Source of the DNA: a virus | Length of the DNA stretch: 64,000 bases | Virus record (IMG/VR): IMGVR_UViG_3300035211_000053 | Span: 1 to 64,000 of that record | Direction: 5' to 3' (one strand) | Shown: positions 1 through 64,000 of the stretch, piece by piece | How the letters are laid out: the number at the start of each line of letters is the position of its first letter | Position numbering within the stretch: the first letter of the stretch is position 1 | Notes under the pieces: generated by a model | Told to the model about the DNA's origin: nothing | The model's database searches: none | Seen by the model: only the letters and a program-made list of their open reading frames with translations | Program-made: the position numbers and the translations under genes

Positions 1-375
1 GAGCAGATTCAGGCGCGAATATCGCTCAGGCACATTCAGGTCCACGAGTACACGGATCCCAGACTCTTGCCATGAGCGAGCGACCCAGCGTTTTCTGTAG
101 ATTGCCCAGAGAGCCTCAGCTACGGGTGAGTCGTCAAACAGGCTGATGTTAGGTTCTGCGCTTGCGTTGCAACCAGAAGAGGAGAGCTGCAATGGAGATT
201 TGAGCAACCGTCCAAACCTGCTGTCGTCCACGTACATCACCCATGTACCCGGCATCCACGAGGACCGAGACACGGACCCCCAGCTGCAGACCGGTGGCAT
301 CACCGGCGCGCCCTGGAGCTCGAGCAGCAGGCAGGGAACGTCCCACTCATTGTCCGACGGGTACCGGGTAGACAT
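1..375 (-). CDS. DUF4417-like phage protein, C-terminus cut by window edge
   Basis: An open frame runs without a stop from the ATG at 375 to the window edge (125 codons), so the gene is partial. It contains ISLFDDSP, then an IYRKRW segment and QESGIRVLVDLNVPERYSR. This resembles the core of DUF4417 proteins, which are phage proteins of unknown role often found near replication genes. The start follows AGGTG, and a GTG lies one codon upstream. It lies just downstream of the small ORF ending at 388 and is transcribed away from the plus-strand HNH gene. The family assignment is by motif pattern only. Confidence 0.55.
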   Translation of the reverse strand, partial: MSTRYPSDNEWDVPCLLLELQGAPVMPPVCSWGSVSRSSWMPGTWVMYVDDSRFGRLLKSPLQLSSSGCNASAEPNISLFDDSPVAEALWAIYRKRWVARSWQESGIRVLVDLNVPERYSRLNLL

Positions 376-387
376 CACCTGCAAATC

Positions 388-540
388 CTACCAGATTGGC
401 ACGACCTCTGCATTCGGTTTTGGCAGCATGTCACCTTCGGCTACTCTGCTCTGGTCTATCCTGGCCTCTGACGGGCTCCCTAGTGGCCCCGGGAGGCGCG
501 GAGCCTCAGGCTGGCACGTTTGTCGCATGTCCCGCAGCAT
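388..540 (-). CDS. small hypothetical protein
   Basis: A 50-codon frame starts at ATG 540 (alternative ATG 528, 46 aa) and ends in TAG 12 nt before the start of the DUF4417-like gene, so the two could be co-transcribed. The product is proline- and charge-rich with no recognisable domain. No convincing Shine-Dalgarno or promoter was seen. The call rests on position and open frame only; it may be a spurious ORF in leader sequence. Confidence 0.3.
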   Translation of the reverse strand: MLRDMRQTCQPEAPRLPGPLGSPSEARIDQSRVAEGDMLPKPNAEVVPIW

Positions 541-559
541 GATCTAAGGACGCGAGCGC

Positions 560-587
560 TTGATTTGTGCGGCAGGAACCGTACACT
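560..587 (+). promoter_or_regulatory. sigma70-like promoter predicting leaderless HNH mRNA
   Basis: TTGATT (560-565), 16 nt, TACACT (582-587), then exactly 6 nt to the ATG at 594, so the A of the start codon falls on the expected +1. An imperfect inverted repeat, TGTGCGG-N6-CCGTACA (567-586), overlaps the spacer and -10. The same arrangement occurs in the promoter at 1195. Confidence 0.6.
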
Positions 588-593
588 GTCATC

Positions 594-1016
594 ATGTTCG
601 ATGGCTTCTGGGACAAAGTCGCAATTGGAGATCCGGATGATTGCTGGGAATGGACCGGGGTCAAGTCCCATGGCTACGGTATTTTTAGTAGGGGCCGACA
701 ACGACGCGCCCACAGGGTAGCCTTCTTCCTTACCCATGGTCGCTGGCCAACCCCGTGTTGCTGCCACGCATGCGACAACCCACCTTGCTGCAACCCATCT
801 CATCTGTGGGAGGGGACGCAGGCGGAGAACATGCTGGACGCTCGAAAGAAGGGGAGAATGCCAACTGCGCAACCGAGGCCAGAACCAACCCGCTCGTTTC
901 GACTATCGAAGCAGCTCCAGGCTCGCTTCCCAGAATATTCCGATTGGCTGAAGGAGAAACGCCATGCGATTCGTCAAAGCAGGCGACAGAACAGCGCGCC
1001 TCGAGTTTCGGCTTAG
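594..1016 (+). CDS. HNH homing-type endonuclease
   Basis: This 140-aa protein begins with a CWEWTG motif, continues with AHRVAFFL and a Cys/His cluster (CHACDNPPCCNP), and ends the domain with HLWEGTQAENMLD. That order is typical of free-standing phage HNH nucleases, in which the CxxC pairs bind zinc and the His is catalytic. The C-terminal third is basic and may bind DNA. The ATG at 594 is preferred over an upstream GTG (567) because the promoter at 560-587 places the transcript start at 594. The end overlaps the next gene by 53 nt. Such genes are usually mobile and may cut genomes of related phages. Confidence 0.85.
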   Translation: MFDGFWDKVAIGDPDDCWEWTGVKSHGYGIFSRGRQRRAHRVAFFLTHGRWPTPCCCHACDNPPCCNPSHLWEGTQAENMLDARKKGRMPTAQPRPEPTRSFRLSKQLQARFPEYSDWLKEKRHAIRQSRRQNSAPRVSA

Positions 1017-1176
1017 GGCCGACGAGCGAGCGGATATCGAACGGGTGGCCCAGATTGAGGATGCATTGTCCGCCAGTGACTGGGTCAGACGCATTGTACT
1101 AGCGGAAACACGCAGGATCCTGGCTGTTGTCGACAAGCAAAACAGGCCCGCGAGTAAAACGACACGTGGTCCCTAA
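964..1176 (+). CDS. small ribbon-helix-helix-like protein
   Basis: This 70-aa protein has the pattern RLEFRLRADERADIERVA...SASDWVRRIVLAETRRIL, which matches a strand followed by two helices as in ribbon-helix-helix DNA-binding proteins or DUF1778-type antitoxins. It starts inside the HNH gene after GGAGAAACGCC, a good ribosome-binding site, so it is probably translated from the same message. No toxin partner is evident next to it. A transcriptional-regulator role is inferred from the fold pattern only. Confidence 0.6.
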   Translation: MRFVKAGDRTARLEFRLRADERADIERVAQIEDALSASDWVRRIVLAETRRILAVVDKQNRPASKTTRGP

Positions 1177-1194
1177 AAAAACGACTGGCCCCTG

Positions 1195-1222
1195 TTGACT
1201 TGTACGGCGTGTGCCGTATACT
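1195..1222 (+). promoter_or_regulatory. sigma70-like promoter with inverted-repeat operator
   Basis: TTGACT (1195-1200), 16 nt, TATACT (1217-1222), and 6 nt to ATG 1229, so the downstream mRNA would be leaderless. The spacer contains a perfect inverted repeat TACGGC-GTGT-GCCGTA (1202-1217), positioned like a repressor operator. The half-site is close to that in the 560 promoter. Confidence 0.65.
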
Positions 1223-1228
1223 CATTTC

Positions 1229-1432
1229 ATGATGACCAGCAAAACCGAGAAGACCCAAACCGCAGCCCGCAAGTACTTCGTTGCCGCCATCCCCGAGGTG
1301 CTGGACCGCCAGGCCCTCGAGAGCCAAATCGTTCGCTACGCCAGCGCCGGCCGCCGGCTGGACCTGGTCGCCGCAGAATGGGACGTGGAGCTGTGGGCGG
1401 TCGAGGCAGTAGCGGCCAGACTGGTCGGGTGA
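1229..1432 (+). CDS. small hypothetical protein
   Basis: A 67-aa product from ATG 1229 (a second ATG follows at 1232). No Shine-Dalgarno is present, but the promoter at 1195-1222 puts the transcript start on this ATG. The sequence is a charged N-terminus followed by a largely helical region ending EAVAARLVG, with no known domain. It is the first gene after an operator-like element, so it may be an early, repressible gene. Function is unknown. Confidence 0.5.
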   Translation: MMTSKTEKTQTAARKYFVAAIPEVLDRQALESQIVRYASAGRRLDLVAAEWDVELWAVEAVAARLVG

Positions 1433-1436
1433 GACA

Positions 1437-1493
1437 CTGGCACGCCCCATGCAATAGCTGAGAGCAGGATCAGCAAGGAGCCAAGACGATGAC
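1437..1493 (+). repeat. direct repeat copy 1, upstream of the 1489 gene
   Basis: About 57 bp starting CTGGCACGCCCCATGCAA and ending across the start codon at 1489 is repeated with few changes at 1955-2012. Each copy covers the untranslated leader, the AGGAG ribosome-binding site and the first codons. It looks like a duplicated translation-initiation module. Confidence 0.75.
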
Positions 1494-1665
1494 CAAGACC
1501 TGGACAGTCACCCTGCACGGCAAAACCCAAACCTATGAGCAAGACGTGCCCGGAGGAAAGGTGTACATAGAGCACACAACGATGTACCGGGATGAGCCTG
1601 TATTTCTGGCTGGGCTGGAAAAGATGCGCGCAGCCGGCGCGGTCATCGTCGAGAGCACACGCTAA
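1489..1665 (+). CDS. small hypothetical protein (58 aa)
   Basis: The ATG at 1489 follows GCAAGGAGCCAAGACG, a strong ribosome-binding site, and runs 58 codons to TAA 1665. The product reads as a compact alpha/beta protein (MTKTWTVTLHGKTQTY, then GGKVYIEHTTMY). It is preceded by repeat copy 1. The family was not recognised; the strong initiation region argues that it is real. Confidence 0.55.
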   Translation: MTKTWTVTLHGKTQTYEQDVPGGKVYIEHTTMYRDEPVFLAGLEKMRAAGAVIVESTR

Positions 1666-1735
1666 CGCCAGCCTCCCCGTCCCGCTCCCGTACAGGTCAC
1701 GCTGTTGGGGGCCTTCGGGCTGTCAGGAGGTTCCA

Positions 1736-1954
1736 ATGGCACTCAAAAAGACCCCAACCACCAGCTACGGACCCAGCGCCCAATTCCACCAGTTCGGATC
1801 CGCTTTGGATTTTTCAGATTTCTTTGCTGACCCGCTGCCGGCCGACCACTACCCGCAGCCCCGGCCTCCCGAGCCCCGCAGCGCAGAGGAGCAGGCAGTC
1901 GACGCTGCATGGGACGCCGAGCAGGACTGCGACGACTGCGTGCGGGAGCGCTGA
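1736..1954 (+). CDS. small acidic, proline-rich hypothetical protein
   Basis: A 72-aa product starting at ATG 1736, seven bases after AGGAGG. It has a basic N-terminus (MALKKTPTTS), an aromatic middle, a Pro-rich stretch and an acidic tail with a CDDC pair. It is probably disordered. It lies between the two direct-repeat copies. No family was recognised. Confidence 0.5.
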   Translation: MALKKTPTTSYGPSAQFHQFGSALDFSDFFADPLPADHYPQPRPPEPRSAEEQAVDAAWDAEQDCDDCVRER

Positions 1955-2012
1955 CTGGCACGCCCCATGCAACAGCTGAGAGCAGGATCAGCAAGGAGAC
2001 CACGACGATGAC
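1955..2012 (+). repeat. direct repeat copy 2, upstream of the 2008 gene
   Basis: Second copy of the 57-bp initiation module at 1437-1493, sharing the CACGCCCCATGCAA, CAGCTGAGAGCAGGATCAG and CAAGGAG blocks. It ends at the ATG at 2008. Confidence 0.75.
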
Positions 2013-2231
2013 GACCTACAGAATCACGAGTCGGACGAGTGGACTTGGGATTCAGACGCAAACCGGAACAACTATCCACACTTTTTCTGCTTCTGTGCAC
2101 TGCAACTTGGCAAGCCCGTGCGGTACCACGGGGAACATTGGTACAATGCCAAGGTCATTGCCGAAATCAAGGACAGCGATATCAGAACCATGCGCTTGGA
2201 CGACTTCATCCGGGCAGGGTTCTCGTACTGA
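2008..2231 (+). CDS. small protein with a reading-frame break
   Basis: The repeat-borne ribosome-binding site leads to ATG 2008, but the protein-like frame downstream is a different one. It covers roughly 2028-2231 and includes DEWTWDSDANRNNYP, VRYHGEHWYNAKVIAEIKD and a C-terminal FIRAGFSY. That frame has no start codon between the TGA at 1977 and the coding part. Either one base is missing near 2020-2028, or a -1 slip occurs, for example on the T5 run at 2082-2086. The product would be about 74 aa, of unknown function. Confidence 0.4.
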
Positions 2232-2294
2232 CGCCCTCCGCCCCGTCCCGCCCCCTCGTCTCCTGGCCCGGGGGCTTTTCGGGTAGGAGAACAC

Positions 2295-2570
2295 ATGACC
2301 ACCTACAAAGCCTACTACGTCACCAAGTACGCGCTATCACGTGGGATCTTTAAGCAAGCCCTGGAGCCCGACGATGAGGGCTATGCCACGAGGCGAGAGA
2401 CCGGTGGGTACGCCTACTACAAAATCGGCCGCGACTGTTTCGAGTCTCGAGACGAGGCCATCCAAGATGCCAAGTTCCGGGCGGTTGCCCAACTGAAGAG
2501 TCTGGACAGGCAGCGCACCAAGCTGGAAGCGTTGGCATACGAGCCGAAGTGGGCAGGAGACCCGCCATGA
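2295..2570 (+). CDS. hypothetical protein (91 aa)
   Basis: The ATG at 2295 follows TAGGAGAACAC, a good ribosome-binding site. The product has many tyrosines near the N-terminus (MTTYKAYYVTKYAL), a YAYYKIGRDCF segment and a charged C-terminal helix. Its first residues resemble the MTTY start of the 2008 gene. The stop overlaps the next start (ATGA). No family was recognised; it looks like a typical small phage early protein. Confidence 0.6.
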   Translation: MTTYKAYYVTKYALSRGIFKQALEPDDEGYATRRETGGYAYYKIGRDCFESRDEAIQDAKFRAVAQLKSLDRQRTKLEALAYEPKWAGDPP

Positions 2571-2773
2571 TCCGAATCCGCGTACCAAGACACACATCGC
2601 CCGAAGCCATCGCGGCTCTGGGCCTGGCATTCGACCAAGTCGAGATCGAGCCTCACGACGGCCCGCTCGAGGCCGAGGGCGACGACGAGACTACGGAGGC
2701 CGATGCGCTTGCAGTGGCGCAGGTCTTCCTGGACTCGATACCGCCTAGGCCCATGACAGACGATGCTGCCTGA
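2567..2773 (+). CDS. small acidic hypothetical protein
   Basis: A 68-aa product with an ATG overlapping the previous stop (ATGA at 2567-2570), which implies translational coupling. A short alpha/beta start (MIRIRVPRHTSPEAIAALGL) is followed by an acidic stretch (EAEGDDETTEADALA). No family was recognised. The stop is followed directly by the next start (TGATG). Confidence 0.6.
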   Translation: MIRIRVPRHTSPEAIAALGLAFDQVEIEPHDGPLEAEGDDETTEADALAVAQVFLDSIPPRPMTDDAA

Positions 2774-2970
2774 TGGCCTACCACCGCCGCCCAGAGCGCT
2801 ACCAGGCCTGCCCACACACGAGATACGCTACCGTGTGGGTGAGCGGCCAGATGCGCGAGCTCGAGTGCATCCACCGGCCAGGCTGCCGGCACAGGTGGAT
2901 CGTCATCGGGCCACTGCCACTAGCTTGGACCATAAAACAGCAGATCAAGCACGCGCTAGGGAGACGCTAA
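2773..2970 (+). CDS. small cysteine-containing hypothetical protein
   Basis: A 65-aa basic protein starting at ATG 2773, coupled to the upstream stop. It has three cysteines and two nearby histidines (CPHTRYATV, then CIHRPGCRHRW), a pattern that could hold a metal ion. It ends in a basic helix. Function is unknown. It is the last gene of the 2295-2970 coupled trio. Confidence 0.6.
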   Translation: MAYHRRPERYQACPHTRYATVWVSGQMRELECIHRPGCRHRWIVIGPLPLAWTIKQQIKHALGRR

Positions 2971-2994
2971 CACCGGCCGGCCGCCACCTGCCTC

Positions 2995-3044
2995 TTGACT
3001 AGCCGGACAACTGGGTGCACACTTGGCCCATGAGCACAAGCTGA
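2995..3044 (+). promoter_or_regulatory. promoter followed by a four-codon leaderless ORF
   Basis: TTGACT (2995-3000), 17 nt, CACACT (3018-3023), then 6 nt to ATG 3030. That ATG opens only four codons (ATG AGC ACA AGC) before TGA 3042-3044. The next gene has its own ribosome-binding site 25-30 nt further on. The mini-ORF may be a translated leader that affects the downstream gene. Confidence 0.5.
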
Positions 3045-3076
3045 CGGGCCGCCCTGGTGGCCCAGGAGACATGACC

Positions 3077-3259
3077 ATGACCCAGGCCACAGACGAAAGA
3101 CAGGAAGACAGGCGAGCGGCGGCCGTGCGGCGCCTCCAGGGGGCCGTAGACGTCCTTCTGGCAGTCGGGACGCTCTGGGCCATCGAAGCCACGGCGGCCT
3201 TCTGTGAGCGTGCTGTGGGGCTGCGCGAGGCGCTTTTCGAGCGTGGGCGGGCGGCGTGA
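3077..3259 (+). CDS. small helical hypothetical protein
   Basis: A 60-aa product. Two in-frame ATGs (3071, 3077) follow CCAGGAGAC; 3077 has the better spacing. An N-terminal charged part (QATDERQEDRRAAAVRRLQ) is followed by a mildly hydrophobic helix (LLAVGTLWAIEATAAF). It overlaps the next gene by GTGA. No family was recognised. Confidence 0.5.
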   Translation: MTQATDERQEDRRAAAVRRLQGAVDVLLAVGTLWAIEATAAFCERAVGLREALFERGRAA

Positions 3260-3549
3260 GCAACCAGTGCCGGGCAGTAGTAGTATACCCCGATGGCCGT
3301 GCCCACAGGTGCCACATGCCAGCCGTCGAGCCCTTCGAGGACGAGCCTGGAGAACCACCGATTGTGCCCACATTGTGCGACTACCATCTAGAAATGGCTG
3401 TCGTAGAGGGCATCCCGGTACCTGAATCTGAGGACTTGTCGAAGCAGCCGAATGGAGTCGAGCTTCTGGCTGCCATTGCCAGAGGCTTGAGTCACGCCAC
3501 CACATTTGACATGGTTGGAAAACACACTGATTGGATGTTTTGGGTGTGA
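3256..3549 (+). CDS. hypothetical protein with Cys/His pattern
   Basis: A 97-aa product beginning at GTG 3256, overlapping the previous stop. Cysteines and histidines occur as C-x(13)-CHMP and then LCDYHLEM, which could form a small zinc site in the first 50 residues. The C-terminus contains GLSHATTFDMVGKHTDWMFWV. No known family was recognised. It is probably co-translated with the gene at 3077. Confidence 0.6.
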   Translation: MSNQCRAVVVYPDGRAHRCHMPAVEPFEDEPGEPPIVPTLCDYHLEMAVVEGIPVPESEDLSKQPNGVELLAAIARGLSHATTFDMVGKHTDWMFWV

Positions 3550-3560
3550 TCCCCGAGGCC

Positions 3561-3588
3561 TTAACCGGCCCAGCGGCCCCGCCGTACT
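3561..3588 (+). promoter_or_regulatory. weak promoter with leaderless spacing
   Basis: TTAACC (3561-3566), 16 nt, CGTACT (3583-3588), then 6 nt to ATG 3595. The boxes are poorer than at the other sites, but the geometry is the same. It could drive the short ORF at 3595 or an RNA that continues into the structured region after 3777. Confidence 0.4.
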
Positions 3589-3594
3589 ACAGTC

Positions 3595-3777
3595 ATGAGC
3601 CACGCAATGACCCCGCCGCCGTCCCTGAGCCTTGAGGGGTACGCCCGCGCCCTCGGCGCCGACGAACCACGCATCGTGGCGCCCAGAGCCATTGTCATCG
3701 TCAGTGTGCAGTCTCGCGCCGGGCGCGTTCCCGTGCCGCGCTCGCCGGTCCCGGACGGCAGGACGGTGCCGGAGTGA
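3595..3777 (+). CDS. doubtful 60-aa ORF at the start of the structured region
   Basis: The ORF starts where the promoter at 3561 predicts +1. The product is Ala/Pro/Val-rich and low in complexity toward its end, with no family resemblance. The DNA also contains hairpins: GGCGCC blocks at 3655 and 3679 enclose CCACG-CAT-CGTGG. It may be the 5' part of a structured RNA and not a gene. Confidence 0.3.
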   Translation: MSHAMTPPPSLSLEGYARALGADEPRIVAPRAIVIVSVQSRAGRVPVPRSPVPDGRTVPE

Positions 3778-4340
3778 CTCTCATCCAAGGCCCATCTGGA
3801 CCTTGAGTGGCCAAACCGCTGGCAGACCGGTAAGAGAGGAAGTCTGCCAACCTACCGCTGGCCACCCACAGGGATCCAAATAAACGCCCAGCCTAGGACC
3901 TTGACCAAGGCCTCCTCCGCCGCTTGTCTTGTCGCAGCTGCCGTCTACTGCTACTCGGGGTCCCTGGTCATTTCAGGTCCGAGCTCTGATAGGCGGGCGA
4001 TTCTTGGGCCACTCCCAGGCTGGCAGAGTGCCGGGAGACCGGGACACCGCACGGGCTTCTTGGCGACGTTCGCGTGCGACCCCCAACCAAAGGTAAAGTA
4101 CCGGTTGGCCTGCCAGTGCCGAAGGCTTTCGTCACGACGGCACGTCCACCCATTTCGGCCGCAGCCGTGCCCCTCGACAGCAGGGACGATTTGGCGCCAG
4201 TGGACAAGCGCTTCGAGGCCCGGGTTGACGGGCCCTGTGAATCGTGGGAAAGTCCAACTACACATACTGTCGCCCGTAAGGGTCCCACAGGGCCGGTAGC
4301 TCGTCAAGACTTCCGGCCCGTGGTTTTCGTGTGCTCTTGA
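3778..4340 (+). ncRNA. gene-free, highly folded stretch; candidate large structured RNA
   Basis: No credible coding frame exists on either strand. Perfect or near-perfect nested stems follow one another: 3807-3813/3859-3865 enclosing 3821-3827/3842-3848; 3954-3958/3979-3983 enclosing 3963-3966/3974-3977; 4003-4008/4014-4019; 4083-4088/4103-4108; 4116-4121/4138-4143; 4172-4177/4213-4218; and 4231-4239/4286-4294 inside 4225-4229/4303-4307. One stem uses a G-U pair that works only on the plus strand. Length and phage setting recall large ornate phage RNAs such as GOLLD or ROOL, but no family was identified. Confidence 0.4.
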
Positions 4341-4379
4341 CAAAATCAAAAGCCCCGGCAGCCGTGAGGCCACCGGGGC
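4340..4379 (-). terminator. intrinsic terminator of the late minus-strand operon
   Basis: Read on the minus strand, GCCCCGG-TG-GCC-TCAC-GGC-TG-CCGGGGC (4379-4352) folds into a two-part perfect stem and is followed by CTTTTGATTTTG. It lies 22 nt after the stop of the lysozyme-like gene and ends the whole lysis and structural transcript. Confidence 0.85.
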
Positions 4380-4400
4380 GAGGAAGAGCCGTGCTTCAAG

Positions 4401-4907
4401 TCAGCGTAGCACGCCGAGCATCCTGTGCCACAGGGGGACGCGCCGGCGGGCCCAGGGTTTGATGACGCCAGAAATGCCCCCCTGTGCCTGGAATCCGCCA
4501 GCTGGAGTACCCCAGCGACCGAGCCCCCAACGCCAGCCTCTGAGAGCACAGCGGACACCTGCCTCGTAGCGGGCAACGTCAGAGAGCTGTGGACGCCAGA
4601 CGTCGCGGCATGCTTTCGTTGCATGCCTTTTGGTCTGAAGTGGCCCGGCCGAAGTTCCCTCATCGCATTGCATGCCCTCTGGCATGTCACCGCAGCGCCA
4701 TTCCAAAACCGCTCTAGCCAATCGGGTTTCGTGGTAGGCCTGGGCAGCAGCAAACGCCCGCTCCCCCGGGTCATCAGTCGCTTGGCAGATCGCCACCGCC
4801 ACCGGCCTGTATAGCGCCTCACGAGCCTCAGGGGTATCGTGGCGGTCCCCGTACCAGGGGGCGAGCGTCATCCACACCCCCAGGATGGCCGCGACGCAGT
4901 CACCCAC
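4401..4907 (-). CDS. lysozyme-like lytic transglycosylase (endolysin candidate)
   Basis: A 168-aa protein. Residues 1-17 are hydrophobic and may be a signal or signal-arrest-release segment. AFAAAQAYHETRLARAVLE (51-69) places a Glu (about residue 60) as in SLT-type lysozyme folds, followed by GTSAGPLQT (84-92), the usual glycine-rich substrate-cleft motif. It would cut the glycan strands of peptidoglycan at lysis. GTG 4907 overlaps the stop of a 27-aa membrane ORF by 8 nt. It is the last gene before the operon terminator. The residue assignment is by analogy. Confidence 0.7.
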   Translation of the reverse strand: MGDCVAAILGVWMTLAPWYGDRHDTPEAREALYRPVAVAICQATDDPGERAFAAAQAYHETRLARAVLEWRCGDMPEGMQCDEGTSAGPLQTKRHATKACRDVWRPQLSDVARYEAGVRCALRGWRWGLGRWGTPAGGFQAQGGISGVIKPWARRRVPLWHRMLGVLR

Positions 4908-4983
4908 GGCTATCCTCCCAGATCAGCCACGCCACCAGAATGAGCGCCCAAAACCCTGCTGAGATCCCGATCCAGAACGTCAT
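4900..4983 (-). CDS. 27-aa single-span membrane peptide
   Basis: Starting at ATG 4983 (ATGA overlap with the upstream stop) it encodes one hydrophobic helix (FWIGISAGFWALILVAWLIW) and a short charged tail. It sits between the XhlA-like holin candidate and the lysozyme-like gene, with overlaps on both sides. A role in lysis, such as a small holin or antiholin, is inferred from position and topology. Confidence 0.55.
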   Translation of the reverse strand: MTFWIGISAGFWALILVAWLIWEDSRG

Positions 4984-5360
4984 CTTGGTTTCACCCCCCG
5001 CGCCTCATCTAGTCGCCACATTGCCAGCTTCTGAAACTCGCGGTCGAGCTCGTGCTGCTTATCGGCAAGCCTCTGGTCGGCAGCCCTAAGTTCCCCGTGC
5101 TCCGCGCGCGCGTCCATCACAACCATCCTGGCAGCTGACTCGCACTTGCGTTCCGCCCCAGCTGTCGTCGCATCCCGGAATAAACTGGCGGCCAAAGTGA
5201 GCAGCGCACCAACCAGGGTAGCCACGCCCGCGTAAATCCGACCCCGCTGCTTATGCGCATCGATGTGCTGCACCAGGATCGTATGCGAGCGCTCGAGCTT
5301 CTGGTCCAGATGCCCGACTGACTCTGCACGGCCCATGGCAGTGAGATCGTCTTCAGCCAT
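4980..5360 (-). CDS. XhlA-like holin or holin-associated protein
   Basis: A 126-aa product with a charged N-terminal amphipathic helix (DQKLERSHTILVQHIDAHK), one central membrane segment (YAGVATLVGALLTLAASLF) and a long charged coiled-coil C-terminus. This resembles the haemolysin XhlA/phage holin layout. It overlaps the upstream gene by 8 nt (ATGGCTGA) and the 27-aa membrane ORF by ATGA. It probably helps deliver the muralytic enzymes encoded around it; the exact role is inferred. Confidence 0.5.
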   Translation of the reverse strand: MAEDDLTAMGRAESVGHLDQKLERSHTILVQHIDAHKQRGRIYAGVATLVGALLTLAASLFRDATTAGAERKCESAARMVVMDARAEHGELRAADQRLADKQHELDREFQKLAMWRLDEARGVKPR

Positions 5361-5721
5361 GATGAGCTCCATTCTGGCACTGTGGGCATCGTGCTCTCAG
5401 TGCTTTCACGTCCGCTTCAACCGCACGCAGCTGCCGTCGCAACTCATGCGGTTCCCCCAGTCTATCCGCCAATTGGTGGAGAGCGCGCGCCACTTGTCCG
5501 AATTCGTCTTTGATGGCCACGGCAAGATGACCCTGCATCGTTGCAAACCGCACGTCGAGACTCCGCTCTATACGCGCCAACAACGCGGCATGTGCCGGAT
5601 CGTCGATCGGATCAGACCCCGGTGGGCTCGTATCACGCATCGTGTCGCGGTCCTCCAGTTCTGGCATCAGTGGCGGGGCCGGCAACTTGTCTGGCACGCT
5701 GGATTCGTTGGGTTTGGTCAT
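5353..5721 (-). CDS. hypothetical coiled-coil protein of the lysis region
   Basis: A 122-aa product from ATG 5721 (ATGA overlap). The N-terminal 50 residues are Pro/Asp-rich and probably disordered. Residues 50-110 form a predicted helix with heptad-like leucines (LLARIERSLDVRF, ALHQLADRLGEPHELRRQL). It ends with a CPQC pair. No known family was recognised. Its place between two coiled-coil/membrane proteins suggests a structural or regulatory lysis partner. Confidence 0.5.
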   Translation of the reverse strand: MTKPNESSVPDKLPAPPLMPELEDRDTMRDTSPPGSDPIDDPAHAALLARIERSLDVRFATMQGHLAVAIKDEFGQVARALHQLADRLGEPHELRRQLRAVEADVKALRARCPQCQNGAHHG

Positions 5722-6020
5722 GATCCGAGTCGATTTCGCATGAGGTGATTGAACCGCTCCTCCCCCTGCTGACGAGCCAGCTCGGCCTTGAGACGCTCGC
5801 ACTCGGCAAGCGCTTCGGCCCTGAGCTTCCGCTCTCGAGTCGCCTGTGCTCGGGCCCGGTCCAACTTTACACCCATGTCCTCGAGCTCGCGGTCACGCTC
5901 TTCGAGCTCGTGGGTCAGTTCCTCGCAATGCGCACACGGGACGATTGTCGGCCAGAGCGGATTGAGTGACGGGTCTTGGGCGAAGGTTATCACTGTGGAC
6001 ACGGTTTTTTGGTTGCTCAT
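5718..6020 (-). CDS. coiled-coil hypothetical protein
   Basis: A 100-aa product. After a 30-residue N-terminal part with a CAHC motif, the rest is a highly charged heptad-like helix (ELTHELEERDRELEDMGVK). No signal or membrane segment is present. It is coupled to the next gene by ATGA. It is probably an oligomeric accessory protein of unknown role. Confidence 0.55.
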   Translation of the reverse strand: MSNQKTVSTVITFAQDPSLNPLWPTIVPCAHCEELTHELEERDRELEDMGVKLDRARAQATRERKLRAEALAECERLKAELARQQGEERFNHLMRNRLGS

Positions 6021-6042
6021 GCTCGAAGCTCGCTTCCTCTCG

Positions 6043-6288
6043 CTAGAATATCGGCCGCTCCGGGTCGTGCTCTTCCAGCCAGTCGCCGAACTGACACCAC
6101 TCGTCGCTTGGCCTATCGCAGTCGATCTCCTCCTCCGGAGTCACCTCGCTGAACTCTCGGCGCTCTTGCCGACGCAGCTCGTCACGACCAGTGCTACGGT
6201 TGTTGAAACGCCTTCTGCCGTGGTAGTTGTCGACACCTCCGACCAACCACTTGCCGCGCGTCGTCGTTTCGGTGCCGTTGGGTTTCAT
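6043..6288 (-). CDS. small charged hypothetical protein
   Basis: An 81-aa hydrophilic product. A basic N-terminal half (GRRRFNNRSTGRDELRRQERR) is followed by an acidic half containing CDRPSDEWCQFGDWLEEHD. The ATG overlaps the preceding stop. No family was recognised, and it is probably disordered in part. Confidence 0.5.
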   Translation of the reverse strand: MKPNGTETTTRGKWLVGGVDNYHGRRRFNNRSTGRDELRRQERREFSEVTPEEEIDCDRPSDEWCQFGDWLEEHDPERPIF

Positions 6289-6518
6289 GACACCAGACCC
6301 CCGATCGCGATGAAGGCTCCGTCATTGATGGCCGCCAGAACATCGTCTGCCGTTGATGCGATGTCGTGGTCGACAGCTTCCTCGCAGTAAGGGCAGGTGT
6401 AGCGTGTATCATCCGCGCTACCGTCCCAGTCCAACGTATCGGGTAGCTCGTGGCGCCACACCCAGCCGGCGCCTTTGCAGACTTCGCAATCCGGACTGCC
6501 ACAATCTTTGCGTTTCAC
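6285..6518 (-). CDS. small zinc-ribbon-like protein
   Basis: A 77-aa product from GTG 6518, which overlaps the lysozyme stop (GTGA). It has two cysteine pairs, CGSPDCEVCKGAGW near the N-terminus and CPYCEEAVDHD near residue 42, similar to the CxxC knuckles of DnaJ-type or rubredoxin-type zinc sites. The C-terminal part is hydrophobic with many glycines. Function is unknown. Confidence 0.6.
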   Translation of the reverse strand: MKRKDCGSPDCEVCKGAGWVWRHELPDTLDWDGSADDTRYTCPYCEEAVDHDIASTADDVLAAINDGAFIAIGGLVS

Positions 6519-7288
6519 CGGTCGATGTCCTTGAGCTGCTGATCGCGTTCCCGCCGCATCTGTGCCCAATCGTCATCGGTGAGGTTGAGCTCGAAGAGAT
6601 GCGGCTCTGGAACCTCTGGGTTCTGTGGCAGGACGGGATCGACTTCAGGATCGAGAATGAGCGGAAGCGCCCCGGTGCATAGGTCATGGTCGATTGCGTT
6701 TGGAGCGTTGACCTGGCCCTGATGCAGCGCCCCGCGGTCCCAGGGTCCCACGCGGTACTGGATGAGAGCCGGGCGCACCCCGCCGGGACTCGCATAGACT
6801 CCGGGTGTCGTCCGCCAATGGGCCACCCATAGCGGGACCTCAAGCACCCACGACGGCTTGCCAAGCAGCGACCAGTCACGCTGGGTTATGTAGAGCCCGC
6901 AACCCCCATGCACCTCCGCGATCATCTCTCGGACCGCATAGAGCTTCTCGTCCCATGACGGGCGCGGCGGGTTGCTGCCCTTGCCGCTCGAGTCCTCGAC
7001 GTCGATCCAGGGAATCAGATCTCCAGGGGCCAGATCGCATCTGGCGGCGATGTCGAGAAACGCTGTGGTCTGTTCGCCGACCGACAGCCAATCCGCGAAG
7101 AAGTGGTAGAGTCCTACCTTGCACGACCGCTTGCGGAGCGCCTCAATATGCTCGACCGCTCTCTTGTCTACGCGCGCTCCGAACGTGGCCCGGCAGATCA
7201 CGAAGTCAGCAAGCTGCGGGATCTGCCAGGTACCCTGGTACTGCGAAACGTCGACGCCGTGGAGCGCGAAGTCGGAAGGGGCCGTCAC
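6515..7288 (-). CDS. GH25-family lysozyme (endolysin or tail-lysin)
   Basis: A 257-aa protein with the GH25 signature GVDVSQYQG (catalytic Asp near residue 13), an ATFG strand, VGLYHFF and IPWIDVED (Asp96, Glu98), then GLYITQRDW and PLWVAHW. It is a beta-1,4-N-acetylmuramidase. The last 45 residues are a charged extension without a recognisable wall-binding repeat. It overlaps the cysteine-peptidase-like gene by ATGA. It may act in host lysis or wall entry; with the transglycosylase at 4401 the phage would have two glycan-cutting enzymes. Confidence 0.85.
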   Translation of the reverse strand: MTAPSDFALHGVDVSQYQGTWQIPQLADFVICRATFGARVDKRAVEHIEALRKRSCKVGLYHFFADWLSVGEQTTAFLDIAARCDLAPGDLIPWIDVEDSSGKGSNPPRPSWDEKLYAVREMIAEVHGGCGLYITQRDWSLLGKPSWVLEVPLWVAHWRTTPGVYASPGGVRPALIQYRVGPWDRGALHQGQVNAPNAIDHDLCTGALPLILDPEVDPVLPQNPEVPEPHLFELNLTDDDWAQMRRERDQQLKDIDR

Positions 7289-8028
7289 ACCGTCACCTTC
7301 TGCAAGTCGTCATTGCATCGCTTCAGGTCGAAGCCTGGTGGGCTCCTGCCACCGGCAAACATTTCGCTGCTCAGTAGAGCGTATGCCTCGTCCACGCACT
7401 TCTGCCACCATCCCCACGTGACTCTCTGGTGGCGTCCCCACGTGATGACGCTGAGTCCTTCCGTGTCGCAATCTGTGGCGAACATCGCGTGCCCACCGAG
7501 CACGTCATCTCCGGGTGATGGGGCATCCCAGACGTCCGCCCCACGAATCGATTCAAACAGCGTGGCGCCGAAGTAGAGCCCTCCAAAGAGCCAGATAGCC
7601 ATCTTGACCATCGTGAGATGGAGACGCTGCACCTCGACGTACGCCAAGATCCGGTGGCCTCCGAGTCCAGTGTGGCGTAGATGGTTGCAACCGGTGACCA
7701 TGTAGGCGCCGCGGTCGGTCTCGGGTTGCCCCGGGACATATCCGCTGATCGCGCTGTACATGGTGATGACGTCGTCATCGCTGACCGTGACGGCATTCTC
7801 CGGTCTGTGCGCATTCCCCGTCCACGACTGGATCGCGTGCCCGGCAGCCGCAGCGACGCAATTGCCCAGCCGATCGTTGGCCATCATCCCGAGATCTTCC
7901 GGGCACCAACGTGACCACTGGAAGGCTGTCGGAAGCACGGGCAGCCGAGACGACATGTAGTCCGACAGCTTGAGCGTGCGCGGATCGATCTTTGGAGGGA
8001 GTTTGCCAAGTTTTCCGATGATGCTCAT
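7285..8028 (-). CDS. papain-fold (C1/C39-like) cysteine peptidase-like protein
   Basis: A 247-aa protein. NDRLGNCVAAAAGHAIQSW (residues 51-69) places a Cys (about residue 57) followed by a helix as in papain-like enzymes. LGGHAMFATD (178-186) supplies the His, and SVITWGRHQRVTWGWW matches the W-G strand that follows the third catalytic position. The start overlaps the lipoprotein stop. It sits beside the GH25 lysozyme, so a cell-wall peptide or phage structural protein is a likely substrate. Activity is not proven by sequence alone. Confidence 0.6.
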   Translation of the reverse strand: MSIIGKLGKLPPKIDPRTLKLSDYMSSRLPVLPTAFQWSRWCPEDLGMMANDRLGNCVAAAAGHAIQSWTGNAHRPENAVTVSDDDVITMYSAISGYVPGQPETDRGAYMVTGCNHLRHTGLGGHRILAYVEVQRLHLTMVKMAIWLFGGLYFGATLFESIRGADVWDAPSPGDDVLGGHAMFATDCDTEGLSVITWGRHQRVTWGWWQKCVDEAYALLSSEMFAGGRSPPGFDLKRCNDDLQKVTV

Positions 8029-8408
8029 TGGATCCTCCCGCACGCTACCGAACCGCAATTCTGGACTGTGGCCTTGTCTTTCGCGTGAATCACGCAACTC
8101 ATGTCCAAGGTCGTACGGCCCTGGGCCTCGAGCTGCATGATGGTGCGGGTCTCCTTCAGGCAGGCGGTCCCGCCACTCCCTTCGGGGCAGCCAACTTCCG
8201 CTAGGCGACGACAGAACGCGACCTCTGGAGCCTCGACCCCGCCGGTGCCCACGTTCCCCCCGGTGCCCGGGGCTCCGCCTGTCGCTGGCTGGGCCCCGCC
8301 AGTGGCAGGGACCGGACCGGGCGGAACAGGAGCAGGATCCTCGCAACTAGCTGCCAGGAGAAAGGCCAGAGCCCACGGAATGGCAGCCAAGATGAACGCC
8401 CGGATCAT
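8025..8408 (-). CDS. lipoprotein with Thr-Gly-Gly-Ala linker
   Basis: From ATG 8408, 127 aa. A hydrophobic signal ends in a lipobox-like LLAASC (Cys about residue 22), followed by a Pro-rich linker and repeats PATGGAQPATGGAPGTGG, then a domain with six cysteines. The linker type is frequent in lipoproteins of Polyangia-type myxobacteria and rare elsewhere, so it hints at host origin. The domain may be exported and disulphide-bonded. A role at the outer membrane during lysis or superinfection exclusion is inferred. Confidence 0.65.
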   Translation of the reverse strand: MIRAFILAAIPWALAFLLAASCEDPAPVPPGPVPATGGAQPATGGAPGTGGNVGTGGVEAPEVAFCRRLAEVGCPEGSGGTACLKETRTIMQLEAQGRTTLDMSCVIHAKDKATVQNCGSVACGRIQ

Positions 8409-8422
8409 ACCGCGGCCCTCGT

Positions 8423-9103
8423 CTACTGCGAACATTCTCGAGCCCAGCTCTCAGCCGCACCCTCGGAAAGGTACTCGGCACCTGCTGCTGCTGCAGCCGT
8501 GACGGCTGTGCCAGCGGCAAGCCCGATCCTCGCCGTCTTGTCGTCGACAGGAATGGCCGAAAGACCTTGGGCACCCGCCAAGACGGCCGATACCTTGGCG
8601 ACTCCGCCCCAGGTTCGGTGTTGGTTGTCGAGCGACTGGCACCGCTCCGACGGGGCAACGGCCACGGACTTGTCTGGGCTACGAGCGCGCAACCCGGCGA
8701 GCCGAGCTTCCTCAAATGAGCCAGCGCAGCCGACTACCAGAACGCTGAGCAACAGAAAGCTAGCCACTGTCGTTTTTCCGGCTTTTCGCGCACGCCTCGA
8801 CTTGCCGCCAACGGCCTGAGCTCCAACGTGCACGACGTTCGCGCCTGCGCCCGCAACGCTCCCGTTGATGACCGCCACGCTGGCGACGAGCCACCACGGC
8901 GTCAAACCCTGGTCCATCGCGAAGACCGCCAGCAGCCCAATCGTCAGCACGAGCGCTGGCACCGCCGACCATTTGCCGGGCAACATCTTTGGCCCGACGC
9001 CCGTGTAATGCTCGAAGAGCGCAATGGCTGCCGTCACATATCCCGTAGCCTCGAGCGTGTGCACGGCATTCGCCATGACTGCGTTGCTGATGAGTTCTAT
9101 CAT
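8423..9103 (-). CDS. holin-like protein fused to a lipoprotein (spanin-like) domain
   Basis: A 226-aa frame from ATG 9103. Residues 1-100 have a short amphipathic start, two hydrophobic spans (about 48-63 and 70-92) and a basic cluster (KSRRARKAGK), like a small holin. Residues 113-126 read as a second signal peptide with a lipobox (LLLSVLVVGC), followed by a charged periplasmic part, like an outer-membrane spanin. GTG 8767 at the junction could start the lipoprotein alone. It may be one fused polypeptide or two products from one frame. Confidence 0.5.
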   Translation of the reverse strand: MIELISNAVMANAVHTLEATGYVTAAIALFEHYTGVGPKMLPGKWSAVPALVLTIGLLAVFAMDQGLTPWWLVASVAVINGSVAGAGANVVHVGAQAVGGKSRRARKAGKTTVASFLLLSVLVVGCAGSFEEARLAGLRARSPDKSVAVAPSERCQSLDNQHRTWGGVAKVSAVLAGAQGLSAIPVDDKTARIGLAAGTAVTAAAAAGAEYLSEGAAESWARECSQ

Positions 9104-9104
9104 G

Positions 9105-9704
9105 TCATTCTCCTGCCGGCCGAGCCGGCTCAGTCCTCTGCGTTCCAATCGACGCACATTGTGCCATCGCTGGATCGTACCACGGATTGCAGGCGAGCCA
9201 CAGGCTGGCCAGTACCGTGCCGATCATCCGCTGATCGTCGGCCACAATGACGAGGTCGGTCTTGCCGTCACCTGTCGCCCGGTAGACACCGCGCCACGTA
9301 CACGGGCAGCCGGTGTCCTGCCCTTTGTCCTCGCAGCCCTGTGGAGGAGCGAGCACCTTCTCGAGCGTCCTCCACCCGGGCAACGCGCACGAGTCACGAG
9401 ACTGGCCCAGCACGACGACGAAATCCTGCGGCTTCGAAGTCTCTACGTCGAAGGCGCAGCCAGCCAGCTTGGTCCGCACCCAAGGCGGCAACGCGGCGAC
9501 GCATGCCGCGACCTCCGTGTAGACAGCGTCCAGGTGTGCTGGGTCTGCCGGGCCCTGATACCTGATGCCAAGCGGCGTGACACCGTCCACGCGATACGCA
9601 CGCTCCACCTCGCTCAACGTCGGGTAAAACGCTTCCACGTGTCGCTGCCGGTCGCTGATGGGCGAGCAGGCGAGTAGAGCTGCAGCAAAGAGCCAACGCA
9701 TCAT
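9105..9704 (-). CDS. lipoprotein of the lysis region
   Basis: A 199-aa product from ATG 9704 (ATGATG overlapping the previous stop). The signal MMRWLFAAALLACS has a clear lipobox (LLAC, Cys 13). The mature part has about eight cysteines, including CEDKGQDTGCPC, and a C-terminal CNPWYDPAMAQC, suggesting disulphides. No family was recognised. Position between the tail-fibre genes and the holin suggests a late, envelope-directed protein. Confidence 0.6.
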   Translation of the reverse strand: MMRWLFAAALLACSPISDRQRHVEAFYPTLSEVERAYRVDGVTPLGIRYQGPADPAHLDAVYTEVAACVAALPPWVRTKLAGCAFDVETSKPQDFVVVLGQSRDSCALPGWRTLEKVLAPPQGCEDKGQDTGCPCTWRGVYRATGDGKTDLVIVADDQRMIGTVLASLWLACNPWYDPAMAQCASIGTQRTEPARPAGE

Positions 9705-10255
9705 TCTGCCGGCAGCACACGCAATGCTGTCCACTGGGCCGAGAACACTTCCATGTTGCTTGTGAGGCCGTTGCCGGTTCTGGCCACGATACGCAGCACG
9801 TCACCCTCCTGCAGCTGGACCAGGTCGCTTGCCGAACAGCTCGAGAGTATGCCGCCCTCACAGCGCGACTCTACGGTCTGTACATGAACTCCGCTACGAT
9901 TGCGGTTGATGGCTATCTCGGTATCCTCACTGGCGGTCAGGCTTGCGTGATACTTCAGCTCGTACCACCCATCCCCCCCAGATTCGACTGTCAGCGTACC
10001 GCTGTCCAGGTCTGGAGTGAGCCCACGCCCACCAGTCTCAGGTGTGGCGCTACCGGTATCGAACCAGTCTGTGGCCTGCCACGTTGTACCAGTGACGCTA
10101 TCGGACACACCGCTTGCTCCCTGGCTCGGTAGGCGCATCGCCGCCCCGGCCTCGACCGAGTCAAGACCAGCTATGATGTCGAGATACCCCAACGTCCTCA
10201 AGGCGGCTTTCGCTGCCAAGGTGGCCACCAACTGAACTCTGCTAGGAACGCTCAT
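9701..10255 (-). CDS. tail fibre-associated protein with C1q-like beta domain
   Basis: A 184-aa product from ATG 10255 (ATGA overlap). An N-terminal helix is followed by a C-terminal half with alternating strands (GGDGWYELKYHASLTASED, DTEIAINRNRSGVHV, LVQLQEGDVLRIVART, FSAQWTALRVLPA). This is the pattern of C1q/TNF-type jelly-roll domains found on phage fibre tips. It probably binds the host surface. Fold assignment is by strand pattern only. Confidence 0.5.
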   Translation of the reverse strand: MSVPSRVQLVATLAAKAALRTLGYLDIIAGLDSVEAGAAMRLPSQGASGVSDSVTGTTWQATDWFDTGSATPETGGRGLTPDLDSGTLTVESGGDGWYELKYHASLTASEDTEIAINRNRSGVHVQTVESRCEGGILSSCSASDLVQLQEGDVLRIVARTGNGLTSNMEVFSAQWTALRVLPAE

Positions 10256-10626
10256 TCTACCGGCCCCAACCCGCATTCGCGGAAGCTGAATTCGAGCGAG
10301 AACTGTCGGTTGCTGTTGGGCAGCTCGCCCACTGCCTCGATGATCTTGTTGCCCAGTGCCAACGGCCCCGGCTCGTCGAGCACGGCATGCCCGGTCGCGG
10401 TTGGGATCTCCACGTCCCCCGCCTCGTCCGGCAGCCCGACGCATTGCACGGTCGGGCCAGGTCCGGGAAGGCGCGCTGCGGCGTGCGTCCAATCGCTGTC
10501 GATGACGGGCATTGGCCCCTTCGTTGTGCCGACCCACACGGCCCAGAAAGTCTGGTCGACGCCGGGCAGGTCGAGCGCCGCGCGCAAGATGGGAAGCTCT
10601 GCTTGGGTAGGTGTGATCTTGGGCAT
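10252..10626 (-). CDS. tail fibre region hypothetical protein
   Basis: A 124-aa product coupled on both sides by ATGA overlaps. It contains TFWAVWVGTTKGPMPVIDSD and ends QFSLEFSFRECGLGPVE. It is largely beta with one internal proline-rich loop. No family was recognised. Its position between the large LamG-type fibre and the C1q-like protein suggests an adaptor or chaperone of the fibre. Confidence 0.5.
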   Translation of the reverse strand: MPKITPTQAELPILRAALDLPGVDQTFWAVWVGTTKGPMPVIDSDWTHAAARLPGPGPTVQCVGLPDEAGDVEIPTATGHAVLDEPGPLALGNKIIEAVGELPNSNRQFSLEFSFRECGLGPVE

Positions 10627-12116
10627 CAGGCCGTCTCCCCGTAAACGCCGGCCATCCGCTGCGCTGCTGCCTGTAGCTGCGCGTACGTGTATGTTCCGGC
10701 CAGAGCCAAAATGTCACCCCAGAACTCGTCTTGGGTTGTGCCTGGGAGGCCGTCCGAAAACGCGGTCATCGTTGCACTGGACAAATCTGCATGCGTGATC
10801 GTGTCCTGCAGCACACCGCCGATGTAAAGCTTCCGGGTGCGCCCAGCGCCGCCAACCACGGCCCAAGACACGCCAGCGGCCACCGAGGCCGCAAGACCTG
10901 ATCCGTACGTCTGAATGTCCTCCGTGCTACCATCATGGCGGCGCGACTTGAGCTCGGCGCCATCGATGTACAGCGGCACGTCTGCGATCGAGCCTGCGCC
11001 AGTCCACGCGCACGGGGCTGCATCGTCGCCGGTGCCGCCCCAGATCCCTGTAACAGCAAAGACAGGATCATCTCCAGAAGCCACGGCGACCAGGGTAGCG
11101 TCATCCGATGACGTAGTGCTTGCCCTGCCAGCTTCGCGGTACGCTACAGTGACTCCGCCCAACGTTTTAAACGACGCCTGGTACAGGCGTTGCGTTGCAG
11201 CGGTCCCGTTCGACAGGTTCGCGCCTGTGCCAGATTTGTCGGTCGCTGTCTGGAGGCGGATTTGGGCGAGGCCGCCCGTCGCGTCGTCTGGCAGCCAAAT
11301 ACGGAATGCCTCCCGCCCGTCTCCCTGGTAATTGTGTCCAAGATTACCGGTACAGGACCAGACGCGAACTCTTGACGACGCCGGAATAGCCCGGTATTCG
11401 ATCGAAAAGCGTCGCCACGTACCCACAGTTTCCGCCAACGCGATCGTGATCCCTGCAGTCGTGCTGCCGATTGCTCCAGTGGTCAGATTCACATATCCGT
11501 AGCCGCTTCCGCTGTAGTCGATTCGTGCCCATTCACGCCCTTGCGGCTGCAGCCAGACCTCTTCGTCGACCCACGCATCAGCGGCATTCGAAAACGGGCC
11601 CTCAGCAAAATGATTCGACGGACTACCGTCAGTTGACTCGCTGACCGAATATGCTGTAGACCCGGATTCAGGATCTGACAGACTCTGTCCGATGGTCGTG
11701 TTGGTCTTGTTCCACGACGTGTAGACATTGCGTGGAACTGCTGCCGCCGTCGTCCCCACCGTCCCGAGCACATCATTCGCCGGAGCCCAGAGCGCGGCTT
11801 GCACGACCGTGCAGGCGAGGGTGCCGATCACGACGTCGTCGCTCGTGCGCCGGATCTGCAGCTCGGTAGCGCCAATGTCCGCTGTCACGGCCGTCACGTC
11901 AAGCGTGAAGGTCCCGCCACCAGCCGTGCCCGTGCCCCGACTCGCGCCACCGTCAAACGTCGCGTAGATGGCCCCGCTGCCTTCAGCCGTCCCGCTCACC
12001 TCATACGGCATGTTGATGATGATGATCGAGTCTGCGGCCGGATCTGAGATGGTGACGGAGGAGACGCCGCCAGCTGCTATGATCTTCGCAATGCCAATAC
12101 CAATGCCGATTCTCAT
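10626..12116 (-). CDS. large tail fibre / receptor-binding protein with LamG-like domains
   Basis: 496 aa. The N-terminus has a Gly/Ile segment and an Ig-like stretch with AIYATFDGG. The middle (about 200-330) and the C-terminus (about 350-490) both look like concanavalin/LamG beta-sandwiches; the latter has PLYIDGAELKSRRHDG, RKLYIGGVLQDTI and WGDILALAGTYTYAQLQ, typical of phage fibre LamG domains. It probably binds host surface sugars. It is followed by two smaller fibre-type genes with ATGA couplings. Confidence 0.6.
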   Translation of the reverse strand: MRIGIGIGIAKIIAAGGVSSVTISDPAADSIIIINMPYEVSGTAEGSGAIYATFDGGASRGTGTAGGGTFTLDVTAVTADIGATELQIRRTSDDVVIGTLACTVVQAALWAPANDVLGTVGTTAAAVPRNVYTSWNKTNTTIGQSLSDPESGSTAYSVSESTDGSPSNHFAEGPFSNAADAWVDEEVWLQPQGREWARIDYSGSGYGYVNLTTGAIGSTTAGITIALAETVGTWRRFSIEYRAIPASSRVRVWSCTGNLGHNYQGDGREAFRIWLPDDATGGLAQIRLQTATDKSGTGANLSNGTAATQRLYQASFKTLGGVTVAYREAGRASTTSSDDATLVAVASGDDPVFAVTGIWGGTGDDAAPCAWTGAGSIADVPLYIDGAELKSRRHDGSTEDIQTYGSGLAASVAAGVSWAVVGGAGRTRKLYIGGVLQDTITHADLSSATMTAFSDGLPGTTQDEFWGDILALAGTYTYAQLQAAAQRMAGVYGETA

Positions 12117-12117
12117 G

Positions 12118-12870
12118 TCAACTCCAACTCATCGCGCTAACCCACTTGTCGATCTCACGCTGCACTTCGAAGTCGCGGAATAGCCCGGCGTATGCCGCAT
12201 AGTAGGTGATCGTAGATGTTCCTGCCTGCTCATCGCCGTCGGGCAAGGCGAGAAAAGTGACACCACGCATGATCTCCGTGCCGGATGGCGGCGTCCCCGA
12301 GTCTGTATCGGTGCTGCCATCGGCGTAATGGATGTCAACATTGAAATTACTCGAGTCGTACCGCATCACGTAGATCCCCGCTTGGGTGCGGTCCGGTACG
12401 ACGTTGGTGAAGATGTAGAAGTCCCCCCAGTACCAGTTGACGTAGTCGTAGTCCGGCTCGAGCGGCATCCAGAAGGCATGCTCCCACCCGTATGCGGCTC
12501 CAGTGACTACACGTTGCCTGACAGTTGTGCCGGCTCCAAGCCTTGCGATGACGATCTCGGTCGATGGTTGCGGGCATCGAAAGGCTTTAGTCGGGTCTGT
12601 CGACAGCAGAAACGCATCAGCGTTTCCGCCAACCGACGGACGCCCGCCGTAGTCAGAGTCAGAAGATGTGTAGTCCGGGTAGTAGGTTGCCGGGTATGTG
12701 ACCCCTGAGAAGGGGACGACGCACACATCTGCCGCGCCACCCCCGGTCTTGGGTGTCCAGGTATCGACCGAACCGCCACCTCCGGTCGTGGCGATCTTGA
12801 AGGCTGCGTCGTACTCAATGATGAGGCGCTTTGGGTTCGGGATGAGTCCAGGACAGAGCGCGCGCGTCAT
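12118..12870 (-). CDS. tail fibre protein
   Basis: 250 aa, rich in Tyr, Gly, Thr and Asp, with WMPLEPDYDYVNWYWGDFYIF and TSTITYYAAYAGLF segments that look like strands of a beta-sandwich. The start overlaps the previous stop (ATGA at 12867). Similar segments occur in the adjacent LamG-type fibre. It is probably part of the receptor-binding apparatus. Family not recognised. Confidence 0.5.
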   Translation of the reverse strand: MTRALCPGLIPNPKRLIIEYDAAFKIATTGGGGSVDTWTPKTGGGAADVCVVPFSGVTYPATYYPDYTSSDSDYGGRPSVGGNADAFLLSTDPTKAFRCPQPSTEIVIARLGAGTTVRQRVVTGAAYGWEHAFWMPLEPDYDYVNWYWGDFYIFTNVVPDRTQAGIYVMRYDSSNFNVDIHYADGSTDTDSGTPPSGTEIMRGVTFLALPDGDEQAGTSTITYYAAYAGLFRDFEVQREIDKWVSAMSWS

Positions 12871-13499
12871 GGATCCATGTCGTATTTAGGTTGGTGCCAA
12901 AGACGCGCTATCGCGTAGCAGTTGTTGGCAGTTGCTTTGGCCTGCACCAGCAGGTTGGTGCTAGAATCGCTCAACGCCACGTCGGAATCACCAGGCAGCC
13001 CAGATGTATCGTCGAAATTGGTCTTCGATACCTCAATCCCAGAGCCATCGCCGTATACAGTTGCCTCTACCGTAGCCTGCCCGTACACAGAGGGCGTGCT
13101 CTGCTCCCACAGCGTGACCTCGACGCCGACCCGAACGATCTCATGTTGCGCGAGCCCAGTGGCATATGTGAGAATGGTGGTGAGCGAACCCCCGCCAGTC
13201 AGCGCTGTTTTGCTGCCAACGTCCGTGTAGAAGTTGTCGAGGTTATACGCCCCAAGGTCGAGGTTGCCCTGCATGGGGTCGTTACTGGTGTTGAGCTTGA
13301 GGAATTCGTTGGTGCCGATGTGCCCGAGGATCGCCGTGGCTAACTGAGTCGCGTGGAGTGCTGTCGTAGGGGCCATGGCGCGTCGGTATCCTGCCGGTAC
13401 CTCGCTCATCCATTGGGTGTGGATCGCGTAAGCCAGCCCTGTCCCCGTTGCCGTCCCATCAGCGGCCACCGTCACCGAGCCAACGACGTAGTCAGCCAA
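12867..13499 (-). CDS. tail fibre / baseplate-distal protein
   Basis: 210 aa, starting at TTG 13499 inside the junction TTGGCTGA (8-nt overlap with the previous gene). It contains MQGNLDLGAYNLDNFYTDVG, a motif frequent in phage fibre proteins just before a beta-helical or trimerisation segment. The C-terminal half is beta-rich with many Asp/Ser. It is probably a fibre subunit; no enzyme motif was seen. Confidence 0.5.
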   Translation of the reverse strand: MADYVVGSVTVAADGTATGTGLAYAIHTQWMSEVPAGYRRAMAPTTALHATQLATAILGHIGTNEFLKLNTSNDPMQGNLDLGAYNLDNFYTDVGSKTALTGGGSLTTILTYATGLAQHEIVRVGVEVTLWEQSTPSVYGQATVEATVYGDGSGIEVSKTNFDDTSGLPGDSDVALSDSSTNLLVQAKATANNCYAIARLWHQPKYDMDP

Positions 13500-14595
13500 C
13501 CGTCAAACCTCCCGAGTGAGCCAAGATCACCGAGCCCGAGTTGGCAGTCGCGGGCGCGGTTGGTGACGCTGCCTGAATGGCTTCCAGAAATCGGTAGTAG
13601 ACCTGGAGCAACACCGGCAATGCAGTCGCCGAGTTGGTGTTATCAGCTGAGTCGTGATAGGTGGTGTCGACACGGTGCGCCTCATAGGCTCGCCACAGGT
13701 CGGCTAGCATCATGCACTGGCTGAGTGGCTCCTGCTCGTTGGCGCCGGCAACTATGAGGGCGTGTGCCTGGTCAGCTCGAGCCGCCGCGCCCGGGGCGTG
13801 AAAGTCGATAGTACCGATTCCGGCACCGTCCTCGTCGTTGGTCATGTGGCGTGTCAGCTGCAGGCGCAACTCATTCGCCGACTTCGCCACGCCAGCTGGA
13901 CTCCCCGGGACTCTGAAACTGCTCGACACCGTGTTTAGCGTGTCGGCCTCAGCATGAAACGTGCCGCTGGCGCGGTGCGCCTCGTATTGCACGATCAGGT
14001 CATCAATGATGCTGCTCGGAGTCCCGAGCGCCGTGGCCGCCGCCACGCCACCAAGCGCCGCCAGGGCCGCAACGACGGTTGTGCTCGCAGCCGCCGTCTT
14101 CGCCCGGTCGGTGGCCGGATTCGTGAGCGCTGGCGTTACCTCGCCGTGGGTCCCGACGAGCGTCGGCCGAATAGTCGTCCCATGCACGTAGAATTCGAGG
14201 GTCGCTACGTCTGGTGCCACTCCAATCTCAGCCGTCACCTTGTCCGCTACCGTGATACTGGAGGCTGTCGTGCTGAGCAGCGTCTCAGACTGGTACCGGT
14301 CAGGATCGTCGCGGTACCCACCGCCGTGGGTCGTCTCGCCGACGGTGTACTCCTCGAGTGACAGCACGTAGACGCCGCCAACGCCAGGGCGAAACGTCCA
14401 GGTGTCTGCTACTGGACCAGCCCACAGCCTTAGCCGCGTGTCGTCAGTCGCGTCGAGCTTCGCCTGAGTCTCCGATCCTGTAGGTGCCGCGGTCGCGTAC
14501 ACCCGGACCATGTTGCCCGTCGTCGCGGAAAACGTGACCAGGCACGGCCTCCCTGGGATCGGATAGGTGGGTTTGGTGGTGATGGTTACCGACAC
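13492..14595 (-). CDS. tail fibre structural protein
   Basis: 367 aa. The first 120 residues are a beta-sandwich-like domain (TYPIPGRPCLVTFSATTG, GVYVLSLEEYTVGE). The middle is an Ala-rich helix (VVAALAALGGVAAATALG). Two similar units follow, QYEAHRASGTFHAEADTLN and AYEAHRVDTTYHDSADNTN, each with an EAHR...H...ADN pattern, suggesting an internal duplication that may bind metal through His/Asp. It lies in the fibre cluster. Function inferred from context. Confidence 0.55.
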   Translation of the reverse strand: MSVTITTKPTYPIPGRPCLVTFSATTGNMVRVYATAAPTGSETQAKLDATDDTRLRLWAGPVADTWTFRPGVGGVYVLSLEEYTVGETTHGGGYRDDPDRYQSETLLSTTASSITVADKVTAEIGVAPDVATLEFYVHGTTIRPTLVGTHGEVTPALTNPATDRAKTAAASTTVVAALAALGGVAAATALGTPSSIIDDLIVQYEAHRASGTFHAEADTLNTVSSSFRVPGSPAGVAKSANELRLQLTRHMTNDEDGAGIGTIDFHAPGAAARADQAHALIVAGANEQEPLSQCMMLADLWRAYEAHRVDTTYHDSADNTNSATALPVLLQVYYRFLEAIQAASPTAPATANSGSVILAHSGGLTVG

Positions 14596-14607
14596 ATGTA
14601 TCCCAGT

Positions 14608-15360
14608 CTAGCAGTAGACCATGTATGTCAGGTTAAATGCGACCTGAATCCTATAGACGCGGAATCCGGCCTGTGAGTTGGTTGACCCCTCGTTGGTCAG
14701 CATCGCGATCAGGTTGCCTGAGCCATTTACTACCAATTCGCTTTGGCCTGACAATGTGATCAGGTGGCCGGTTTCGAACGCGGTGTAGTCCGCCGACGTA
14801 TCCGTCTGATTATCCACCAGAGTCACCGCGCCATATGCGGCAACCCGATAGAGCCGAAGATCCGGCATGCTACCAGGCAGCGCAGAATGCGAACCAGGGT
14901 CTCCCTGGACTTCGGCGACAACGCTAGTTACAGTCGCCAACTGCGGGATGCTTGCCATCCCGACTTGAACCGCCCCATTGCCGGCCGCAATCGCCGACTT
15001 GTACGACAAGGTACCATTGTTGAAATCCTGCCAGTCGCAGGCGCCGTCACCATCGGCATCGATCCCCTGAATGTCTGGAGCTTGAAAGTTGACGAACGTC
15101 GCCCTGGTCGTGATCGTGATCTCGGCACCAGTTGCGCACGCGACCACGCTGCCGCTTTCTAGGGTGATCGTCTTCCCGTTCTTGACGTTTCCGTAGAACC
15201 CGCCGGTGCCAAGCAACCCGATGGCCGTCGACGGAGTGAAGTCACCGCCAGCGTAGCCGTCCACGGCCCGAGATAGGTTAAGGTCAATGTTGGTTGCGTG
15301 AGCTGACGGCAACTGTGACCCGAATGAGTACCCAGCCGGTTGTTGCCTTGAAAAGGTCAT
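14608..15360 (-). CDS. tail fibre protein with an Asp-rich loop
   Basis: 250 aa from ATG 15360 after AGGAGTTCAG. It contains IDADGDGACDWQDFNNG, which resembles a calcium-binding D-x-D-x-D loop as in dockerin/thrombospondin type-3 repeats. The remainder is beta-rich and ends in an aromatic strand (FRVYRIQVAFNLTYMVYC). It is probably a surface-exposed fibre subunit stabilised by Ca2+. Inferred from context and motif. Confidence 0.5.
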   Translation of the reverse strand: MTFSRQQPAGYSFGSQLPSAHATNIDLNLSRAVDGYAGGDFTPSTAIGLLGTGGFYGNVKNGKTITLESGSVVACATGAEITITTRATFVNFQAPDIQGIDADGDGACDWQDFNNGTLSYKSAIAAGNGAVQVGMASIPQLATVTSVVAEVQGDPGSHSALPGSMPDLRLYRVAAYGAVTLVDNQTDTSADYTAFETGHLITLSGQSELVVNGSGNLIAMLTNEGSTNSQAGFRVYRIQVAFNLTYMVYC

Positions 15361-15368
15361 CTGAACTC

Positions 15369-16526
15369 CTAGAACGTGTCGTAGTCCATTCTCGAAATGT
15401 CTAGCAGGAATCCCGGCGATGTGTCGGTATCCCAGCCAAATGTCGCGTGGGCTGGAAGAGCCATGTCCATCAGGCGAAAGTACTTGACGTCCATCAGTTG
15501 CAGAAATTGCGTAGTGCTGAGTCCAGGAGGCCAGGACACCTCGACCCAGACGTGGCAGCGCCCGCTGGACCATTGGTACCCGCATAGCGAGTAGGACGGA
15601 TCACCCGGGTCCCCGTTTGGCCAGAACGTGTTAGCTGGAGGGTCGTCGAGGTCGTTGGTGTTGTTGCGGTGCACAGCGACCAGGGAGTCGCCGAAGAGCT
15701 CGCCAACGGCCGCGTCAATGGCGTCAGGCGTGCAGCCCGTAAGCAGCTTCATCCTGACCGAGCAGTCGCGGCGGACCTCCCAATCTGGTGTCGACGGTCC
15801 AGTTTGTACCCGGAAGCATTGCGCCCAGGTCGGCAGCAGGTCGCTCGATGTGGCAGGCACGCAGTTGTTCGTGAAGCGCTCGATTGCCCTCTGGAGCCCC
15901 GCGCCGTAGAGCCTCGCAAGTGCCAGTTTCTGGCAGTGGACAAGGCCCGTGCGGTTCTTCGTAAACGCGCTTCCCAGCATGTCCTCAAATTCAAGGTACC
16001 AACTCCAGGCGTAGGGCGTGGTCTCGTCCTCGGTGTCGATTTTGTCGAGATCTCCGCCGTAGTCCTCTATCTGGTAGTCGTCGCCAACTGTGCCGTAGAT
16101 CCGCAGCGTCATCTTGATGTTGGTGGCCACGCCAGGGATCGTCGTGGTCGTCACCGTGATGACGTTGTTACCGCTGAATTCCTCAAGAATCACGTAAGGA
16201 GTAGACCCGTCTGCCGTTGCGCGCGCGCCAGTGATTGAGATGCGCCGCGCTACCCCGTGCGGGTCCTCGAAGTAGGCCGGGAAGGTGATCGTGCTGATCC
16301 CGGTCCCGCCACTGGCCACGGTTGGCGCGTCGGCTGTGTCGCAGCTATTCCAGCCGTGGTAAGCGTGGATCGCCCCGCCCTGCGTGAATGTGATGTTGGC
16401 AATCGGCACGGTGCGCCGTACCGCAACCAGATCTGCTACCAGACGCAGGTATTGGGCAGCCGAGACGCCAACCTCTGAGCCATTCCCGGTTAGGCGCAGC
16501 GGCAGGGGGGCGAGCGCGCCAAACAC
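15369..16526 (-). CDS. baseplate/tail protein I-like (Mu gp48 position)
   Basis: 385 aa. Residues 40-130 form a beta domain related to the upstream 16528 gene. Residues about 200-300 (LLPTWAQCFRV, DWEVRRDCSVRMKLLTGCTPDAIDAAVGELFGDSL) occupy the place of the YmfQ/gp48 tail protein that follows baseplate J in Mu-like phages. The C-terminus has a fibre-attachment-like beta region. It is likely the adaptor linking the wedge to tail fibres. The assignment leans on gene order. Confidence 0.55.
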   Translation of the reverse strand: MFGALAPLPLRLTGNGSEVGVSAAQYLRLVADLVAVRRTVPIANITFTQGGAIHAYHGWNSCDTADAPTVASGGTGISTITFPAYFEDPHGVARRISITGARATADGSTPYVILEEFSGNNVITVTTTTIPGVATNIKMTLRIYGTVGDDYQIEDYGGDLDKIDTEDETTPYAWSWYLEFEDMLGSAFTKNRTGLVHCQKLALARLYGAGLQRAIERFTNNCVPATSSDLLPTWAQCFRVQTGPSTPDWEVRRDCSVRMKLLTGCTPDAIDAAVGELFGDSLVAVHRNNTNDLDDPPANTFWPNGDPGDPSYSLCGYQWSSGRCHVWVEVSWPPGLSTTQFLQLMDVKYFRLMDMALPAHATFGWDTDTSPGFLLDISRMDYDTF

Positions 16527-16527
16527 G

Positions 16528-17070
16528 TCAGGAGACCTCGACCGTGAATTCTGCGTCAGCTACGGCAGCCCCGGTGTCATCGAAGGCGGCCAGCGTAACC
16601 ACGCTACCAGCGACTGATTTTGTCACGTAGGCCACGCTGGTATCGGCACCGTCTGCCGAAACGTGCTCGATCGTCAGAGCTTGCGAGACGCCATACGCGT
16701 CGCTGTAGCTCGCATCAAACGTCAGCGTGATGGACCCGTCACCAACCCGCGCGCCTGCTGGGAATCCAGTCGGGGCAGCGTCACCCTCGTAGCTTGTCGA
16801 CCGCACGCCGCTCATCAGTCGGCACCACTGGATGGTCGGTGCTGCTGGACTCGAGTCATTGCACGTCACGTATAGCTTCGCGAAGTCTGCAACTCGCACA
16901 ACGCCTGTCAGGTCCTCGACCAGCCGCGAGAATTGCTCGGCTGTGACGTCGGTGCGTGGGTTGATGGCCCCCTGCGACTGGTAGTTGGCCTTGTTGACGT
17001 CGCCGCCGTAGTCGTCAAACGTAACCGTCCTGGCCCATGCGGGGCTGCCTGTCGGGGTGACTTCTGCCAT
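16528..17070 (-). CDS. baseplate-associated beta-domain protein
   Basis: 180 aa, containing GGDVNKANYQSQGAINPRTD near the N-terminus and a C-terminal segment (FDASYSDAYGVSQALTIEHVS) that parallels FPAYFEDPHGVARRISITG in the next gene. It therefore looks like a paralogue of that gene's N-terminal domain. It lies directly after baseplate J. Family not recognised; probably a wedge or fibre-collar component. Confidence 0.5.
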   Translation of the reverse strand: MAEVTPTGSPAWARTVTFDDYGGDVNKANYQSQGAINPRTDVTAEQFSRLVEDLTGVVRVADFAKLYVTCNDSSPAAPTIQWCRLMSGVRSTSYEGDAAPTGFPAGARVGDGSITLTFDASYSDAYGVSQALTIEHVSADGADTSVAYVTKSVAGSVVTLAAFDDTGAAVADAEFTVEVS

Positions 17071-17072
17071 GG

Positions 17073-18587
17073 CTAGATCTCGTAGATCCCGAAATGATTC
17101 GGGACGAAGATGTTGGGCGCCGTGTTGATCGAGCCCGGGACCGTGGGCGCTGTTGCGCTGCGGTATGCATACTGGATGTCCGTGATCTCCACGTTTTTGG
17201 CCTGAAAGTCCAACAGCTCAGCTGTCGTCACACCAGACCGCGGACCGTCTGCGATGAATGGCCGACGGCTGTCGCGCGGAGCGATGCCAGATCCGCTGAT
17301 GTTCTCTCCAGTCCCCAGCGTCTCCATGACCTCAGTCCAGGCCTTAGCGTAGCCCTCGGCGTTTTCCATTCCTGGGCTGACGTAATCGCCGACCGCAGGC
17401 TCGTTACCTGCCGCGTCAACCAGCGGTGCCTCAAGCGTCAGGACCCACGCTGTCGTTGCCCCACTGTGCGATATCACCAACTGGCGCACGAATGAGCACG
17501 TGGCCGGAGACCACCACTCGATGTGCGTCTGGCCGTCGATTGGTTCTGTTGTGGTCGCAGCACCGACCGTGATACTCGGCGTCGAGCTGGACACTGCTGT
17601 GATAGCTACCTTGGTGTCGCCGCCCTCAAGTGGGGGCCACGGCTCGACGTCGATCCAGCCGTTGCCATTGCCGCCGGCCAGCTTGGATGCTGGAATTGTG
17701 ACTTGGATCGCTACGTTGAGCTCTTCGTCCGCAGCAGCCTGAATGACGTACTGAGCCGCGTCGTTGCTATAGCTTTGGATCGCATCCCTCACGATTGCCA
17801 CCGCCGTGTCACTCATTGCTCGACTGAAACTGTTCAGGTCACGGTAGAATCCGCGCACAGGCACAATCTTCGTGCTTCCAGGACCACCAAGCGCAGGATA
17901 TACGAAGCACTTCTGCACACTTGCCAGGGCATTGAGTGCCAACAGGATCAGCCCACCCCAATTGCCCGACGTGTCCGCCGCGTTGGCCATGCGGGTGAGG
18001 ATCCGCTCCAGCTTTCGCGACGGTGTCTCGGCGTCCTCACCGCCTATCAGTGGCAACTCGTAGCTGACGATCGCCTCCGGGTCGACGTTGGTGGGCGCGC
18101 TCGCAAACCTGACCTTCGTCCCTCCGATAGCGTTGACATCCTCGCCCTTGTCGAGTGAGACCACCGGGATTTCGTCCCCATCACCGACACCGAGCGAATC
18201 CCCATCAGCTGCGATCCTGCGTCCGTTTGGCAGCACCATGACGGTTCCGTCGGTCACGTCCCCGGAACCTGTCACGGTCAGACGTACAGCTCCCGTCGAT
18301 ACGCTGGGCTCAACCTCTGGTAGGCCCAAAGCAATCCGCCAGCGCTCCAGGTCATCTCCCGCAGCATACAGCGGCGTGATGCTTGTCGACGCCGCTGCAA
18401 TCTGCGAGTATTGCACCATGGACGCATTGGCCACGGCAGTCATCCAAATGTGAGTGTCGGTCCCTGGGGTAATGGCGAGCGTGGTCCCGAGCTGATACAT
18501 GGCAAGACGGATATCGCTCAGCAGATCGTTCAAGATCACAGCTGCCGAATCCGGGACCCACAGCTTGCCGATGACTGGGTCGGTCAT
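17073..18587 (-). CDS. baseplate wedge protein J (Mu gp47-like)
   Basis: 504 aa. Hallmarks are the position after the gp46/gp25-like gene (ATGA overlap), a helical N-terminus (ILNDLLSDIRLAMYQLG), LTVTGSGDVTDGTVMV and the central GGEDAETPSRKLERILTRMAN, followed by LASVQKCFVYPALGGPGSTKIVPV. This is the standard Baseplate_J layout. It is longer than the usual 350-400 aa because of a beta insertion about residues 300-420 (VAITAVSSSTPSITVGA). It forms the inner wedge that triggers sheath contraction. Confidence 0.85.
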   Translation of the reverse strand: MTDPVIGKLWVPDSAAVILNDLLSDIRLAMYQLGTTLAITPGTDTHIWMTAVANASMVQYSQIAAASTSITPLYAAGDDLERWRIALGLPEVEPSVSTGAVRLTVTGSGDVTDGTVMVLPNGRRIAADGDSLGVGDGDEIPVVSLDKGEDVNAIGGTKVRFASAPTNVDPEAIVSYELPLIGGEDAETPSRKLERILTRMANAADTSGNWGGLILLALNALASVQKCFVYPALGGPGSTKIVPVRGFYRDLNSFSRAMSDTAVAIVRDAIQSYSNDAAQYVIQAAADEELNVAIQVTIPASKLAGGNGNGWIDVEPWPPLEGGDTKVAITAVSSSTPSITVGAATTTEPIDGQTHIEWWSPATCSFVRQLVISHSGATTAWVLTLEAPLVDAAGNEPAVGDYVSPGMENAEGYAKAWTEVMETLGTGENISGSGIAPRDSRRPFIADGPRSGVTTAELLDFQAKNVEITDIQYAYRSATAPTVPGSINTAPNIFVPNHFGIYEI

Positions 18588-19021
18588 ACGTTCACCTTGT
18601 CGTTTTCTTCGGTCGCCGTGTCGGTATAGTCCACCGTGATTTTCGACCTTCCAATCGGATCGCCGTGCTCTACCAGGATCTCGTTCACGATGATTGAGCC
18701 GTCCGAGATGAGGTCCGCCAACGCAGCCCTGACAGCCTGCTTGACCTCGATCTCGTAGGCTTGGCTAATCTTCCCTGGCAGCTTGACTCCAAGCCTCGGC
18801 AGCACTGTCGAGGACCCGCGCAGCGTCCCCAGTGTCAGCCATACACGCTGCCTGGTCGTGGGCATGCGTTCGATCTCGCCATCGTCACCGATGATGTAGT
18901 CCCCGGTCAGATAGTCCAAGTACCGCGCATTCTCCGGAGCGTCCGGCGCCTCGTCTGTGTCGACGGGTGCGCTGTAGCCGCTCGGGTAGAATCCGGCAGG
19001 TTGCAGGGAAACTAGTGCCAT
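18584..19021 (-). CDS. baseplate wedge protein (Mu gp46 / GPW-gp25-like)
   Basis: 145 aa. It contains EIERMPTTRQRVWLTLGTLRG, PRLGVKLPGKISQAYEIEVKQAVRAAL and a C-terminal strand SKITVDYTDTATEEN. That is the order seen in Mu gp46-type wedge proteins, which share the T4 gp25 fold. The gene is coupled to baseplate J by ATGA. It nucleates sheath attachment at the baseplate. Confidence 0.75.
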   Translation of the reverse strand: MALVSLQPAGFYPSGYSAPVDTDEAPDAPENARYLDYLTGDYIIGDDGEIERMPTTRQRVWLTLGTLRGSSTVLPRLGVKLPGKISQAYEIEVKQAVRAALADLISDGSIIVNEILVEHGDPIGRSKITVDYTDTATEENDKVNV

Positions 19022-19085
19022 GACAGTAGGTAGGTCGAGACCCCGGGAGGGGAGGGAGGCGCCACTCCCGGGGCTCGAAGTGTGT

Positions 19086-19406
19086 TCAGCGACGATCGAG
19101 TGGGCAGGGAATGGTCAAGAAAGGAAGCTCGGGTAGGGACGGGAGCGACAACGATGGGATCGGCAGCGCCAACTCAGGCAACTGCAACTTGAGTGGAAAG
19201 CCAGGGATCGATACATCAAACGTCGGGAGTTTTGGGATCTCGGGGACAGCGAGACTGGGGATCAGCAATGTCAAATCCGGCAACCGCAACTTGAGCGGGA
19301 AGCCTGGGATCGATACCTCAAACGTCGGGAGTTTTGGGATCTCGGGGACAGCCAGGCTCGGAATCGGCAGAGTCAGATCTGGAAGCTTGAAACTGCAGTT
19401 GCTCAT
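19086..19406 (-). CDS. proline/leucine 34-residue repeat protein of the tail spike region
   Basis: 106 aa from ATG 19406 (ATGA overlap with the spike gene). After MSNCSFK it consists almost only of a repeated unit, LPDLTLPIPSLAVPEIPK then LPTFEVSIPGFPLKLR, present twice nearly unchanged and once degenerate. Its Pro-hydrophobic alternation resembles short P/L-rich proteins found next to spike genes in some contractile-tail phages. It may form a beta-solenoid or a needle-like tip. The C-terminus has a CPLD motif. Function unknown. Confidence 0.55.
   Translation of the reverse strand: MSNCSFKLPDLTLPIPSLAVPEIPKLPTFEVSIPGFPLKLRLPDLTLLIPSLAVPEIPKLPTFDVSIPGFPLKLQLPELALPIPSLSLPSLPELPFLTIPCPLDRR
19180..19383 (+). 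repeat. 102-bp tandem repeat inside the P/L-rich gene
   Basis: Two adjacent 102-bp units (offset measured between the GCAACTTGAG blocks at 19184 and 19286) are almost identical over AACGTCGGGAGTTTTGGGAT and TCTCGGGGACAGC. The near-identity at DNA level, including silent sites, points to recent duplication. Confidence 0.8.
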
Positions 19407-20014
19407 CAGCCAGCGAACACCCCGGGGACAGGCGCTGCCGGGGACCCAGCAAGCCCCATGGGTGCCTTCGGGGTGCGTCCGCCCATTACGAGGGTACCAG
19501 TCAACGCGATCGTACCGTTCTTCAGCTGGATTGACGCCTTGCCGGTCTCGTCTGTGAACACAGTTCCATTTTTCTTCGACTGCTCCCAATGGCAGCCATG
19601 ACCGGTAATGGTTGTCTGCTTGTTTTTTCGGTCAATAATCACAGCGAGGTCGTCGTCAACCACCAGCGCCACCATGCCATCCTTGAGGAAGATCCTGCTA
19701 TCGAACCCATCTCCAGTCGAAAACACCACCGTCTCCCCAGGCCCCAGCTCGTAGTACGTCTGGGTCGTCCGAGAGTCGACAGCGCCGACCACGACTCCGT
19801 CCTGCCCCGGGGCGTCGTCGAGTAACACCCCTTGGGCGGACCCGTTGTCGTTCGCCGGGGCAGGAACCGCCGCGAAGCCGAGCGCGAATACCATGTTGAC
19901 CGAGCCGTAGTCAGGAGGATCACCGCCCTCAGGCTGTGCACCCTTGCAGACGGCCGTGACCATGCCGGTTCTTGGATCCAGCTTCGCGGATGAGATTTCA
20001 ACGATGTCAGTCAC
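19406..20014 (-). CDS. baseplate spike / assembly protein V-like (Mu gp45)
   Basis: 202 aa. It follows the hub gene with an ATGA overlap, as gp45 follows gp44 in Mu. The N-terminal part has an OB-fold-like region; the C-terminal half is a run of short strands with charged turns (DSRIFLKDGMVALVVDDDLAVIIDRKNKQTTITGHGCHWEQ) typical of the triple beta-helix of spike proteins. It would puncture the outer membrane. The neighbouring P/L-rich gene may cap or wrap it. Confidence 0.7.
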   Translation of the reverse strand: MTDIVEISSAKLDPRTGMVTAVCKGAQPEGGDPPDYGSVNMVFALGFAAVPAPANDNGSAQGVLLDDAPGQDGVVVGAVDSRTTQTYYELGPGETVVFSTGDGFDSRIFLKDGMVALVVDDDLAVIIDRKNKQTTITGHGCHWEQSKKNGTVFTDETGKASIQLKNGTIALTGTLVMGGRTPKAPMGLAGSPAAPVPGVFAG

Positions 20015-21222
20015 AGGACAAGACTCCCAGGCCGAATGAGCTGTAGCGTGGTCGTGGGCGCCGACCCACGGCTGTGCTCAACCGTGCGCTCCAGCACCCA
20101 CAGATCTTCATCGACGTCCTCGATCTCGTCGTGGACCGTGGCCATGATGTCGACACCGTAGATGGCCCCCGAGTCGACGTTGACGACCCCTTGGAGCTTG
20201 CAGTCGTAGGTCAGCGTTTTCCGAAGTCGCTCGCTCAGCATGCGCCGCAGCCCGCGCTCCAGCTGCTCGGCGTTCTTCGATTCCTTGTCCGAGTAGTAGA
20301 GCGGTCGGTAGCACGGAGCCGGAGAATCGTAGAGGACCGTCGGCCCTTTGCCCTTTGGGTCGAAGAGCTCTTCGACCACCGCCACGCCGCTATTCGGTCC
20401 GGTGATGATGTACTGGATCTCTGTGTTCTTGTAGAGCTCGCTGGGGCTGCCCGCACTGAATGACGGGAGAGTTTTCGAGAGACCACCAGCAGCACTTCCC
20501 GTCGCCACGCCGCGGCCCTTGGCGGCCGTCACGGTGGGTACGTCGGACCAGTCGCGTTTCGCTGTCCCGTTGAGGATGTTGCCCGGGCGACTCAACCGAA
20601 TCAGCGGCCCCTGCTGGTATTCAGGCTGGCAGAGGCAGATCTCGTTGCGCCGAGTGCTCGGCTGGATGGTTGCCCCGTGCCGCGCAGCCAGCTTGTTGGC
20701 CCACTCGAAGGTGCCGTCACCGTCCTGCGGCTTGTAGTCCTCGATCTTGATCGAGCGGAAATCTCGCGCTGGAGCTCCGGTGTACGGGTTCTTCCCGGTG
20801 ACTGCGTTGCGGAGCGGGTCAAAGTTCCCGATTGACGTGTCCACACCCCACGGCTTGAATGCCACCAGAATCGCTTGGCTGAGGCTTTCGTCTTTCTTGA
20901 CACGTACCGCAGGGTCTATGCCACCGTCCATCAGATCCGCGATGTAGTCGCGACCATGGACGCGCAACGCCTTGTCGCCGTCTCCGGTGCCCTCGGTGCC
21001 ATCGATGCGCCCCAGTAGCTGTAGCTTTCCGTCGATGTACAGCTTGACCGGGCGCAGCGGTCGGAAGGTCCGACGCAACTGCCGAGGGTCCTGGTGATCG
21101 TAGACCACCACTTCCCATGCGTCAGTCGGGGTCAGGAAATTCGAGTTGATGCGATACGACTCGATGTTGCCGAATGTCCCGACACCCTCGATCTCGATGG
21201 TCGGCTTGCTGTCGAGACTCAT
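20011..21222 (-). CDS. baseplate hub protein (Mu gp44 / late-control D-like)
   Basis: 403 aa. Features include TPTDAWEVVVYDHQDP near the N-terminus, VKLYIDGKLQLLGRIDG, ALRVHGRDYIADLMDGGIDP and the middle WANKLAARHGATIQPSTRRNEI, all typical of phage tail hub proteins of the gp27/gpD type. An insertion around 225-290 is Gly/Ser-rich. Genes on both sides are coupled by ATGA. It forms the trimeric hub between the tube and the spike. Confidence 0.8.
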   Translation of the reverse strand: MSLDSKPTIEIEGVGTFGNIESYRINSNFLTPTDAWEVVVYDHQDPRQLRRTFRPLRPVKLYIDGKLQLLGRIDGTEGTGDGDKALRVHGRDYIADLMDGGIDPAVRVKKDESLSQAILVAFKPWGVDTSIGNFDPLRNAVTGKNPYTGAPARDFRSIKIEDYKPQDGDGTFEWANKLAARHGATIQPSTRRNEICLCQPEYQQGPLIRLSRPGNILNGTAKRDWSDVPTVTAAKGRGVATGSAAGGLSKTLPSFSAGSPSELYKNTEIQYIITGPNSGVAVVEELFDPKGKGPTVLYDSPAPCYRPLYYSDKESKNAEQLERGLRRMLSERLRKTLTYDCKLQGVVNVDSGAIYGVDIMATVHDEIEDVDEDLWVLERTVEHSRGSAPTTTLQLIRPGSLVL

Positions 21223-22106
21223 CGATTGACCCTGATGTACTCGCCGCGCTTGACCGTGCTCTTCCGCTTCAGTGCCGGGTTCAGGCTGAGCAGCACGTCC
21301 ACGCTGATCTTGTGTAGTGCGGCCAGCGCAATGATGCCGATCTCGGTCTGGTTGATGATGATCTTCGTTGGATTTGGCGGAGTCGTGGCCGTCTCGTTGA
21401 GTCGGTACGCGGCCAAGGCCATGCGGCGTGCATTGCGACGAAACGGCTGATTGTCAGGGTTTTTCAGCGCGTCGACTCGCCTGTCTAGCTGCTCCATCTG
21501 TGAGGACAGCCTGGCCATATTGGCGGTAATCCGCGAGCGAGCTACTTCGAGCTGGTCCCCAATTCCACGGATCGCGTCGAAGAGCGGCAGCGTCGGCTCG
21601 GGTGGCGCTTCCTGCTGGTAGTCGACTTTCTCCGACTCCTGGTCAAGGAACCCTGCCATCCCCTGCGCTCCCTCAATCGACTCAATCGCCAGCATTTCGG
21701 GGGCTTCCGCCGCCTGCTCCGGCGCGTAGATGAATTCGACTTGGACGTCGACGCCATCCCGCCTGTTGACGTCCAGCGTCTCTGACAGGCTCGCGCATTT
21801 TGCTTCGATCTCGCCGTGCACCGGGTCGATCAGTATCCCCACCGATCGGTCCTGGCATGCCCGCAGAAAGTCGGGGTAGGCCCTCGTGAACCAGTTGGTC
21901 CAGGGGCCCTTGGCCAGGTCCTCGCGGGCCGGAAGCGTGAACGTGTAGGTCGGATTCTCACGGCCCAAGCTGTCGATCAGCTCGTCGTCCCTGAAGACGT
22001 ACCGGTGGCGAGCAAACTCCTGCCGGAAGCCGAATGTTCTTCCGGCGCACGGAAATCCGAGCCCCCGCCACGAGGCGATCGTCAGTCTTGCGAGGATGTC
22101 AGTCAT
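21219..22106 (-). CDS. DNA circularisation-like tail protein with C-terminal LysM
   Basis: 295 aa. RHRYVFRDDELIDSLGREN, then FLRACQDRSVGILIDPVHG and IEAKCASLSETLDVNRRDG match the N-terminal domain of Mu-like DNA circulation/tail proteins that follow the tape measure. The last 45 residues (IGIIALAALHKISVDVLLSL, NPALKRKSTVKRGEYIRV) look like a LysM module. LysM tail proteins occur next to hub genes in many myoviruses and help assemble the hub. Confidence 0.7.
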   Translation of the reverse strand: MTDILARLTIASWRGLGFPCAGRTFGFRQEFARHRYVFRDDELIDSLGRENPTYTFTLPAREDLAKGPWTNWFTRAYPDFLRACQDRSVGILIDPVHGEIEAKCASLSETLDVNRRDGVDVQVEFIYAPEQAAEAPEMLAIESIEGAQGMAGFLDQESEKVDYQQEAPPEPTLPLFDAIRGIGDQLEVARSRITANMARLSSQMEQLDRRVDALKNPDNQPFRRNARRMALAAYRLNETATTPPNPTKIIINQTEIGIIALAALHKISVDVLLSLNPALKRKSTVKRGEYIRVNR

Positions 22107-22116
22107 GGGCTAGGCT
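22088..22116 (+). promoter_or_regulatory. candidate promoter for the embedded plus-strand gene
   Basis: TTGCGA (22088-22093), 17 nt, TAGGCT (22111-22116), followed by TTGGAGG and ATG 22134. The boxes match consensus only 4/6 each, but spacing, ribosome-binding site and start codon are in order. Confidence 0.35.
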
Positions 22117-22133
22117 GAGCGGTTGGAGGCTAC

Positions 22134-22463
22134 ATGGACGAGTCAGAGCAGAAAGAGATCCTGGAGCGGTACCGGAAGGCGTTGGAGTCAATCAGGCATC
22201 GCGACCCCGGCCTACCAGACGTGCCGGTGTTCCGTGGTACCATGCTGGTCAAGGCTGATGGCACCGAGTACCACTATGACGACGAGTGGTGCAGGGCGGA
22301 AGACATGAGGGCGATGGGCGCGAGACTCAAACGCTACCTGGATGTCGCCCGGCCTATCGAGACCTTTAGCGGCGATGAGATCGGCGGTGACCTGAGTCTC
22401 TACGTAAGACTAGAAGACGTGGCGGCGTTGTTGGCCGATGCGGATCACATTACCCACGGTTGA
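22134..22463 (+). CDS. embedded plus-strand hypothetical protein (moron-like)
   Basis: 109 aa, on the opposite strand to all surrounding tail genes. The ATG at 22134 follows TTGGAGGCTAC, a strong ribosome-binding site. The product is acidic and helical (DESEQKEILERYRKALESIR, KADGTEYHYDDEWCRAEDM) with no known domain. Its last 14 nt overlap the end of the tape-measure gene, so the two converge. Opposite orientation and own signals resemble moron genes, which are often expressed in the prophage and alter the host. Confidence 0.65.
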   Translation: MDESEQKEILERYRKALESIRHRDPGLPDVPVFRGTMLVKADGTEYHYDDEWCRAEDMRAMGARLKRYLDVARPIETFSGDEIGGDLSLYVRLEDVAALLADADHITHG

Positions 22464-24735
22464 TGATCGGTGAGTTTCTTCGCGGCGAGTCGGGGCTCGG
22501 CGTGCCGGCGCCGCCGGCTCCCTTGAGATCCTTGGCAGCATCCTTCAGCTCCGCTGCGGCTTCCTTCTGGGCATTCATTGCCTCCTGAGCTGTCTGCTTT
22601 TGCAGATCCGCCGAGGCTTTCAGCATTGCGTCAATCCGCGCAAGGTCGTCCATAGCAGAGACGCGCTCAGCGGTACTCGGACCTTCCTTCGGGTTTCCGA
22701 CAATCCGATCCCACCACGTCTGATTGTTGTCGACAGGTGCGTTGATGACGCCGAGCACCTTCTCACGTTCGCCCTTAAGCCGAGCTTCCGTCTCTGGGCT
22801 GAGTTCTTGCCCGAACCTTTGACGCTCGACATTCGCAGCGCTAATCGCTTCGCCGGTAGCTGCGGTGGCCAGAGCTGCGGCCGTCTGCTCCTTTTCCTTC
22901 TTGTCGAAGTACCAGTTGATGATCGCCTTGGTGATCTCAAAGGACGCCATCCCCACCGTGATTGCAGCCCCAGCCTTCCCCAGCTTTGTCTGTAGAGCAG
23001 CATCGAAGGCTCTTGCGCTCACCTTCCCGACGATACCGGAAACCAAGTCCTTGGCCACCAGTGCTCCAACGATAGAACCCATGCCGGCAAGCGGATTACC
23101 CGCGAAGAAAGAAGCGAAGCTGGCCATGGCCTCTGCTGCGTCACCTGCGGCAGGGATCAAACCCTCCAGCTTGGGCACGATGTCAGTCAACGCCGGAAGC
23201 AGCTTGGATCCGACTTCCGCGTTGAACCTCTCAACGTTGCTAGCCAGACGCTTGTCCATGTCCTGCCGGCGAAAACCGGCAGACGTGGTGATCTCCTCGC
23301 GGGACATGTCTGCGTTGTAGATGCGGTTGAACACCGCTTCCATTGCAGCCATGCCGGCTTCAACGTCTTTGAGACCACCTCCCTTGACAAATCCTTGCTG
23401 GAACACCTCCGCCGTCTTCTGCGCACGGATACCGAAAAGCTTCCCCATCTTTGGGAGGCTGCCCTTCGTGGTTTTCATGATGTCCCGCATGATGGCCAGC
23501 GGGTCCCGAAGCTCGGTAGCGCTTTCGTCTGTGAAGTAGGAGACCCCGTGCACTGTGCCCTGAGCACGTTGCATTTTCGCGAAGCGGGCCTGGTTTTGGA
23601 TCAGGTCGTCACGGAACCGCTTGATCGAAGTCATGGCCTCTTCGGGACTCGACGCGCCGCCGGCAATGGCGAGCTGTGCAGCCCCAGCCATGGACTTGGC
23701 CAGGTGCACGACGTCACCCTCGAAACCATTCGTGGCCGACATGACCTTGCCCATCTGAGTCGCTAGGTCTGCAAATTCAATCGACCCGACCTTGGCTTGG
23801 CCTGCCATGGCAGCCATGATGTCCATGGTCTGCTTCATAGACTCGGTGGGGTCTGCCCCGGGCCGAGCCATGAGGTTTTGCGCGATCTGACCAGCTGTAC
23901 GCCCGACGTCCTCGATCGCTGCACCAGTGGCATCAGTGATGTCAGCCATGAACGGGGCAAGCTGCTGCCCCATCTTCAGGTTACCGCTGATGGCGGTGAA
24001 ATTGGACAGCGCCTGGATAACGCCAGTCGCACCGAGTCCAGACGAAGCACCCAGCGAGCGTGATTGCTTCATCACGTCGGCCCGGATTTGCTCCCTGGTC
24101 CGCTGCTCCCCCGGTGTACCAAGCGCCTTGTTTGCCAGAATCGAGGACTGCGCCTCGACTGACATCTGGTTGCGGATCGCACCGGCCGCGGCGAACCCGC
24201 CGCCGAGTGCTAGGAGCCCGGTACCGAACCGGCCCACCGTGCCCAAGGCGTTACCGGTCGACCGGAGCAGCGTGCCCCCAAGTCCAGCAGTAGGCCTTGG
24301 GGCCGGCAGTCTGGCCTGCGTTATTGCTCGAGCCTGGCGATTCCGCTCCCGGTCGATGTTGCGCATCTTAGCACGGTGACGCCCATCCTCGGCCGCACGC
24401 TCTCGGCTAGCGGCATCCCCAATCACCCGAGCCCGCCGCCGCCCCTCGGCGTCGATGTCCCGGAGCCGTCGCTGATGCCCCGCACGCTCCGCCACAGAGC
24501 CCGCTGCGCCCTGGGCCTGCCCGGGTAGCCTCCCCGCCATCGGCGCGCCAGGAGCCCGCCCAGAGCGCTCAGCGGCCAGCATCCCCCGCTTGACCTGAGC
24601 CAGCGTGCGCGCCCAGGTCCGTGTGTATCGGTTGGCCGACCGTGTTGCCGAGGCCGCCTGCTCCTGCTCCACCGATCTGAGGACGCGACGGAGCTGCCCG
24701 AGGCCCGTGGCTTGGATGTCGTATTGGAGGCGCAT
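22450..24735 (-). CDS. tape measure protein
   Basis: 761 aa, the longest frame in the tail cluster and placed between tail chaperone-like genes and the hub. It has a highly charged helical N-terminus, a Gly/Ala hydrophobic block (LLALGGGFAAAGAIRNQM, about 170-190), a conserved-looking globular middle with GVSYFTDESATELRDPLAI, and more hydrophobic spans (GSIVGALVAKDLVSGIVGK). This is typical of short phage tape measures, which set tail length. At about 0.15 nm per residue it would suit a tail a little over 100 nm long. Confidence 0.85.
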   Translation of the reverse strand: MRLQYDIQATGLGQLRRVLRSVEQEQAASATRSANRYTRTWARTLAQVKRGMLAAERSGRAPGAPMAGRLPGQAQGAAGSVAERAGHQRRLRDIDAEGRRRARVIGDAASRERAAEDGRHRAKMRNIDRERNRQARAITQARLPAPRPTAGLGGTLLRSTGNALGTVGRFGTGLLALGGGFAAAGAIRNQMSVEAQSSILANKALGTPGEQRTREQIRADVMKQSRSLGASSGLGATGVIQALSNFTAISGNLKMGQQLAPFMADITDATGAAIEDVGRTAGQIAQNLMARPGADPTESMKQTMDIMAAMAGQAKVGSIEFADLATQMGKVMSATNGFEGDVVHLAKSMAGAAQLAIAGGASSPEEAMTSIKRFRDDLIQNQARFAKMQRAQGTVHGVSYFTDESATELRDPLAIMRDIMKTTKGSLPKMGKLFGIRAQKTAEVFQQGFVKGGGLKDVEAGMAAMEAVFNRIYNADMSREEITTSAGFRRQDMDKRLASNVERFNAEVGSKLLPALTDIVPKLEGLIPAAGDAAEAMASFASFFAGNPLAGMGSIVGALVAKDLVSGIVGKVSARAFDAALQTKLGKAGAAITVGMASFEITKAIINWYFDKKEKEQTAAALATAATGEAISAANVERQRFGQELSPETEARLKGEREKVLGVINAPVDNNQTWWDRIVGNPKEGPSTAERVSAMDDLARIDAMLKASADLQKQTAQEAMNAQKEAAAELKDAAKDLKGAGGAGTPSPDSPRRNSPIINRG

Positions 24736-24866
24736 CAGAGAATGAGAACAACTAGGGCCGCGTCAACGCACAATGATGCCAACGAGTATGCTGCCAGCAG
24801 CAGAGACACCCGGAGCCAGAGCCTATCGCGTAGGCTAAGCCTCAGGTCGATGGTTTCGTGGTTCAC
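24735..24866 (-). CDS. 43-aa membrane peptide upstream of the tape measure
   Basis: GTG 24866 to TGA 24735, directly followed by the tape-measure ATG (TGATG). A basic N-terminal part (RLSLRDRLWLR) precedes a hydrophobic stretch (VSLLLAAYSLASLCVDAALV). It is too short for most gene finders. The translational coupling supports expression; function unknown. Confidence 0.45.
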   Translation of the reverse strand: MNHETIDLRLSLRDRLWLRVSLLLAAYSLASLCVDAALVVLIL

Positions 24867-24868
24867 AG

Positions 24869-25030
24869 TCAGCGGTACCGAATGAAGCCCTGCTTCTCGC
24901 CGTAGTCGAGCAGGATCCTGAGCTTTTCGAATGGATTGGTCACACCGGACAAGCGTCGTTCAATCTCGGCACGCATCTGGAGAGCCGTGCGCCGCTCCGC
25001 TCGGTGGTCCGCGACGGTGGCCGCCCCATC
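24869..25030 (-). CDS. tail chaperone-type extension without its own start codon
   Basis: A 53-codon frame continues in the +1 frame from the TGA that ends the 74-aa gene at 25029. It reads DGAATVADHRAERRTALQM, then RAEIERRLSGVTNPFEKLRI and LLDYGEKQGFIRYR. The TNPFEKLRILLDYG end resembles the second half of tail assembly chaperones. The only ATG is at 24976, without a ribosome-binding site. It may be made by a +1 shift at GAC-TGA-T or by weak internal initiation. Confidence 0.4.
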   Translation of the reverse strand, partial: DGAATVADHRAERRTALQMRAEIERRLSGVTNPFEKLRILLDYGEKQGFIRYR

Positions 25031-25253
25031 AGTCCTCTGTTTCCCAGTTGGCCATGGCTTGGCACTCTTCGCCGTACTCAGACCATACGTGCAGGTCTTC
25101 AGCGTCAAGAGGGTTGAGCTTCTCTTGATGGCCAAGGGTACAGGAGACCGTGGCCCCGCTGAACTCATCGAGGCCCCGGTCATAGAAAGCCGGTTCGTAT
25201 GCTAGATGCTTACACAAAAGACAATTTCCGGCACGGCACACGGGGTTGGTCAT
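25029..25253 (-). CDS. small cysteine-containing tail region protein
   Basis: 74 aa, ATGA overlap with the preceding chaperone-like gene. The cysteines, CRAGNCLLCKH near the start and CTLGHQEKLN in the middle, could bind zinc. The C-terminus is acidic (VWSEYGEECQAMANWETED). Its stop codon is followed by an open +1 frame. It occupies the place of the second tail assembly chaperone gene. Confidence 0.55.
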   Translation of the reverse strand: MTNPVCRAGNCLLCKHLAYEPAFYDRGLDEFSGATVSCTLGHQEKLNPLDAEDLHVWSEYGEECQAMANWETED

Positions 25254-26050
25254 TTCTTGCCTCCCTTGGCCCTCTGTCTGATCTTCTTACCGCGCTCCAG
25301 CGCTTCCGATTGCGTCAAGAGCTTGTCGGTTGGCAGCTCCTGTCCGTCTTCGGTCGATCGCGCGGATGGCAACTCGGTAAAGGAGCCAGTGCCAGTCGCT
25401 GAGCTCGTCTGGTCGGACTCGGAAGAATCGGGCAACGTCGAGACAGGACGCCCCACTTCGTCCCGTAACGACTTGACCTCCCGGGCCAACGACAGCAAAA
25501 GGATGGCCCAGTGACTCGAGTCCAGACGCGATAAAAAATACTCACCCAGCAGCCTGTCTGATAGCCAGGCAGTCCACTGGTCGATTTCGTCTTCGGTGAA
25601 GCCTTCGATCTGCCCGTACTTGGCGCGGACAATCGCACACATGTTGAGCACCTGTGCGATCTCTGGCTCTGTGAAGCTCGACCGCAGATGCTCCGGGCTC
25701 GTGAACATCCTGAGGTAGCAGCGTGTCCCGTCGCGGCGCTCATGCTCGTCGACATGGACGAGGGAGCGCCACACTACCTCGACCGCCTTGGCCTCTTCGT
25801 AGATGTCGCGATGCTCGCCAGGTACCTCGCCGAGTTGCTTTGCATACCGCTGCGCCGCCGCCAATGCCTCGTGGGTCTCGGTGAGCCGCAGCAGCTTGAC
25901 ACGTACCTTCCGCTTGACCACCTCAGGTTCTTGACCGAACTTAGGCGGTTCCCAGCGCTCAAAAACGAAAACCTCGGAGGGGGCCGGCGCCATGAACGCG
26001 CGGACCGCCTCCGAGGGCTCGGCTGTGGGTGCTTTTTTATTGTCCGACAT
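25250..26050 (-). CDS. tail assembly chaperone-like protein
   Basis: 266 aa, located between the tail tube and tape-measure genes, as expected of tail chaperones. An N-terminal beta part (EVFVFERWEPPKFGQEPEVV) precedes a helical domain (IAQVLNMCAIVRAKYGQIEG, DEIDQWTAWLSDRLLGEYF). The C-terminal 70 residues are Ser/Thr-rich and disordered with a basic end. It would coat the tape measure during tail assembly. Assignment rests mainly on synteny. Confidence 0.55.
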   Translation of the reverse strand: MSDNKKAPTAEPSEAVRAFMAPAPSEVFVFERWEPPKFGQEPEVVKRKVRVKLLRLTETHEALAAAQRYAKQLGEVPGEHRDIYEEAKAVEVVWRSLVHVDEHERRDGTRCYLRMFTSPEHLRSSFTEPEIAQVLNMCAIVRAKYGQIEGFTEDEIDQWTAWLSDRLLGEYFLSRLDSSHWAILLLSLAREVKSLRDEVGRPVSTLPDSSESDQTSSATGTGSFTELPSARSTEDGQELPTDKLLTQSEALERGKKIRQRAKGGKK

Positions 26051-26084
26051 GGTGCCTCCTACCAGTCAGCTTGTGAGGGCTGGC

Positions 26085-26453
26085 TTATTGCAGTTTCTGG
26101 ATCTCTCCCATGAACGTGGCGGTCGCTTCCGTGCTGGCATTCGTCGACTGGCTGATGCCCGCAGTGTCGAAGTAGCCCTGCGTGATGAGCGACTTGGTGC
26201 CGAGCGGAATTTGGATCTCGTGGTAGCTCCCCTCCGCGACGTAGTCGAAGAGCGGGACCTCCAGCCCTCCGATTTCGACAGCCCAGTTGGCGGTGATTTG
26301 GACGTCACCGCTGCCTGGCGTCTTGCCCGCGAAACCCTCCAGGGTGTCGACTCGCTGGTTGCCGCCATTCATTGTGGCTTGCCACTGGGTGGCCTTGACC
26401 TGGAAGACGCCGTCAATCAGGCCCTTTAGAGCCAGATGGTCTTTGAGTGCCAT
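26085..26453 (-). CDS. tail tube protein
   Basis: 122 aa, directly after the sheath gene. It shows the tube-protein pattern: a long first beta region with AFAGKTPGSGDVQITANW-like strands (here GFAGKTPGSGDVQITANWAV), FDYVAEGSYHEIQIPLGT, and a C-terminal strand ending ATFMGEIQKL. It would polymerise into the rigid inner tube of the contractile tail. Length and gene order match other myoviruses. Confidence 0.8.
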   Translation of the reverse strand: MALKDHLALKGLIDGVFQVKATQWQATMNGGNQRVDTLEGFAGKTPGSGDVQITANWAVEIGGLEVPLFDYVAEGSYHEIQIPLGTKSLITQGYFDTAGISQSTNASTEATATFMGEIQKLQ

Positions 26454-26469
26454 GGATCAGAGTCCTCCG

Positions 26470-28032
26470 TCAGCTCGGGGTTGTCTCGGCGAGCAGCCAG
26501 CTCACCTGATGTCGTTGGTCGCAGGTGCGTCCAGAGCTGCTGGCCTGCAGCCGGCTCGCGTTGTCCTCGTCGATGATGACGTCGGTCGCTTCCGTCCACT
26601 CGTTGATCCGTTGGATCTTCCCGGCGTTGTACGCTGGAGTCAGGACGTTTGCCACGAGCCAGCTCTTGTAGCGGCTCGGCGTCACTGTGCGGGTCGGGAG
26701 CTTCTGGTTGGTGTTGATTGTAACGCCATCGGCCAGGTACTCGTCGTCCCGCAAGTGGAAGTTCGCGTAGGTCAACTGGTCGCGAATGATCCACTGGTCG
26801 GCCATCTCGTCCAGCACACTGACACGGTGCGATTCCGTGGCGCGGAAGTCGTCGATGGTGCCGGCGGCGTTCTTGGACCGGGTCGTGACATGCATGGTCA
26901 ACGCGGACCTGGCCTGATTCGACTCGATGCAGCAGATCCCGTCCGTCACAGCATCGTTCTTGTCGTCGGCGTCGGGCCAGTCCGCATTCGCGTATGCCGG
27001 CCGGATGAACCAGTCGGCGCCGCTGTAGCCGTCGAAGTTGTAGTGGCTCTCGACCGCCTCCCGCTTCTGCGTGATGGCCATGAGATTGCCTGCCAACGAC
27101 GCAGGGTCGTGGTCCGAGTTTTTCTGCCACGCCAAGTGGAAACGCTCGCTGTTGAGCGCGACCGCGATCGTCGCCGTTGCGGCCAGCGTGCCCACGGCGC
27201 CGCCAAACCCACGAGACCGAAGCCCAGGATTCGGATCGCTCTTGGTGGCGATGTGCGCCAGCGCGCTGACCAGGTCGGCCTGGACCGGACTGGTGAAGCA
27301 CATGTAGTAGCGCCGCGTCGCGGTGTAGGTGGCCAGGGCAGCCACCAGCAGCGAATTCTCGGTGGTCGCGCCGTCGGCCGCCACGACGTTGCCGCCGCCG
27401 GCCGTCCCGATAGTGGCCGCAGAAGCCGTGCAGCCAACACCTTGCCCGGGAGTCACGCTGATGACGCGCATCCGGTAGATGCCGTTCTGTGAGGCACCTG
27501 CCACGGGAGCTGTCCCCGTCACCGTGCCAGCTGCGTTGCTCCAGGTCGCCGGAGCATGCGCGATGCCGTTGAGCTTCGCCTCTACGAGGTCCCCGATCGC
27601 GGTGGCGCTGTCGCCAGACACGAAGTTTACCGACGTCACAGTGTCGTGGAACTGGAAGACGATTTGCCCGCTACCCGTCGCCGGCCCAGTGACGACGAAC
27701 TCGCCAGTGGCAGACGTGGCACCACCCCCGGAACTCGGTGCATGGGCGAGGTACCACAGATTCCGGCATCCTGCCTTGAGCGCCATGCGCAGCGCTTGAT
27801 ACGCTGGACCGCGTACGCCGGCGTAGGTATCGGCGTCGCTCTCGGTGCGGATCCGGTACTCGGTGTTGGCCACGGTGCCAGCGGATGCTGCCGCGGCAGT
27901 GAACGGGCCCACCACGACTGCTTCGCGAAACGCGGCCGCTGCGCTGGACTGACCCTGCCCAAGCAGCACCTCAACGGCGCTAAACGGGGCCCTGTAGCTG
28001 GACGGGTATCCGGTAATGTCGAAGCCAGCCAT
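26470..28032 (-). CDS. contractile tail sheath protein
   Basis: 520 aa. The N-terminus MAGFDITGYPSSYRAPF, the middle TRRYYMCFTSPVQADLVSAL and the C-terminal RDQLTYANFHLRDDEYLADG with VIIDEDNASRLQASSSGR follow the Mu-type/T4-type sheath arrangement, in which the C-terminal domain carries the linking strands. An inserted beta domain about residues 100-200 decorates the outside. It is followed by the tube gene, and the pair defines the phage as a myovirus. Confidence 0.85.
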   Translation of the reverse strand: MAGFDITGYPSSYRAPFSAVEVLLGQGQSSAAAAFREAVVVGPFTAAAASAGTVANTEYRIRTESDADTYAGVRGPAYQALRMALKAGCRNLWYLAHAPSSGGGATSATGEFVVTGPATGSGQIVFQFHDTVTSVNFVSGDSATAIGDLVEAKLNGIAHAPATWSNAAGTVTGTAPVAGASQNGIYRMRVISVTPGQGVGCTASAATIGTAGGGNVVAADGATTENSLLVAALATYTATRRYYMCFTSPVQADLVSALAHIATKSDPNPGLRSRGFGGAVGTLAATATIAVALNSERFHLAWQKNSDHDPASLAGNLMAITQKREAVESHYNFDGYSGADWFIRPAYANADWPDADDKNDAVTDGICCIESNQARSALTMHVTTRSKNAAGTIDDFRATESHRVSVLDEMADQWIIRDQLTYANFHLRDDEYLADGVTINTNQKLPTRTVTPSRYKSWLVANVLTPAYNAGKIQRINEWTEATDVIIDEDNASRLQASSSGRTCDQRHQVSWLLAETTPS

Positions 28033-28361
28033 CAGCTGTTCACCTCATGCTTGGCGCCCTTGGGCGAGACCTTGGGTTGTACGGGAGGAGATCCGTGGAA
28101 AGGCACACCGCACGCTCGAGCAGTCTCGGCGTCGGCGGGGATGAGCGGTGGGTCCTGTGCGTCGACGATGAATCTCCGCAGGATCCTCTGGCCCTCCCTG
28201 GAGGTCGATTCGATCTCCGTTGGAGTCTCCAGGATTTCGTTGCGGATTTCCGTGCCGACTACCCGGACCTTGCGGCCCACGTAGCGCGGCATATCGCCGG
28301 CGACACTCGGCCCCGGCAGCCTGCAAAGATGGCCGGGCTTCGCGAAAAATCTGAGCTTCAT
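28032..28361 (-). CDS. neck/tail region small protein
   Basis: 109 aa from ATG 28361, which follows GAGGCACAG. Mostly basic and beta-rich (MKLRFFAKPGHLCRLPG, MPRYVGRKVRVVGTEIRN), with a Pro-rich C-terminal tail. It lies between the HK97-gp10-like gene and the sheath. No clear family; probably a tail completion or sheath-adaptor protein. Confidence 0.5.
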   Translation of the reverse strand: MKLRFFAKPGHLCRLPGPSVAGDMPRYVGRKVRVVGTEIRNEILETPTEIESTSREGQRILRRFIVDAQDPPLIPADAETARACGVPFHGSPPVQPKVSPKGAKHEVNS

Positions 28362-28390
28362 CTGTGCCTCGTTTGGGGCGACTGCCCCGG

Positions 28391-28849
28391 CTAGAATCGT
28401 GCTGCTAGCTCCGCCATGCGGCGGGCCAGGTAGTCTCCACCGACTCGGTGGGATGAGCGCCAAGCGCGGTAGGCGAACTTGTAGGGGCGGTTCCCGGGAT
28501 GGTTGACCTTGGCGAAGAACCTCAGCTCACCGTGCCACACGAACCGCAGTGCTCGAGCTCGCCTCGGGCGAATGATGTGTGGCCGCGCCCCCTTGTCGAT
28601 GGGGTTGGCGTAGGAGACATCGTTGTAGAGCTTCAGAAGCCGGCCGCTCGATAGGCGCCTGACCTGGTACTTCTGACCGCGCTGCAGTCGCCCGGTGCGC
28701 GGCTTGAATGCCGGGTATCTCTGGACGTGGTCGATCGAGTGCTTGCCTGCTACGTGGAGCGTCTCATCCAGCATCCGCTCGCATTCGGCAAGGAAGTGCT
28801 CGTGGCCACGGCGTACCTCTGCCTGGTTGACCAGCTTTAGCCCGAACAC
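28391..28849 (-). CDS. HK97 gp10-like neck/tail completion protein
   Basis: 152 aa from GTG 28849. A helical N-terminus (HEHFLAECERMLDETLHVAG) is followed by YPAFKPRTGRLQRG, LKLYNDVSYANPIDKGARPH and FAKVNHPGNRPYKFAYRAW. The Y-A-x-x-I-D-x-G-x-R-P motif and the following HPGxR are characteristic of HK97 gp10-like proteins. It joins head and tail. Confidence 0.7.
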   Translation of the reverse strand: MFGLKLVNQAEVRRGHEHFLAECERMLDETLHVAGKHSIDHVQRYPAFKPRTGRLQRGQKYQVRRLSSGRLLKLYNDVSYANPIDKGARPHIIRPRRARALRFVWHGELRFFAKVNHPGNRPYKFAYRAWRSSHRVGGDYLARRMAELAARF

Positions 28850-28954
28850 TCAGGACGCCAAACCTTCAATGAACAGCAGGATGTTGACCAGGTAGCCGAC
28901 GAACAGCAAGATCCACAGGGCGGCGCGCCAGACGCTCAGCTCACCAGTGACCAC
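28850..28954 (-). CDS. 34-aa single-span membrane peptide
   Basis: GTG 28954 overlaps the stop of the previous gene (TAGTG). The product has one membrane span (AALWILLFVGYLVNILLFI). The stop TGA is followed directly by the GTG of the gp10-like gene. A membrane peptide inside the neck genes is unusual; function unknown. Confidence 0.45.
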   Translation of the reverse strand: MVTGELSVWRAALWILLFVGYLVNILLFIEGLAS

Positions 28955-29498
28955 TAAAGCGCGCCCCAGTACCAGTAGACCAAATTCTTCTCTCTGACGC
29001 AGTCGGAGCCGATGAAGTACCACGGGCCCCCGGTCGCCGGGGATTGTGGTGTAGGAGGCGGCTCATCTATGGCTCCCTCGGTGGTGGCGTAGGACGAGAA
29101 CGCGACGGGCATGAGCAACATGCGCCCTGTCGCCGCGTCCACTGTAAACGATCTCAGCTTCCCATCGGTGTCGACGCCGGCCATCATGGCGGCACCTACC
29201 GGAGCTTCAGCGCCCAACTCGTCGATTGTCGGGTCACCGGCTCCAGTGACGAGCACCGTACGGGTATCATAGCGCGCGTTGGAGCTTGCCTTGTAATTGT
29301 CCTCGAAGTCCTGAGCCTCTGGTGTGCCTTTCGGCAGAAGGATCCAGTATCGCTCCGTGTCGGCGGCTCGGATGTTCGTAGTGAACCGGGGAACTCACCG
29401 TAGTTCAGCGCCAATCCCTTTTTTACAACCGTAATCTGCTTGAATTCTTCCCAGTCGGGCACATGAATCATGGCCGGCTGTGCAGGGATGTACGTCAT
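28954..29498 (-). CDS. neck/tail protein interrupted by a frame change at a C4 tract
   Basis: The frame from ATG 29498 (MTYIPAQPAMIHVPDWEEFK, up to ALNYGEFP) stops being protein-like at about 29390. The -1 frame then continues coherently with FTTNIRAADTERYWILLPKG and TVLVTGAGDPTIDELGAEA to TAG 28954. A -1 step at CCCC (29388-29391) would give one protein of about 181 aa. Cause: a programmed slip, a real mutation or a sequence error. No family was recognised; it sits between neck genes. Confidence 0.5.
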
Positions 29499-29532
29499 TC
29501 CCCACCTCGCACTTCTACCTATCTGTGTCGTC

Positions 29533-30600
29533 TCACACCAGAGTCCACTTGACCCCATTGTAAACGGTGGTAACGGACTCGTAGTTGGCGTTCATCACGA
29601 ACGTCGCTGCCCCATTGATCAGCTTCCCGTTGCCATCGATCGTGATGTTGTAGGTCAGCGCTTGCCCGTCGGCATCGATGACGTTGACCAGTTGTCCATG
29701 GGTTGGGGAAAGCGGCAGCGTGATCGTCACCGCAGCGGTGTTCCCGGTGACAGCAACCTGCAGGCTACGTCCGTCAATTGGGGTGCTCGCGGATACGTTG
29801 ATCAGCATTTCGAATTCTTGCCAGACGTAGGAGTTTTGCTCGAGCAGATCGTCAATCAAGGCGTTGCTCTCGTCCGGATCGTCCGCAATGACTGTGCCGG
29901 TCCCGAGCGATGCGTTGACGCCCTCGTAGTCGTTGCTGCGCGGGTCCCCATCCGTCGGAGACTCGATCTCGGTCGCCAGCACATCCAGGCTCACGGCCCA
30001 GTAGAGCGTCTCCTGGTCGGAGAACTTCGCCGGCCCTCGCCGGATGCTGTTCGGGGCTACCGTGCACTTCGACCAATTGGCCGTTCCTGCACCAGGCCCA
30101 AGCACCAGCTTAGGCTGCGTTGCGTGCCCTGGCGTAGTCGCGTAGGCCCGGTGACCACCACGGTCGATGACTAGCAGCATGACCTTCAGGGCCGCCGCCA
30201 GGAAGTCCAGCATCTTGCGCCGGTCCCCCGCCGTCAGCGGGCCCAGGATGTAGTCGACGGCGAATGTGCGAGTCAGCTGCCCCTGGCTGAGGTCCAGTTC
30301 TTCCCAGGATCCCTCCCCGGTCCAGTAGACGGCCAACAGCGGAAAGCTCTGCTCGGTCGTCTGCAGAATGTGCGGGTCAGGCTCGTCGGCCAGCGTGTCG
30401 GCTACCGGTGTGGTGCCTGCCAGGCTGCTGCTCGCCGCAGCGTCGGTCCACCGCGCTGCCAACTCGTCGTTGAGCGCCGCAGCCAGCAAGGCCAGCAGGA
30501 TGTCCCGCCCGGGCTCGAGGCTGGCAGCCGTGGTCTCGTCAGTGTCCGAGAGCGGGAATGCTGTGCCGCCGACTGTGCGGTAGAGGCTGTTGGCGGTCAT
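29533..30600 (-). CDS. neck/tail terminator-like protein with C-terminal fibre-type beta domain
   Basis: 355 aa. The N-terminal 240 residues are alpha/beta with DETTAASLEPGRDILLALLA, PLLAVYWTGEGSWEELDLSQ and a LGPLTAGDRRKMLDFLAAAL helix, like phage tail terminator or neck proteins. The last 75 residues (VNVIDADGQALTYNITIDG, KLINGAATFVMNANYESV, YNGVKWTLV) are a repeat domain usually found in fibres and decoration proteins. The fusion suggests a decorated collar. Coupled by ATGA to the next gene. Confidence 0.5.
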   Translation of the reverse strand: MTANSLYRTVGGTAFPLSDTDETTAASLEPGRDILLALLAAALNDELAARWTDAAASSSLAGTTPVADTLADEPDPHILQTTEQSFPLLAVYWTGEGSWEELDLSQGQLTRTFAVDYILGPLTAGDRRKMLDFLAAALKVMLLVIDRGGHRAYATTPGHATQPKLVLGPGAGTANWSKCTVAPNSIRRGPAKFSDQETLYWAVSLDVLATEIESPTDGDPRSNDYEGVNASLGTGTVIADDPDESNALIDDLLEQNSYVWQEFEMLINVSASTPIDGRSLQVAVTGNTAAVTITLPLSPTHGQLVNVIDADGQALTYNITIDGNGKLINGAATFVMNANYESVTTVYNGVKWTLV

Positions 30601-30851
30601 AGCTTAGCGATGTCCACTGGGTAGACCTTCACCACAGACACACGCGGGATCACGACAACGCCTGAGGCCTGGAGCGGAGGACCATCTCCAAGCTGCTGGG
30701 CAATGGTCAGCGACGATTTGGTTTTGTGGATCAACCACCCAGCGGTCAGCACTTTCACGTGCTCGCCAGGTTCAATGTCGTCAACCGCACGCCACGAAGG
30801 AACAGGCTGGACTGAGTCCACCCACTCCACAACCACAAGCTTGTACTTCAC
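30597..30851 (-). CDS. small beta-rich hypothetical protein
   Basis: 84 aa from GTG 30851, preceded by GGCAGGAGGCGGCC (strong ribosome-binding site). Reads as a five-strand barrel (KYKLVVVEWVDSVQ, GEHVKVLTAGWLIHKT, SGVVVIPRVSVVKVYPV). No family was recognised. It could be a neck accessory or a host-directed protein. Confidence 0.5.
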   Translation of the reverse strand: MKYKLVVVEWVDSVQPVPSWRAVDDIEPGEHVKVLTAGWLIHKTKSSLTIAQQLGDGPPLQASGVVVIPRVSVVKVYPVDIAKL

Positions 30852-30872
30852 GGCCGCCTCCTGCCGTTGTGC

Positions 30873-31109
30873 TCAGGCCTCCGAATCGTTGCGTGAGCAG
30901 AGAAACGTCACCATGCCCTGGGTGGCCTGCTGGTTCGTGGAATCCCAGGTAACCTTCCACCCGCCGTCTTCGTATGGCTCGAAGTCGAGCGGCGTTGGCT
31001 TTTCGACGCGGTCACCCTCGGCCAAGAGCCGCGGCGTCTCCCGCCAGGCCAGGCGGATTGCGGCGGCGCAGGCGCCAAGACGCACAACCAGGAGTCTCCA
31101 GTCCATCAT
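30873..31109 (-). CDS. small neck-region hypothetical protein
   Basis: 78 aa; start overlaps the previous stop (ATGATG). A hydrophobic N-terminal helix (WRLLVVRLGACAAAIRL) is followed by YEDGGWKVTWDSTNQQATQ. No family was recognised. Its position suggests a head-tail joining role. Confidence 0.5.
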   Translation of the reverse strand: MMDWRLLVVRLGACAAAIRLAWRETPRLLAEGDRVEKPTPLDFEPYEDGGWKVTWDSTNQQATQGMVTFLCSRNDSEA

Positions 31110-31537
31110 TCCACCTGGGGGGCCGCGCGGAGCATGTAGTGGAGGGCCCGGTCACAGGAAACGTCGACGATCCGCATGTAGCTTGTCCCGCTGGGCCCCA
31201 CGACCTTGAGCAACCGCTCCTGCTTGACCGTAAGCGTACCATCCAGGGTAGCGACTGAAACCCCGCCGCCCGTGTGCGCCGGAGTCAGCGGACCGACCTC
31301 GATCGTGTCGCTCTCCAGGTTGTCTACTGCGATGATCTCACCCGAGAGATCGCGCACCTTAGGTGGTTGCCCACTTTCCGTCAGCTCGGTGGCCGCCTCG
31401 GTGTAGGTTCCCTCGCCTACTGCGGCACCGGACCACGTGCGGACGGCAGCGTAGCAACGCGTAGGACGTAGCCCGAGCGAACCGGCGATGCTGCGCGCTG
31501 AGGCGAGCGTCGGCAGAAGGTCGCTCGCGAGACTCAC
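31106..31537 (-). CDS. head closure / neck protein candidate
   Basis: 143 aa from GTG 31537 (GTGA overlap). N-terminal helix (ASDLLPTLASARSIAGSLGL), then beta strands with GEIIAVDNLESDTIEVGPL and SGTSYMRIVDVSCDRALHYM. Size and position, two genes after the connector, match head-closure proteins. Family not confirmed. Confidence 0.5.
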   Translation of the reverse strand: MSLASDLLPTLASARSIAGSLGLRPTRCYAAVRTWSGAAVGEGTYTEAATELTESGQPPKVRDLSGEIIAVDNLESDTIEVGPLTPAHTGGGVSVATLDGTLTVKQERLLKVVGPSGTSYMRIVDVSCDRALHYMLRAAPQVE

Positions 31538-31977
31538 CGTTCACGCCACTTCATCAGGTAGATCTGCTGGGCGGCCCCCGCGGACGTACTAGCACCTGCG
31601 ACAGCGACAGCGCGGATCTTCTTCCCTGGGTGCGCAAACGCAATCTTGCCGGCTGCCAACGCGACACCTGGGGCGGCGGCTGTACCGCCACCAATCGTCA
31701 TGATGGTCGACTCGGACATTTTGCTGTCCAGGACGTAGCGGTAGGTAGTCGACCCTGCAGCCAATTGCGTGAAGTGGATCCAGTCCGCCCACACGTTGTA
31801 CTTGATCTCGGCCTGCAGATAGATGTCCAGTGTCCCGCCCGTGGCCTGCGTCAGCACACCGATCACCGTGAACCAGTCGTAGTCGTCCAGATCATCGATC
31901 GTCGGTGTCTCGACTACCGTCGATTCGGATGCCGGGCTGGTGAATGCGATTGTTGCGTCCCATGCATATCGGGTCAT
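31534..31977 (-). CDS. beta-rich head/neck structural protein
   Basis: 147 aa, coupled by ATGA. It has IDDLDDYDWFTVIGVLTQA, GTLDIYLQAEIKYNVWADW and KMSESTIMTIGGG segments. The build (alternating strands with a receptor-like IYLQ...W core) resembles the three paralogous genes at 32.6-33.8 kb. It may be a further, more divergent member of that set. Function unknown. Confidence 0.5.
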   Translation of the reverse strand: MTRYAWDATIAFTSPASESTVVETPTIDDLDDYDWFTVIGVLTQATGGTLDIYLQAEIKYNVWADWIHFTQLAAGSTTYRYVLDSKMSESTIMTIGGGTAAAPGVALAAGKIAFAHPGKKIRAVAVAGASTSAGAAQQIYLMKWRER

Positions 31978-32591
31978 CAGAAAGCCTCGAGCATCACACG
32001 GTGATAGTCAGCGGCGCCGCGCATCGGCACACGCACAAGCGCGGAAATGGATTGGCAGATCGATCCGTAGTGATTCATGCGGCCTGCTAGCGCAATGTTG
32101 GACGACCCGGTGGTCTGCCAGACCACATCGTTCTTGTCGACCGACTTGAGCCCACTCGTGCCCGCCACGCTGACCCCAGAGATAGCGTGCCACGCCTGAT
32201 CAGCTTCACGAAGCAGCATGCGCAACCGAGCCTTGCCGCTCATGGTCGCAATGGGGTACCCGTCGTCGGTGTGCGCTTTGGTGAAGTAGGCCGTGAATGT
32301 CGTGACGTCGGCCGCCTTGACAGTCACGATCTCCAATTGGTCGTCCGTGTCCACCACGAGCTTGCCGTAGACATCAATCCCGGTCATTGCCACAGGCGTG
32401 ACAACCGTCGTGCTACCAGCTGTGATGGCGGTTGTCGCAGATGTCTCCGTCCCTGTGCCGAGATACGGACTGACGATCGAATCGAAGATCGACCAGTAAC
32501 CGTCCTGGGTGTAGGGCAGCGCGCCGACGGCGACGTTACCCCAACCCAGGTGAAAGCGAGTGCTTTCGATCTCGGCCGTGGACAGGGTCAT
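31977..32591 (-). CDS. head-tail connector protein candidate
   Basis: 204 aa. N-terminal STAEIESTRFHLGWG and YTQDGYWSIFDSIVSPYLG are followed by a beta region and a C-terminal helix (MNHYGSICQSISALVRVPM). Similar N-termini (AEIESTRFHLG) occur in phage head-tail adaptor proteins placed soon after the capsid. Synteny supports a connector. Confidence 0.55.
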   Translation of the reverse strand: MTLSTAEIESTRFHLGWGNVAVGALPYTQDGYWSIFDSIVSPYLGTGTETSATTAITAGSTTVVTPVAMTGIDVYGKLVVDTDDQLEIVTVKAADVTTFTAYFTKAHTDDGYPIATMSGKARLRMLLREADQAWHAISGVSVAGTSGLKSVDKNDVVWQTTGSSNIALAGRMNHYGSICQSISALVRVPMRGAADYHRVMLEAF

Positions 32592-32594
32592 GGA

Positions 32595-33005
32595 CTATGT
32601 GGTCGCGACGTTGACGCCGTCGACAAGCCCATCCGTGATTGCGTTTGCCGAGTAGTAGTAGTTGATGACCGCATCGGAACTCGATGGATCTGCCCCGGTA
32701 CCGGTCACAGCCACTCGGAAATACCGCGCACGGACAGGAAGCGTGACGACGCGCGTCCAGCTGGCGTCCGTGATGGTTTCGGTCTGGACCGCGGTCCCGC
32801 TGGCAATCACTCCAGTCGGGCTCGCCGACGGGCCAGCGTGATAGCTGGTGATGATGTTGGTCAGTGACCCCTTGGTGCCAGTAATTTCGACCGTGACCTC
32901 ACCGTCTAGGGTCAGGTTCATGTCGAGGTCAGAGGCGTAGTCGGCTGTCCCGTTGCCGGTCAGCTGGGCGGTCGTGCGCGCTGCAAGAGTTGTTGCGGTT
33001 GCCAT
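32595..33005 (-). CDS. tandem paralogue 3: beta-rich head protein
   Basis: 136 aa. Shares with the two upstream genes the order AARTTAQLTGNGTADY / VTVEITGTKGSLTNIITSYH / RARYFRVAVTGTG / YYYSAN. One small beta-sandwich per gene. Three such genes directly after the capsid gene suggest head decoration, cement or fibre proteins. Confidence 0.6.
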   Translation of the reverse strand: MATATTLAARTTAQLTGNGTADYASDLDMNLTLDGEVTVEITGTKGSLTNIITSYHAGPSASPTGVIASGTAVQTETITDASWTRVVTLPVRARYFRVAVTGTGADPSSSDAVINYYYSANAITDGLVDGVNVATT

Positions 33006-33011
33006 GATGCC

Positions 33012-33407
33012 TCAGTCGATCCGCTGCGTCCCGTCGGTCAGCGCGGTCGTCATGTAGTCCTGATACCGATAGGTGAAGTTGCACGTCGAGCTCGTTACCG
33101 TGCCTACGCCTTGGACGCTCAGTCGAAAGACAGCGCAGCCAGGGCAGTCGAAGACCAAAGCCGCCTCGGTGTCCCCGGTAAGGCTGAACTGCTGCTTGAC
33201 ACCATTGACGTAGAGGATGTCAGTCGGGGTAGCCGCGTTGCCAGCGTAGGCCTTGACCGTCACGCTTGTCAGCGATCCGATCGTCAGGCTGAAATCGACC
33301 GTAACACGACCGCTCATCGCAGCAGTCATGGCGCAATCGGCACCAAAGACCTCGCCGGTCGTGAGAATGGCCGCCGCGCGGCCAGTAGCAGATCCTGCAG
33401 TTGCCAT
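33012..33407 (-). CDS. tandem paralogue 2: beta-rich head protein
   Basis: 131 aa from ATG 33407, overlapping the previous TAA by one base. Clear similarity to paralogue 1: GRAAAILTTGEVFG, VTVDFSLTIGSLTSVTVKAY, FRLSVQGVGTVTSSTCNFTY. Two cysteines (CPGC) are extra. Probably a decoration protein produced by gene duplication. Confidence 0.6.
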   Translation of the reverse strand: MATAGSATGRAAAILTTGEVFGADCAMTAAMSGRVTVDFSLTIGSLTSVTVKAYAGNAATPTDILYVNGVKQQFSLTGDTEAALVFDCPGCAVFRLSVQGVGTVTSSTCNFTYRYQDYMTTALTDGTQRID

Positions 33408-33781
33408 TAGATATACACCCCAGGCTTCTCCCACCGATACGTGAAATCGCACAGTGAGCTGGTGACCGTCCCGGAGCCCTGTACGGACACGCGGAACCAC
33501 TTCCACCCCGGCAACGCCGGGACCACGTAGCACCGCTCGCTGGACGCCGTCAGGACCTCCTGCATGTTGGTGCCGTTGATGTTGATTTGGTCGTAGGTGG
33601 TCCCATCCATCGAGGCGTAGAACCTAACCGTGACATTGGTCAGCGACCCGATGGTGAATGACAGGTCGACCGTGACCAGCTGTCCTCTGATGCCGATCAG
33701 ACTCAGCGCCGTGCCCGCGACCTCACCCGTCGTCAGGACTGCCGATGCCCGGCCGGACTTACTCTTGGTGTAGTTCAGCAT
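33407..33781 (-). CDS. tandem paralogue 1: beta-rich head protein
   Basis: 124 aa, first gene after the capsid. GRASAVLTTGEVAGTALSL, VDLSFTIGSLTNVTVRFYA, FRVSVQGSGTVTSSLCDFTY recur in paralogue 2. The compact beta fold and place suggest capsid decoration or a trimeric cement protein. Function inferred. Confidence 0.6.
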   Translation of the reverse strand: MLNYTKSKSGRASAVLTTGEVAGTALSLIGIRGQLVTVDLSFTIGSLTNVTVRFYASMDGTTYDQININGTNMQEVLTASSERCYVVPALPGWKWFRVSVQGSGTVTSSLCDFTYRWEKPGVYI

Positions 33782-33790
33782 GATTGCTCC

Positions 33791-34966
33791 TTAGGTGCTC
33801 TGAGCGAGGATCCGCTGGATGCCCCGCGCGTCGATCAACTGGAAAGCGTGGAGCGCGTACCAGATGCACTTCGCGAGGGTGCCGTAGTTGGTATCGTCTG
33901 CGAACCGGCACTCGGGGCCGATGGCGCCCTGTTGCTCGGAGATGGCAGTGCCGAACCCGACAGCCCCCGGCCCGAACATGATGGCCTCTTCGAGGGTCAC
34001 GCCAGTTGCGACGGTACCGGTTTCATCACCTGGAACCACAGACGCGGCCGCGTACTGCTTGGTCGTCGAGCACTCGAAGAGATCGACGTCCTGAATGCTG
34101 CCGATGTACCCGTACAGCTGGTTTTTCTCGGCGTGCTGCGCGGACAGCTGCCGGTATTCGACATCGCTCAACATCTGGGTGTTGAAGCACGTCGGCACGA
34201 TGCAACCGTAGGACCCGTTGGGGAACTTCGGCCAGTTGCGCTCCGACAGCGTCTGCTTCGCGCGGATGATGGCCTCGGCTGAAAAGATGTCGCCGCCGCC
34301 GGCGGTGAAGCTGGAGGCATCACCCAAACCAGCATTGGCCAACGTGGTGTACCCCGACGCCCGCATGCGGTCGCGGATGACCGTGTCCAGCCAGTACGTG
34401 TAGTCGTAGTGCAGCGCGTTGGTAACGAGCCCAACGGTGGAGAGCAGCGCGTTCTTGTACTTGCTGTCGAAGTTCTTGACGGCAAACGGCGCTGGCGCGC
34501 TACCGTCGCTGGCGTACGGGCCCAGGTATTCCTTGAGCTCTGCCGTGACCTGCTCGGTCGCGACGGTTCGGCCCGTAGTGCTGATCGACTCATCGCCGGT
34601 CATCTCACGGTCCGACTCAGTCAAGCCACCCACGCTGTAGACGGGGCGCTGGAATTTGAGCGTGTCGCCCATTTCCTTGCCGAACGCGTCGAGTGCGGTC
34701 ACGAAGCCCGGGAACATGTCGGCCACTCGGGCTAGTCGATCGAGATCTGCTGGGATCCCGATTTGCTGCCCGCCGCCAGCCGCCGTCACGTACTGCTGAG
34801 CAGTCATGGCACCAGCGTTGAGAGCCTGCAGAGAAAGCCGTCCGCTCATCGCCCAGTGAGCGAAGAGGAACTGCGGGGTTGGAGTCGGCAGAAGAAGGTT
34901 CTGCGTCACCCGGGAACGAAAGTCCTCGAAATTGGCGGGGACCGAGCCCCTTCCGACGAATGCCAT
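33791..34966 (-). CDS. major capsid protein
   Basis: 391 aa, following the scaffold-like gene. ALDAFGKEMGDTLKFQRPVY and SVGGLTESDREMTGDESIST match the N4-gp56/HK97-fold capsid pattern (P-domain start with a loop of charged residues). Later segments include HYDYTYWLDTVIRDRMRASG and YGYIGSIQDVDLFECSTTK. It would form the icosahedral shell. Strong position evidence: scaffold before, decoration and neck genes after. Confidence 0.8.
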   Translation of the reverse strand: MAFVGRGSVPANFEDFRSRVTQNLLLPTPTPQFLFAHWAMSGRLSLQALNAGAMTAQQYVTAAGGGQQIGIPADLDRLARVADMFPGFVTALDAFGKEMGDTLKFQRPVYSVGGLTESDREMTGDESISTTGRTVATEQVTAELKEYLGPYASDGSAPAPFAVKNFDSKYKNALLSTVGLVTNALHYDYTYWLDTVIRDRMRASGYTTLANAGLGDASSFTAGGGDIFSAEAIIRAKQTLSERNWPKFPNGSYGCIVPTCFNTQMLSDVEYRQLSAQHAEKNQLYGYIGSIQDVDLFECSTTKQYAAASVVPGDETGTVATGVTLEEAIMFGPGAVGFGTAISEQQGAIGPECRFADDTNYGTLAKCIWYALHAFQLIDARGIQRILAQST

Positions 34967-34976
34967 GTCTTAACCT

Positions 34977-35702
34977 CTATGTTGATGCCGGCCGCGACTT
35001 CTCAATCGCGATGGAATTCAGGCGGTAGTAAAGCGAGGCACCCATTGGGTCCTCGGCCTGTTTGCGTTGCCAGATACCGAACGCAGTATCTGGACTCGTG
35101 GGTTGTGGTGCCGGTTGAGCACCGGGGTGAACTGTGGACGCCGGGGTTGGCTTGGGCGGGCCTGCTGCCGCCGCTCCGGCCTCGGCGACTTTGAGCATGC
35201 GCCAACGTAGCTCCGGATCTCCTGAGGCCACGTCGTCGATTGCCTTCTGCTGGGCCTCGGGCAATTTCTCGAATCTCTCCTGGACCAACTCGGCGAACGT
35301 CGTCTTGATGCGCTTCCCCTCTTCGGCAAGCGGCTCGAGCTCCTTCAGCCGTGCCGCCTGCTTTTCCGCCTCGGAGAGCGTCGATTCCTTGAGCTTTTTC
35401 AGCTCATCCAGCGATGTCTGCAGCTCATCAGGAGACTTCAGGCCATGGCTTTCGAGTAGCTCACGCAAAGCCGTTTCCTTGGCCTGCTTCAGGCGTCCAG
35501 GAAGCCACGCTGGGTTTGGTTCGTCTGCGGGAGCGGGTGGCGCCTGGGGGGGCGTCGGCGAAGCAACAGGCGGTGTCGCCGGGGTAGTCGGCGGGGTCTC
35601 TGGCTGGTTGGCTGCGGCGGCCAGAGCAGGAGCTGTCACGGGAGCGGCGTGTTGCGGTGCTGCTGCGGCAGGCTGAGTTGCAGCATTTGCAGGTGCATTC
35701 AT
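34977..35702 (-). CDS. scaffolding protein
   Basis: 241 aa from ATG 35702 (GAGGG at proper distance; an earlier ATG at 35708 is too close to it). The first 65 residues are Ala/Pro-rich and disordered. Residues 75-170 form a charged coiled coil (LRELLESHGLKSPDELQTSL, EAEKQAARLKELEPLAEEGK). The rest is a Pro/Ala linker ending in a basic segment. This layout and its place directly before the capsid gene are typical of phage scaffolds. Confidence 0.75.
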   Translation of the reverse strand: MNAPANAATQPAAAAPQHAAPVTAPALAAAANQPETPPTTPATPPVASPTPPQAPPAPADEPNPAWLPGRLKQAKETALRELLESHGLKSPDELQTSLDELKKLKESTLSEAEKQAARLKELEPLAEEGKRIKTTFAELVQERFEKLPEAQQKAIDDVASGDPELRWRMLKVAEAGAAAAGPPKPTPASTVHPGAQPAPQPTSPDTAFGIWQRKQAEDPMGASLYYRLNSIAIEKSRPAST

Positions 35703-35817
35703 GATCATCCCTCAACGCCTTTTCACGGGGGGCGAGCCCTGGGATTGGGTTGTGCCGGTGATTTGCAGCCCACCGGCGAGGCTGAGCGGAGCGATTGGGG
35801 CTCGCTCCAGAGCCCGG

Positions 35818-36069
35818 TCATTCGAGTGATGCGACTACATCCCAACTGGAGACCAGGACGTAGTTGTCGAATCGCAAAGCGTCTCTCAGCGCGCTGGCCC
35901 GGATCAGCACTGTACCCTTGGCACCTTTTGCCTCGGGACCGGCAGCGATGACCTGTGCAATCACAAGTGCATCTTGCTGGGGCTGACCCACCACAGGCTG
36001 TTCATTCTCCTCGATGGGCTCGAGGAACACGTAGTTACCAGTGGGTTTGATCCCAGACGCCACTGTCAC
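35818..36069 (-). CDS. GroES-like (Cpn10-fold) protein
   Basis: 83 aa from GTG 36069 (GTGA overlap). IKPTGNYVFLEPIEENEQPV parallels the first strands of GroES, followed by a loop, ALVIAQVIAAGPEAKGAKGT, and the C-terminal NYVLVSSWDVVASLE. Length is slightly below the usual 95 aa, and the mobile loop appears short (VVGQPQQD). Phage GroES-like proteins such as T4 gp31 help the host GroEL fold the capsid protein. The gene lies two genes before the capsid gene. Confidence 0.55.
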   Translation of the reverse strand: MTVASGIKPTGNYVFLEPIEENEQPVVGQPQQDALVIAQVIAAGPEAKGAKGTVLIRASALRDALRFDNYVLVSSWDVVASLE

Positions 36070-36470
36070 GCCACCGTCGCGGCGACGATAACGGACATCG
36101 GCTGGCCGAAAGTTGGCAAGGCCGTGTCGTCGGCGTATTCCGCCGCCCCGTTGTCGTCGTAGATGGTCGCGTCAACCGTGGTACTGTTGAGCACAGCGGT
36201 TAGCCACTTGTACGTGTATCCAGTCGAGCTCACGAATGTGGACTGCCCTGGGCACGCACCGATCAGCGTGTAGGTCTTGCCGTCGCGGCGCTGCGCAGCG
36301 ATGGCCGTTGCGATGTTGGTGATCTCGACAGACTCAGACGCGTCCTGGTCGTAGGTGCCAGACGGAGTCAAAAACACCTCATAGACCACGACATTGCTGT
36401 CCGCCCGGCCCTTGAGCTGCACAATCTGAGCGACGCCTGCCGTCGCGGCGTTGAACGTGAGAGTTGCCAT
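36066..36470 (-). CDS. head-region beta-rich protein
   Basis: 134 aa. ATLTFNAATAGVAQIVQLKG, SNVVVYEVFLTPSGTYDQD, TYTLIGACPGQSTFVSSTGY read as beta strands of a small head-associated domain. It lies between the minor head protein and the GroES-like gene. It may be another decoration protein. No clear family. Confidence 0.5.
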   Translation of the reverse strand: MATLTFNAATAGVAQIVQLKGRADSNVVVYEVFLTPSGTYDQDASESVEITNIATAIAAQRRDGKTYTLIGACPGQSTFVSSTGYTYKWLTAVLNSTTVDATIYDDNGAAEYADDTALPTFGQPMSVIVAATVA

Positions 36471-36476
36471 GTTGGT

Positions 36477-36632
36477 CTATCTCCGGTTCCCCTGGTGGGG
36501 CTTGGGGGCCGCAGGGGCCTCGGGTTGCTTGGTTTCCGCCGGATTGGCGGGGTCGGTCTTGGGTTCGGCTGATGGCTTGGGAGCCCCGGGGGGATCAAGT
36601 CGCTCACCGGTTTTGTCGTCGAATCTGGCCAT
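36477..36632 (-). CDS. 51-aa proline/alanine-rich peptide
   Basis: From ATG 36632 to TAG 36477. Begins MARFDDKTGERLDPPG and continues with Lys/Pro/Ala-rich disordered sequence. It precedes the 36470 gene by 6 nt. Its start overlaps the promoter region of the opposite-strand gene at 36652. Probably a small head accessory; low information content. Confidence 0.45.
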   Translation of the reverse strand: MARFDDKTGERLDPPGAPKPSAEPKTDPANPAETKQPEAPAAPKPHQGNRR

Positions 36633-36636
36633 GGTG

Positions 36637-36645
36637 TGCTATTCT
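36637..36645 (+). promoter_or_regulatory. extended -10 promoter of the embedded HTH gene
   Basis: TGC-TATTCT (36637-36645) then 6 nt to ATG 36652, the leaderless geometry seen at the early promoters. There is no clear -35; the TG dinucleotide can compensate. It lies within the start region of the opposite-strand 51-aa ORF. Confidence 0.45.
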
Positions 36646-36651
36646 CCCTAG

Positions 36652-36957
36652 ATGCATGGATACCTGTTGTCCGAGCTGTCCCGCAGAAGCCGACTGGCCA
36701 AACGTACTGTGCTGCAATGGGCACAGGACCCACTTTCTCTCTCGCTCAGAAGTCGAGAGGCTTTATACAGAGCCGGAGAAACGCTTGGACTAGAAGAGTC
36801 TGCTAGAGCGCAACTGCCTCAATTCATTGGCGCCAGGGGAAGGGCCGTGGAGCTCGCTGGAATCCTGAGACATGTCCGAAAGATCGAACGGTCTGCATGC
36901 AAGGACGCCCTGAAAGAGATCGAGTACGCCCGGCGTCTTGGTAGGCATGTCCCGTAA
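36652..36957 (+). CDS. embedded plus-strand HTH regulator (LacI-type helix-turn-helix)
   Basis: 101 aa, antisense to the surrounding head operon. Residues 5-45 (LLSELSRRSRLAKRTVLQWA, then QDPLSLSLRSREALYRAGET, LGLEES) follow the LacI-type HTH pattern, in which the second helix is followed by a hinge-like helix. The remaining 55 residues are helical and basic. No Shine-Dalgarno; the promoter predicts a leaderless mRNA. The stop (36957) abuts the stop of the minor head gene (36958). It could be a regulator expressed in the prophage. Confidence 0.6.
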   Translation: MHGYLLSELSRRSRLAKRTVLQWAQDPLSLSLRSREALYRAGETLGLEESARAQLPQFIGARGRAVELAGILRHVRKIERSACKDALKEIEYARRLGRHVP

Positions 36958-37650
36958 TCACGCCGCCAAGTCGGTCTCGTAGTCGAACCAGAACGGCAGC
37001 AAAATCGTGCCCTCGTAGCAGCGGCAGTTTCCGTGGACGCCGCCCGGGCGCCCGTCAGGGAAGTCCAGGAAGAACGGGACTACCGTGTGGTGGGCTCGCC
37101 CGCACTTGGGGCACGTCCTCTTGTCGAGCGTGGCATCCCAGACCTTGAAGACGGCCAAGCTGCCGGTCGTGGCTTCCTGTCGCTGCCCGACTCTGCGGAT
37201 GATCTGGTCCCGCTCGTCGCTCGTGGCCTCGGCTACCTCGGTTGTACCGATGAGCCTGAGCCTGGCTTCGGTCGCGTCCAGGGCGGCCTGTGGGTCACCG
37301 GTCGCAGCGTACCGCCGGCGCCAGTAGTCCGCGTAGCTCCATCCAATCGCGAAAGCTCGGTCCTGGTCGTACTGGTCGCGGGCAGTATCAGGAGCGGCCG
37401 GCAGGTCGAGAATCGCTGCCTCGTCGGCGTACGTTGCCCGACCATCTGCCCGAGCTCCGCGGCGCCCGCCGTAGACAGACGTGGCGACCGCTACTCGGAG
37501 AGCCTGCTCAGCGACCCTGGGGTTGCGGCTGACCGCTGCCCGTGTCGTTGCCGCCAGCGCGCCCCGTAGGCTTGCCTCCCGCTGAAGCATTGCCGCCCGA
37601 CCGCGCTCCCATGTCTGATCTAGCTCCCTGGGAATCGTCGGCTTGGCCAA
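36958..37650 (-). CDS. minor head protein (Mu F-like)
   Basis: 230 aa. The C-terminal KVWDATLDKRTCPKCGRAHH and GRPGGVHGNCRCYEGTIL match the phage Mu F-like domain with its CxxC and HxNCRC zinc-type motif. The N-terminal half is helical. ATG 37650 overlaps the portal gene by 143 nt in another frame; ATG 37590 would shorten the overlap to 83 nt. It sits on the portal and is probably injected or used in head assembly. Confidence 0.75.
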   Translation of the reverse strand: MAKPTIPRELDQTWERGRAAMLQREASLRGALAATTRAAVSRNPRVAEQALRVAVATSVYGGRRGARADGRATYADEAAILDLPAAPDTARDQYDQDRAFAIGWSYADYWRRRYAATGDPQAALDATEARLRLIGTTEVAEATSDERDQIIRRVGQRQEATTGSLAVFKVWDATLDKRTCPKCGRAHHTVVPFFLDFPDGRPGGVHGNCRCYEGTILLPFWFDYETDLAA

Positions 37651-39346
37651 GCTTCCTCGTCATTTCGTGGAGCGCCGCAGCCTCTTGACGTTGGAGCTCA
37701 GCTGCCTTCTGCTCGGCCGCCTCGCGCTCTTCGTCGATGGCATCGAGCTCGGCCTGCGTGTCGTCGACTCCGTAGTCTGGGGCCACCTTCTCGACGCCGG
37801 TCTTGTGCTGGATGAGCCGAGCCTCGACGGCCTTGATCGTGGAATCGACCTCGGCGGAGATTTCTTGCTGCGATGGGTCGAAGAATGCCCCCCATTTCGG
37901 GACAATTCTGTGCGGCTGCCACTCACCATCGACCATGAACGATGTTAGCAACGGCGCAACGCCTTCGGTTCCCGGCACGTTGACAGTCCCGCCGGTCTCC
38001 ACGGCCACGGCAGTCATGCGCATCATCATGGAGATGAGGGCCTTGAGCCCTCGGGGCCACCATGTATGCCGGTACTCCTGGACCAGTGCGATCAGCGGGG
38101 CATGGGCCAGCGCCAGGAACTTGGCCGACATGTCGGCGCCGATCGTAACTCGGCCCACTGTGTCGCTCATGCTGGTCAGCACGACACCCATCGACTCGAG
38201 AACCCGCGAGCGGATGTCGTCGACGTGCTTGGTCGCCACCTCGAAGGCTTTGCCGCTGGTCTCCAGCAGCTGGACGTTGACGTCCTTGCCCTGGTAGGTC
38301 CAGACGTATTCAGGCCCGGTCTTGCGCTTTGTGCCGACGATGCCGTGAGGCGATGTGCCGCTGTACCCACCGGGCCCCGACCGCGTCTCGGCGCCTGGGC
38401 CGTCTCCGTCCTCGACTCCTGTCTCTACGGGTTGAGGAGCCCCGAGATAAACGACACCCTGGTGACGCCGCGACAGCACCATGTCCAGAGCCTCCAGGTC
38501 GCCCTCGAGGCCATCGTACAGGCTGACGCCGTCAATGCCCGTAGCTTCCTCTGACTCGTTTCTGACCCAGATTACAGGACAGAAGTTCAGACCATGAGGC
38601 GCCGAGTCAGGACTGCCCCACGTCAGGGGTTGTCCGTCGGTCCGCGCTTCAACGTCCTGGTAGATGTGGACGTTGGTCGTGTCCCACTCGCGGCGAAACA
38701 CGTACCGCGCTCGCTTCGCGCGCCCCTGATCGTCGGTGACTTCCTTGTCGAAGGCATACGACCAGACCAGCTTTTCGACAGGATTTTCTGGGTCGTTGTC
38801 GACGAACTGTGGATAGCAATCCTGTGGGCGTGGAATGGTGATCCGGAAATCACCACGCTTCAGCTCAAGGATCGCGACACCAGTACGACGGGAGATCCCC
38901 ATGCGCGCCAGTGCTCGAGCATTGGACTTCAGGTTGGCGCACTCGACGAGGTCATCGAGCCACGCCTCGAGCTGTTTGGCCTGCTCCTTGGTGAGCTCGC
39001 CCGGGGCTGGAACGAACGACTGAGGCTTCTTCTCGCCATCATCGTCGGTTTCGCTGTCGTCAGAGTCTGGCTCATCCGCGGGGACGGTCAACTTCGGGAA
39101 CCGCTTGTCACCGAACAGGAAACGAACGACCTGATTGGTCGCCGCAGCAGCAAGCTTGTAGCGGATACATGGCTTGCGTTTGCGGAGCGGTACCGGCTCC
39201 TGCCCTTCCAGATGCACGCCAGACCACCAGTCCGGGCGGCCCTCGTACTGTTTGCCGTCGAAGATCTTGTCGAGATAGTCGATCTCCCGCCACCGGGACA
39301 TCGTCGGCAGAAACTCTGGCTTGGCAAATGGGTCGAATGCGGGCAT
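37508..39346 (-). CDS. portal protein
   Basis: 612 aa, directly after the large terminase gene. CIRYKLAAAATNQVVRFLFG (about 60-80), RMGISRRTGVAILELKRG, HGLNFCPVIWVRNESEEATG and SLYDGLEGDLEALDMVLSRR are characteristic of SPP1/gp6-type portals; the ring-forming helices follow. The last 50 residues are Gly/Asn/Gln-rich and disordered, and are encoded by the region shared with the minor head gene. Dodecamer at the unique vertex, channel for DNA. Confidence 0.8.
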   Translation of the reverse strand: MPAFDPFAKPEFLPTMSRWREIDYLDKIFDGKQYEGRPDWWSGVHLEGQEPVPLRKRKPCIRYKLAAAATNQVVRFLFGDKRFPKLTVPADEPDSDDSETDDDGEKKPQSFVPAPGELTKEQAKQLEAWLDDLVECANLKSNARALARMGISRRTGVAILELKRGDFRITIPRPQDCYPQFVDNDPENPVEKLVWSYAFDKEVTDDQGRAKRARYVFRREWDTTNVHIYQDVEARTDGQPLTWGSPDSAPHGLNFCPVIWVRNESEEATGIDGVSLYDGLEGDLEALDMVLSRRHQGVVYLGAPQPVETGVEDGDGPGAETRSGPGGYSGTSPHGIVGTKRKTGPEYVWTYQGKDVNVQLLETSGKAFEVATKHVDDIRSRVLESMGVVLTSMSDTVGRVTIGADMSAKFLALAHAPLIALVQEYRHTWWPRGLKALISMMMRMTAVAVETGGTVNVPGTEGVAPLLTSFMVDGEWQPHRIVPKWGAFFDPSQQEISAEVDSTIKAVEARLIQHKTGVEKVAPDYGVDDTQAELDAIDEEREAAEQKAAELQRQEAAALHEMTRKLGQADDSQGARSDMGARSGGNASAGGKPTGRAGGNDTGSGQPQPQGR

Positions 39347-39377
39347 GTCTCGGAAGGAGCCGAGCCTCGCTCGACTT

Positions 39378-40724
39378 TCAAACGAAGCGGCTGTCTTGGT
39401 GGACTCCGCCGCGCTTGCTTGCAGCTTTACCTAGGTGCGATAGGACCGCGTACCGGAGCGCGTCTTGTGCGTGGTTGTCCCTGTCGATGATATCCTCGGT
39501 GTACTGGTCCGGGTTCTGCGGGTCGGGCTTGCGCTTGTAGCTACCCATCTCCCAAATCAGCTTTCGGCACCGAGGGCTGACGTACAGGTGGGCCTCGATG
39601 TTGTCATCGTTGACGGGCTGTTTGCGGATGAGCCGCGCAACCGCCATGATGCCGTCTGCGATCGAGTTGTTGACGTCCCGAAGGCGGGCCCCGGCCTTGC
39701 GTTGGAACGCCTTCAGCCGAGCTGGCTGCGATGGATCGCCGTAAAAGCTGTGGTTGGGGTACCAAGCAGTCCAGATGCGCAACTTGTCGCACCACCAGTC
39801 CTCAGTCTGATGCCGCTCGTAGACCTCATCAAGCACCCATACCGTCGCGTCTTGACCGTGGCCCAACACGCCGATTAGGAGCAGAACGCCCGGGTCCTCG
39901 TACCCGTGGTCGGCAGCTATCAGGATTTCGGTCCAGCGAACATCCGCTGGCGGCGGCCTGACGTGGAATCCCTCATCAAACTCGCTGTAAACCAACCCCT
40001 CGGCTGCGTCGAAGTCGCACTCCCATTCACGTTTGAAGACCGCCTCTGGAGTGGTGCGCCGCGCGTCCTCGACCTCTTGCGCGTCTACAGTCTCCGGCGC
40101 ATCGCGGTAGGTCGCGTGAATCGTGTGGTAGTTGGCGTTTTCAGGCTCCTGGCTCAGCCCCAGCTTGTGGTACTGGTAGAGAAGCCCCTTGCGGCCACGT
40201 CGTGGAGTCCCAACGATAATGAGGATCTTCAGCGACCATGGCTCAGAAAACCACGGCTTGGCCACCGAATACAACACCGACGGGTCAATATCGTCTCCCT
40301 CATCGATGAGGAGCACGTCCGCCCGAAGCCCGAGGGCTCTGCGGCTCGACGCCTTGGCGGCAGCAAACGGCTGCATCCAGCCACCCCATGGAAACTCGAT
40401 TCGGTAGGTGGTCTTGTCGAGTTTCCCACCGAGGAACGCCCAATCGTCGACGACTTCGTTGCGGATACCCTCGCCGTGCACGTCCTTGAATTGCTTCAAG
40501 GTCGGCATGAACCACACGATGCGAATACCGTGAAACGGTCTCAGCGCCTCGTTCCGTGCAACACCCTGGTACTGCGACGTCAGTAGCCATGCAATGTTTC
40601 GCGCAAACCAGGACTTCCCAACCCCACGCCCCCACGGTAGACAGATGCGGTGGCCCGGCTCTATCAGCCGGAACGCCCTACTCTGTGGACGGTTCAGGCG
40701 CAGCCGTATCGTCTGAGTCGTCAT
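39378..40724 (-). CDS. terminase large subunit
   Basis: 448 aa. ATPase: Walker A WGRGVGKS (31-38), Walker B VLLIDEGDD (137-145) and motif III-like ILIIVGTPRRG. RNase-H nuclease: IAADHGY (Asp about residue 272), SFYGDPS and the C-terminal DRDNHAQDALRYAV. It packages DNA through the portal and cuts it. The start overlaps the small subunit by 47 nt. Packaging type (cos or headful) cannot be read from this gene by eye. Confidence 0.9.
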   Translation of the reverse strand: MTTQTIRLRLNRPQSRAFRLIEPGHRICLPWGRGVGKSWFARNIAWLLTSQYQGVARNEALRPFHGIRIVWFMPTLKQFKDVHGEGIRNEVVDDWAFLGGKLDKTTYRIEFPWGGWMQPFAAAKASSRRALGLRADVLLIDEGDDIDPSVLYSVAKPWFSEPWSLKILIIVGTPRRGRKGLLYQYHKLGLSQEPENANYHTIHATYRDAPETVDAQEVEDARRTTPEAVFKREWECDFDAAEGLVYSEFDEGFHVRPPPADVRWTEILIAADHGYEDPGVLLLIGVLGHGQDATVWVLDEVYERHQTEDWWCDKLRIWTAWYPNHSFYGDPSQPARLKAFQRKAGARLRDVNNSIADGIMAVARLIRKQPVNDDNIEAHLYVSPRCRKLIWEMGSYKRKPDPQNPDQYTEDIIDRDNHAQDALRYAVLSHLGKAASKRGGVHQDSRFV

Positions 40725-41130
40725 CGTCTATGGCCGCCACCTGGACGACCACCTGAGTGGGCTTCTCTTGTTTGTCTGCCTCCGCCTGGATCTTGCGGTG
40801 CAGCGTGAGCGCCTTGTAGGCAGCGACCACTTGCGCCGCGTACTGCGGGCGCGGGTCCTGCATCTCTAGCTCGTTGGCATCATCGACACGGTCGCAACAG
40901 GTCTTGACCGTCTCGAGCATCATGCGCTCAACATCTTCCAGCGCACTCGCGTAGAGAGCTTTCCGGGCTTTCAGGAAAGCCTCGTCTTTGTGTGCCCTCT
41001 GAGCAAGATCCCAACCGGTAGCAACCGGTATGCCGACTTTACGGGCGGCGGCAGATGCATTCCCGCTTAGAAGATACTCGGCACGGAATCTTGCTTCGGT
41101 CTCCTGTGGGGTCTTGCTGCCGTGTGGCAT
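40678..41130 (-). CDS. terminase small subunit
   Basis: 150 aa from ATG 41130, after GAGGTGACACG (GTG 41145 possible). The N-terminal RFRAEYLLSGNASAAARKVG and IPVATGWDLAQRA form the usual HTH that recognises the packaging site. The middle is a helix with VERMMLETVKTCCDRVDD; the C-terminus is acidic. It precedes the large subunit, which starts inside its end. Confidence 0.8.
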   Translation of the reverse strand: MPHGSKTPQETEARFRAEYLLSGNASAAARKVGIPVATGWDLAQRAHKDEAFLKARKALYASALEDVERMMLETVKTCCDRVDDANELEMQDPRPQYAAQVVAAYKALTLHRKIQAEADKQEKPTQVVVQVAAIDDDDSDDTAAPEPSTE

Positions 41131-41186
41131 CGTGTCACCTCGCACCCTAACGCCCGTTGACCGGCGGCGGCCCGTGGGTGTGGAGC

Positions 41187-41210
41187 GACAGCGTCTGCTG
41201 TCTGGTTTTT
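41187..41210 (+). terminator. hairpin between the small basic gene and the terminase; reads as a plus-strand terminator
   Basis: GACAGC-GTCT-GCTGTC (41187-41202), followed on the plus strand by TGGTTTTT. On the minus strand the hairpin lacks a U tract. It could stop antisense transcription, or act as an mRNA processing or stability element ahead of the terminase genes. Confidence 0.45.
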
Positions 41211-41364
41211 ACTTCCCCTTAGCCTTACGGCGTCGGGTTGGTCTTGACTTGCCCGCCTTGTCGAGCGCTCTGGCGACCGCCTGTTTCTGCGGGACGCCTT
41301 CACCTCGTAGCATGCGGATGTTGGCGGAGATGGTCTTGGGGCTACCGCCGCGTCGGAGGGGCAT
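41209..41364 (-). CDS. 51-aa basic conserved phage protein
   Basis: From ATG 41364 (ATGA overlap) to TAA 41209. The sequence [20 protein letters not shown] followed by [20 protein letters not shown] matches a widespread small phage family (pattern: KKGSS...IS.NI..L..EG.PQKQAVAIAL..AGKS). Function is unknown. The basic C-terminus ([11 protein letters not shown]) suggests nucleic-acid binding. It ends just before the hairpin preceding the terminase genes. Confidence 0.7.
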
Positions 41365-41837
41365 CAGTCCCAACTCCAGACGGGCACGACGTCACTAGGG
41401 TGGCACAAGCGATTACATCGTGCACACATGCGTTTGGTGAGCGCCCCGATGGTCAGGGCCTCAAGACCACGCGCACATCGTCTGCAAAGCCAGATTACAC
41501 CTTTCTGAGGCGCCATTTCTTGGTCGTCCAGCGTAATATCCCCAGTTACTGGGTGGTTCGCCCAATCCTGCCATCCAGTGTCCGGTACATGTTCGGCGGT
41601 TCCCGTAGTGGTGGCTGGCCTGGCATCGGTCTGCAACGCGGCCTCCAGCTTGTCGCCGATAATTTTCGCGGTATCGTCAGGGGCGACGGCGATGGTCACG
41701 GTTTTGTCGCCGTATTGCACTGTACACCGCCGGACAGGCTTAAATGGCTTAACCAGCTTCGGAAACCGCAGCCCTCTCCAGGTGGGCAATCCCTTCAGCC
41801 TCTCGATCTCAGCCATGAATGCAGCGCCGCGCATCAT
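41364..41837 (-). CDS. zinc-knuckle hypothetical protein
   Basis: 157 aa. N-terminal half is basic and beta-rich ([19 protein letters not shown]). Two cysteine pairs at the C-terminus, [11 protein letters not shown] and [12 protein letters not shown], suggest a zinc ribbon. The start overlaps the previous stop. It might be an RNA/DNA-binding regulator; no family was recognised. Confidence 0.6.
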
Positions 41838-42097
41838 GACCTATTGTGGATCGGGCATCCATCGGTTGCCAAGCCCAGGCACTCGCAACCGACGTGGTCG
41901 TCGATGGTTGCCGTGGTGGCTGGCTTGGGGTCCGTCCGCACCGCGCGCTTTGCCCGTTCGTGTCGTGACATATGCGACAGGGTGGTAACGTCGATGATTC
42001 GACGGCGTTTTTTTGGGGCTTGCGGACTAGCCATCGGGCTCTGGTCCTGCATGGTCATCTGACTACGTACGGGGGCCTGTCCCTCGGTGGCGCTCAT
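41834..42097 (-). CDS. small hypothetical protein with C-terminal Cys/His
   Basis: 87 aa, ATGA overlaps on both sides. A basic segment (QAPKKRRRIIDVTTLSHMSR) in the middle and a CECLGLATDGCPIHN end that could bind a metal. The rest is probably disordered. Role unknown. Confidence 0.55.
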   Translation of the reverse strand: MSATEGQAPVRSQMTMQDQSPMASPQAPKKRRRIIDVTTLSHMSRHERAKRAVRTDPKPATTATIDDHVGCECLGLATDGCPIHNRS

Positions 42098-42333
42098 TGG
42101 CCGTCTGTGGCGCTCTGCTCAGATTCTCGTAGCTGCATGAGCAGATCTGGCCACACAGCCAGGAGCCGTGCCGGCGTCGTGTAGATGTGGGCCTGACGCT
42201 TACCTGCACTACCGGGCCGACGCATTGCTGCACCCGACTCAACAAGCCAACGCCGGGCGGTCCGGATACTCACTCCCACCATGTCAGCAATCATGCGAGG
42301 TGTGTATATGCTACTTCGTCGCATTCCAGGCAT
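42094..42333 (-). CDS. small HTH (MerR/excisionase-like) protein
   Basis: 79 aa. IYTPRMIADMVGVSIRTARR followed by WLVESGAAMRRPGS and HIYTTPARLLAVWP is the helix-turn-helix plus wing pattern of MerR-type or excisionase-like DNA-binding domains. ATG 42324 is an alternative start. It overlaps the upstream gene by 23 nt. It may regulate late genes or act in DNA recombination; no integrase was seen nearby. Confidence 0.6.
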   Translation of the reverse strand: MPGMRRSSIYTPRMIADMVGVSIRTARRWLVESGAAMRRPGSAGKRQAHIYTTPARLLAVWPDLLMQLRESEQSATDGQ

Positions 42334-43144
42334 CCACCAGCTCCTTGTGCATTCGTGTCGCCTCGGCCAGTGCCTGGGCCATCAGGGCCATGATCCCTGG
42401 CACAGTGGACGTTAGGCTGGCCTCAAGGGCAACACGTGGCTGACGCCCGCGGCAGAGTTTCCGCCCAGCCTCCGTCAATGGGTAGAGCGCCATGATTGCC
42501 CTGCCCTGCGCTGCCCAACGTAATCCCTCGTCACAGTGCATGGCCTGGATAATCACTGACCCACCCGGCAAGCGCTCTTCGAGCCTGGCGATCCGCCGGC
42601 TGATGCGGGCAGCACGCTGCATGGTCGAGTCGTCGACGACGGCGCCGACGCTGTGGGCCTCGGCCCCCGACTCGAAAGCAGGCGTCGACGTCACGTAACC
42701 GGCGCCCCCGCAGCGGTAGCAGGTCTCGCCATATTCGTCTTCTCCAAAGCCTTTGCACTTGTAGCAGACCTTGTAGCCGCTGCGGGTCGGGGTTCTGCGC
42801 GCTGGCCTGATCTCGAGGTGACCAGTTCCTTTGCAGGTCCGGCATTCATTCGTCAGATAGTGCTTGCCTGACTTGTCCTTCGGATCCGTCCAGTAGACCG
42901 ATCGATGGCGTTCCCCTGTCTTGTCTTCCCAGGTTTCCACGTGGCAATTCATGCCCCACAGTATTCCGTCGGTGCAATCCTCATTCGGACACGGTTTGGC
43001 CTTCAGCGAGAACATGCGCAGATGATCCAGCATTGGGCCACAGGTCGACCGCGCAAATCTGCAGGCGCCTGGACCGAAGTACCAGTTCAGTTCTATCTGG
43101 TCACTCAGCGGTAACACCAATGACGCCAGCACGAGCGCGTTCAT
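42311..43144 (-). CDS. DnaJ-type zinc-finger protein
   Basis: 277 aa. Three zinc modules: CPNEDCTDGILWGMNC (about 52-67), CRTCKGTGHLE (about 101-111), and the pair CYKCKGFGEDEYGETCYRC (126-144) with GGAGYV. The C-x2-C-x-G-x-G knuckles are as in DnaJ. The C-terminal half is helical and contains MHCDEGLRWAAQGRA. No J domain. Such phage proteins may bind nucleic acid or serve in late-gene control; that is inference. Confidence 0.6.
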   Translation of the reverse strand: MNALVLASLVLPLSDQIELNWYFGPGACRFARSTCGPMLDHLRMFSLKAKPCPNEDCTDGILWGMNCHVETWEDKTGERHRSVYWTDPKDKSGKHYLTNECRTCKGTGHLEIRPARRTPTRSGYKVCYKCKGFGEDEYGETCYRCGGAGYVTSTPAFESGAEAHSVGAVVDDSTMQRAARISRRIARLEERLPGGSVIIQAMHCDEGLRWAAQGRAIMALYPLTEAGRKLCRGRQPRVALEASLTSTVPGIMALMAQALAEATRMHKELVDAWNATK

Positions 43145-43332
43145 CCGAATAGCCTTTCGTCTGGCAACTCAGGACGTGGCATCCAGCGCGTCACCCGTTC
43201 CGGGTACCGTGGGATCCACCTCACGCCGTTCCATGAGCGCACTTCGATCCAGCGATGGCCGAAGTTTTCGACAACCACCAGGTAGTAGTCCTCGGCCATG
43301 GGCGACGTGGTGATAGCGGTCCAGTTGCTCAT
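43141..43332 (-). CDS. DUF551-like small protein
   Basis: 63 aa with W-T-A-I-T...P...D.YYLVVVENF, then EVRSWNGVRWIPRYPERVTR and WMPRPELPDE. The final V-T-x-W-M-P-x-P-E-x-P motif is the signature of DUF551 phage proteins. Coupled by ATGA. Function unknown. Confidence 0.7.
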   Translation of the reverse strand: MSNWTAITTSPMAEDYYLVVVENFGHRWIEVRSWNGVRWIPRYPERVTRWMPRPELPDERLFG

Positions 43333-43529
43333 TCGTCGTTCCTCAGTGATTCGATGATGGCAGCGTAGTTGACGTACTCATCCCTGTGCAGGTGGGCGTC
43401 AATGATGGCTTCGCGCTCAGCTTGCACCTCTGGGCTGTAGCCAATCCTCCAAGTGTCTCTGTGGAATGGCTCGCGCCGATTCGGATCCAGCCTTTCGGTG
43501 TAGCAGATCATGCGGTATTCAGACGCCAT
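43329..43529 (-). CDS. small hypothetical protein
   Basis: 66 aa, hydrophilic: YRMICYTERLDPNRREPFHR, then helix AEREAIIDAHLHRDEYVNYA. The stop overlaps the DUF551 start. No family was recognised. A 50-nt spacer upstream holds only two tiny frames (13 and 12 codons). Confidence 0.5.
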   Translation of the reverse strand: MASEYRMICYTERLDPNRREPFHRDTWRIGYSPEVQAEREAIIDAHLHRDEYVNYAAIIESLRNDE

Positions 43530-43578
43530 GCTTCGTGCATTCAGCTTTCAGGTGCATTGCTCGCGCCCTGGCCAGTTT

Positions 43579-44142
43579 TCATGGTATCATCACTACAATT
43601 CCTTGCTCCAGCTCCTCAGGCTCAGCTGGGGCGACGTCTGTGTTCTCTGGCTTAGCCTTGGGCTCAGGCTCGGCAGCAACCGGAGTCTCCTCGACGAAGT
43701 ACACCTTCCCACGCTTTTGCCCGCGGCTCTTCACGTGGCCCTGCTTCTCCAGGTAGGCCAGCGCCTTGCTCACGTCTGCGGTGGAGCGCGCAGTGGCCTC
43801 GGCGAGTGCCCGGCAGCTCATCACATCACCGGGTTGTTTGCGGAGCTCGGCCCACACGTCAGCTGCCAACTCTCGGGCCTCGGCGGCGCTGATGGCGGCC
43901 GGCTTCCCGGCTGCTACGCCCCTTGGCTTCGCCTTCTGTAGTCCGGCCCCCCGCCCTTTCTTCGGCGCCGGTGCCCCACCAGCGGGAGGATGCTGGTCCG
44001 TGAACAGTGGGTCCAGCTCCTCGGCCTGCGCTCGCAGCTCAGTGGCCATCCGCTCGTAGTCGGCGGCCTGGTCACGGGCGGCGGCCGCCATGGCTTTGCG
44101 CATTGTTTCGGACCAAATTGTTGTGTCGATCTTCGTTGTCAT
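43579..44142 (-). CDS. winged-helix regulator-like protein
   Basis: 187 aa. N-terminal helix (RDQAADYERMATELRAQAEE), a basic Pro/Ala linker, and a winged-helix domain about residues 85-150: RELAADVWAELRKQPGDVMS, CRALAEATARSTADVSKALA, YLEKQGHVKSRGQKRGKVYF. The C-terminus is acidic. Probably a DNA-binding regulator. Coupled by ATGA to the coiled-coil gene upstream. Confidence 0.6.
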   Translation of the reverse strand: MTTKIDTTIWSETMRKAMAAAARDQAADYERMATELRAQAEELDPLFTDQHPPAGGAPAPKKGRGAGLQKAKPRGVAAGKPAAISAAEARELAADVWAELRKQPGDVMSCRALAEATARSTADVSKALAYLEKQGHVKSRGQKRGKVYFVEETPVAAEPEPKAKPENTDVAPAEPEELEQGIVVMIP

Positions 44143-44498
44143 GTCTTCCTCACAATCTCCCAGTCGGTGGCATTAACCATGTCGGCCAGATTTCGGATCA
44201 CTTCGCGGAGGGCGTCGCGCTCGGCGCGCAGCTCGTCACGTTCAGCACACAGGTGTGTGATCTCAGGACCGCGCCAAGCTAATACCGTCCGTTCCAATTC
44301 CTTGACGCGCTCGCGCAGCACGTCGCGCTCTTTCCTTACCTCCACACCTCGCTCCTGTTCCTTCCCGAGTACTCTCGTCAGCTCCTCCAACCCCTGTTTC
44401 AGCTGCTGGTGTTCTGTGTTCATGTCCTCCCACTGCACGAGGACTCCGGTCTCGGACTCGCGAAGCTTCAGCTCGGGCTCATATCGCTTGATCGTCAT
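44139..44498 (-). CDS. coiled-coil protein
   Basis: 119 aa, nearly all charged helix with heptads (LKQGLEELTRVLGKEQERGV, ERVKELERTVLAWRGPEITH, AERDELRAERDALREVIRNL). No catalytic motif. It resembles the many coiled-coil accessory proteins of this region (44.5-47.2 and 58.8-59.7 kb). Role unknown. Confidence 0.55.
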   Translation of the reverse strand: MTIKRYEPELKLRESETGVLVQWEDMNTEHQQLKQGLEELTRVLGKEQERGVEVRKERDVLRERVKELERTVLAWRGPEITHLCAERDELRAERDALREVIRNLADMVNATDWEIVRKT

Positions 44499-44516
44499 CT
44501 GCTGTTTCCTTCGTTA

Positions 44517-45197
44517 TCACACCCTGAATTCCCGCTCCAGCACGTGGAGCATTGCCTGTAGCGATTCAATTCGCGTCTCGAGGTACGGCTGCTCTCTCCC
44601 GACAGCGACTCGGAGTAGGTCAGTGTCCTGCGCGATGCTCTGACGCAGCTGCCTGGCAGCTCCCCGAATGATGCGCCATGCTGCCCTGCTTGACAGCTTG
44701 CTGCCCTCTCGCCGATCATCGTCGTTCCTCTTCTCTCGTCTCATCCGCTCCACAGCCTTCACACCAGCGTTCTCCGTCTCCGGGAACAGGCGCCGGCCTT
44801 CGCCTTCGCCCCATTCCTCTGCAACACGGCGGCTCATGACATCGAGCCAGCCGTCTGGGTCTGTCCAATTCTGAATGCGTTGTTTTGCAATGACTGTGCA
44901 ATAGGCCCGCATCGCCTTGTCCCGCTCCTCCATCAGCTGAGCATTCGTGGCCACCGCCCATTGCTCGGCGTGTTTCTGTGCTTGGATGGCCTCGTCCCGC
45001 TGCGTGAGGGCCTGGTCACGCTCAGCCTCCATCCTGCTCACCTCGTCCCGTGTCAGCCTGGCGTTGTCGGCGGCGAGTTCGCGAATTCGGCCAGCCACAG
45101 CGCAGTAGCTGACCATCGGGGTATGGACTGGTCCAGCTGCACGGTCTATTCCGGCAGCTAGGATTTCGAAAGCTTTCATCAGTGTCGCGTCATCCAC
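44517..45197 (-). CDS. coiled-coil accessory protein with LFPE motif
   Basis: 226 aa from GTG 45197, overlapping the previous stop by 8 nt. Starts VDDATLMKAFEIL, similar to the MDDATL start of the 47156 gene. A central coiled coil (SRMEAERDQALTQRDEAIQA) is followed by VAEEWGEGEGRRLFPETENA, a motif also at the end of the 59670 gene. The C-terminus is helical. Function unknown; part of a duplicated family in this phage. Confidence 0.55.
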   Translation of the reverse strand: MDDATLMKAFEILAAGIDRAAGPVHTPMVSYCAVAGRIRELAADNARLTRDEVSRMEAERDQALTQRDEAIQAQKHAEQWAVATNAQLMEERDKAMRAYCTVIAKQRIQNWTDPDGWLDVMSRRVAEEWGEGEGRRLFPETENAGVKAVERMRREKRNDDDRREGSKLSSRAAWRIIRGAARQLRQSIAQDTDLLRVAVGREQPYLETRIESLQAMLHVLEREFRV

Positions 45198-46320
45198 TGT
45201 CCACCTCGATTCCGAGCGCGGCGAGGTCGTCCTCGTTGAACACCGGGCACTCAAAGTCTGTCAGCACTTCCTTGACAGCTACCCGCACCTTCTCTGCCAA
45301 TTCGGCGCTGAGCACGACCTCGCCTTTAAGGGCAATCTGCTCGCCCTCGCGGAGCTCGACCATGTGCACGATGCCGTCGTGATCTCCGGTCTCAGCAAAC
45401 GGGAACTTGAGAGACACATGCGGGTGACTGGGGCCCGCCATGAACGGGGTCCCGGTGCCGTTGAAGCCCACCCACGCCTCCCGCCGCTTAGGCTTCGGCG
45501 CCGCGGGCGGGCAGCCAACACCGTGTGCTCGGTCCCAATTCTCGGCGTCTTTCGCGTCGGCCGCGACCTCAGCGTCGATCTCTGGATCCGGATGGTACCC
45601 GTGGACAACAATGTGCCAGTCGGTGGCTTTGAACTCTTCTGGACTCGGGTTCCACTCGCTCGCTGAGCACCCAATCCCTGCCACGCGGATCCCTACCCCG
45701 GTCAATGTCAACATCGGGCTGCCCCTCCTGGACACCTCTCTACCATGCTCCAGTGCCCCCAGGGCCTCCATCCACGTCAGATTAGTGGTCTTGGGTTTCA
45801 TGTCTGGCCCCGCACACCCCGCCTGGCTCAGCGGATGTCCCGGGGGCCGCACAAGGTCGGCTGCGTCGCGGGCGCATACGCTATCTGAGCAGTCGCGGTG
45901 TTCGCCCCACCCACAAGCCTGTCGCTCTTGCGAGACCTGCGACCTCATCAGCTCATCAGCCAGGTCACGCAAGCCGTTACTGTCCAAGAGACCCGCATGC
46001 CAACCATGCACAGCCCTTGCCAGCAGTCTGTAGATGTCGCGGGCTCTGGTCGCGTTGTCCAGTTCTAGGCGTAGCCGGTCGTGCTCCTCGGTGTGCTGCT
46101 GGTCCGGCTTCAGTATGCTGTCAGCGGATGAAACTGTCGTGCCGTACTCCTCAAGCCCATGGACCTGGCTGGCCCGCTTCAGCTCCTCGACGTCAGCCGT
46201 GAGCTCCTGGAACAGCGTGACGCAATGCTCCAGGGCAGCAGTGACATGAGGGCTCACTGAAACGTTATTGGCCAGCTGCACTAGACGCATGATGCGCTCG
46301 ATTCGTTCGCTCGGTTTCAC
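45190..46320 (-). CDS. multidomain protein with Tad2 (DUF2829)-like anti-defence domain
   Basis: 376 aa from GTG 46320 (GTGA overlap). Residues 1-130 are helical/coiled coil, 137-170 Cys-rich. Residues about 174-240 (LTWMEALGALEHGREVSRRG, SPMLTLTGVG, then SPEEFKATDWHIVV) follow the DUF2829/Tad2 pattern: an N-terminal helix ending in a G-x-x-V-x-R turn and a C-terminal D-W-x-x-V strand. Tad2 proteins sequester cyclic ADPR signals of Thoeris defence. The C-terminal 130 residues are extra. An ATG at residue 174 could yield the domain alone. Confidence 0.55.
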   Translation of the reverse strand: MKPSERIERIMRLVQLANNVSVSPHVTAALEHCVTLFQELTADVEELKRASQVHGLEEYGTTVSSADSILKPDQQHTEEHDRLRLELDNATRARDIYRLLARAVHGWHAGLLDSNGLRDLADELMRSQVSQERQACGWGEHRDCSDSVCARDAADLVRPPGHPLSQAGCAGPDMKPKTTNLTWMEALGALEHGREVSRRGSPMLTLTGVGIRVAGIGCSASEWNPSPEEFKATDWHIVVHGYHPDPEIDAEVAADAKDAENWDRAHGVGCPPAAPKPKRREAWVGFNGTGTPFMAGPSHPHVSLKFPFAETGDHDGIVHMVELREGEQIALKGEVVLSAELAEKVRVAVKEVLTDFECPVFNEDDLAALGIEVDSG

Positions 46321-47156
46321 TTCGTCACCTGTCCTGTGCTAGACTCACACTTCACGTGGCCCGGCACACTCCGGGACGTCACCTCCGGGTATGCATCAGC
46401 CAGTTCCTTCGCTGCGGAGTCCAGTTGGCTTGTGTTGCTACATTGCTGCATGGCCCAGTAGCACCGCCGGAGTAGCTCGACGTTTACCGCTGGCGTCGCT
46501 GGGCCGTCAAGATCCGAAAGGCGAACCCACGAGCATCCCGGGAGCGGTGGCATACTGAGTTCATTGCTACGCCACAGGGAAAACCTGCCGTCACGCTCTC
46601 GAATCAGGTAGTCGCCACTGGCAGGCACAGGGCCGGTTTTCCAGATGGCCTTCGGCTGCTGCGCGCCGAGGCCCGTCTCATTCCGGTCGCGCCGCATCTC
46701 CTCAATCGTGGTCTTCAGCCGGAAGATTGTGCTCTGAGCCTCCGCCGGCGTAGCGCAGTCAGTCGCTTCCTTCCAAAACGCGTGCGCAGTTTTCAGCCGA
46801 AGGCGTTGCCTCCGCTCCTCGGCGACCCGTGCCTCCAGCCGTCCGATCTTCTCGGCGGCCTCCGCGGGGACGTCGCAGCCGGTGGCGTGTTGCCAGAGTT
46901 TGTCCCGTCTTGCCTCCGCTGAACGCGCGCGTCGGTCCAGGCACTCACGTTCAAGGGCAACCCAGGATGGGAGCGAGACCTCTGCCCCTGGACGCGCTGC
47001 ACCCGGCTTCTCGACGGCCAGCGCGCGGATGCGGGTGGCGATGCGCCTGATTTCTTCCGCCTTCGGTTCCGGGTTGTCGTCGAACATCATCAGTTCGGCG
47101 AATGCCATTGCCTCAATTTTCATCGCCTCAAGTTCGATCAGCGTTGCGTCATCCAT
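46317..47156 (-). CDS. coiled-coil accessory protein
   Basis: 279 aa from ATG 47156. Starts MDDATLIELEAMKIEAMAFA. A central charged helical region (KIGRLEARVAEERRQRLRLK, FRLKTTIEEMRRDRNE), then a WKTGPVPASGDYLIRERDGR beta part with SLWRSNELSMPPLPGCSWV resembling a DUF551-like fold. Probably a multi-domain accessory protein. GTGA coupling to the Tad2-like gene. Confidence 0.55.
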   Translation of the reverse strand: MDDATLIELEAMKIEAMAFAELMMFDDNPEPKAEEIRRIATRIRALAVEKPGAARPGAEVSLPSWVALERECLDRRARSAEARRDKLWQHATGCDVPAEAAEKIGRLEARVAEERRQRLRLKTAHAFWKEATDCATPAEAQSTIFRLKTTIEEMRRDRNETGLGAQQPKAIWKTGPVPASGDYLIRERDGRFSLWRSNELSMPPLPGCSWVRLSDLDGPATPAVNVELLRRCYWAMQQCSNTSQLDSAAKELADAYPEVTSRSVPGHVKCESSTGQVTK

Positions 47157-47157
47157 C

Positions 47158-47487
47158 TCAGTACTCCGATGAGCAGAGGAAGCGCCTACCGTGGTTTGCG
47201 GCCCACTCCTGGCACGTTCTCGTGTGTCGGAGCCCAACCTCGCCCCATTCCCCATCTGTGTCGATTATCGACAGCTCGTCCGTGTCAGGACGCTGGCGCC
47301 ATTCCTTGTCCTGGTGGTCCGACAACGGCTCTCCCGTCTGCTCGAGCCAGACCAGCATCGCGTCCTCGGCAGACCTGGCGACCACCATGTCGATTCCGTC
47401 GTCGTCTGTGAATACATGCAGTTCGTCCATCACTGGTCTCCTCCACGGGCTCGCCGGCACGACGCGCAGGCGGTACGGGCGGGTCAT
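47158..47487 (-). CDS. small acidic hypothetical protein
   Basis: 109 aa if started at ATG 47487 (ATGA overlap with the RNA ligase stop). ATG 47430, after GTGGAGGAGACCAGTG, has a stronger ribosome-binding site and gives 90 aa. The core is DELHVFTDDDGIDMVVARSA, EDAMLVWLEQTGEPLSDHQD and a Cys near the end. It resembles small phage proteins of unknown role. Confidence 0.55.
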   Translation of the reverse strand: MTRPYRLRVVPASPWRRPVMDELHVFTDDDGIDMVVARSAEDAMLVWLEQTGEPLSDHQDKEWRQRPDTDELSIIDTDGEWGEVGLRHTRTCQEWAANHGRRFLCSSEY

Positions 47488-48386
47488 TTCGACTCGTCTC
47501 CAAACTGCCCAACCGCCAACCGTTGCTTGTACCACTCTGGCAGCCCGAATCCGGAAGACCGCAACACGTCTTTGCGGATCCATTTCCAGAGCCGATCCTT
47601 GATTTCGTCAGCGCACTCTGCCTCGATGTCTAGCTGGACTTCTTTCAGTAGCGCGCCAATGTCCTTGGGGGTACCGGTCAACTCACCACGATCACGAAGA
47701 TGCTGCACCGCCTTGTCCCACCGCGCCTCTGTTCGGTACATGTGGCACAGCTCCTGCTTGATGTCTCCACCAGCCAGTTGCCGTTGACGCCAATCATCCC
47801 GGTGCACTTCCTTGAAACGCTCCGAGACGTGCTTTCCCATGAGCACGCGGCCGTCGATCCCGAATCGGTGGTAATTCTTGAAAACCAGACCCTCGACCTT
47901 CTGGCCCCCGAGCATCGAAACGTTCTCCATCAGGTGCTCGACGTCCGTAAACGACGAGAGCTTTGCAACTCGAAACGTCGGGACAGCCTCGAGACCTAGG
48001 CGCTCTCCCCATTCTCGGACACCATCCGGCTGCGTGTAGTGCTCCCCGGCCCGACTCACATCAAACAACACGATGTGTCCCCTTGGTACGCGGTCATAGG
48101 CTAGCGTGTTGTGCTTCGGTCTCTGCAGGTACTCTCCGCGAAACACGACACCCTCAGGCAACCCTGACAGCTTCGTGATGGTCTCAACTGCCTTGGCAAA
48201 CATTCCGTCCGGAGCATCCACGTTGACCACAGCCCCCTTAGACCGCGCATGAAGCTCTCCGTCAACGACGCCAAAGCTAAACTGGCTGCCATCCACTTTT
48301 TCCTGGACGACAACCTCGTCGAAAAACAGCTCCGCGATCGCGGAGTGGCCCAGCGCGTAGATCTTGGCGTAGCTTGGTAGTTTCAC
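47484..48386 (-). CDS. RNA ligase (Rnl2-like nucleotidyltransferase)
   Basis: 300 aa from GTG 48386. Nucleotidyltransferase motifs in order: I EKVDGSQ (Lys30), III VFRGEYL (Glu about 85), IV KVEGLVFK (165-170), V VLMGKHV (Lys about 185). The C-terminal 110 residues are a helical domain (RWDKAVQHLRDRGELTGTPK). It would seal RNA nicks, for example tRNAs cut by host defence nucleases. It follows the helicase gene. Polynucleotide kinase partner not found in the window. Confidence 0.8.
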   Translation of the reverse strand: MKLPSYAKIYALGHSAIAELFFDEVVVQEKVDGSQFSFGVVDGELHARSKGAVVNVDAPDGMFAKAVETITKLSGLPEGVVFRGEYLQRPKHNTLAYDRVPRGHIVLFDVSRAGEHYTQPDGVREWGERLGLEAVPTFRVAKLSSFTDVEHLMENVSMLGGQKVEGLVFKNYHRFGIDGRVLMGKHVSERFKEVHRDDWRQRQLAGGDIKQELCHMYRTEARWDKAVQHLRDRGELTGTPKDIGALLKEVQLDIEAECADEIKDRLWKWIRKDVLRSSGFGLPEWYKQRLAVGQFGDESK

Positions 48387-48451
48387 GGGTACCTCGTCTC
48401 GGTGTCGTCTGGCTCGGGGGCGGGGGCGTCAAGGTCGGCAGGAAAACTCAC
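48383..48451 (-). CDS. 22-codon ORF between helicase and RNA ligase
   Basis: GTG 48451 follows AGGAGGTACCC and ends at TGA 48383, overlapping the ligase start. The product (VSFPADLDAPAPEPDDTETR, YP) has the same RYP end as the helicase, because the GAGGTACCCGTGA sequence is repeated at both junctions. It may be only a duplicated initiation signal. Expression is uncertain. Confidence 0.3.
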   Translation of the reverse strand: MSFPADLDAPAPEPDDTETRYP

Positions 48452-49461
48452 GGGTACCTCCTGTCTGCGTCCTCGTCAGCATCAAGGTACGACCACTCGT
48501 CTTTGTCATGGGCTGGGTGAGCCGGCATGTCGGCGTCGAAACATGCTGACTCGTCGTTCCACTTCATCGCCACCGTTCCCTTGACGCCATCTTTCGACTT
48601 GTCGATCTTGATGCATTTCGTGCCTCCAACAACGACCACACGACCATCCTTGATGAGGTTCTCGTCTGGGGTGAAGCCGATGAGGATGTGTTCCGCCGCG
48701 TTGCTCACGTCGCGGCACTCACGTACCGAGTTCTTGTCCGGGTATTTCTTGCCTGTCTGCTCGGTGATCTGGCTGACGATGATCGTGCAACAGTCCGTCC
48801 TGCGGCCAACACTGCGCATCAACGCGGCGGTCTCCCGAAAGCGTACGCGTTCGTCCTGGTACCGACGCCCGGTCTTCGCCTCCTGCAGGTAGTCCCATGC
48901 CACCAGATCGATCCTTTCAGTCCTAATGAGTCCCTCGACCTGTCTCGCAAGTTGCTCGATGGTCAAGTTGCCGGCCTCGATGTAGACCGGAACTGGCTCA
49001 GCTCGTCGGGCAACATCCTGCACGCGCTCCAGTTCATCAGCGGTGAGTTTTCTATCGCGCAGCCGCAGCGCGTTCACCTGCGCACGCCGACACAGCAACC
49101 GATCTGCATAGATCGTCCTCGGGTCCTCAAACGAAACAATCAACACGCGCTTCCCGCGTTTCAGGTTCTCGTCGGCCACCGAGATCACGAACAGACTTTT
49201 ACCCCAGCTGCTTTCCGCGGCGACAACCCAGCTGTGTCCTGGTCTCAGACCGCCGGTCAGCTTGTCAATCTGGTGGTGGCCGGTCGTTCCTCGTTCCTGT
49301 CGTTCTTTGCTCTGTGAGCGGACCGCCGCTTCCTCGATTAGCTCCTTGACCGTGTAGACTCGCGCCTCATCGGCTGCTTCATCGTCGTGCGGCGGCTGCG
49401 CGTCTGCACCTGAGGCGTGTGCTTTGGCTGCCTGGATCTTCTCGATTGCCGTAGCCATCAT
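48448..49461 (-). CDS. DnaB-like replicative helicase
   Basis: 337 aa. Single RecA-type domain: Walker A AESSWGKS (82-89), IVSFEDP, Walker B LVAWDYLQ (186-193), TIIVSQITEQTGKKYPDKN and a basic IGGTKCIKIDKSKDGVKG-like arginine-finger region. The N-terminal domain of bacterial DnaB is missing, as in many phage helicases. Unwinds DNA ahead of the replisome. It is coupled by ATGATG to the primase gene. Confidence 0.8.
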   Translation of the reverse strand: MMATAIEKIQAAKAHASGADAQPPHDDEAADEARVYTVKELIEEAAVRSQSKERQERGTTGHHQIDKLTGGLRPGHSWVVAAESSWGKSLFVISVADENLKRGKRVLIVSFEDPRTIYADRLLCRRAQVNALRLRDRKLTADELERVQDVARRAEPVPVYIEAGNLTIEQLARQVEGLIRTERIDLVAWDYLQEAKTGRRYQDERVRFRETAALMRSVGRRTDCCTIIVSQITEQTGKKYPDKNSVRECRDVSNAAEHILIGFTPDENLIKDGRVVVVGGTKCIKIDKSKDGVKGTVAMKWNDESACFDADMPAHPAHDKDEWSYLDADEDADRRYP

Positions 49462-50531
49462 CCTGTCCTTCGCACCCGAAGCAGGCTCAACGCCACATCA
49501 AACCCATGCGGATCAGACTCCAGCATTCGTGCCAGCGCGTCCTCGTCGATCGCGTGCAGCACATCGAGGTTTCCACGGCCTGAGCAGTGCCCGTGACTGC
49601 AGACGAATTGCCCCAGCGGTCGAGACTCGCTCGGGGGCATGATGACCGTGCTTGAGTCATCGCCGCGCCCCCGACCATCTGAGTGGCTTGCCGCCCATGG
49701 ACACTCGACCGTCACCGTACCGGTTGGTGTCTCGAAGCCAACACGCAACCCGGCCTCGGCCAGCAGCCTGGCCAAAAAACACGTTGCCGCCGGTCCCGTT
49801 GGCGGGGCGTGACCCCTGCGTGCGCGCCCAGCCAGCAGATCAAGCAATGGCCCAGGGATCTCCGCCAACTCTGTCTCGAGCGGGTGCACGGCTAGGTCCC
49901 ACGCATATCGGCGGCCGCTTCTGTGGAGTGACGGGGCCACGATGATGTAGCCACCATCGCCCTTGACCTCCACACCTGGACGCAAGGCGCTCTTGCCGCA
50001 CGCGCTGGAGATGTAACGACCAGGATGCCGAAAGACCCATTGCTCGCCACCGCCGCCAGTCATCTGCATCGGGGTTTCAGGCGGCTCTACACCCACATCA
50101 GCACACAGGTCCCTAAACCCCTCAACACCATCCTCCGCTGGATTGTGCCGGTCCAGGTCAAACACGACAATGCCGCTCACCTCGCCGGTTGCGACCAGGA
50201 CGTTGGCGGATGGCCAAAGGCGTGCCCATCGACTGATTGTCGCTTGGTCAGTGGTGGCGTCCTTCAAGCCGTGTGGCGTCCGAGGGTGCTTGCCAACGCG
50301 CTGGCATGGTGTCCCGAGACAACGCACGCCGCAATCGGCACGCCCGCAGCTGCAGCGACCAGAAGCGTCACGCTGATGTCCACAGCCGCAACGCTCGGGG
50401 GCCGCTGGGTCTGGCTTGTGGATGCACGTGCAAACGGTCTGTCCGTCACGCTGGATTGGCCAGTGGCAGGGGGCAACGCGCCACCCAAGCCTGGAGGCGT
50501 AGACCGGTGCGGATTCGGCGAAGGGTTTCAT
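49458..50531 (-). CDS. bifunctional primase/polymerase (PrimPol-like)
   Basis: 357 aa. Cys-rich block (CGCGHQRDASGRCSCGRADC, about 48-67), then GKHPRTPHGLKDATTDQATI, catalytic VVFDLDRHN (Asp 125 and 127), MTGGGGEQWVFR and VEVKGDGGYIIVAPS (188-202). These are the standard PrimPol motifs. A C-terminal zinc-like part has CPWAASHSDGR and CSHGHCSGRG. It makes primers for replication and may copy short tracts. It sits between replisome organiser and helicase. Confidence 0.85.
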   Translation of the reverse strand: MKPFAESAPVYASRLGWRVAPCHWPIQRDGQTVCTCIHKPDPAAPERCGCGHQRDASGRCSCGRADCGVRCLGTPCQRVGKHPRTPHGLKDATTDQATISRWARLWPSANVLVATGEVSGIVVFDLDRHNPAEDGVEGFRDLCADVGVEPPETPMQMTGGGGEQWVFRHPGRYISSACGKSALRPGVEVKGDGGYIIVAPSLHRSGRRYAWDLAVHPLETELAEIPGPLLDLLAGRARRGHAPPTGPAATCFLARLLAEAGLRVGFETPTGTVTVECPWAASHSDGRGRGDDSSTVIMPPSESRPLGQFVCSHGHCSGRGNLDVLHAIDEDALARMLESDPHGFDVALSLLRVRRTG

Positions 50532-51328
50532 TTGACGAAGCTCCGCCCGAGGTCCTCGAGTTCTTTCGACAACGGCGCGCTTTGCCCAGAGCCGCTCCCG
50601 TTGGCTTGACCATTCTCATGAAGCTCGATCAGCCGTTCGACTTGGGCATTGTCCCGCAAGATTTGCTCTAGACCGTCATACTTCCTAGTCGATTTCGGAT
50701 CGGTTCCCATCAGCCACGGGTCGCTTTTGGCCCCCAGAATGGCCTTGCTAAGCTCATCCACTGTGAAGTCCTTGAGCCTCGCTTCGATTCGGCTCAAGCG
50801 CTTCCTGTCAGCCCTTGCCCTCGGGTGTCCCATCTGTTCGGCCCAGAAGTCGAAAACTTGCTGCTCAGGTGGTTCTTTGGTAGATCCAGTTTCTGCTTCT
50901 GCTTCTGCTTCTGCTTGGGCTGACGGAGGCTTACTATGCTTACGTTTGCTTACGCTCTTATTACGCTCTCGCCAGCGTTTTTGTGCCTCCCGGTTCTGCC
51001 GACGCCTGTCGTCCTCATTCCTGAACTCCCTATATTTCTGATGGTTTAGGAGTTCGAACCCACCGTCAACCACGCGCAAGCGGCGCCCTTCGTGTTCCTG
51101 TGAACGGGAGTACCGATCCGGTGACTGGAACTTTGCCAGGGCCGACTCGCAAACCTCTAGCTCCACCCCTGACAACCGCGCCAGTCCTGGAACGGTCGAC
51201 GCGACGAACCCGTTTGCATCCGAGAGCGCTAGAAGCGTGATCCATACCACTCTGGTGTCCGAGTCCTCGCTCCAGATCGTCGATGTGACGATGCTGGAAA
51301 ACAGCTTCGTGAACCCGTCTATTGCCAT
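50528..51328 (-). CDS. replisome organiser / DnaD-like replication initiator
   Basis: 266 aa from ATG 51328 (ATGA overlap). The N-terminal winged helix has GFTKLFSSIVTSTIWSEDSD, RVVWITLLALSDANGFVAS, GLARLSGVELEVCESAL. The middle is basic; an AEAEAEAET stretch comes from a CTTCTG microsatellite (about 50,888-50,918). The C-terminal helical part (DEQVFDFWAEQMGHPRAR-like) ends with helicase-loader-like helices. Order initiator-primase-helicase supports its role. Confidence 0.6.
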   Translation of the reverse strand: MAIDGFTKLFSSIVTSTIWSEDSDTRVVWITLLALSDANGFVASTVPGLARLSGVELEVCESALAKFQSPDRYSRSQEHEGRRLRVVDGGFELLNHQKYREFRNEDDRRRQNREAQKRWRERNKSVSKRKHSKPPSAQAEAEAEAETGSTKEPPEQQVFDFWAEQMGHPRARADRKRLSRIEARLKDFTVDELSKAILGAKSDPWLMGTDPKSTRKYDGLEQILRDNAQVERLIELHENGQANGSGSGQSAPLSKELEDLGRSFVK

Positions 51329-51843
51329 CAGACGCAAATCCTTCGCAGAGATCCGAATGGGAACAGCACCATCGGAGGACTTACGCGATCGCCGGTTTTC
51401 GCGTTCAGCCCGTCCCAGATCCGTTCCGATGATCTGATCCTAGACAACTCTCCCCAAAAAACTCCAGTTGGCTCTTCGCGTTCGTGCATGAAGAACAAAT
51501 ACACGGGGCGAGACGTCAAGATCGACACACGCGCATACTGATCCAGCAGCCTGCGTTCGCAACCCGTCTCAAGAGTCTCGCTCACCCCGTCAGTGCGAAC
51601 CCATCTCGTCTTCCGTTTCACCTCTGCGAAGAACTGCTCGTCTTTCCAACAAAGCAGGTCAGGAAGCGTTAGCCCCTCCAGTGACCCATTTACCGAAGCC
51701 CACGCCGAAGGCGCAGATTGCCGGATAAACTGGTACATTGGCAGGACAACATTGCCGCGCCGGATAAGCATGGCTCCAATCTTGTGCTCACCCTCCTCCC
51801 CGAAGCGCAAAGCGTCCTCGAAGTTCACGCTTCGAGCCCCCAT
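51328..51843 (-). CDS. PD-(D/E)XK nuclease-like protein
   Basis: 171 aa from ATG 51843; GTG 51828 (GTGA overlap) and ATG 51852 are alternatives. GLTLPDLLCWKDEQFFAEVK (about 55-75) gives the PD-x(n)-ExK motif of the restriction-nuclease fold. RRLLDQYARVSILTSRPVYL is the following helix and strand. Could resolve recombination intermediates or act on replicating DNA. Located between the methyltransferase and the replisome organiser. Confidence 0.6.
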   Translation of the reverse strand: MGARSVNFEDALRFGEEGEHKIGAMLIRRGNVVLPMYQFIRQSAPSAWASVNGSLEGLTLPDLLCWKDEQFFAEVKRKTRWVRTDGVSETLETGCERRLLDQYARVSILTSRPVYLFFMHEREEPTGVFWGELSRIRSSERIWDGLNAKTGDRVSPPMVLFPFGSLRRICV

Positions 51844-52958
51844 GTGTCCCATCCATCTGGGACATCGCGAGCAAACAGCTCTACCCTAGGAAGCCTTGGA
51901 TACATCGCCTCGATCGCAGCTCGAACCTCGGTTGGCTTGGCGCTATGCTCTGACCTAGCCGAAGCACAAGTGAAGACGCTACCAGGCCTGGCCTTGGGCG
52001 GAGGCGTTGGAATGTCGCCACGGACCCCAACGAGAATCAGCTCGTGGTTCTGACGAAAGTAGTACCCCATGCCCGTCCCTGGCTTTTGCCAGACCGCAGA
52101 CGTCTTGTAGGTGAAGCCCCATGCTTTGAGAACTTCTAGCGCACCAGGGAGCAGCGGGGATGTTGCCCACAGGAACAGAACGGCGTCATTTGCGGCCGGA
52201 GGACGCAGGGCCTTGATCTCGTCCAGGGTCATGGTCGGGTAGTTGTTCTCGACCTTGCGATTGTCGGTGGTGAAACCGCCATCATATCTCCATGGCGGGT
52301 CCGCGTAGACTACGTTGTATAGGCGATCCGGCATGGGCTTGGCCGACTCTTTGGTGGCCAAAGCCTCCACTCTTCGTTCGCGGTTCTCGTCCTGCTTCTT
52401 CTGCTTCAGTTGCTTAGCGATCTCCTTGGCTTTTATGGGGTTCTCCGCGGCCTTTCTCTGAGCTGCCTGCGAAGCGTTGGCGGCAATGACGCTAGCCGCA
52501 CTCACCGCAAGCTTCCCCTGGTCGACGGCGGCGATCAGCTCGGGCGCTCCCTTCTCCAGGACCACGCGGGCACGTTTCACGCTTGGCGTGCTGACGTTCA
52601 AAAGGCCAGATGCATCACCCTGGGAAACTGGATCAATTGATCCAGTTTTTTTTGGCCTTCCCTCACCGAGGTTCGCCACCCTAGCGGCCACCATGGCGCG
52701 CTGGCTCTCGTCAAGGTGACGACGGCGAAGGTTCAGTGAGATGACTTCTCCGAGCGGGTCCTTCCCGCGATACTCCCTGAACAGAGGCTCCACATGAGCG
52801 GATTTGCACGCGCGAAAACGGTTGCGTCCATCAAGGATCTTGCCTTCGAACGTGACAATCTTCTCGCGAAGGCCACGCTCGCCGATGTCCTTGACTAAAT
52901 CGTCGAACTCCTGCCCCTCGAGCAGAGGAAACAGACCAGCCAATCTATGAAATTGCAC
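51825..52958 (-). CDS. ParB-like/MT-A70 adenine methyltransferase fusion
   Basis: 377 aa from GTG 52958 after GAGGTGACGC. Residues 1-110 are a ParB/Srx-type domain (GKILDGRNRFRACKS, then NLRRRHLDESQRAMVAARVA), 120-200 a helical linker. Residues 212-377 are MT-A70: VVYADPPW (218-223, catalytic DPPW), FLWATSPLLPGALEVLKAWG and NHELILVGVRG. It methylates adenine in DNA and may protect phage DNA. The ParB part probably guides DNA binding. Confidence 0.85.
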   Translation of the reverse strand: MQFHRLAGLFPLLEGQEFDDLVKDIGERGLREKIVTFEGKILDGRNRFRACKSAHVEPLFREYRGKDPLGEVISLNLRRRHLDESQRAMVAARVANLGEGRPKKTGSIDPVSQGDASGLLNVSTPSVKRARVVLEKGAPELIAAVDQGKLAVSAASVIAANASQAAQRKAAENPIKAKEIAKQLKQKKQDENRERRVEALATKESAKPMPDRLYNVVYADPPWRYDGGFTTDNRKVENNYPTMTLDEIKALRPPAANDAVLFLWATSPLLPGALEVLKAWGFTYKTSAVWQKPGTGMGYYFRQNHELILVGVRGDIPTPPPKARPGSVFTCASARSEHSAKPTEVRAAIEAMYPRLPRVELFARDVPDGWDTWGLEA

Positions 52959-52961
52959 GCG

Positions 52962-53084
52962 TCACCTCACGTCCCCCCGAAGGGCCACAGCGATGGGTGC
53001 TGCACGACGACAGAAGCCGACGATCCCATCGTTGTGGACCCGCGGGGAGGCGCGAAGCCTGGCTTCAATCGAATCGTGCAGCAT
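52962..53084 (-). CDS. 40-aa leader ORF at a leaderless promoter
   Basis: ATG 53084 lies 7 nt after the -10 of the promoter at 53092-53120, with no ribosome-binding site. The product is MLHDSIEARLRASPRVHNDG followed by IVGFCRRAAPIAVALRGDVR. The stop is 3 nt before the methyltransferase GTG, and the end of the ORF supplies its ribosome-binding site. It may be a small protein or serve to couple translation. Confidence 0.45.
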   Translation of the reverse strand: MLHDSIEARLRASPRVHNDGIVGFCRRAAPIAVALRGDVR

Positions 53085-53091
53085 CCCCGCA

Positions 53092-53120
53092 AGTCTGCCC
53101 GAGGCCGGGACGGGTGTCAA
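53092..53120 (-). promoter_or_regulatory. minus-strand promoter of the replication operon
   Basis: On the minus strand TTGACA (53120-53115), 17 nt, CAGACT (53097-53092), then 7 nt to ATG 53084. A perfect -35 and standard spacing. It would start the methyltransferase-replication transcript and give a leaderless first ORF. Confidence 0.6.
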
Positions 53121-53743
53121 GGTGGATCCTTTCTGTTTCGCTTGGATTGCCGCTTTGCCAGCTCCCTGGTCTCTCGCCGGTGGCACATGACGCACAGCGT
53201 ACGGAGGTTTTCGAGCCCACAGGAGCCTCCGCCCTCGACGACCGGAACGATGTGGTCGATTTCCCACAGCCGCCGCGCCAGATTCCAATGACTCTCCGGG
53301 AGCCCAACGGCCCGGCACCTGACCTGTAGCTCAGGACCGACAGGCAACCAGCGTGAGATGACGTCCCGTGCCCCGTCCAGCCGACAAGGTCCGTGCCCGC
53401 ACCGTCCCCAACGCCACGTTGTGTGGCAGCAGTACACCATCCTGTGAGTCATCATCAGCGCTTCGGTTTCGTGTAGCCGCAGCTCTTCCAGCTCACGGAA
53501 AAGTCCGATGCAGTCCAACCCGCAGGCCCAGCAAACCCCGTGGTCGCGTTCCTCAACCAACTTGGCCTGGTGGGCCGTGTCCGAGATCACCCGCCTGGCA
53601 TCGATGCAGGCCTGGCTGCACCAGCTGATCTTGCCCTTCGGGACTTCCTTTCCGCAGCCACGGCACAGGGCTCTCCCGTTGGGACCACGAGGCAAGTCGC
53701 GGATCGGAATGTTTTTTGGACGTCGGTTAAACCGATCGGTCAT
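53117..53743 (-). CDS. HNH endonuclease with N-terminal zinc fingers
   Basis: 208 aa. Cys-rich N-terminus: CRGCGKEVPKGKISWCSQAC (27-46) and CWACGLDC. The C-terminal HNH is RLWEIDHIVPVVEGGGSCGL with ENLRTLCVMCHRRETREL (His and two CxxC). ATGA overlap with the membrane protein gene. It may be a packaging-related or homing nuclease, or act on host DNA. Confidence 0.8.
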   Translation of the reverse strand: MTDRFNRRPKNIPIRDLPRGPNGRALCRGCGKEVPKGKISWCSQACIDARRVISDTAHQAKLVEERDHGVCWACGLDCIGLFRELEELRLHETEALMMTHRMVYCCHTTWRWGRCGHGPCRLDGARDVISRWLPVGPELQVRCRAVGLPESHWNLARRLWEIDHIVPVVEGGGSCGLENLRTLCVMCHRRETRELAKRQSKRNRKDPP

Positions 53744-53997
53744 CGCATCAGGTCTTTGCCAAATAGCAGCGCATATCCGAGCACAAGCGCAACTGGGATC
53801 AGCAGTGGCCAGAGCAAGATGGCTACGATGGCTACGAAGGGCCGGAAGTCCATGGGCCAGTACTCAACCGGCGGGCCTTCGTTTCGGATGCCGCGGTTGC
53901 GCCATTGCCGCCAGCCCAGCACCAGTACCATCCCGAGATGCAGCACGGTGCCCAAGAGCCACGCGCCGATCAGCCAATGTCCAATGATTTCAGTCAT
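53740..53997 (-). CDS. two-span membrane protein
   Basis: 85 aa. Hydrophobic spans IIGHWLIGAWLLGTVLHLGM and AIVAILLWPLLIPVALVLGY are separated by a basic loop (GWRQWRNRGIRNEG). It starts after GTGAGGCTAC. No family was recognised. Possibly a superinfection-exclusion or inner-membrane early protein. Confidence 0.6.
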   Translation of the reverse strand: MTEIIGHWLIGAWLLGTVLHLGMVLVLGWRQWRNRGIRNEGPPVEYWPMDFRPFVAIVAILLWPLLIPVALVLGYALLFGKDLMR

Positions 53998-54042
53998 GTA
54001 GCCTCACTCTTTGTTCATATCCCGATCGGCCAATCGCGCTAC

Positions 54043-54345
54043 TCACATCGCGCCTCCGCCTACCCTCGGCCACAGCCTGGCCGTCGAGCCTTCCCAGACG
54101 ACCATGACCCCGGCTGCCTGGAGACGCCCGGTACCCGTCGTGGCGTGGCGCTGGAGGGCTCGCAGGGGGCTCCGCCAGGACACGCGCCCAGCAAGCCGCT
54201 CGGCCACCTGACGGAGCGTGAGCCCGGGCTCGGCGGTGACGGCCTCGGCCACGATGGCGAAGTCAGCTTGGGCCTTGGCCTGGGTGCGGCGACACGTCCC
54301 GAATGCTTGCCGCGTGGCTACTGCTGCTGAGAATCTCATGCTCAC
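54043..54345 (-). CDS. small HTH-like protein
   Basis: About 100 aa; GTG 54345 overlaps the previous stop and ATG 54339 is an alternative. AKAQADFAIVAEAVTAEPGL followed by TLRQVAERLAGRVSWRSPLR resembles a winged helix. Ends with VMVVWEGSTARLWPRVG. Could be a DNA-binding regulator. Confidence 0.5.
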   Translation of the reverse strand: MSMRFSAAVATRQAFGTCRRTQAKAQADFAIVAEAVTAEPGLTLRQVAERLAGRVSWRSPLRALQRHATTGTGRLQAAGVMVVWEGSTARLWPRVGGGAM

Positions 54346-54659
54346 CACACTGCTCTCCTTCTCCACTGGAGCACCGTGTCCACGGCCTCTTTGACGCTGT
54401 GGACGATGGCGACCCGCGATCCGCAGCCGCGAGCCCTGGTATGCCACTGCAGCTGCTTGGGACTTGGAAGCTGCCCAGTCAGCTTCACTTCGAGCCATCC
54501 GCCCCACCCGGCCTCCACGCGGATGTCGGGCGTCCCGGGAGGCACAGCGGTTGGACCATTACTTCTCCGCACACCGTGTTCAGCCTTCACGCGAAACGCC
54601 CAGACACCAAGCTTCGCAAGTTGCCGGCAAATGTCTTCCTGAAGCTGGATTTCGGTCAT
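54342..54659 (-). CDS. VRR-NUC domain nuclease
   Basis: 105 aa from ATG 54659 (ATGA). TEIQLQEDICRQLAKLGVWA, then PPGTPDIRVEAGWGGWLEVK (PD and ExK-type EVK) and PSPKQLQWHTRARGCGSRVA, IVHSVKEAVDTV. This is the compact VRR-NUC fold (PD-(D/E)XK superfamily), often a structure-specific nuclease in phages. Confidence 0.8.
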   Translation of the reverse strand: MTEIQLQEDICRQLAKLGVWAFRVKAEHGVRRSNGPTAVPPGTPDIRVEAGWGGWLEVKLTGQLPSPKQLQWHTRARGCGSRVAIVHSVKEAVDTVLQWRRRAVW

Positions 54660-54961
54660 CGCTCTATCCCCAGTTCTCGGATCCTGGCCGCGCTCAGGCG
54701 CCAAAGCAGGTACGCACCAAACTTCGCTGTCTCGCTCTCGAGGATCCCCTCTTGCTCGAGCAGTTCCAGGTTGGATCGCACGTAGCCCACGGCATACCCA
54801 ACCGACCTGGCAACGTCCTCAGTTGCAAACGCCTCCCCCTCCAGCCAGGGCTCAGTCTGGATCAGGGTCAGCACAGCGCGCCGCACATTGCTATCATTAG
54901 GGCAGTACGGCGGCGGGTACATGATGCCGCGCAACTCCAGCTGAGCCGGCCCGTCAGTCAT
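54656..54961 (-). CDS. winged-helix-like small protein
   Basis: 101 aa. VRRAVLTLIQTEPWLEGEAF, ATEDVARSVGYAVGYVRSNL, ELLEQEGILESETAKFGAYL form a plausible winged helix. The start overlaps the methyltransferase stop by 8 nt (ATGACTGA). Probably DNA-binding. Confidence 0.55.
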   Translation of the reverse strand: MTDGPAQLELRGIMYPPPYCPNDSNVRRAVLTLIQTEPWLEGEAFATEDVARSVGYAVGYVRSNLELLEQEGILESETAKFGAYLLWRLSAARIRELGIER

Positions 54962-56525
54962 CGAACAGGCTCCTTTGCTTCATCTCCGCTGGCGTCTCGG
55001 TCTTGGGTGGTTTCCACGATGATGCGTGATGCAGCCTAGCGCGCGCGATCGTGCAGTAGGGGAATTCATCGGTGTCGTACATCTCGATTCCAATGAAGCG
55101 GATACGCTCGAGCATGCAGGCGACGCCGGTTGTACCGCTCCCAGCGAAGGGGTCGAGGCAGATGCCACCAGGGCGGGTCACGAGGCGGACTAGCCAGCGC
55201 ATGAGCTCAACGCCCTTCACGGTCGCGTGGCTGTTGCGTGCGCCGCCGCTCCGCCCAGCTCCGGTCCTCGGGAAATCGAGTGCCGCCGTTCCATCCTTGC
55301 GCCGCGTTGCCTGTCCGCGTGTCTTCTTGGGCAGATGCTCGCAACCCGTGTCCCGCTCACGTCTAGACGGTTTGGCCTGATAGAGGAATGGGGCGATGTC
55401 GTCGAGCGGACTGGCGCGGAATTGAGGGAAGAAGCGGGAGGCGAAACCAACATCTCCCGCGACAGCTGCATTGTTTCCATGCTTCCTTCCCCTACCATAG
55501 CAGACCAAATGGGCCTCAGTATCGGGACATGCTGCATTAGATCCACCATTTCTTAAAAAGCCGCTTTGCCCATCCAATTCCCGAATGGGACACCCCTCCG
55601 CGCATCGCTCTCCGCACCCATCGGAATGGCTCAGCACCACGTTGGTCGGCCAGCGCCCGGCGGGGTGACATTGGATCCCGGCACCCGGAGGCGCAGCTAT
55701 CTTCTCCTCGGTAGGCTTCGCGCTGTGCCCGCTTGCGTGCCACGATGGCGGGCGCTCCGTCCAGTCCGTTGACACGCGGCAGGCGTCGATGTGTAGGCAC
55801 CCGCAGCCATGGGTCAGCACGTTGTCGACCAGCGTGCCCTTGAACGGCTTGCGAGCAAGAAACCAAAACTCAGCGCTTGGCTTCAGTCCCGTCCCATACC
55901 CGTCCCATGCTCGCGACTCGTCACAGCCACCAGCCGTCACCGCTAGCTCGATCGGCTCGGAGTTCTCGGCACCGACCGAGTAGGTACCGCCCTTGTCCTT
56001 AGTAGACGTCCCTGCGTTGCCGCCTGCCTGGTAGGTGTGCAGGACGCGGCGTTGAGACGTGGTGCCCATCTTGCGGTCGATACCCTTGGAAACATTCAGA
56101 CTTTTCGGCATACCCGTCCCGAACAGGTGTGACACGACGTCGCGTACCTCAAACCCGGCCTGCTCAATGGCGAGGCCTGTCCAGTGCGATTTGCGGGGCA
56201 GCGCCCAGACGAAAGCGTGCCCTCCGGGCTTCAGGGCGCGGAGGCATTCGGCCATGACCAGCGTGAGCCACTGCACCCACATCGCACGCCCGCCCCTGTC
56301 GGAATCCCAATCATTCCCCATAAATCGGATCGCAGACGGTGGGTCCGTCACAATCGAGTCAACCGAGCAGTCCGGTATCAAACGCAACGCTTGCAGGCAA
56401 TCGTCGTGCAGCAAAGCCCATCTCTGCTCACCACGCAGCACGCGGGCCAAGTCAGCTTCCTGGCAGGCCCGCTCGAACCGCCAGAGATCGCGGTCGACGA
56501 GACTCAACTCTATGGAAGCTGGCAT
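54954..56525 (-). CDS. DNA methyltransferase (N4-cytosine/N6-adenine type)
   Basis: 523 aa from ATG 56525. Motif IV is DPPS (61-64; usually DPPY or DPPW), in SIVTDPPSAIRFMGNDWDSD. Motif I DPFAGSGTTG (458-467) is near the C-terminus, giving the beta-class order. A long middle insertion (about 180-420) carries many Cys/His, probably the target-recognition domain. It likely protects phage DNA from restriction. Coupled to the SLOG gene by ATGA. Confidence 0.85.
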   Translation of the reverse strand: MPASIELSLVDRDLWRFERACQEADLARVLRGEQRWALLHDDCLQALRLIPDCSVDSIVTDPPSAIRFMGNDWDSDRGGRAMWVQWLTLVMAECLRALKPGGHAFVWALPRKSHWTGLAIEQAGFEVRDVVSHLFGTGMPKSLNVSKGIDRKMGTTSQRRVLHTYQAGGNAGTSTKDKGGTYSVGAENSEPIELAVTAGGCDESRAWDGYGTGLKPSAEFWFLARKPFKGTLVDNVLTHGCGCLHIDACRVSTDWTERPPSWHASGHSAKPTEEKIAAPPGAGIQCHPAGRWPTNVVLSHSDGCGERCAEGCPIRELDGQSGFLRNGGSNAACPDTEAHLVCYGRGRKHGNNAAVAGDVGFASRFFPQFRASPLDDIAPFLYQAKPSRRERDTGCEHLPKKTRGQATRRKDGTAALDFPRTGAGRSGGARNSHATVKGVELMRWLVRLVTRPGGICLDPFAGSGTTGVACMLERIRFIGIEMYDTDEFPYCTIARARLHHASSWKPPKTETPAEMKQRSLFDD

Positions 56526-56929
56526 CACCTGACCCTCACCTCTTCCACCTCGAGCCCAACAGCCCGGAGTTTTCTGGCGCAATCGTGGGTGCCGCGGCTC
56601 TGTGAATCCGGGAAGGCAAAGCCCTTGCCATTCAGGCCTTCCTGAAGCAGCGCCTTTGCAGAGCCTGCCATGCTGGAGTTGCGGACCGGGCCCGCGCGCT
56701 TGCCTAACAGATCCCAAATAGCGTGGTGGACGTCGATGCAGACCCCTTCCTCATCGGCCAACTCTCTCGCGGCCCTATCGACTCCGGTGCGACAATCGCC
56801 CACGATGAGCAGCCCACCAGCCTTCACCTGTTGTAGAGCAGGACGGATGAGATCACGAAGCTCTGGTTGCCAACCCAGCGACGACCCTCGCCGCGTCCCC
56901 GTGATGACGATGAAGTCGAGATCATGCAT
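56525..56929 (-). CDS. SLOG (YpsA/DprA-related, DUF2493-like) nucleotide-binding protein
   Basis: 134 aa. VITGTRRGSSLGWQPELRDL, LLIVGDCRTGVDRAARELAD, IWDLLGKRAGPVRNSSMAGS form a Rossmann-like fold with a G-T-R-x-G loop, a G-x-x-x-G-V-D motif and A-G-x-x-R-N. These are typical of SLOG proteins, thought to bind NAD- or ADP-ribose-type ligands. Its role in phages is unclear. Confidence 0.7.
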   Translation of the reverse strand: MHDLDFIVITGTRRGSSLGWQPELRDLIRPALQQVKAGGLLIVGDCRTGVDRAARELADEEGVCIDVHHAIWDLLGKRAGPVRNSSMAGSAKALLQEGLNGKGFAFPDSQSRGTHDCARKLRAVGLEVEEVRVR

Positions 56930-56938
56930 GGTCTTTCC

Positions 56939-57076
56939 TTAGAACATCTGTTTGGGGTTCCCGGGTACCCTGTGCCCCGCCGGTGTTCTCCACTTCTGCC
57001 CCCATTCTGGATGTTGCCAAGAAACCACTGAGCACTGACGGAGGCCAAGCTTGTGCCTGATCTGATTCAAAGTCAC
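56939..57076 (-). CDS. 45-aa basic protein
   Basis: GTG 57076 overlaps the previous stop (GTGA). TLNQIRHKLGLRQCSVVSWQ and HPEWGQKWRTPAGHRVPGNP. Basic, with a possible HTH-like helix. Not recognised; coupling supports expression. Confidence 0.45.
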   Translation of the reverse strand: MTLNQIRHKLGLRQCSVVSWQHPEWGQKWRTPAGHRVPGNPKQMF

Positions 57077-57246
57077 CTGCGGAGCACAACGCGCCCATTG
57101 TCTCCCGTGGCGTTCCTGTAGACATCGCAATCGATGGCCTTCCGCCGTTCTCCGCCCTGGGTTTCCACTGTAACATCAGCAACGATCGAATCCTCTTCCG
57201 TGACCTCACCCTTACGCTTTCCGTGGACTTCTACTCGGATCGACAT
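57073..57246 (-). CDS. 57-aa beta-rich protein
   Basis: ATG 57246 after CGAGGAGCACTGAATACC. MSIRVEVHGKRKGEVTEEDS, IVADVTVETQGGERRKAIDC, DVYRNATGDNGRVVLRR. A compact charged beta protein; no family was recognised. Coupled by GTGA. Confidence 0.5.
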   Translation of the reverse strand: MSIRVEVHGKRKGEVTEEDSIVADVTVETQGGERRKAIDCDVYRNATGDNGRVVLRR

Positions 57247-57267
57247 GGTATTCAGTGCTCCTCGGTT

Positions 57268-57477
57268 TTAGAGTAACTGCCTCCGTTTGTTCTTCGGTTC
57301 CACCACCTCGTACCCGTGCAACCTGGCCTCCGCCTCCGCACGATCGCGGGTCGGGAAGCCGAGGCAGAGGACGGGGTGGTCGTTCTCGGTGAGAGGCCGG
57401 CCCGGTCCCTGGCTCCGTGGAAGTAGCCAGCAGAGCCACCACTGTCTGTGCTTTCTGGCGATGACAGTGCGGGTCAC
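57268..57477 (-). CDS. small basic hypothetical protein
   Basis: 69 aa from GTG 57477 (GTGA). A basic/Trp-rich start (VTRTVIARKHRQWWLCWLLP) and an alpha/beta end (HPVLCLGFPTRDRAEAEARL, HGYEVVEPKNKRRQLL). The end resembles small domains that follow a strand-helix-strand pattern. Function unknown. Confidence 0.55.
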   Translation of the reverse strand: MTRTVIARKHRQWWLCWLLPRSQGPGRPLTENDHPVLCLGFPTRDRAEAEARLHGYEVVEPKNKRRQLL

Positions 57478-57629
57478 AGTTCGTGCCTCCTGTCCCACCT
57501 CTCCTCGGTGGTTTCAGCGTAGTCCTCAAGCGAGTCCGTCCGCTCGATGAGACGCGACAGCCTGAATGACTGCCACGCTGTCCAGATGAGCGACACCAGC
57601 GCCAGGCCCGCACAAACCCAACTACCCAT
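57474..57629 (-). CDS. 51-aa membrane-anchored peptide
   Basis: ATG 57629 overlaps the preceding stop region. One hydrophobic span (WVCAGLALVSLIWTAWQSF), then a charged helix (LSRLIERTDSLEDYAETTEE). Small and coupled on both sides. Resembles phage early membrane peptides. Confidence 0.45.
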   Translation of the reverse strand: MGSWVCAGLALVSLIWTAWQSFRLSRLIERTDSLEDYAETTEERWDRRHEL

Positions 57630-57801
57630 GGCTACCTCCACGAACGACGTGTTCCTCCAGCCACTCGTGTACGGCGACTATGCAGTGGAGCCACACAGAC
57701 TCCAACTCGTACTGGACTGCCGTGCCCTTCTCATTGGCACGAGCCGCCGCATGCTGCTTGAGTCTCGCAGCGGTATCGGTGTCAAAGGTGAGCGCTCTCA
57801 C
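57622..57801 (-). CDS. 59-aa helical protein
   Basis: GTG 57801 overlaps the DUF5131 stop (GTGA). ALTFDTDTAARLKQHAAARA and YELESVWLHCIVAVHEWLEE look like an amphipathic helix pair. No family was recognised. Coupling supports expression. Confidence 0.5.
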   Translation of the reverse strand: MRALTFDTDTAARLKQHAAARANEKGTAVQYELESVWLHCIVAVHEWLEEHVVRGGSHG

Positions 57802-58787
57802 CGTCCCACCTGTACATCAGGATATTCCCTCGTCCTGAGGTCCTCAGGCCACTCGGACATGACGGCACCCTTCGAGTCGGAGATCGGATAACGTTCTGCG
57901 GCCACCGTCATTTGACGTTGTCCGTGATGTGTACGAAAACGCGCCATCAACACACCTGGGATCACCGGACAAGCTCCAAGTTGTTTAACGTGTACCGGTG
58001 TCCCCGCCGCTTGACATTGCTTGACCACCGACTGGATCCAGCCAATGCTACAGTGGCGCGCGCCGGGACCCGACTCGCCGCCCACCACCACCCAGTCCAC
58101 CCCCCTTACGTGCAGGTGGTGGTCATTGTACTCCGGGAGGCAGCACGACAGATCGACTGGCCCCAACAACGGCTCCAGTGACACCCACCGCACCGCAGCC
58201 GGGACTTGTGCGAGGTACGCCCACCGCTTCTCCAGCGCATCCTGGTTCTCGGCGCTGACCCCGACCATCACGTTGGGGAGGGGCCAGGAGATCTTCTGCG
58301 CATCGAGCACACCTTTGACCCCTATCCGGAAGGCGGACCCTAGGACTCTTTCAGAGATACTGCATGCCGGTTCTGTTTCAGCCCGTATCCACCGGTAGAA
58401 CTCCACCATCCGCTCCGGCCGCTTCGTCAGAATGAGGAACTGATGCTGCGGACACGCGGCAGCCACACCGTGAACAGCCGCAATGAACTCGAATGGCACC
58501 TTGGGATGGTACAAATCTGACATCGAGTTAACAAAGATCCGCCGAGGCTTGCGCCAGCGCAGCGGCTGCCCAAGACGATCCGAGCGCAGCTGCACTTGTC
58601 CTGACCAGTCCACGCGGCCATTGCGGACCGTCGTGAGGCCCTCGAATATATCTCCCGGATGGTCGAATCGGTGGGCGAACCGCGCCGCGTAGCAGTTCCA
58701 GCATCCGCTCTCTGGCCCGCCTACACGACTGCAGCCGGCGACAGGATTCCATACGGTAGAGCACCAGCTGATGGTTGTCTCAGCCAC
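57798..58787 (-). CDS. DUF5131 (phage Gp37/Gp68 family) protein
   Basis: 329 aa from GTG 58787 (8-nt overlap, GTGGCTGA). ISWCSTVWNPVAGCSRVGGP, ESGCWNCYAARFAHR (Cys triad), LGQPLRWRKPRRIFVNSMSD, LTKRPERMVEFY and SLEPLLGPVDLS with DWVVVGGESGPGARHCSIGW. These are the signature segments of PF07505. The Cys cluster resembles radical-SAM-type sites, but the chemistry is unproven. In other phages the family often sits near DNA-modification genes, as here. Confidence 0.85.
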   Translation of the reverse strand: MAETTISWCSTVWNPVAGCSRVGGPESGCWNCYAARFAHRFDHPGDIFEGLTTVRNGRVDWSGQVQLRSDRLGQPLRWRKPRRIFVNSMSDLYHPKVPFEFIAAVHGVAAACPQHQFLILTKRPERMVEFYRWIRAETEPACSISERVLGSAFRIGVKGVLDAQKISWPLPNVMVGVSAENQDALEKRWAYLAQVPAAVRWVSLEPLLGPVDLSCCLPEYNDHHLHVRGVDWVVVGGESGPGARHCSIGWIQSVVKQCQAAGTPVHVKQLGACPVIPGVLMARFRTHHGQRQMTVAAERYPISDSKGAVMSEWPEDLRTREYPDVQVGR

Positions 58788-59670
58788 CGTCAGTCTCCTT
58801 CGGCTCAGGAAACAGACGCTTGCCCTCCCCGTTACCCCATGCAGCATCGGCTTGTCTTCTCAGCGCGATGAGCTCAATTCGGCGCACGAGACCGGGATCC
58901 ACATTAGCTTTCGCGTAGCACGTTTGTCGCCGCGCCTCGTCACGCTCGTCTAGAGCAGCGCGGTGCTTGACTGCCAGTTCGCCGCGTTCTCGAATCGCAT
59001 CGTCTGAGTTCTTTCGATAGGCACCAAGTTTCACGCCAGCGTCGTACGGTGTAAGTGCCTCGGTCATGCGTTGCCAGTGTGCCACGCACTTCTCTAGTTC
59101 ATCGACGCGGGCCAGCGCGGCATCCCGCTCAGCCAACCCTCGCTCTGCCCGCTCAACGCGCGCATAAAGCTCGACGACGATTCGATAGTCCTTGGATTCA
59201 CCGTATCGTCTGTCCCGCTCGGCAATGTCGGCCAGTGCAGCATCACGCTCACGTCGGACGGCATCTGCGTCGGCACCGCCCTCCAGGCTCTTGCGCGCCG
59301 CAGCGATCAGCTGCCGTCGAATGCTCCGGCCCCCTGGTGTCAGACTGTCCTCGGGCACGTCTACCAGCTGGCTCCATTGGAATTCAACGTCATCGGCCAT
59401 CTCACGGCGCAAGCTCTCGTTCTCGGCCTCGAGCTTGCAGATGCGCTCCTCGGCTGCGATCCTTCTGTCGATTGCGTCATGCAAGTCGGAGACTATCGGG
59501 CCGGCGGCATCCTCCATTGCAGCGATGCGCTCTTCGAGTTCGCGGATGATAGCTACGGCTTGTTCGGCTTTGCAGTGATCACCGTCGGGAAAGGCCGCAA
59601 CGTTGGGGGCACCAATCCCTACGATACACAGACCGTACCGCCTCAACTCGTCCGCCCTGCTCTCAGCCAT
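58780..59670 (-). CDS. coiled-coil accessory protein with C-terminal LFPE motif
   Basis: 296 aa from ATG 59670 (8-nt overlap). Long charged heptads from about residue 40 to 250 (ISDLHDAIDRRIAAEERICK-like, AERGLAERDAALARVDELEK). It ends AAWGNGEGKRLFPEPKETDG, matching WGEGEGRRLFPETE of the 45197 gene. Function unknown. Confidence 0.6.
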   Translation of the reverse strand: MAESRADELRRYGLCIVGIGAPNVAAFPDGDHCKAEQAVAIIRELEERIAAMEDAAGPIVSDLHDAIDRRIAAEERICKLEAENESLRREMADDVEFQWSQLVDVPEDSLTPGGRSIRRQLIAAARKSLEGGADADAVRRERDAALADIAERDRRYGESKDYRIVVELYARVERAERGLAERDAALARVDELEKCVAHWQRMTEALTPYDAGVKLGAYRKNSDDAIRERGELAVKHRAALDERDEARRQTCYAKANVDPGLVRRIELIALRRQADAAWGNGEGKRLFPEPKETDGG

Positions 59671-59923
59671 CGTCAGTCTCCTCGTCGTCTCCGTAGTCGC
59701 TTTCGTGGCGCGCCCGCTCTTTGCGCTCAACCAGCCAATCCAGAAGTATAGCAATGGCTACGTAAGGCCACAGCAGCGTGCACCCTAACGCAACGGGCAC
59801 CCGTCCCTCCTTGGGCAGACCATTGTGGATCAACCGTTTCCACTTCCACGCAACCATGCAAACGCCAATTAGCCACCAGACCAAAAACGTTGCGTCAAAG
59901 GACAAATACCATTTGTTGCTCAT
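59663..59923 (-). CDS. two-span membrane protein
   Basis: 86 aa from ATG 59923 (ATGA). Spans FLVWWLIGVCMVAWKW and VALGCTLLWPYVAIAILLDW, then an acidic C-terminus (DYGDDEETDDG). No family was recognised. It may affect the host membrane early in infection. Confidence 0.6.
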   Translation of the reverse strand: MSNKWYLSFDATFLVWWLIGVCMVAWKWKRLIHNGLPKEGRVPVALGCTLLWPYVAIAILLDWLVERKERARHESDYGDDEETDDG

Positions 59924-60273
59924 TCGTCGGTCTCCTTCAGGCAGGCGGCGAGCAGCTCGGGGGGCAATGCTTTGACAGATGCTGACAGCATTTCTATGTC
60001 GAACGTTGTGTTTGGATCGACGTCTCGGATCCAATTGACGTCGTCATCGACAAAGGCCGAGACCTTCCTGACCAGCTTCTGCAGCGGCTCCGGAATGGCG
60101 GGGCGCATGAGGGTGTCCCACGCGGCCCAAGCTGCCTCTAATGTGGGATCCCATGCAGATGATGCCCCGCAATCGCACACGATTCTGCACCAGTTAGCAT
60201 ATGCGAGCGAGTTCTCGAAAACAGGAGCAGCATGTGCTCCCCCACACACCCGGCACTTCGCGTGGTCAGTCAT
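59920..60273 (-). CDS. Lar-like restriction alleviation/zinc protein
   Basis: 117 aa from ATG 60273. CRVCGGAHAAPVFENSLAYA then NWCRIVCDCGASSAWDPTLE and AAWAAWDTL. The two zinc knuckles followed by E-A-x-x-A-W are the pattern of Lar-type proteins, some of which relieve host type I restriction. The rest is a helical tail. Assignment by pattern. Confidence 0.6.
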   Translation of the reverse strand: MTDHAKCRVCGGAHAAPVFENSLAYANWCRIVCDCGASSAWDPTLEAAWAAWDTLMRPAIPEPLQKLVRKVSAFVDDDVNWIRDVDPNTTFDIEMLSASVKALPPELLAACLKETDE

Positions 60274-60692
60274 TGTTGGGTCCTCCTGTTGTGCTCCGCC
60301 CGGGAGCGCCGCGGGCGGACGACCGCATCGAACAGATTCTCCAGATCGATGTCCCAATCCGCATCAGGTTCTGTGCTGATCGGCCGCGACTCGGAGAGCT
60401 GGACCCTGTGGCAAAGCAGGCTGCGCACACCCTCCCACCATTGGTCCTGGGTTGGTTCACTACCCTTGAAGTAAGGAAGCTCCCTATTGTCGCACCACTG
60501 TCTGATCTTCTTCATGGTGACGTCGACCAGCGCGTAGTCCGTCTTTGTAGTCCCCTTGGGCGACTGCTTCTGAGCGACGACGCGGAAGCCGAACTGCTGT
60601 CGAGATTCGCTCCACAGAACGACACCAATGGGCACCGCAAGATCCCGGAAATCGTCTAGAACGAACGAAAGAACGGCGTACCTAGAGGACAT
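60270..60692 (-). CDS. hypothetical protein, DUF3037-like start
   Basis: 140 aa from ATG 60692. SSRYAVLSFVLDDFRDLAVP, IGVVLWSESRQQFGFRVV recalls the N-terminal strands of DUF3037 proteins (pattern Y-S-V-L-x-F...V-N-V-G-V-V-L). The remainder is helical with WWEGVRSLLCHRVQLSESRP. Function unknown. Confidence 0.5.
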   Translation of the reverse strand: MSSRYAVLSFVLDDFRDLAVPIGVVLWSESRQQFGFRVVAQKQSPKGTTKTDYALVDVTMKKIRQWCDNRELPYFKGSEPTQDQWWEGVRSLLCHRVQLSESRPISTEPDADWDIDLENLFDAVVRPRRSRAEHNRRTQQ

Positions 60693-61059
60693 GACCGCCC
60701 CTCGCTGCAGTCTCCATATCGCGCCAGTCGTCCACGCGAACGATCTCCTCGGCTTCGTCGGGACCAGGCACCTCGCGGTAGTCGAAGCCGATAGCCTCGC
60801 ACTCGAGCAACTGCTCCGCCAACTCGCCGGGGTACCATCCACCTGGGCAGTACCAGGAGCGGATACGCGCGCAGGGCAGGCAGGTCTTGCACCGCTCAAC
60901 TTCCCCATCGTAGCCACAGGTGTCGACGCGGTACCGGGTGCCAGGTCGGATGATTTCGTGGCACTCACAGCATTCGTGGGGTTTGCGCGCCACCCGTTCC
61001 TCAACGCAACTGAAGTCACACTGCTCTTCGCAGTCGCAGGCGATGATGGTCATCAGCAT
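60682..61059 (-). CDS. cysteine-rich zinc-binding protein
   Basis: 125 aa; ATG 61059 or 61053. About twelve cysteines: CDCEEQCDFSC, CCECHEII, CKTCLPCARIRSWYC. The spacing suggests two or three zinc sites. The C-terminus is acidic and helical (ELAEQLLECEAIGFDYREVP). Probably a nucleic-acid- or protein-binding early protein. Confidence 0.6.
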   Translation of the reverse strand: MLMTIIACDCEEQCDFSCVEERVARKPHECCECHEIIRPGTRYRVDTCGYDGEVERCKTCLPCARIRSWYCPGGWYPGELAEQLLECEAIGFDYREVPGPDEAEEIVRVDDWRDMETAARGGHVL

Positions 61060-61283
61060 CTCCTCAGGGTCTTCGTGGACCCGTCAGGCTTCTGGAAAAC
61101 CACAGTCCCCCCAGCCTCCCAGTGCTTGCGGCAAGCTTTCAGCACACCGCGGGCGACGGCGTCGTCGGCGCGCTCAGGCCCCCCGATGTCGCGCCATAAT
61201 AGTCGCACCAGATACCACACGAGGTAGCAGCCCGCACCAAGCCCGAGCAGTCGCCAAGCCCAGCAGTAGATCTCAAGGTACAT
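61053..61283 (-). CDS. single-span membrane protein
   Basis: 76 aa. N-terminal span YCWAWRLLGLGAGCYLVWYL followed by a charged soluble part (GGPERADDAVARGVLKACRK). It overlaps the upstream ORF. No family was recognised. Confidence 0.55.
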   Translation of the reverse strand: MYLEIYCWAWRLLGLGAGCYLVWYLVRLLWRDIGGPERADDAVARGVLKACRKHWEAGGTVVFQKPDGSTKTLRRC

Positions 61284-61464
61284 CAGCGGCTCCTTCCGCC
61301 TCCTGGCGCTGCACGGCGACGAGCCCCAACCGTATCACCTCGAGCTCGACAGACCTACGTGCCCGGTCGACGTCGGCACCGGTCCGTGCGGCCCGCGTCT
61401 CGGCCAACTGCCGCAGCAGTTCGTCGTGGACGAACGTCAGCCGCAGCATGGGGCCGTCACTCAC
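61273..61464 (-). CDS. small helical protein downstream of the repressor
   Basis: 63 aa, GTGA-type overlap with the repressor stop. LRLTFVHDELLRQLAETRAA, RTGADVDRARRSVELEVIRL. A helical, possibly dimeric protein. It is co-transcribed with the repressor and could be a regulatory partner. Confidence 0.5.
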   Translation of the reverse strand: MSDGPMLRLTFVHDELLRQLAETRAARTGADVDRARRSVELEVIRLGLVAVQRQEAEGAADVP

Positions 61465-61676
61465 CGGCCCACCTCAGGCCCGATACCGGTCAGAAGCCAC
61501 ACCAGACGACACCCAAGCGCTTGGGCCAACAATGCCGCCCGCTTGGTGGTGGTGTCAGCCCCCAGCTCCAGCTGCGAGAGCCATTGTCGGCTGGCCCCGA
61601 GTTGAGTTGCTACCTCTTCCTGCGTCAGGCCTAGGCGTTCTCTGCGCCGTCTGACCCGCGAACCGATTGATTCCAT
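61461..61676 (-). CDS. XRE-family repressor-like regulator
   Basis: 71 aa from ATG 61676. RVRRRRERLGLTQEEVATQL and GASRQWLSQLELGADTTTKR form a canonical HTH_3 (recognition helix about 29-37). Short, with no C-terminal protease domain, so it resembles small Cro/CI-type regulators. The promoter places +1 on or one base before the start codon, and a plus-strand promoter faces it. Confidence 0.8.
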   Translation of the reverse strand: MESIGSRVRRRRERLGLTQEEVATQLGASRQWLSQLELGADTTTKRAALLAQALGCRLVWLLTGIGPEVGR

Positions 61677-61683
61677 GACCAGG

Positions 61684-61712
61684 ACTATACCCGCCCAGAG
61701 GGAGCTGTGCAA
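61684..61712 (-). promoter_or_regulatory. repressor promoter (leaderless)
   Basis: On the minus strand TTGCAC (61712-61707), 17 nt, TATAGT (61689-61684), then 7 nt to ATG 61676. This resembles the lambda cI leaderless arrangement. It lies back to back with the plus-strand promoter at 61719. Confidence 0.65.
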
Positions 61713-61718
61713 GTTTTC

Positions 61719-61747
61719 TTGACAAGCCACCTGGACCGATTCATACT
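61719..61747 (+). promoter_or_regulatory. early right promoter, divergent from the repressor
   Basis: TTGACA (61719-61724), 17 nt, CATACT (61742-61747), 6 nt to ATG 61754. A perfect -35. The transcript reads the small-gene operon to the right edge. The 77 nt between the two ATGs is the likely switch region. Confidence 0.65.
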
Positions 61748-61753
61748 CGGATC

Positions 61754-62014
61754 ATGCACAGCTCACCCAGCGCAAATAGCCACGCCTGGGCATCGGCGAT
61801 ACCGCTGCGCTGGCACGCAGGTCAGGACGCGCCGGCTGTGCCGACCAACAACCACGGGGAGTACAATGGCCACAGAACAAAAGTACTATGCAACATGCAA
61901 CGGGGTCCGATACACGGGCCCACTGACGTTGGCAGAGGCCCAGCGTTACGTCGAAATGCGGCGACACGACAGGAAAAACCCGCGATTGACCGGCGAACGC
62001 AAAGATCATCCTGA
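61754..62014 (+). CDS. doubtful leaderless ORF overlapping the next gene
   Basis: The ATG lies exactly at the predicted +1 of the 61719 promoter and opens 86 codons, but most of it overlaps the better candidate at 61866 in another frame. The product is His/Pro/Ser-rich and not domain-like. It could be a short translated leader and not a stable protein. Confidence 0.25.
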   Translation: MHSSPSANSHAWASAIPLRWHAGQDAPAVPTNNHGEYNGHRTKVLCNMQRGPIHGPTDVGRGPALRRNAATRQEKPAIDRRTQRSS

Positions 62015-62063
62015 CAATCTTACCTTCGGGGCCAAACAGAATTGGGACGTGGTGCCAGCATGA
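61866..62063 (+). CDS. small hypothetical protein
   Basis: 65 aa from ATG 61866, after CACGGGGAGTACA. ATEQKYYATCNGVRYTGPLT, LAEAQRYVEMRRHDRKNPRL. A compact alpha/beta protein; stop overlaps the next start. First clear gene of the right operon. Confidence 0.55.
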   Translation: MATEQKYYATCNGVRYTGPLTLAEAQRYVEMRRHDRKNPRLTGERKDHPDNLTFGAKQNWDVVPA

Positions 62064-62344
62064 TTCGCGCTCAGCACATCGAGTCCGGCAACGTGCTGGA
62101 ACTCTCGCCAGATACGATCTGTCTGCTCGTGCCAGTTGACCTATGTGGGGCTCGCCCCAGGGCCACAGAAATGCTCGGCTGCAGATTCTCTGCTGATGGC
62201 TCCGTTGGTACAGGCAAGGCCTGCAAGCCCACACGGCTCTCGGCCCTGCAAATCGGTGATGAGGCCTGGATCCTCAGTGAGTATGACCTGAGCTTGGCCC
62301 AGGCAAAACACGACCACGTCCGGGTGGTGGGGGTGCGGCCGTGA
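62060..62344 (+). CDS. hypothetical protein (94 aa)
   Basis: ATG 62060 overlaps the previous stop (ATGA). MIRAQHIESGNVLELSPDTI, beta strands with CLLVPVDLCG and C-terminal YDLSLAQAKHDHVRVVGVRP. No family was recognised; probably a small beta protein. Confidence 0.6.
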   Translation: MIRAQHIESGNVLELSPDTICLLVPVDLCGARPRATEMLGCRFSADGSVGTGKACKPTRLSALQIGDEAWILSEYDLSLAQAKHDHVRVVGVRP

Positions 62345-62556
62345 CCATCGCACAATCGGCGCATCTTGCTGCCCTTCAGCTGCTCACCGGCGGGCTGGTC
62401 GATGACTTCCCTGAACACGGCGGGGAAGTGACGACGATCGACGGCATCGACTACCCCCTGGACGCATGCCACGTCTGCGACGGGCGCGGGATGAACTGCC
62501 CGGAGTGTGGGGGTAGCGGAAACGCCCCGATGCCCACGTACCCGGAGGAAGTCTGA
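62341..62556 (+). CDS. small DnaJ-type zinc-knuckle protein
   Basis: 71 aa from GTG 62341 (GTGA). The C-terminal half has CHVCDGRGMNCPECGGSGNA, two C-x2-C-x-G-x-G units as in DnaJ. The N-terminal part is helical. Similar knuckles occur in the 6518 and 43144 genes. Confidence 0.65.
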   Translation: MTIAQSAHLAALQLLTGGLVDDFPEHGGEVTTIDGIDYPLDACHVCDGRGMNCPECGGSGNAPMPTYPEEV

Positions 62557-62825
62557 TGTCTGATGATGCCAAGCATGAGCAGGACAGGCTGGCCCTGGCT
62601 CTGCGAATTGATTTTCTAAGGGACGTGTGTGTGCGAGAATTGCGGTCTCTTAGCGACGACCTGGAACGATTAGCGCGTCGTATTGAATCTGGCTCAAGAC
62701 CCAATAACCTCGGTGAGTTGCAGTCGCGACCGGGCTTCATTGACTGTAGGCTTGCTGCTCTTGGAGAACTCATGTCTGTAAACGAGGGTCGACGCCTGGA
62801 CAAGGCCAGAGAGGAGGAGCTCTGA
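62556..62825 (+). CDS. helical hypothetical protein
   Basis: 89 aa, TGATG coupling on both sides. DAKHEQDRLALALRIDFLRD and VRELRSLSDDLERLARRIES are charged helices; ends DKAREEEL. No family was recognised. Confidence 0.6.
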   Translation: MSDDAKHEQDRLALALRIDFLRDVCVRELRSLSDDLERLARRIESGSRPNNLGELQSRPGFIDCRLAALGELMSVNEGRRLDKAREEEL

Positions 62826-63022
62826 TGCCGGACAAAATACTCAAGCCTGAAGGCAACTGGAAGATCCTCTCCGCCACCTATTGGATCAGTCCATCCAAGT
62901 ATGGCCAGCGATACTGCTGCAGGTTTTGCGGGAAGCGCGCGCTGGGCCTGGGTGGCAACTCCCACAACCACTTTGCATGGTGTCGACGCCTGAACAAGGT
63001 CAGAGAGGGAAAGGTGCGCTGA
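62825..63022 (+). CDS. small zinc-finger-like protein
   Basis: 65 aa. YCCRFCGKRALGLGGNSHNH and FAWCRRLNKV give a C-x2-C...H-x-H...C arrangement that could bind zinc. Basic C-terminus. TGATG coupling. Confidence 0.6.
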   Translation: MPDKILKPEGNWKILSATYWISPSKYGQRYCCRFCGKRALGLGGNSHNHFAWCRRLNKVREGKVR

Positions 63023-63252
63023 TGTTCTTCGCGGCACTCAACACACCCTCCGATTCCACGCGCCTCGCCAACACGATCGCTGTGCACGGTGTCCGTGCTG
63101 CATACTGGTACCGACGTGACGAGCTTGAGTTTGTCTACGCGCTGACAGCGATGCAGCAACTTCATTGCATTGCCATCGAAATGGCGCAAGAATCAGACGT
63201 TGCCAGCCTTCTAGGCTCGGCCCTCAATGCGCGCAGGGGGCCGTCTGGGTGA
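63022..63252 (+). CDS. hypothetical protein (76 aa)
   Basis: ATG 63022 (TGATG). FFAALNTPSDSTRLANTIAV, HGVRAAYWYRRDELEFVYAL: alpha/beta. The C-terminus runs into basic residues. GTGA overlap with the next gene. Not recognised. Confidence 0.55.
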   Translation: MFFAALNTPSDSTRLANTIAVHGVRAAYWYRRDELEFVYALTAMQQLHCIAIEMAQESDVASLLGSALNARRGPSG

Positions 63253-63404
63253 ACGCTGGCGTCTTGCCGAGTGGACGCAAAACGCTCGGCCTGACCGGCT
63301 ACGACCTCGGTCGTGTCCGGCAGCTGGTCGACGAGCCGTCACCCCTCCCCGGATGGTTCGTCGCCCAGCTCCTGGAGACGACAGGAGATGACAATGGCGA
63401 ATGA
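63249..63404 (+). CDS. small hypothetical protein (51 aa)
   Basis: From GTG 63249 (overlap GTGA) to TGA 63404. VNAGVLPSGRKTLGLTGYDL, GRVRQLVDEPSPLPGWFVAQ. A compact helix-turn pattern. Coupling supports expression. Confidence 0.5.
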   Translation: MNAGVLPSGRKTLGLTGYDLGRVRQLVDEPSPLPGWFVAQLLETTGDDNGE

Positions 63405-63825
63405 CGCTCAATTCACAACCGATGGGATTGCGATCTCAATCAGCTGGGAGAAGCTCACCGAAACCCTGACTGACGATGCGCGCCGGGAGCTGCTTGCACA
63501 CCTGGCATGTGATGCCACCATCTTCCGGTGGTGCATTGACCAGCTTGCACACGGGTTTTTCGAACCCGACGACGATACCCCCATGTCTTGGTGGAGCACA
63601 GATGGATGCACGCTGGAGAAGGCCCGCGCGCGCTTCGACGACGCATTGCCAGACGTGGCCGAGCACCGTATCCGCGACCTGAAGAGTCAGATGCGCAGCG
63701 AGTATCTCCGCGGTGTTAGGAACGCCCAGCACGTAATCGCGGACGCGATGGGGCTGAGCTGCGATTCCAAGTTGTGGTCTACCATGTGCGACGCAACTCA
63801 GAAGCTCTCCCAGGAGTCTCGCTAG
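63394..63825 (+). CDS. hypothetical protein (143 aa)
   Basis: ATG 63394 follows CAGGAGATGACA (ATG 63388 is too close to the ribosome-binding site). AISISWEKLTETLTDDARRE, LLAHLACDATIFRWCIDQLA, then FFEPDDDTPMSWWSTDGCTL and a charged C-terminal helix. Mostly helical; no family was recognised. Confidence 0.6.
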   Translation: MANDAQFTTDGIAISISWEKLTETLTDDARRELLAHLACDATIFRWCIDQLAHGFFEPDDDTPMSWWSTDGCTLEKARARFDDALPDVAEHRIRDLKSQMRSEYLRGVRNAQHVIADAMGLSCDSKLWSTMCDATQKLSQESR

Positions 63826-63836
63826 GGGAAAGGCTG

Positions 63837-64000
63837 ATGCCCCCGATCACCCACGACTACACCAAAGACGAATGGGCCGAGCTTGAGGCCGAGGCCAGAA
63901 GGCAAAAGCGCAAGCTGCGCGCATTCCTCCGCGACTCCCCGCTGGAGATCGCGCGCGCCCAGGCCCAGCTCACGAAGGCACGGAGCTACCAACCAATCGA
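63837..64000 (+). CDS. helical protein, C-terminus cut by window edge
   Basis: ATG 63837 follows AGGGGAAAGGCTG. MPPITHDYTKDEWAELEAEA, RRQKRKLRAFLRDSPLEIAR: a charged helix. 54 codons visible. Last gene of the plus-strand run in this window. Confidence 0.5.
   Translation, partial: MPPITHDYTKDEWAELEAEARRQKRKLRAFLRDSPLEIARAQAQLTKARSYQPI

Follow-up and report, generated by a model that had tools for sequence, protein, structure and literature searches.

Promoters set six to seven nucleotides before ATG, predicted leaderless mRNAs and AUG-first leaders in a phage genome

Transcripts that begin directly at the start codon are known from phages as well as from bacteria. The account of the cluster O mycobacteriophages describes leaderless divergent promoters PL1/PR2 and PL2, with a third such promoter lying before a leftward structural-operon gene (PMC4351075). 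For phage PY54, RACE placed the beginning of the cI and cro mRNAs at the AUG, and lambda cI is described there as leaderless too (PMC4488713). Leaderless genes of Actinobacteria are reported to carry TANNNT some 12 bp ahead of the start codon (PMC3160421), nearly a quarter of mycobacterial transcripts are given as leaderless (PMC4633059), and small ORFs at transcript 5' ends are also described. Leaderless mRNAs are recognised by the whole 70S ribosome and respond to initiation factors and initiator tRNA unlike ordinary mRNAs (PMC9031893). The E. coli 5'-uAUG mRNAs, for example ptrB, combine a 5'-end AUG with a gene led by a Shine-Dalgarno (SD) sequence; the AUG is bound by 70S, and altering it can affect the downstream gene, as that study describes (PMC4965119).

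Here, we analysed a stretch of 64,000 nucleotides from a virus (IMG/VR record IMGVR_UViG_3300035211_000053, positions 1 to 64,000), referred to as the window, and conclude that its phage very probably has at least six sigma-70-type promoters whose -10 hexamer lies 6-7 nt from an ATG, giving leaderless mRNAs that would be used in two ways. With the -10 set at this distance, transcription is expected from the A of the AUG and the mRNA would therefore be leaderless; we infer both this RNA start and ribosome initiation there. An earlier note on this DNA had listed eight such sites, and a coordinate check found the -10 hexamers and the gaps of 6 or 7 nt to be exact at all of them (Table 1). It had also given most sites TTGACA/TTGACT-like -35 boxes at 16-17 nt, which agrees with the TTGAY found at five of the eight, the other three deviating, and no Shine-Dalgarno sequence, an SD match of at least 4 nt being present at one of the eight, 3030. 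Such matches precede 64 of 105 called starts, and they are found at 22% of 5000 random positions.

Table 1. Coordinates of promoters, genes, leader ORFs and RNA features in the window (promoters as -35 box, spacer, -10 box, gap, start codon).
Feature	Positions	Strand	-10 box; start codon	Remarks
Predicted leaderless promoter TTGATT-16-TACACT-6-ATG	560..596	+	582-587; 594	HNH endonuclease gene 594-1016, 140 aa, HNH family match
Predicted leaderless promoter TTGACT-16-TATACT-6-ATG	1195..1231	+	1217-1222; 1229	67-aa gene 1229-1432
Promoter TTGACT-17-CACACT-6-ATG	2995..3032	+	3018-3023; 3030	5' AUG opens 4-codon ORF only
Predicted leaderless 4-codon minigene, M-S-T-S-stop	3030..3044	+		Counterpart in G293
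G+C-rich hairpin	3046..3063	+		Between minigene stop and SD of next gene; predicted fold, no shuffle control
SD-led gene, 62 aa	3071..3259	+		Downstream of minigene; homologous to 82-aa G293 protein
CGTACT-6-ATG ahead of 60-aa ORF	3583..3777	+	3583-3588; 3595	Weak; -35 box TTAACC, spacer 16
TATTCT-6-ATG and lone 101-aa ORF	36640..36957	+	36640-36645; 36652	Opposite structural operon; -35 unrecognisable; weak member
Promoter TTGACA-17-CAGACT-7-ATG	53082..53120	-	53097-53092; 53084	Ahead of ParB-like/MT-A70 gene; primase, helicase genes further on
40-codon leader ORF	52962..53084	-		Ends just before ParB-like/MT-A70 gene 51825-52955
HTH repressor, 71 aa, predicted leaderless	61461..61676	-		Family match, promoter spacing
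Repressor promoter TTGCAC-17-TATAGT-7-ATG	61674..61712	-	61689-61684; 61676	Counterparts in G292, G293, G001
Rightward operon promoter TTGACA-17-CATACT-6-ATG	61719..61756	+	61742-61747; 61754	Divergent from repressor; counterparts in G001, G292, G293
Open frame of 61754 AUG, 86 codons	61754..62014	+		Traverses RNA element; protein not conserved
Predicted conserved structured RNA	61756..61841	+		Outer stem closing two hairpin arms; begins at G of AUG
SD-led first proper gene of rightward operon, 65 aa	61866..62063	+		60% identical over 57 residues to G293 frame

Two of the eight sites are weak when taken singly. The promoter at 3595 ranks no higher than the best 4% of positions, and this site is probably a chance occurrence. 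That at 36652 is within the best 0.13%; its ORF, with no family match and no significant match at the corresponding place of four contigs, has a codon score matched by 7% of control stretches, and since it stands alone on the strand opposing the structural operon it does not count as an early gene. Three genes look truly leaderless, those of the repressor (61676), the HNH protein (594) and the 67-aa product (1229). The promoter at 1229 is the best of the record and that at 594 the second best, and the spacer dyad of the former, TACGGC-4-GCCGTA, is partly common to both. The coding score of the 67-aa gene exceeds all 2000 control stretches; the codon signal of the HNH frame is weak, 12% of control stretches scoring as high.

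The earlier note had read these promoters as leaderless initiation of independently promoted early genes. Its leaderless part is well supported by a spacing above chance, by the absence of an SD at seven of eight sites and by the relatives, but its second part is too simple, as the AUGs at 3030, 61754 and 53084 open ORFs of 4, 86 and 40 codons before another gene. At 53084 the ORF, for which no family match was found, would form a leader ending against the next gene; at 3030 the minigene would be followed by hairpin, SD and gene; and at 61754 a leaderless frame would run through a conserved three-way-junction RNA to the SD-led first gene. The arrangement of a 5'-uAUG leader, a 5' AUG with an SD-led gene downstream, is found at 3030/3071 and 61754/61866, co-transcription being assumed.

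Promoters homologous to that at 3030 are present in the relatives G293 and G292, the G292 copy being cut by the contig end, and the homologous place in G293 also holds four codons (M-H-T-R-stop), with a G+C-rich hairpin at the corresponding place. The spacing is 6 nt in the window phage and 7 nt in both relatives; because the search pattern by which these were found demanded 6-7 nt, only sequence similarity counts as independent at this site, and none of 2000 single-base shuffles was as similar, a result partly due to the promoter motifs themselves. The 3030 ORF could also be a chance product of an AUG at +1, with 3071 an ordinary SD-led gene behind a 41-nt leader, which we consider a serious possibility, though short of probable. 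It is not unusual for a stop to fall in the first few codons, complete copies number only two, and G001, where the G293 gene is partially matched by a homologue, shows neither such a promoter nor a minigene ahead of it; what speaks for a maintained minigene is that the two leaders are homologous with exactly four codons each, and that their stops, TGA in one copy and TAG in the other, differ at two bases between the window phage and G293 and yet are stops in both.

The rightward transcript would carry, from its start codon on, an 86-nt RNA element common to the window phage, G001, G292 and G293. Although 30 of the 86 positions differ between the window phage and G001, their predicted folds lie at a distance of 21, against a mean of 50.4, and none of 1000 random mutants, which do not hold the conserved blocks in place, came as close. 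Five of 23 pairs are changed on both sides, which none of 500 shuffles matched. This covariation comes from a single divergent sequence set against three that are nearly identical, and four of the seven pairs of hairpin 1 in the window phage are lost when the sequences are aligned without gaps, only a one-base shift restoring them. Single folds are no more stable than shuffles, and a search of 21 sources for further copies yielded no place beyond the four already known, the best remaining match having E 0.3. Put-like antiterminators are structured RNAs that lie close to the 5' end of early transcripts and make RNA polymerase ignore terminators; as a candidate of this kind the window-phage element fits in position and predicted structure, with no match to an Rfam family.

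It is a serious possibility, at about the same level as the chance origin of the minigene, that the 61754 AUG is incidental and that what functions there is a structured 5' RNA, such as a stabiliser or a put-like antiterminator, with an untranslated frame running through it. The five paired changes fit this, as do the 14 codons that differ between the window phage and G001, 13 of them nonsynonymous and one synonymous, and the even spread of 28 differences over the codon positions (11, 7, 10); in the window phage, moreover, the frame is not in register with the gene that follows. This reading leaves unaccounted for that in each of the four phages the ATG follows the -10 by 6-7 nt and is separated from the shared AGCTCACCC block by a number of nucleotides divisible by three (3, 18, 15 and 18), and that no in-frame stop is seen within the element. 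The codon signal of the frame is weak by itself, 12% of control stretches scoring as high.

The case for predicted leaderless promoters rests further on chance tests with a promoter matrix fixed before the test and set by us from an actinobacterial consensus. An ATG lies 6-7 nt downstream of six of the 20 best matrix promoters (shuffle mean 0.70; none of 1500 shuffles reach 6). After promoters scoring at least 10, ATGs number 1, 4, 2 and 0 at distances of 5, 6, 7 and 8 nt and about 0.15 per distance beyond 8 nt; when the cut-off is relaxed to 8, the 6-7 nt distances show no more than a small excess (7 vs 3.7, 60 shuffles). The profile scan proposed in the earlier note (TTGAY, 16-18, NNNACT, N6, ATG) also stood out from shuffled sequence, with 4 hits against a mean of 0.08 and a maximum of 2 in 1500 shuffles. 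In G001 the same matrix test gave 4 vs 0.72, a count reached by 7 of 1000 shuffles. As a positive control, the divergent pair called leaderless in cluster O phages was recovered with gaps of 7 and 8 nt both in Firecracker and in Catdawg, together with one further gene per phage at 7 nt.

Taken over the 360 starts called in the four phages together, the 6-8 nt distances are not enriched (17 observed, some 23 under an even spread), and where a promoter scoring at least 8.5 lies within 45 nt of a called start, it has this spacing in only one of 14 cases. The test is partly blind because the gene caller, crude, coding-based and SD-blind, accepts just two of the eight ATGs as starts (1229 and 3595), a point at which start-site annotation stands to benefit. 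By this test the 6-8 nt spacing is limited to a handful of promoters and is not a property of the phage genes at large. In the more distant relative MW202476 none of 21 strong sites has an ATG at 6-7 nt, and Taj, Conboy, Mu and lambda gave zero ATGs at the tested spacing; as lambda cI was missed, the promoter test is not exhaustive for leaderless genes, and it does not establish the spacing as a general phage trait.

Among the relatives, the repressor-side spacing is 7 nt in the window phage, G293 and G001 and 8 nt in G292, and the rightward spacing is 6 nt in the window phage, G292 and G293 and 7 nt in G001. Each of these promoters is the best-scoring one in the stretch scanned, the two of G293 at low scores (5.7 and 6.2), and their sequences differ among the phages with the 6-8 nt retained. 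In the window the repressor and rightward promoters are divergent and both placed at an AUG, the arrangement of a putative leaderless immunity switch, and a repressor-type and a rightward promoter of the same type are predicted in G001, G292 and G293. Two looser pattern scans for more relatives returned 19 and 16 stretches; in each scan three were the copies already known from G001, G292 and G293, and those remaining looked unrelated by eye. Scans were also run with tail sheath, portal and terminase, the portal scan finding no relatives, and an MT-A70 scan gave 35 loci, outside the promoter comparison. That the sites are ordinary short 5' leaders, with close starts from short intergenic gaps and a spacing due to coincidence or to a +1 A preference, would suit compact phage genomes and the lack of excess over all called starts, but it is very unlikely given an ATG count that peaks at 6-7 nt, shuffles that fail to reproduce the peak, the spacing retained at two promoters in four phages with differing promoters, and the TG after the A, which a +1 A preference leaves unexplained.

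Leaderless promoters would then have a first use at genes that are themselves leaderless, namely those of the HTH repressor, the HNH protein and the 67-aa product together with two lone G001 genes, and a second use at AUG-first leaders. From established work on leaderless mRNA, 70S ribosomes would start at the 5' AUG, and in the leaders a 5'-loaded ribosome may protect the transcript, couple to the next start or alter the fold of the leader RNA. A bolder proposal, which we hold to be rather unlikely as it stands, is that the AUG-first leaders form a ribosome-sensing switch, in which the 70S meets the three-way-junction RNA or stops after four codons before a hairpin, and thereby determines if the early transcript is to be kept, extended or translated; the RNA would in that case be a new family of phage RNAs. 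Repressor and early promoters predicted to belong to the leaderless class across relatives with different operators suggest selection on the translation of the switch and not on transcription alone, and short, defined targets for testing an AUG-first early switch are available in the minigene of four codons and in the RNA conserved at the 61754 AUG.

Protein matches give mixed clues to the host. Methyltransferase matches in 627 phage records are mostly from Mycobacterium (358) and Arthrobacter (64), and DUF5131 matches in 147 records mostly from Gordonia (49) and Mycobacterium (47); phages of the Mycobacterium, Arthrobacter and Gordonia type are over-represented in public records. No such leaning is seen in matches of the primase (Serratia 19, Mycobacterium 12, Gordonia 10 and others among 91 mixed records), the HNH protein (68 mixed records, Klebsiella and Escherichia leading), the GH25 lysin (one uncultured record) and a G001 early protein (no record); an actinobacterial host is not claimed. 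For the terminase a single near record is listed, MW202476, which names no host, and those listed next are at most 27% identical. One bacterial match, a contig in a Byssovorax MAG, is the only one among 282 genomes of that phylum; the pattern count in this MAG, 103 vs 7 for the reversed pattern, may reflect codon bias and was not used.

As far as the cited accounts describe them, the known systems share parts of this organisation. The cluster O phages belong to another phage family, and in the window phage, by comparison, an HTH repressor lies behind the divergent promoter and a conserved RNA would sit at the AUG of the rightward mRNA. PY54 and lambda are enterobacterial, with a leaderless start that is experimental there and predicted here. 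In the Gordonia phage Portcullis (MT639651), for which we found no publication on leaderless transcription, the annotated immunity repressor and the divergent HTH gene both have the -10 at 7 nt from the ATG in the scan that was used here. The actinobacterial TANNNT genes described are cellular, and the window phage shares with them a -10-like box about 12 bp upstream, without SD, and small ORFs at predicted transcript 5' ends. Compared with the ptrB type, it has a 4-codon minigene with a homologue, plus a leader ORF through a conserved RNA fold. The promoters are of a known type, and the predicted AUG-first structured leader would be a new variant.

The earlier note proposed a family of leaderless promoters in this phage with the -10 hexamer 6-7 nt from the ATG, and all eight of its hexamers and spacings proved exact on recheck. 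The A of these ATGs is most likely the +1 position and the mRNAs are predicted to be leaderless. The full virus record comprises 66,480 bases, of which the window covers the first 64,000, and the window phage is contractile-tailed because it encodes tail sheath, baseplate, portal, terminase and major head protein.

Promoters were scored with a -35/-10 matrix fixed in advance on the basis of what is generally known of actinobacterial promoters and without use of the tested sites. Among the 132,800 positions scored in the record, six strong sites rank 1st, 2nd, 4th, 8th, 16th and 19th; the other two hexamers, at 3583 (no TA in the -10; among the best 4% of positions only) and 36640 (no recognisable -35; among the best 0.13%), are weak. 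Twenty promoters score at least 10, and six of them have an ATG 6-7 nt downstream, against a mean of 0.70 and a maximum of 4 in 1500 dinucleotide shuffles. The shuffle check suggested in the earlier note, run with its own profile, came out in its favour (4 matches against 0.08 in shuffles, maximum 2), and the matrix test on the relative G001 gave 4 against a shuffle mean of 0.72, with 7 of 1000 shuffles getting there. The proposed absence of Shine-Dalgarno (SD) sites stands for seven of the eight starts; one start has a match of at least 4 nt, compared with 64 of 105 starts called by our own coding-based gene caller and 22% of random positions. Called starts from four phages (n=360) show no excess at 6-8 nt (17 observed, expectation about 23), and of the 14 with a strong promoter nearby just one lies at that distance, a test that is partly blind because the caller picks just two of the eight listed ATGs as starts. 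The 6-7 nt spacing is a property of a few promoters, not of the whole gene set.

The strongest evidence comes from sequence comparison with the nearest relatives, all environmental contigs: G001 (IMGVR_UViG_3300031949_000022, 72,396 bases; tail sheath 88% identical to that of the window), G293 (IMGVR_UViG_3300025146_000015, 60,672 bases) and G292 (IMGVR_UViG_3300037484_000944, 24,621 bases). The latter two were picked up via an 86-nt element described below, and have many genes in common with G001 and some with the window. The rightward promoter is followed by the same element in the three relatives. The sequence upstream of it differs, yet the distance between -10 and ATG is kept in all four phages, at 6 nt in the window, G292 and G293 and 7 nt in G001, as measured from the top-scoring promoter within a 60-nt scan. 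Repressor-side spacings are 7 nt in the window, G293 and G001 and 8 nt in G292, a comparison of two homologous pairs with homology shown within pairs only (window and G292 repressors, 36%; the 82-aa G001 protein and its G293 counterpart, 44%). Both G293 promoters have low scores, 5.7 and 6.2. Homologues of the 3030 promoter have 7 nt in G293 and in G292, the latter cut by the contig end, but this is not independent evidence because the search pattern demanded 6-7 nt. In G001, strong sites of this type precede two lone plus-strand genes amid minus-strand ones; the 174-aa frame begins like a lipoprotein, by eye, as does a 114-codon frame in G293 lying 7 nt after a weak site (8.0). The closest annotated phage record found, MW202476 (terminase 49.6% identical), names no host. 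A DNA methyltransferase of the window aligns with mycobacteriophage methylases, among which homing insertions have been described (PMC11855218).

The proposal that these promoters serve leaderless early genes fits three sites, where the AUG starts a credible protein (repressor, HNH endonuclease and 67-aa ORF), whereas at 3030, 53084 and 61754 the main gene is not the one started. The 53084 frame ends shortly ahead of the ParB-like/MT-A70 gene, and the 61754 frame overlaps, out of register, an SD-led gene whose product is 60% identical to a G293 frame across 57 residues. At 3030, the minigene M-S-T-S-stop is followed by a G+C-rich hairpin, an SD and a 62-aa gene; in G293 the homologous leader runs M-H-T-R-stop, and a hairpin, an SD and an 82-aa gene follow, the product of the latter matching that of the window's 62-aa gene (19 of 39 residues identical, E 4e-06 in a single comparison). 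The stop is TGA in the window and TAG in G293, so two bases differ and a stop is present in both, and the leader alignment beats 2000 of 2000 single-base shuffles. In G001 a partial homologue of the 82-aa gene is present, but with no such promoter or minigene ahead of it. Close to the record end, outside the window, stands a strong promoter (TTGCCT-18-TATACT). It is followed at 5 nt by ATG-TGA and at 7 nt by a GTG whose frame leaves the contig.

The 86-nt element is predicted in all four phages to fold into an outer stem around two hairpin arms. It starts at the G of the AUG in the window, and in the relatives 12 to 15 nt later; in each of the four phages the distance between ATG and shared block is divisible by three. 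Although 30 of 86 positions differ between window and G001, their folds lie at a distance of 21; random mutants carrying the same substitutions average 50.4, and none of 1000 comes as near. These mutants ignore other constraints on substitution placement. In a model-fitted alignment 5 of 23 pairs are changed on both sides and still paired (0 of 500 shuffles), and in a free alignment 6 of 26 are changed on both sides, all representing one divergence, since three of the copies hardly differ from one another. In a gapless alignment, 4 of 7 pairs of window hairpin 1 are broken, the pairing needing a one-base shift that such an alignment forbids. Single folds are not more stable than shuffles, and an Rfam search with the element gave no matching family. 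As protein, the 61754 frame is not conserved between window and G001 (13 of 14 differing codons nonsynonymous; 11, 7 and 10 differences by codon position). Candidate roles of the conserved RNA are a ribosome-controlled attenuator, a stabiliser and a put-like antiterminator; a search of an open-access library for put RNA returned nothing.

The 594 and 1229 promoter spacers share an imperfect dyad, GTRCGGC..CCGTAYAC, found nowhere else in the record, which may be an operator for one common regulator. The G001 repressor-side and rightward promoters each overlap a dyad (TTACTAC..GTAGTAA, TTACCAC..GTGGTAA), and these look like a shared operator; in the window phage, CTTGTCAAG/CAAGAAAACTTG is found instead.

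Coordinates of promoter-linked starts, genes and dyads
Record	Feature	Position	Strand	Remark
Window	Dyads in spacers	567-586, 1202-1221	+	
Window	HNH endonuclease ATG	594	+	
Window	67-aa ORF ATG	1229	+	clear coding signal
Window	Minigene ATG	3030	+	4 codons
Window	ATG after hexamer 3583	3595	+	
Window	ATG after hexamer 36640	36652	+	
Window	Leader ORF ATG	53084	-	40 codons
Window	DNA methyltransferase	54954-56717	-	
Window	Repressor ATG	61676	-	HTH_3
Window	Rightward promoter ATG	61754	+	86-codon frame
Window	SD-led gene	61866		
Beyond window	Record-end promoter	~66408-66480		
G001	133-aa ORF	22506	+	strong promoter, 6-7 nt type
G001	Repressor-side, rightward promoters	~42617-42675, 43245-43290		
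G001	174-aa ORF	67500	+	strong promoter; HEXXH motif by eye
G293	114-codon frame site	~16863	-	
Portcullis	Immunity repressor	39579	-	annotated
Portcullis	Divergent HTH gene	39673	+	
phiC31	613-codon frame	38423	+	
phiC31	Integrase start	38447		annotated

On a panel of other phages, the matrix test found two sites each in Firecracker and Catdawg (first 12 kb of each) and Portcullis (first 50 kb), one each in phiC31 and contigs L051 and L052, and none in MW202476, Taj, Conboy, Mu, lambda, L049, L053 or L054; it has false negatives because lambda cI, a leaderless gene, was missed. Inspected singly, the sites in Firecracker and Catdawg take in the divergent promoter pair of these cluster O mycobacteriophages that was predicted to be leaderless (PMC4351075), with spacings of 7 and 8 nt. 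In the Gordonia phage Portcullis, the two sites belong to the annotated immunity repressor and the divergent HTH gene, and the -10 lies 7 nt from the ATG in both. In phiC31, a strong promoter stands 7 nt before the ATG of a 613-codon frame, and the annotated integrase start lies 24 nt downstream of that ATG. A whole Byssovorax MAG holds the leaderless pattern 103 times against 7 for its reverse; codon bias is a possible cause, and leaderless genes in that group may be worth attention.

Leaderless divergent switches are already in print, and the promoters are of a known kind: the cluster O switch is predicted to be leaderless (PMC4351075), cI and cro of PY54 are leaderless by RACE (PMC4488713), lambda cI is leaderless too, and gene 90 of mycobacteriophage Adephagia has a predicted leaderless transcript (PMC11373665). 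A search of the open-access literature, with most subscription journals outside it, found no phage paper on either a leaderless minigene or a structured RNA sited at a leaderless AUG, and the predicted AUG-first structured leader would be a variant without description found in that literature. Among Escherichia coli mRNAs that open with an AUG and carry an SD-led gene further along, those tested engage 70S ribosomes at the first and 30S subunits at the second, and altering the first AUG can cut the second gene's output, for ptrB to under 8%, with little effect or a rise in other genes (PMC4965119). The leaders at 3030 and 61754 are predicted from sequence to have this same layout, and the 53084 leader has a similar one.

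Follow-up and report, generated by a model that had tools for sequence, protein, structure and literature searches.

A 376-aa phage protein carries a compact, distant relative of the Tad2 domain that lacks the GWNGK loop

Tad2 is a phage protein that sequesters immune signals. Tad2 proteins of solved structure are tetramers in which the pocket for gcADPR is shared between protomers: one contributes the beta1-beta2 loop, the beta3-beta4 loop and strand beta4, and the second contributes the beta1-beta2 loop, the beta4-alpha3 loop and helix alpha3, while the site for cyclic dinucleotides is an insertion between beta2 and beta5 (review PMC12043709). The motif R-x-G-W-N-G-K is found at the beta1-beta2 loop in all solved Tad2/AcrIIA7 members whose alignments were printed. 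Solved structures of this kind include Tad2 itself (SPO1 gp34.65; 8SME/8SMF/8SMG, 8WJE) and ModTad2 (8V3E, 9EIB), as well as AcrIIA7/HgmTad2 and SptTad2 (8KBI, 8WJD), whose chains of about 101-104 aa carry a long insertion and were solved with cyclic dinucleotide. The Pfam family of these proteins, PF11195 (DUF2829/Tad2), also includes compact phage proteins, which are short and stand alone; we know of no function for them and of no functional test of this subgroup. A short sequence pattern now routinely earns phage genes the label 'Thoeris anti-defence 2-like'.

The gene described here (P0001; 45190-46320, minus strand) encodes a 376-aa modular protein and lies in a window of 64.0 kb, the whole stretch of DNA that was analysed, within an IMG/VR virus record of 66.5 kb. 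Tail-sheath, portal and large-terminase genes in the window mark an uncultured, contractile-tailed phage. The 376-aa frame begins with GTG and shares 4 nt (GTGA) with the stop of the gene upstream, and because of this overlap we favour the full-length reading. The codon-usage signal is positive in the read frame along most of the gene; at residues ~121-165 all frames are close to zero, and at ~196-220 the signal is weak or near zero. Four parts can be distinguished. An N-terminal helical module (residues 1-135; 45916-46320, minus strand), without a family match in a Pfam search, has predicted helices at 3-19, 24-53, 74-108 and 114-135, all of low confidence in a single-sequence AlphaFold2 (AF2) model (block pLDDT about 30-70). 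It is followed by a Gly/Pro/Cys-rich linker (residues 136-173; 45802-45915, minus strand) with weak coding signal and a block pLDDT of 22-32, and by the compact Tad2-like domain (residues 181-240; about 45601-45780, minus strand). The C-terminal region (residues 241-376, 136 aa; 45193-45600, minus strand) falls outside known families, with no Pfam match at E <= 10 and no tblastn relatives. The regions on either side of the Tad2-like domain are real. Close relatives of the full protein were found neither in phages, plasmids, IMG/VR and GTDB contigs nor in nine viral contigs whose helicase or terminase marks them as related, the nearest contig included; the domain alone, used as a query against IMG/VR, retrieved none, and the partner regions have none in the collections searched. 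Judged by these comparisons, the locus is variable, and the domain borders are drawn from a single protein without a full-length relative.

How secure is the resemblance to Tad2? The initial annotation had seen a Tad2 pattern at about residues 174-240, and PF11195, hhalign, AF2 and Foldseek bear it out at residues 181-240. PF11195 is the best Pfam family for the whole protein (18.3 bits, E = 0.0033), and the domain alone scores 24.2 bits in two stretches (E = 4.8e-5). Both scores narrowly miss the curated cut-off of 25 bits, an operational threshold, and we consequently regard the domain as a distant homologue and not as a Pfam-grade member. In a six-frame search of the 66.5-kb record, PF11195 matched nowhere else at E <= 10. 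Other weak matches, among them Imm71 and PLU-1, fell below cut-off and were dropped. For a more sensitive comparison, about 80 Tad2-like candidates were gathered from IMG/VR by a DNA pattern for D-[LF]-[LF]-A-D-D-W-E, and a diverse set of them was aligned with Tad2-like proteins from other scans into a family profile that left out the protein under study. Against this profile the domain reached an hhalign probability of 93.5% and a score of 36.1 over 59 aligned columns, ~12 SD above 200 shuffles of its sequence (9.5 +/- 2.2, maximum 21.1). The full protein scored 35.3 against a maximum of 18.4 in 100 shuffles and ranked first among the 353 window ORFs of at least 90 aa, with the runner-up at 21.0. 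Not every profile was as discriminating: an HMM in which long Tad2 sequences predominated could scarcely tell the protein from shuffles, and a broader, locally built HMM placed it first but weakly (whole protein, E = 0.19). This last value, the unmet PF11195 cut-off and the modest E-value of the whole protein are what speaks for a chance resemblance in a region that is not Tad2-like at all. We consider such a coincidence very improbable, given the distance from the shuffles, the first rank among the ORFs, an alignment that takes in the helix, the strands and the DW end in their proper order, and a Foldseek search that ranks Tad2 first. The sequence comparisons thereby confirm residues ~181-240 as a compact domain distantly related to the Tad2-like family.

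The modelled fold agrees with this assignment. Residues 174-243, modelled by AF2 together with 24 family sequences (pLDDT 83.7, pTM 0.70), follow the order H10-18 E22-25 E30-34 E37-42 E45-49 H54-57 E62-65, that is, a helix, a beta sheet, a short helix and a final strand with DW, as in the Tad2 fold. All of the best 24 PDB matches in Foldseek are Tad2 or AcrIIA7, and the probability is 1.00 for 22 of them (E 0.004-1). The predicted fold is alike to those of Tad2 and ModTad2 (probability 1.00, TM about 0.7), with which it shares the V-x-R, W-x-PS and DW positions, and belongs to the same fold family as AcrIIA7/HgmTad2 and SptTad2. Since the family alignment guides the model, its fold is partly imposed by that alignment, and we take it as a sign of compatibility rather than as independent proof. 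The single-sequence prediction of the whole protein is poor (pLDDT 39) and useless for the fold, but its helices at 183-197 and 227-231 (the latter short) and its strand at 235-239 stand where Tad2 requires them. We regard the assignment of a Tad2-like fold to the domain as sound.

The domain departs from the solved proteins in the parts that grip the ligand. Where solved Tad2s have R-x-G-W-N-G-K, it has RRGSP, which shortens the beta1-beta2 loop by about three residues and leaves no W, N or K. The beta2-beta5 insertion of Tad2, ModTad2, AcrIIA7/HgmTad2 and SptTad2 is absent; in the AF2 model, strands 30-34 and 37-42 are joined by a turn of two residues. R198, W222 or its neighbour, and D234-W235 are retained. 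At about 60 residues inside 376 aa, the domain is also smaller than the roughly 85 residues of Tad2 and ModTad2, and its span from R198 to D234 measures 36 residues, compared with 49-74 from R to DW in members that bear WN. An independent, pattern-derived sample, picked without regard to the loop, had the WN motif in 0/14 compact domains (<= 42 residues from R to DW) and in 15/31 longer ones; the boundary of 42 was chosen by eye once the lengths were known, and the shortest WN-bearing member measures 49. Because of the lost loop and the compact length, the domain resembles the compact subgroup and not the proven sponges. Three compact PF11195 members (L115, L126, L165) have R-to-DW spans of 35-38 and lack WN, and a 60-aa protein of Klebsiella phage KpS110 (A0A2K9VAK2) is among the matches of the domain in the BFVD viral structures. 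Such proteins are stand-alone, whereas the domain described here is embedded.

Given the missing GWNGK loop and insertion, gcADPR is unlikely to be held in the manner of SPO1 Tad2, and the ligand is probably a different one or differently bound. The initial annotation had suggested an anti-Thoeris function and had named loss of the ligand-pocket residues as the observation that would count against it; this loss is largely what we see. The findings neither demonstrate nor favour an anti-Thoeris activity. One might still envision a working anti-Thoeris (or anti-CBASS) sponge that would hold gcADPR-type or related nucleotides in a rebuilt pocket, either as the 376-aa protein or as a product of an internal ATG. 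Such a sponge would accord with the predicted Tad2 fold, with the retention of the other family-conserved positions R198 and D234-W235 and with the phage origin of the gene. It would, however, have to work without the loop and without the insertion that forms the cyclic dinucleotide site, although GWNGK is kept in every solved Tad2/AcrIIA7 protein with a printed alignment, and no link to Thoeris is visible; we rate it as quite improbable.

Does a second gene lend itself to a concerted mechanism? A SLOG gene at 56525-56929 had been proposed to act together with the Tad2-like protein in a two-step counter to NAD-derived defence signals. The gene itself is real and YspA/DprA-like (phrog_289, 8.1e-14), albeit below the PF10686 cut-off (16.9 bits, E = 0.0055, against 28.2 bits). 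Its family is represented in 78 phage records, most of them from Gordonia and Mycobacterium phages, and several of these relatives are annotated as DprA-like. It lies 10 kb away and adjoins a DNA methyltransferase gene, and our search for evidence linking it to the 376-aa protein found none. The two-step anti-Thoeris mechanism is not supported.

Conceivably, the Tad2-like part could also be made on its own. An internal ATG (Met174; 45799-45801, minus strand), a possible alternative start without a clear Shine-Dalgarno sequence, lies seven residues ahead of the domain, near the point at which stand-alone Tad2 genes start. The stretch GCGGGGCCAGAC upstream of it has an anti-Shine-Dalgarno duplex energy of -6.3 kcal/mol; 13% of all ATGs on the minus strand have an energy at least as favourable, and the GTG start, at -6.2 kcal/mol, is about equal. 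A start at Met174 is possible, but as judged from these energies is no better supported than chance. The position of Met174, just ahead of the first helix, where Tad2-like genes usually begin, its parity with the GTG start and the collapse of the coding signal at residues 121-165 would all suit an origin from two genes newly joined in frame, an N-terminal coil and a Tad2-like gene from Met174, that share no function and of which the latter is perhaps still made alone. The frame is open throughout, however, no sequence with the two parts separate was found, and a disordered Gly/Pro linker could yield the same coding signal. We regard a recent fusion of this kind as unlikely.

Long proteins with a Tad2-like domain are not exceptional. 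The initial annotation had contrasted the long extra domains with the usual ~90-aa Tad2; the contrast in size holds, but rarity does not follow from it, as long Tad2-like proteins are common. The domain occurs together with Phage_gp49_66 in a protein of 314 aa (L103), with DUF7823 in one of 286 aa (L104) and fused to a helical segment in another (L105), and tandem copies are found in L011 and L177. Among the 50 best BFVD matches to the domain, 19 are at least 150 aa long, and 8 of these 19 are already named Tad2-like. L103, L104, A0A8S5M092 (270 aa, BFVD) and S5VZM3 of phage PaBG (216 aa) likewise carry the domain within a much longer protein, with partner regions that differ from those described here. 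The long architecture is therefore not unusual for Tad2-like proteins. As it lacks the signal-gripping part and fusions of this kind are frequent, the protein looks ordinary and not like a new anti-defence system. The viral contigs with tandem domains (L177, L178, L011) have a first copy without the tryptophan (REGN then LFPP) and a compact second copy.

How might the parts of the protein work together? The reading that we consider probable, with considerable reservation, is that of a modular phage accessory protein composed of an oligomerising coil, a linker, a compact Tad2-like binding module and a small C-terminal domain. The N-terminal helical segment would probably serve as the oligomerising coil, and the flexible linker would join it to the compact domain, which is most likely a binding module rather than an enzyme and would be presented as an oligomer; a small C-terminal domain would come after it. 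Oligomerisation, binding role and accessory function are predictions. Lambda Ea22, an early phage accessory protein, is likewise built of a coil and a small alpha/beta domain and is tetrameric (PMC10834534); the likeness is one of architecture only, with a different C-terminal domain and without a demonstrated sequence relation. A bolder proposal is that compact GWNGK-less Tad2-like domains, including the one presented here by a helical-module oligomer, are sponges for another signalling nucleotide or a protein partner and constitute a large class of phage counter-defence; we think this rather doubtful. Should the compact domains turn out to bind something else, they would represent a sizeable pool of phage binding proteins. 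In any case, the Tad2-like label should not be taken to indicate a function, because compact members lose the signal-gripping loop of the solved Tad2s.

Several other genes of the window, all on the minus strand, deserve mention. A 119-aa coiled-coil protein (44139-44498) closes with NLADMVNATDWEIVRKT, which is reminiscent of the final helix and strand of Tad2-like domains; the hhalign probability is only 16%. By eye, the C-terminal part of a helical protein (46317-47255; GDYLIRERDGRFSLW..WVRLSDL) and a small separate gene (43141-43332; DYYLVVVENFGHRWIEVRSW..RWMPRPELP) are DUF551-like; neither the small gene nor the last 124 residues of the helical protein had a Pfam match at E <= 10. A predicted DNA methyltransferase is encoded at 54954-56717; as listed, from a TTG, the ORF shares 193 bases with the SLOG gene, and translation probably begins further downstream. 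The product of 51825-52958 combines a ParB-like N-terminal part with a type II DNA methyltransferase C-terminal part, and a type II methyltransferase was the only match when ten window proteins were submitted to PADLOC. An RNA ligase gene (47484-48386; PF09414, phrog_548) lies a short way upstream of the Tad2-like gene, adjoining a DnaB-like helicase; phage enzymes of this kind can mend tRNAs that a host defence has cleaved. Finally, the gene downstream of the Tad2-like gene (44517-45254) and a gene at 58780-59754 have a short stretch in common (EWGEGEGRRLFPE and AWGNGEGKRLFPE, E = 9e-4).
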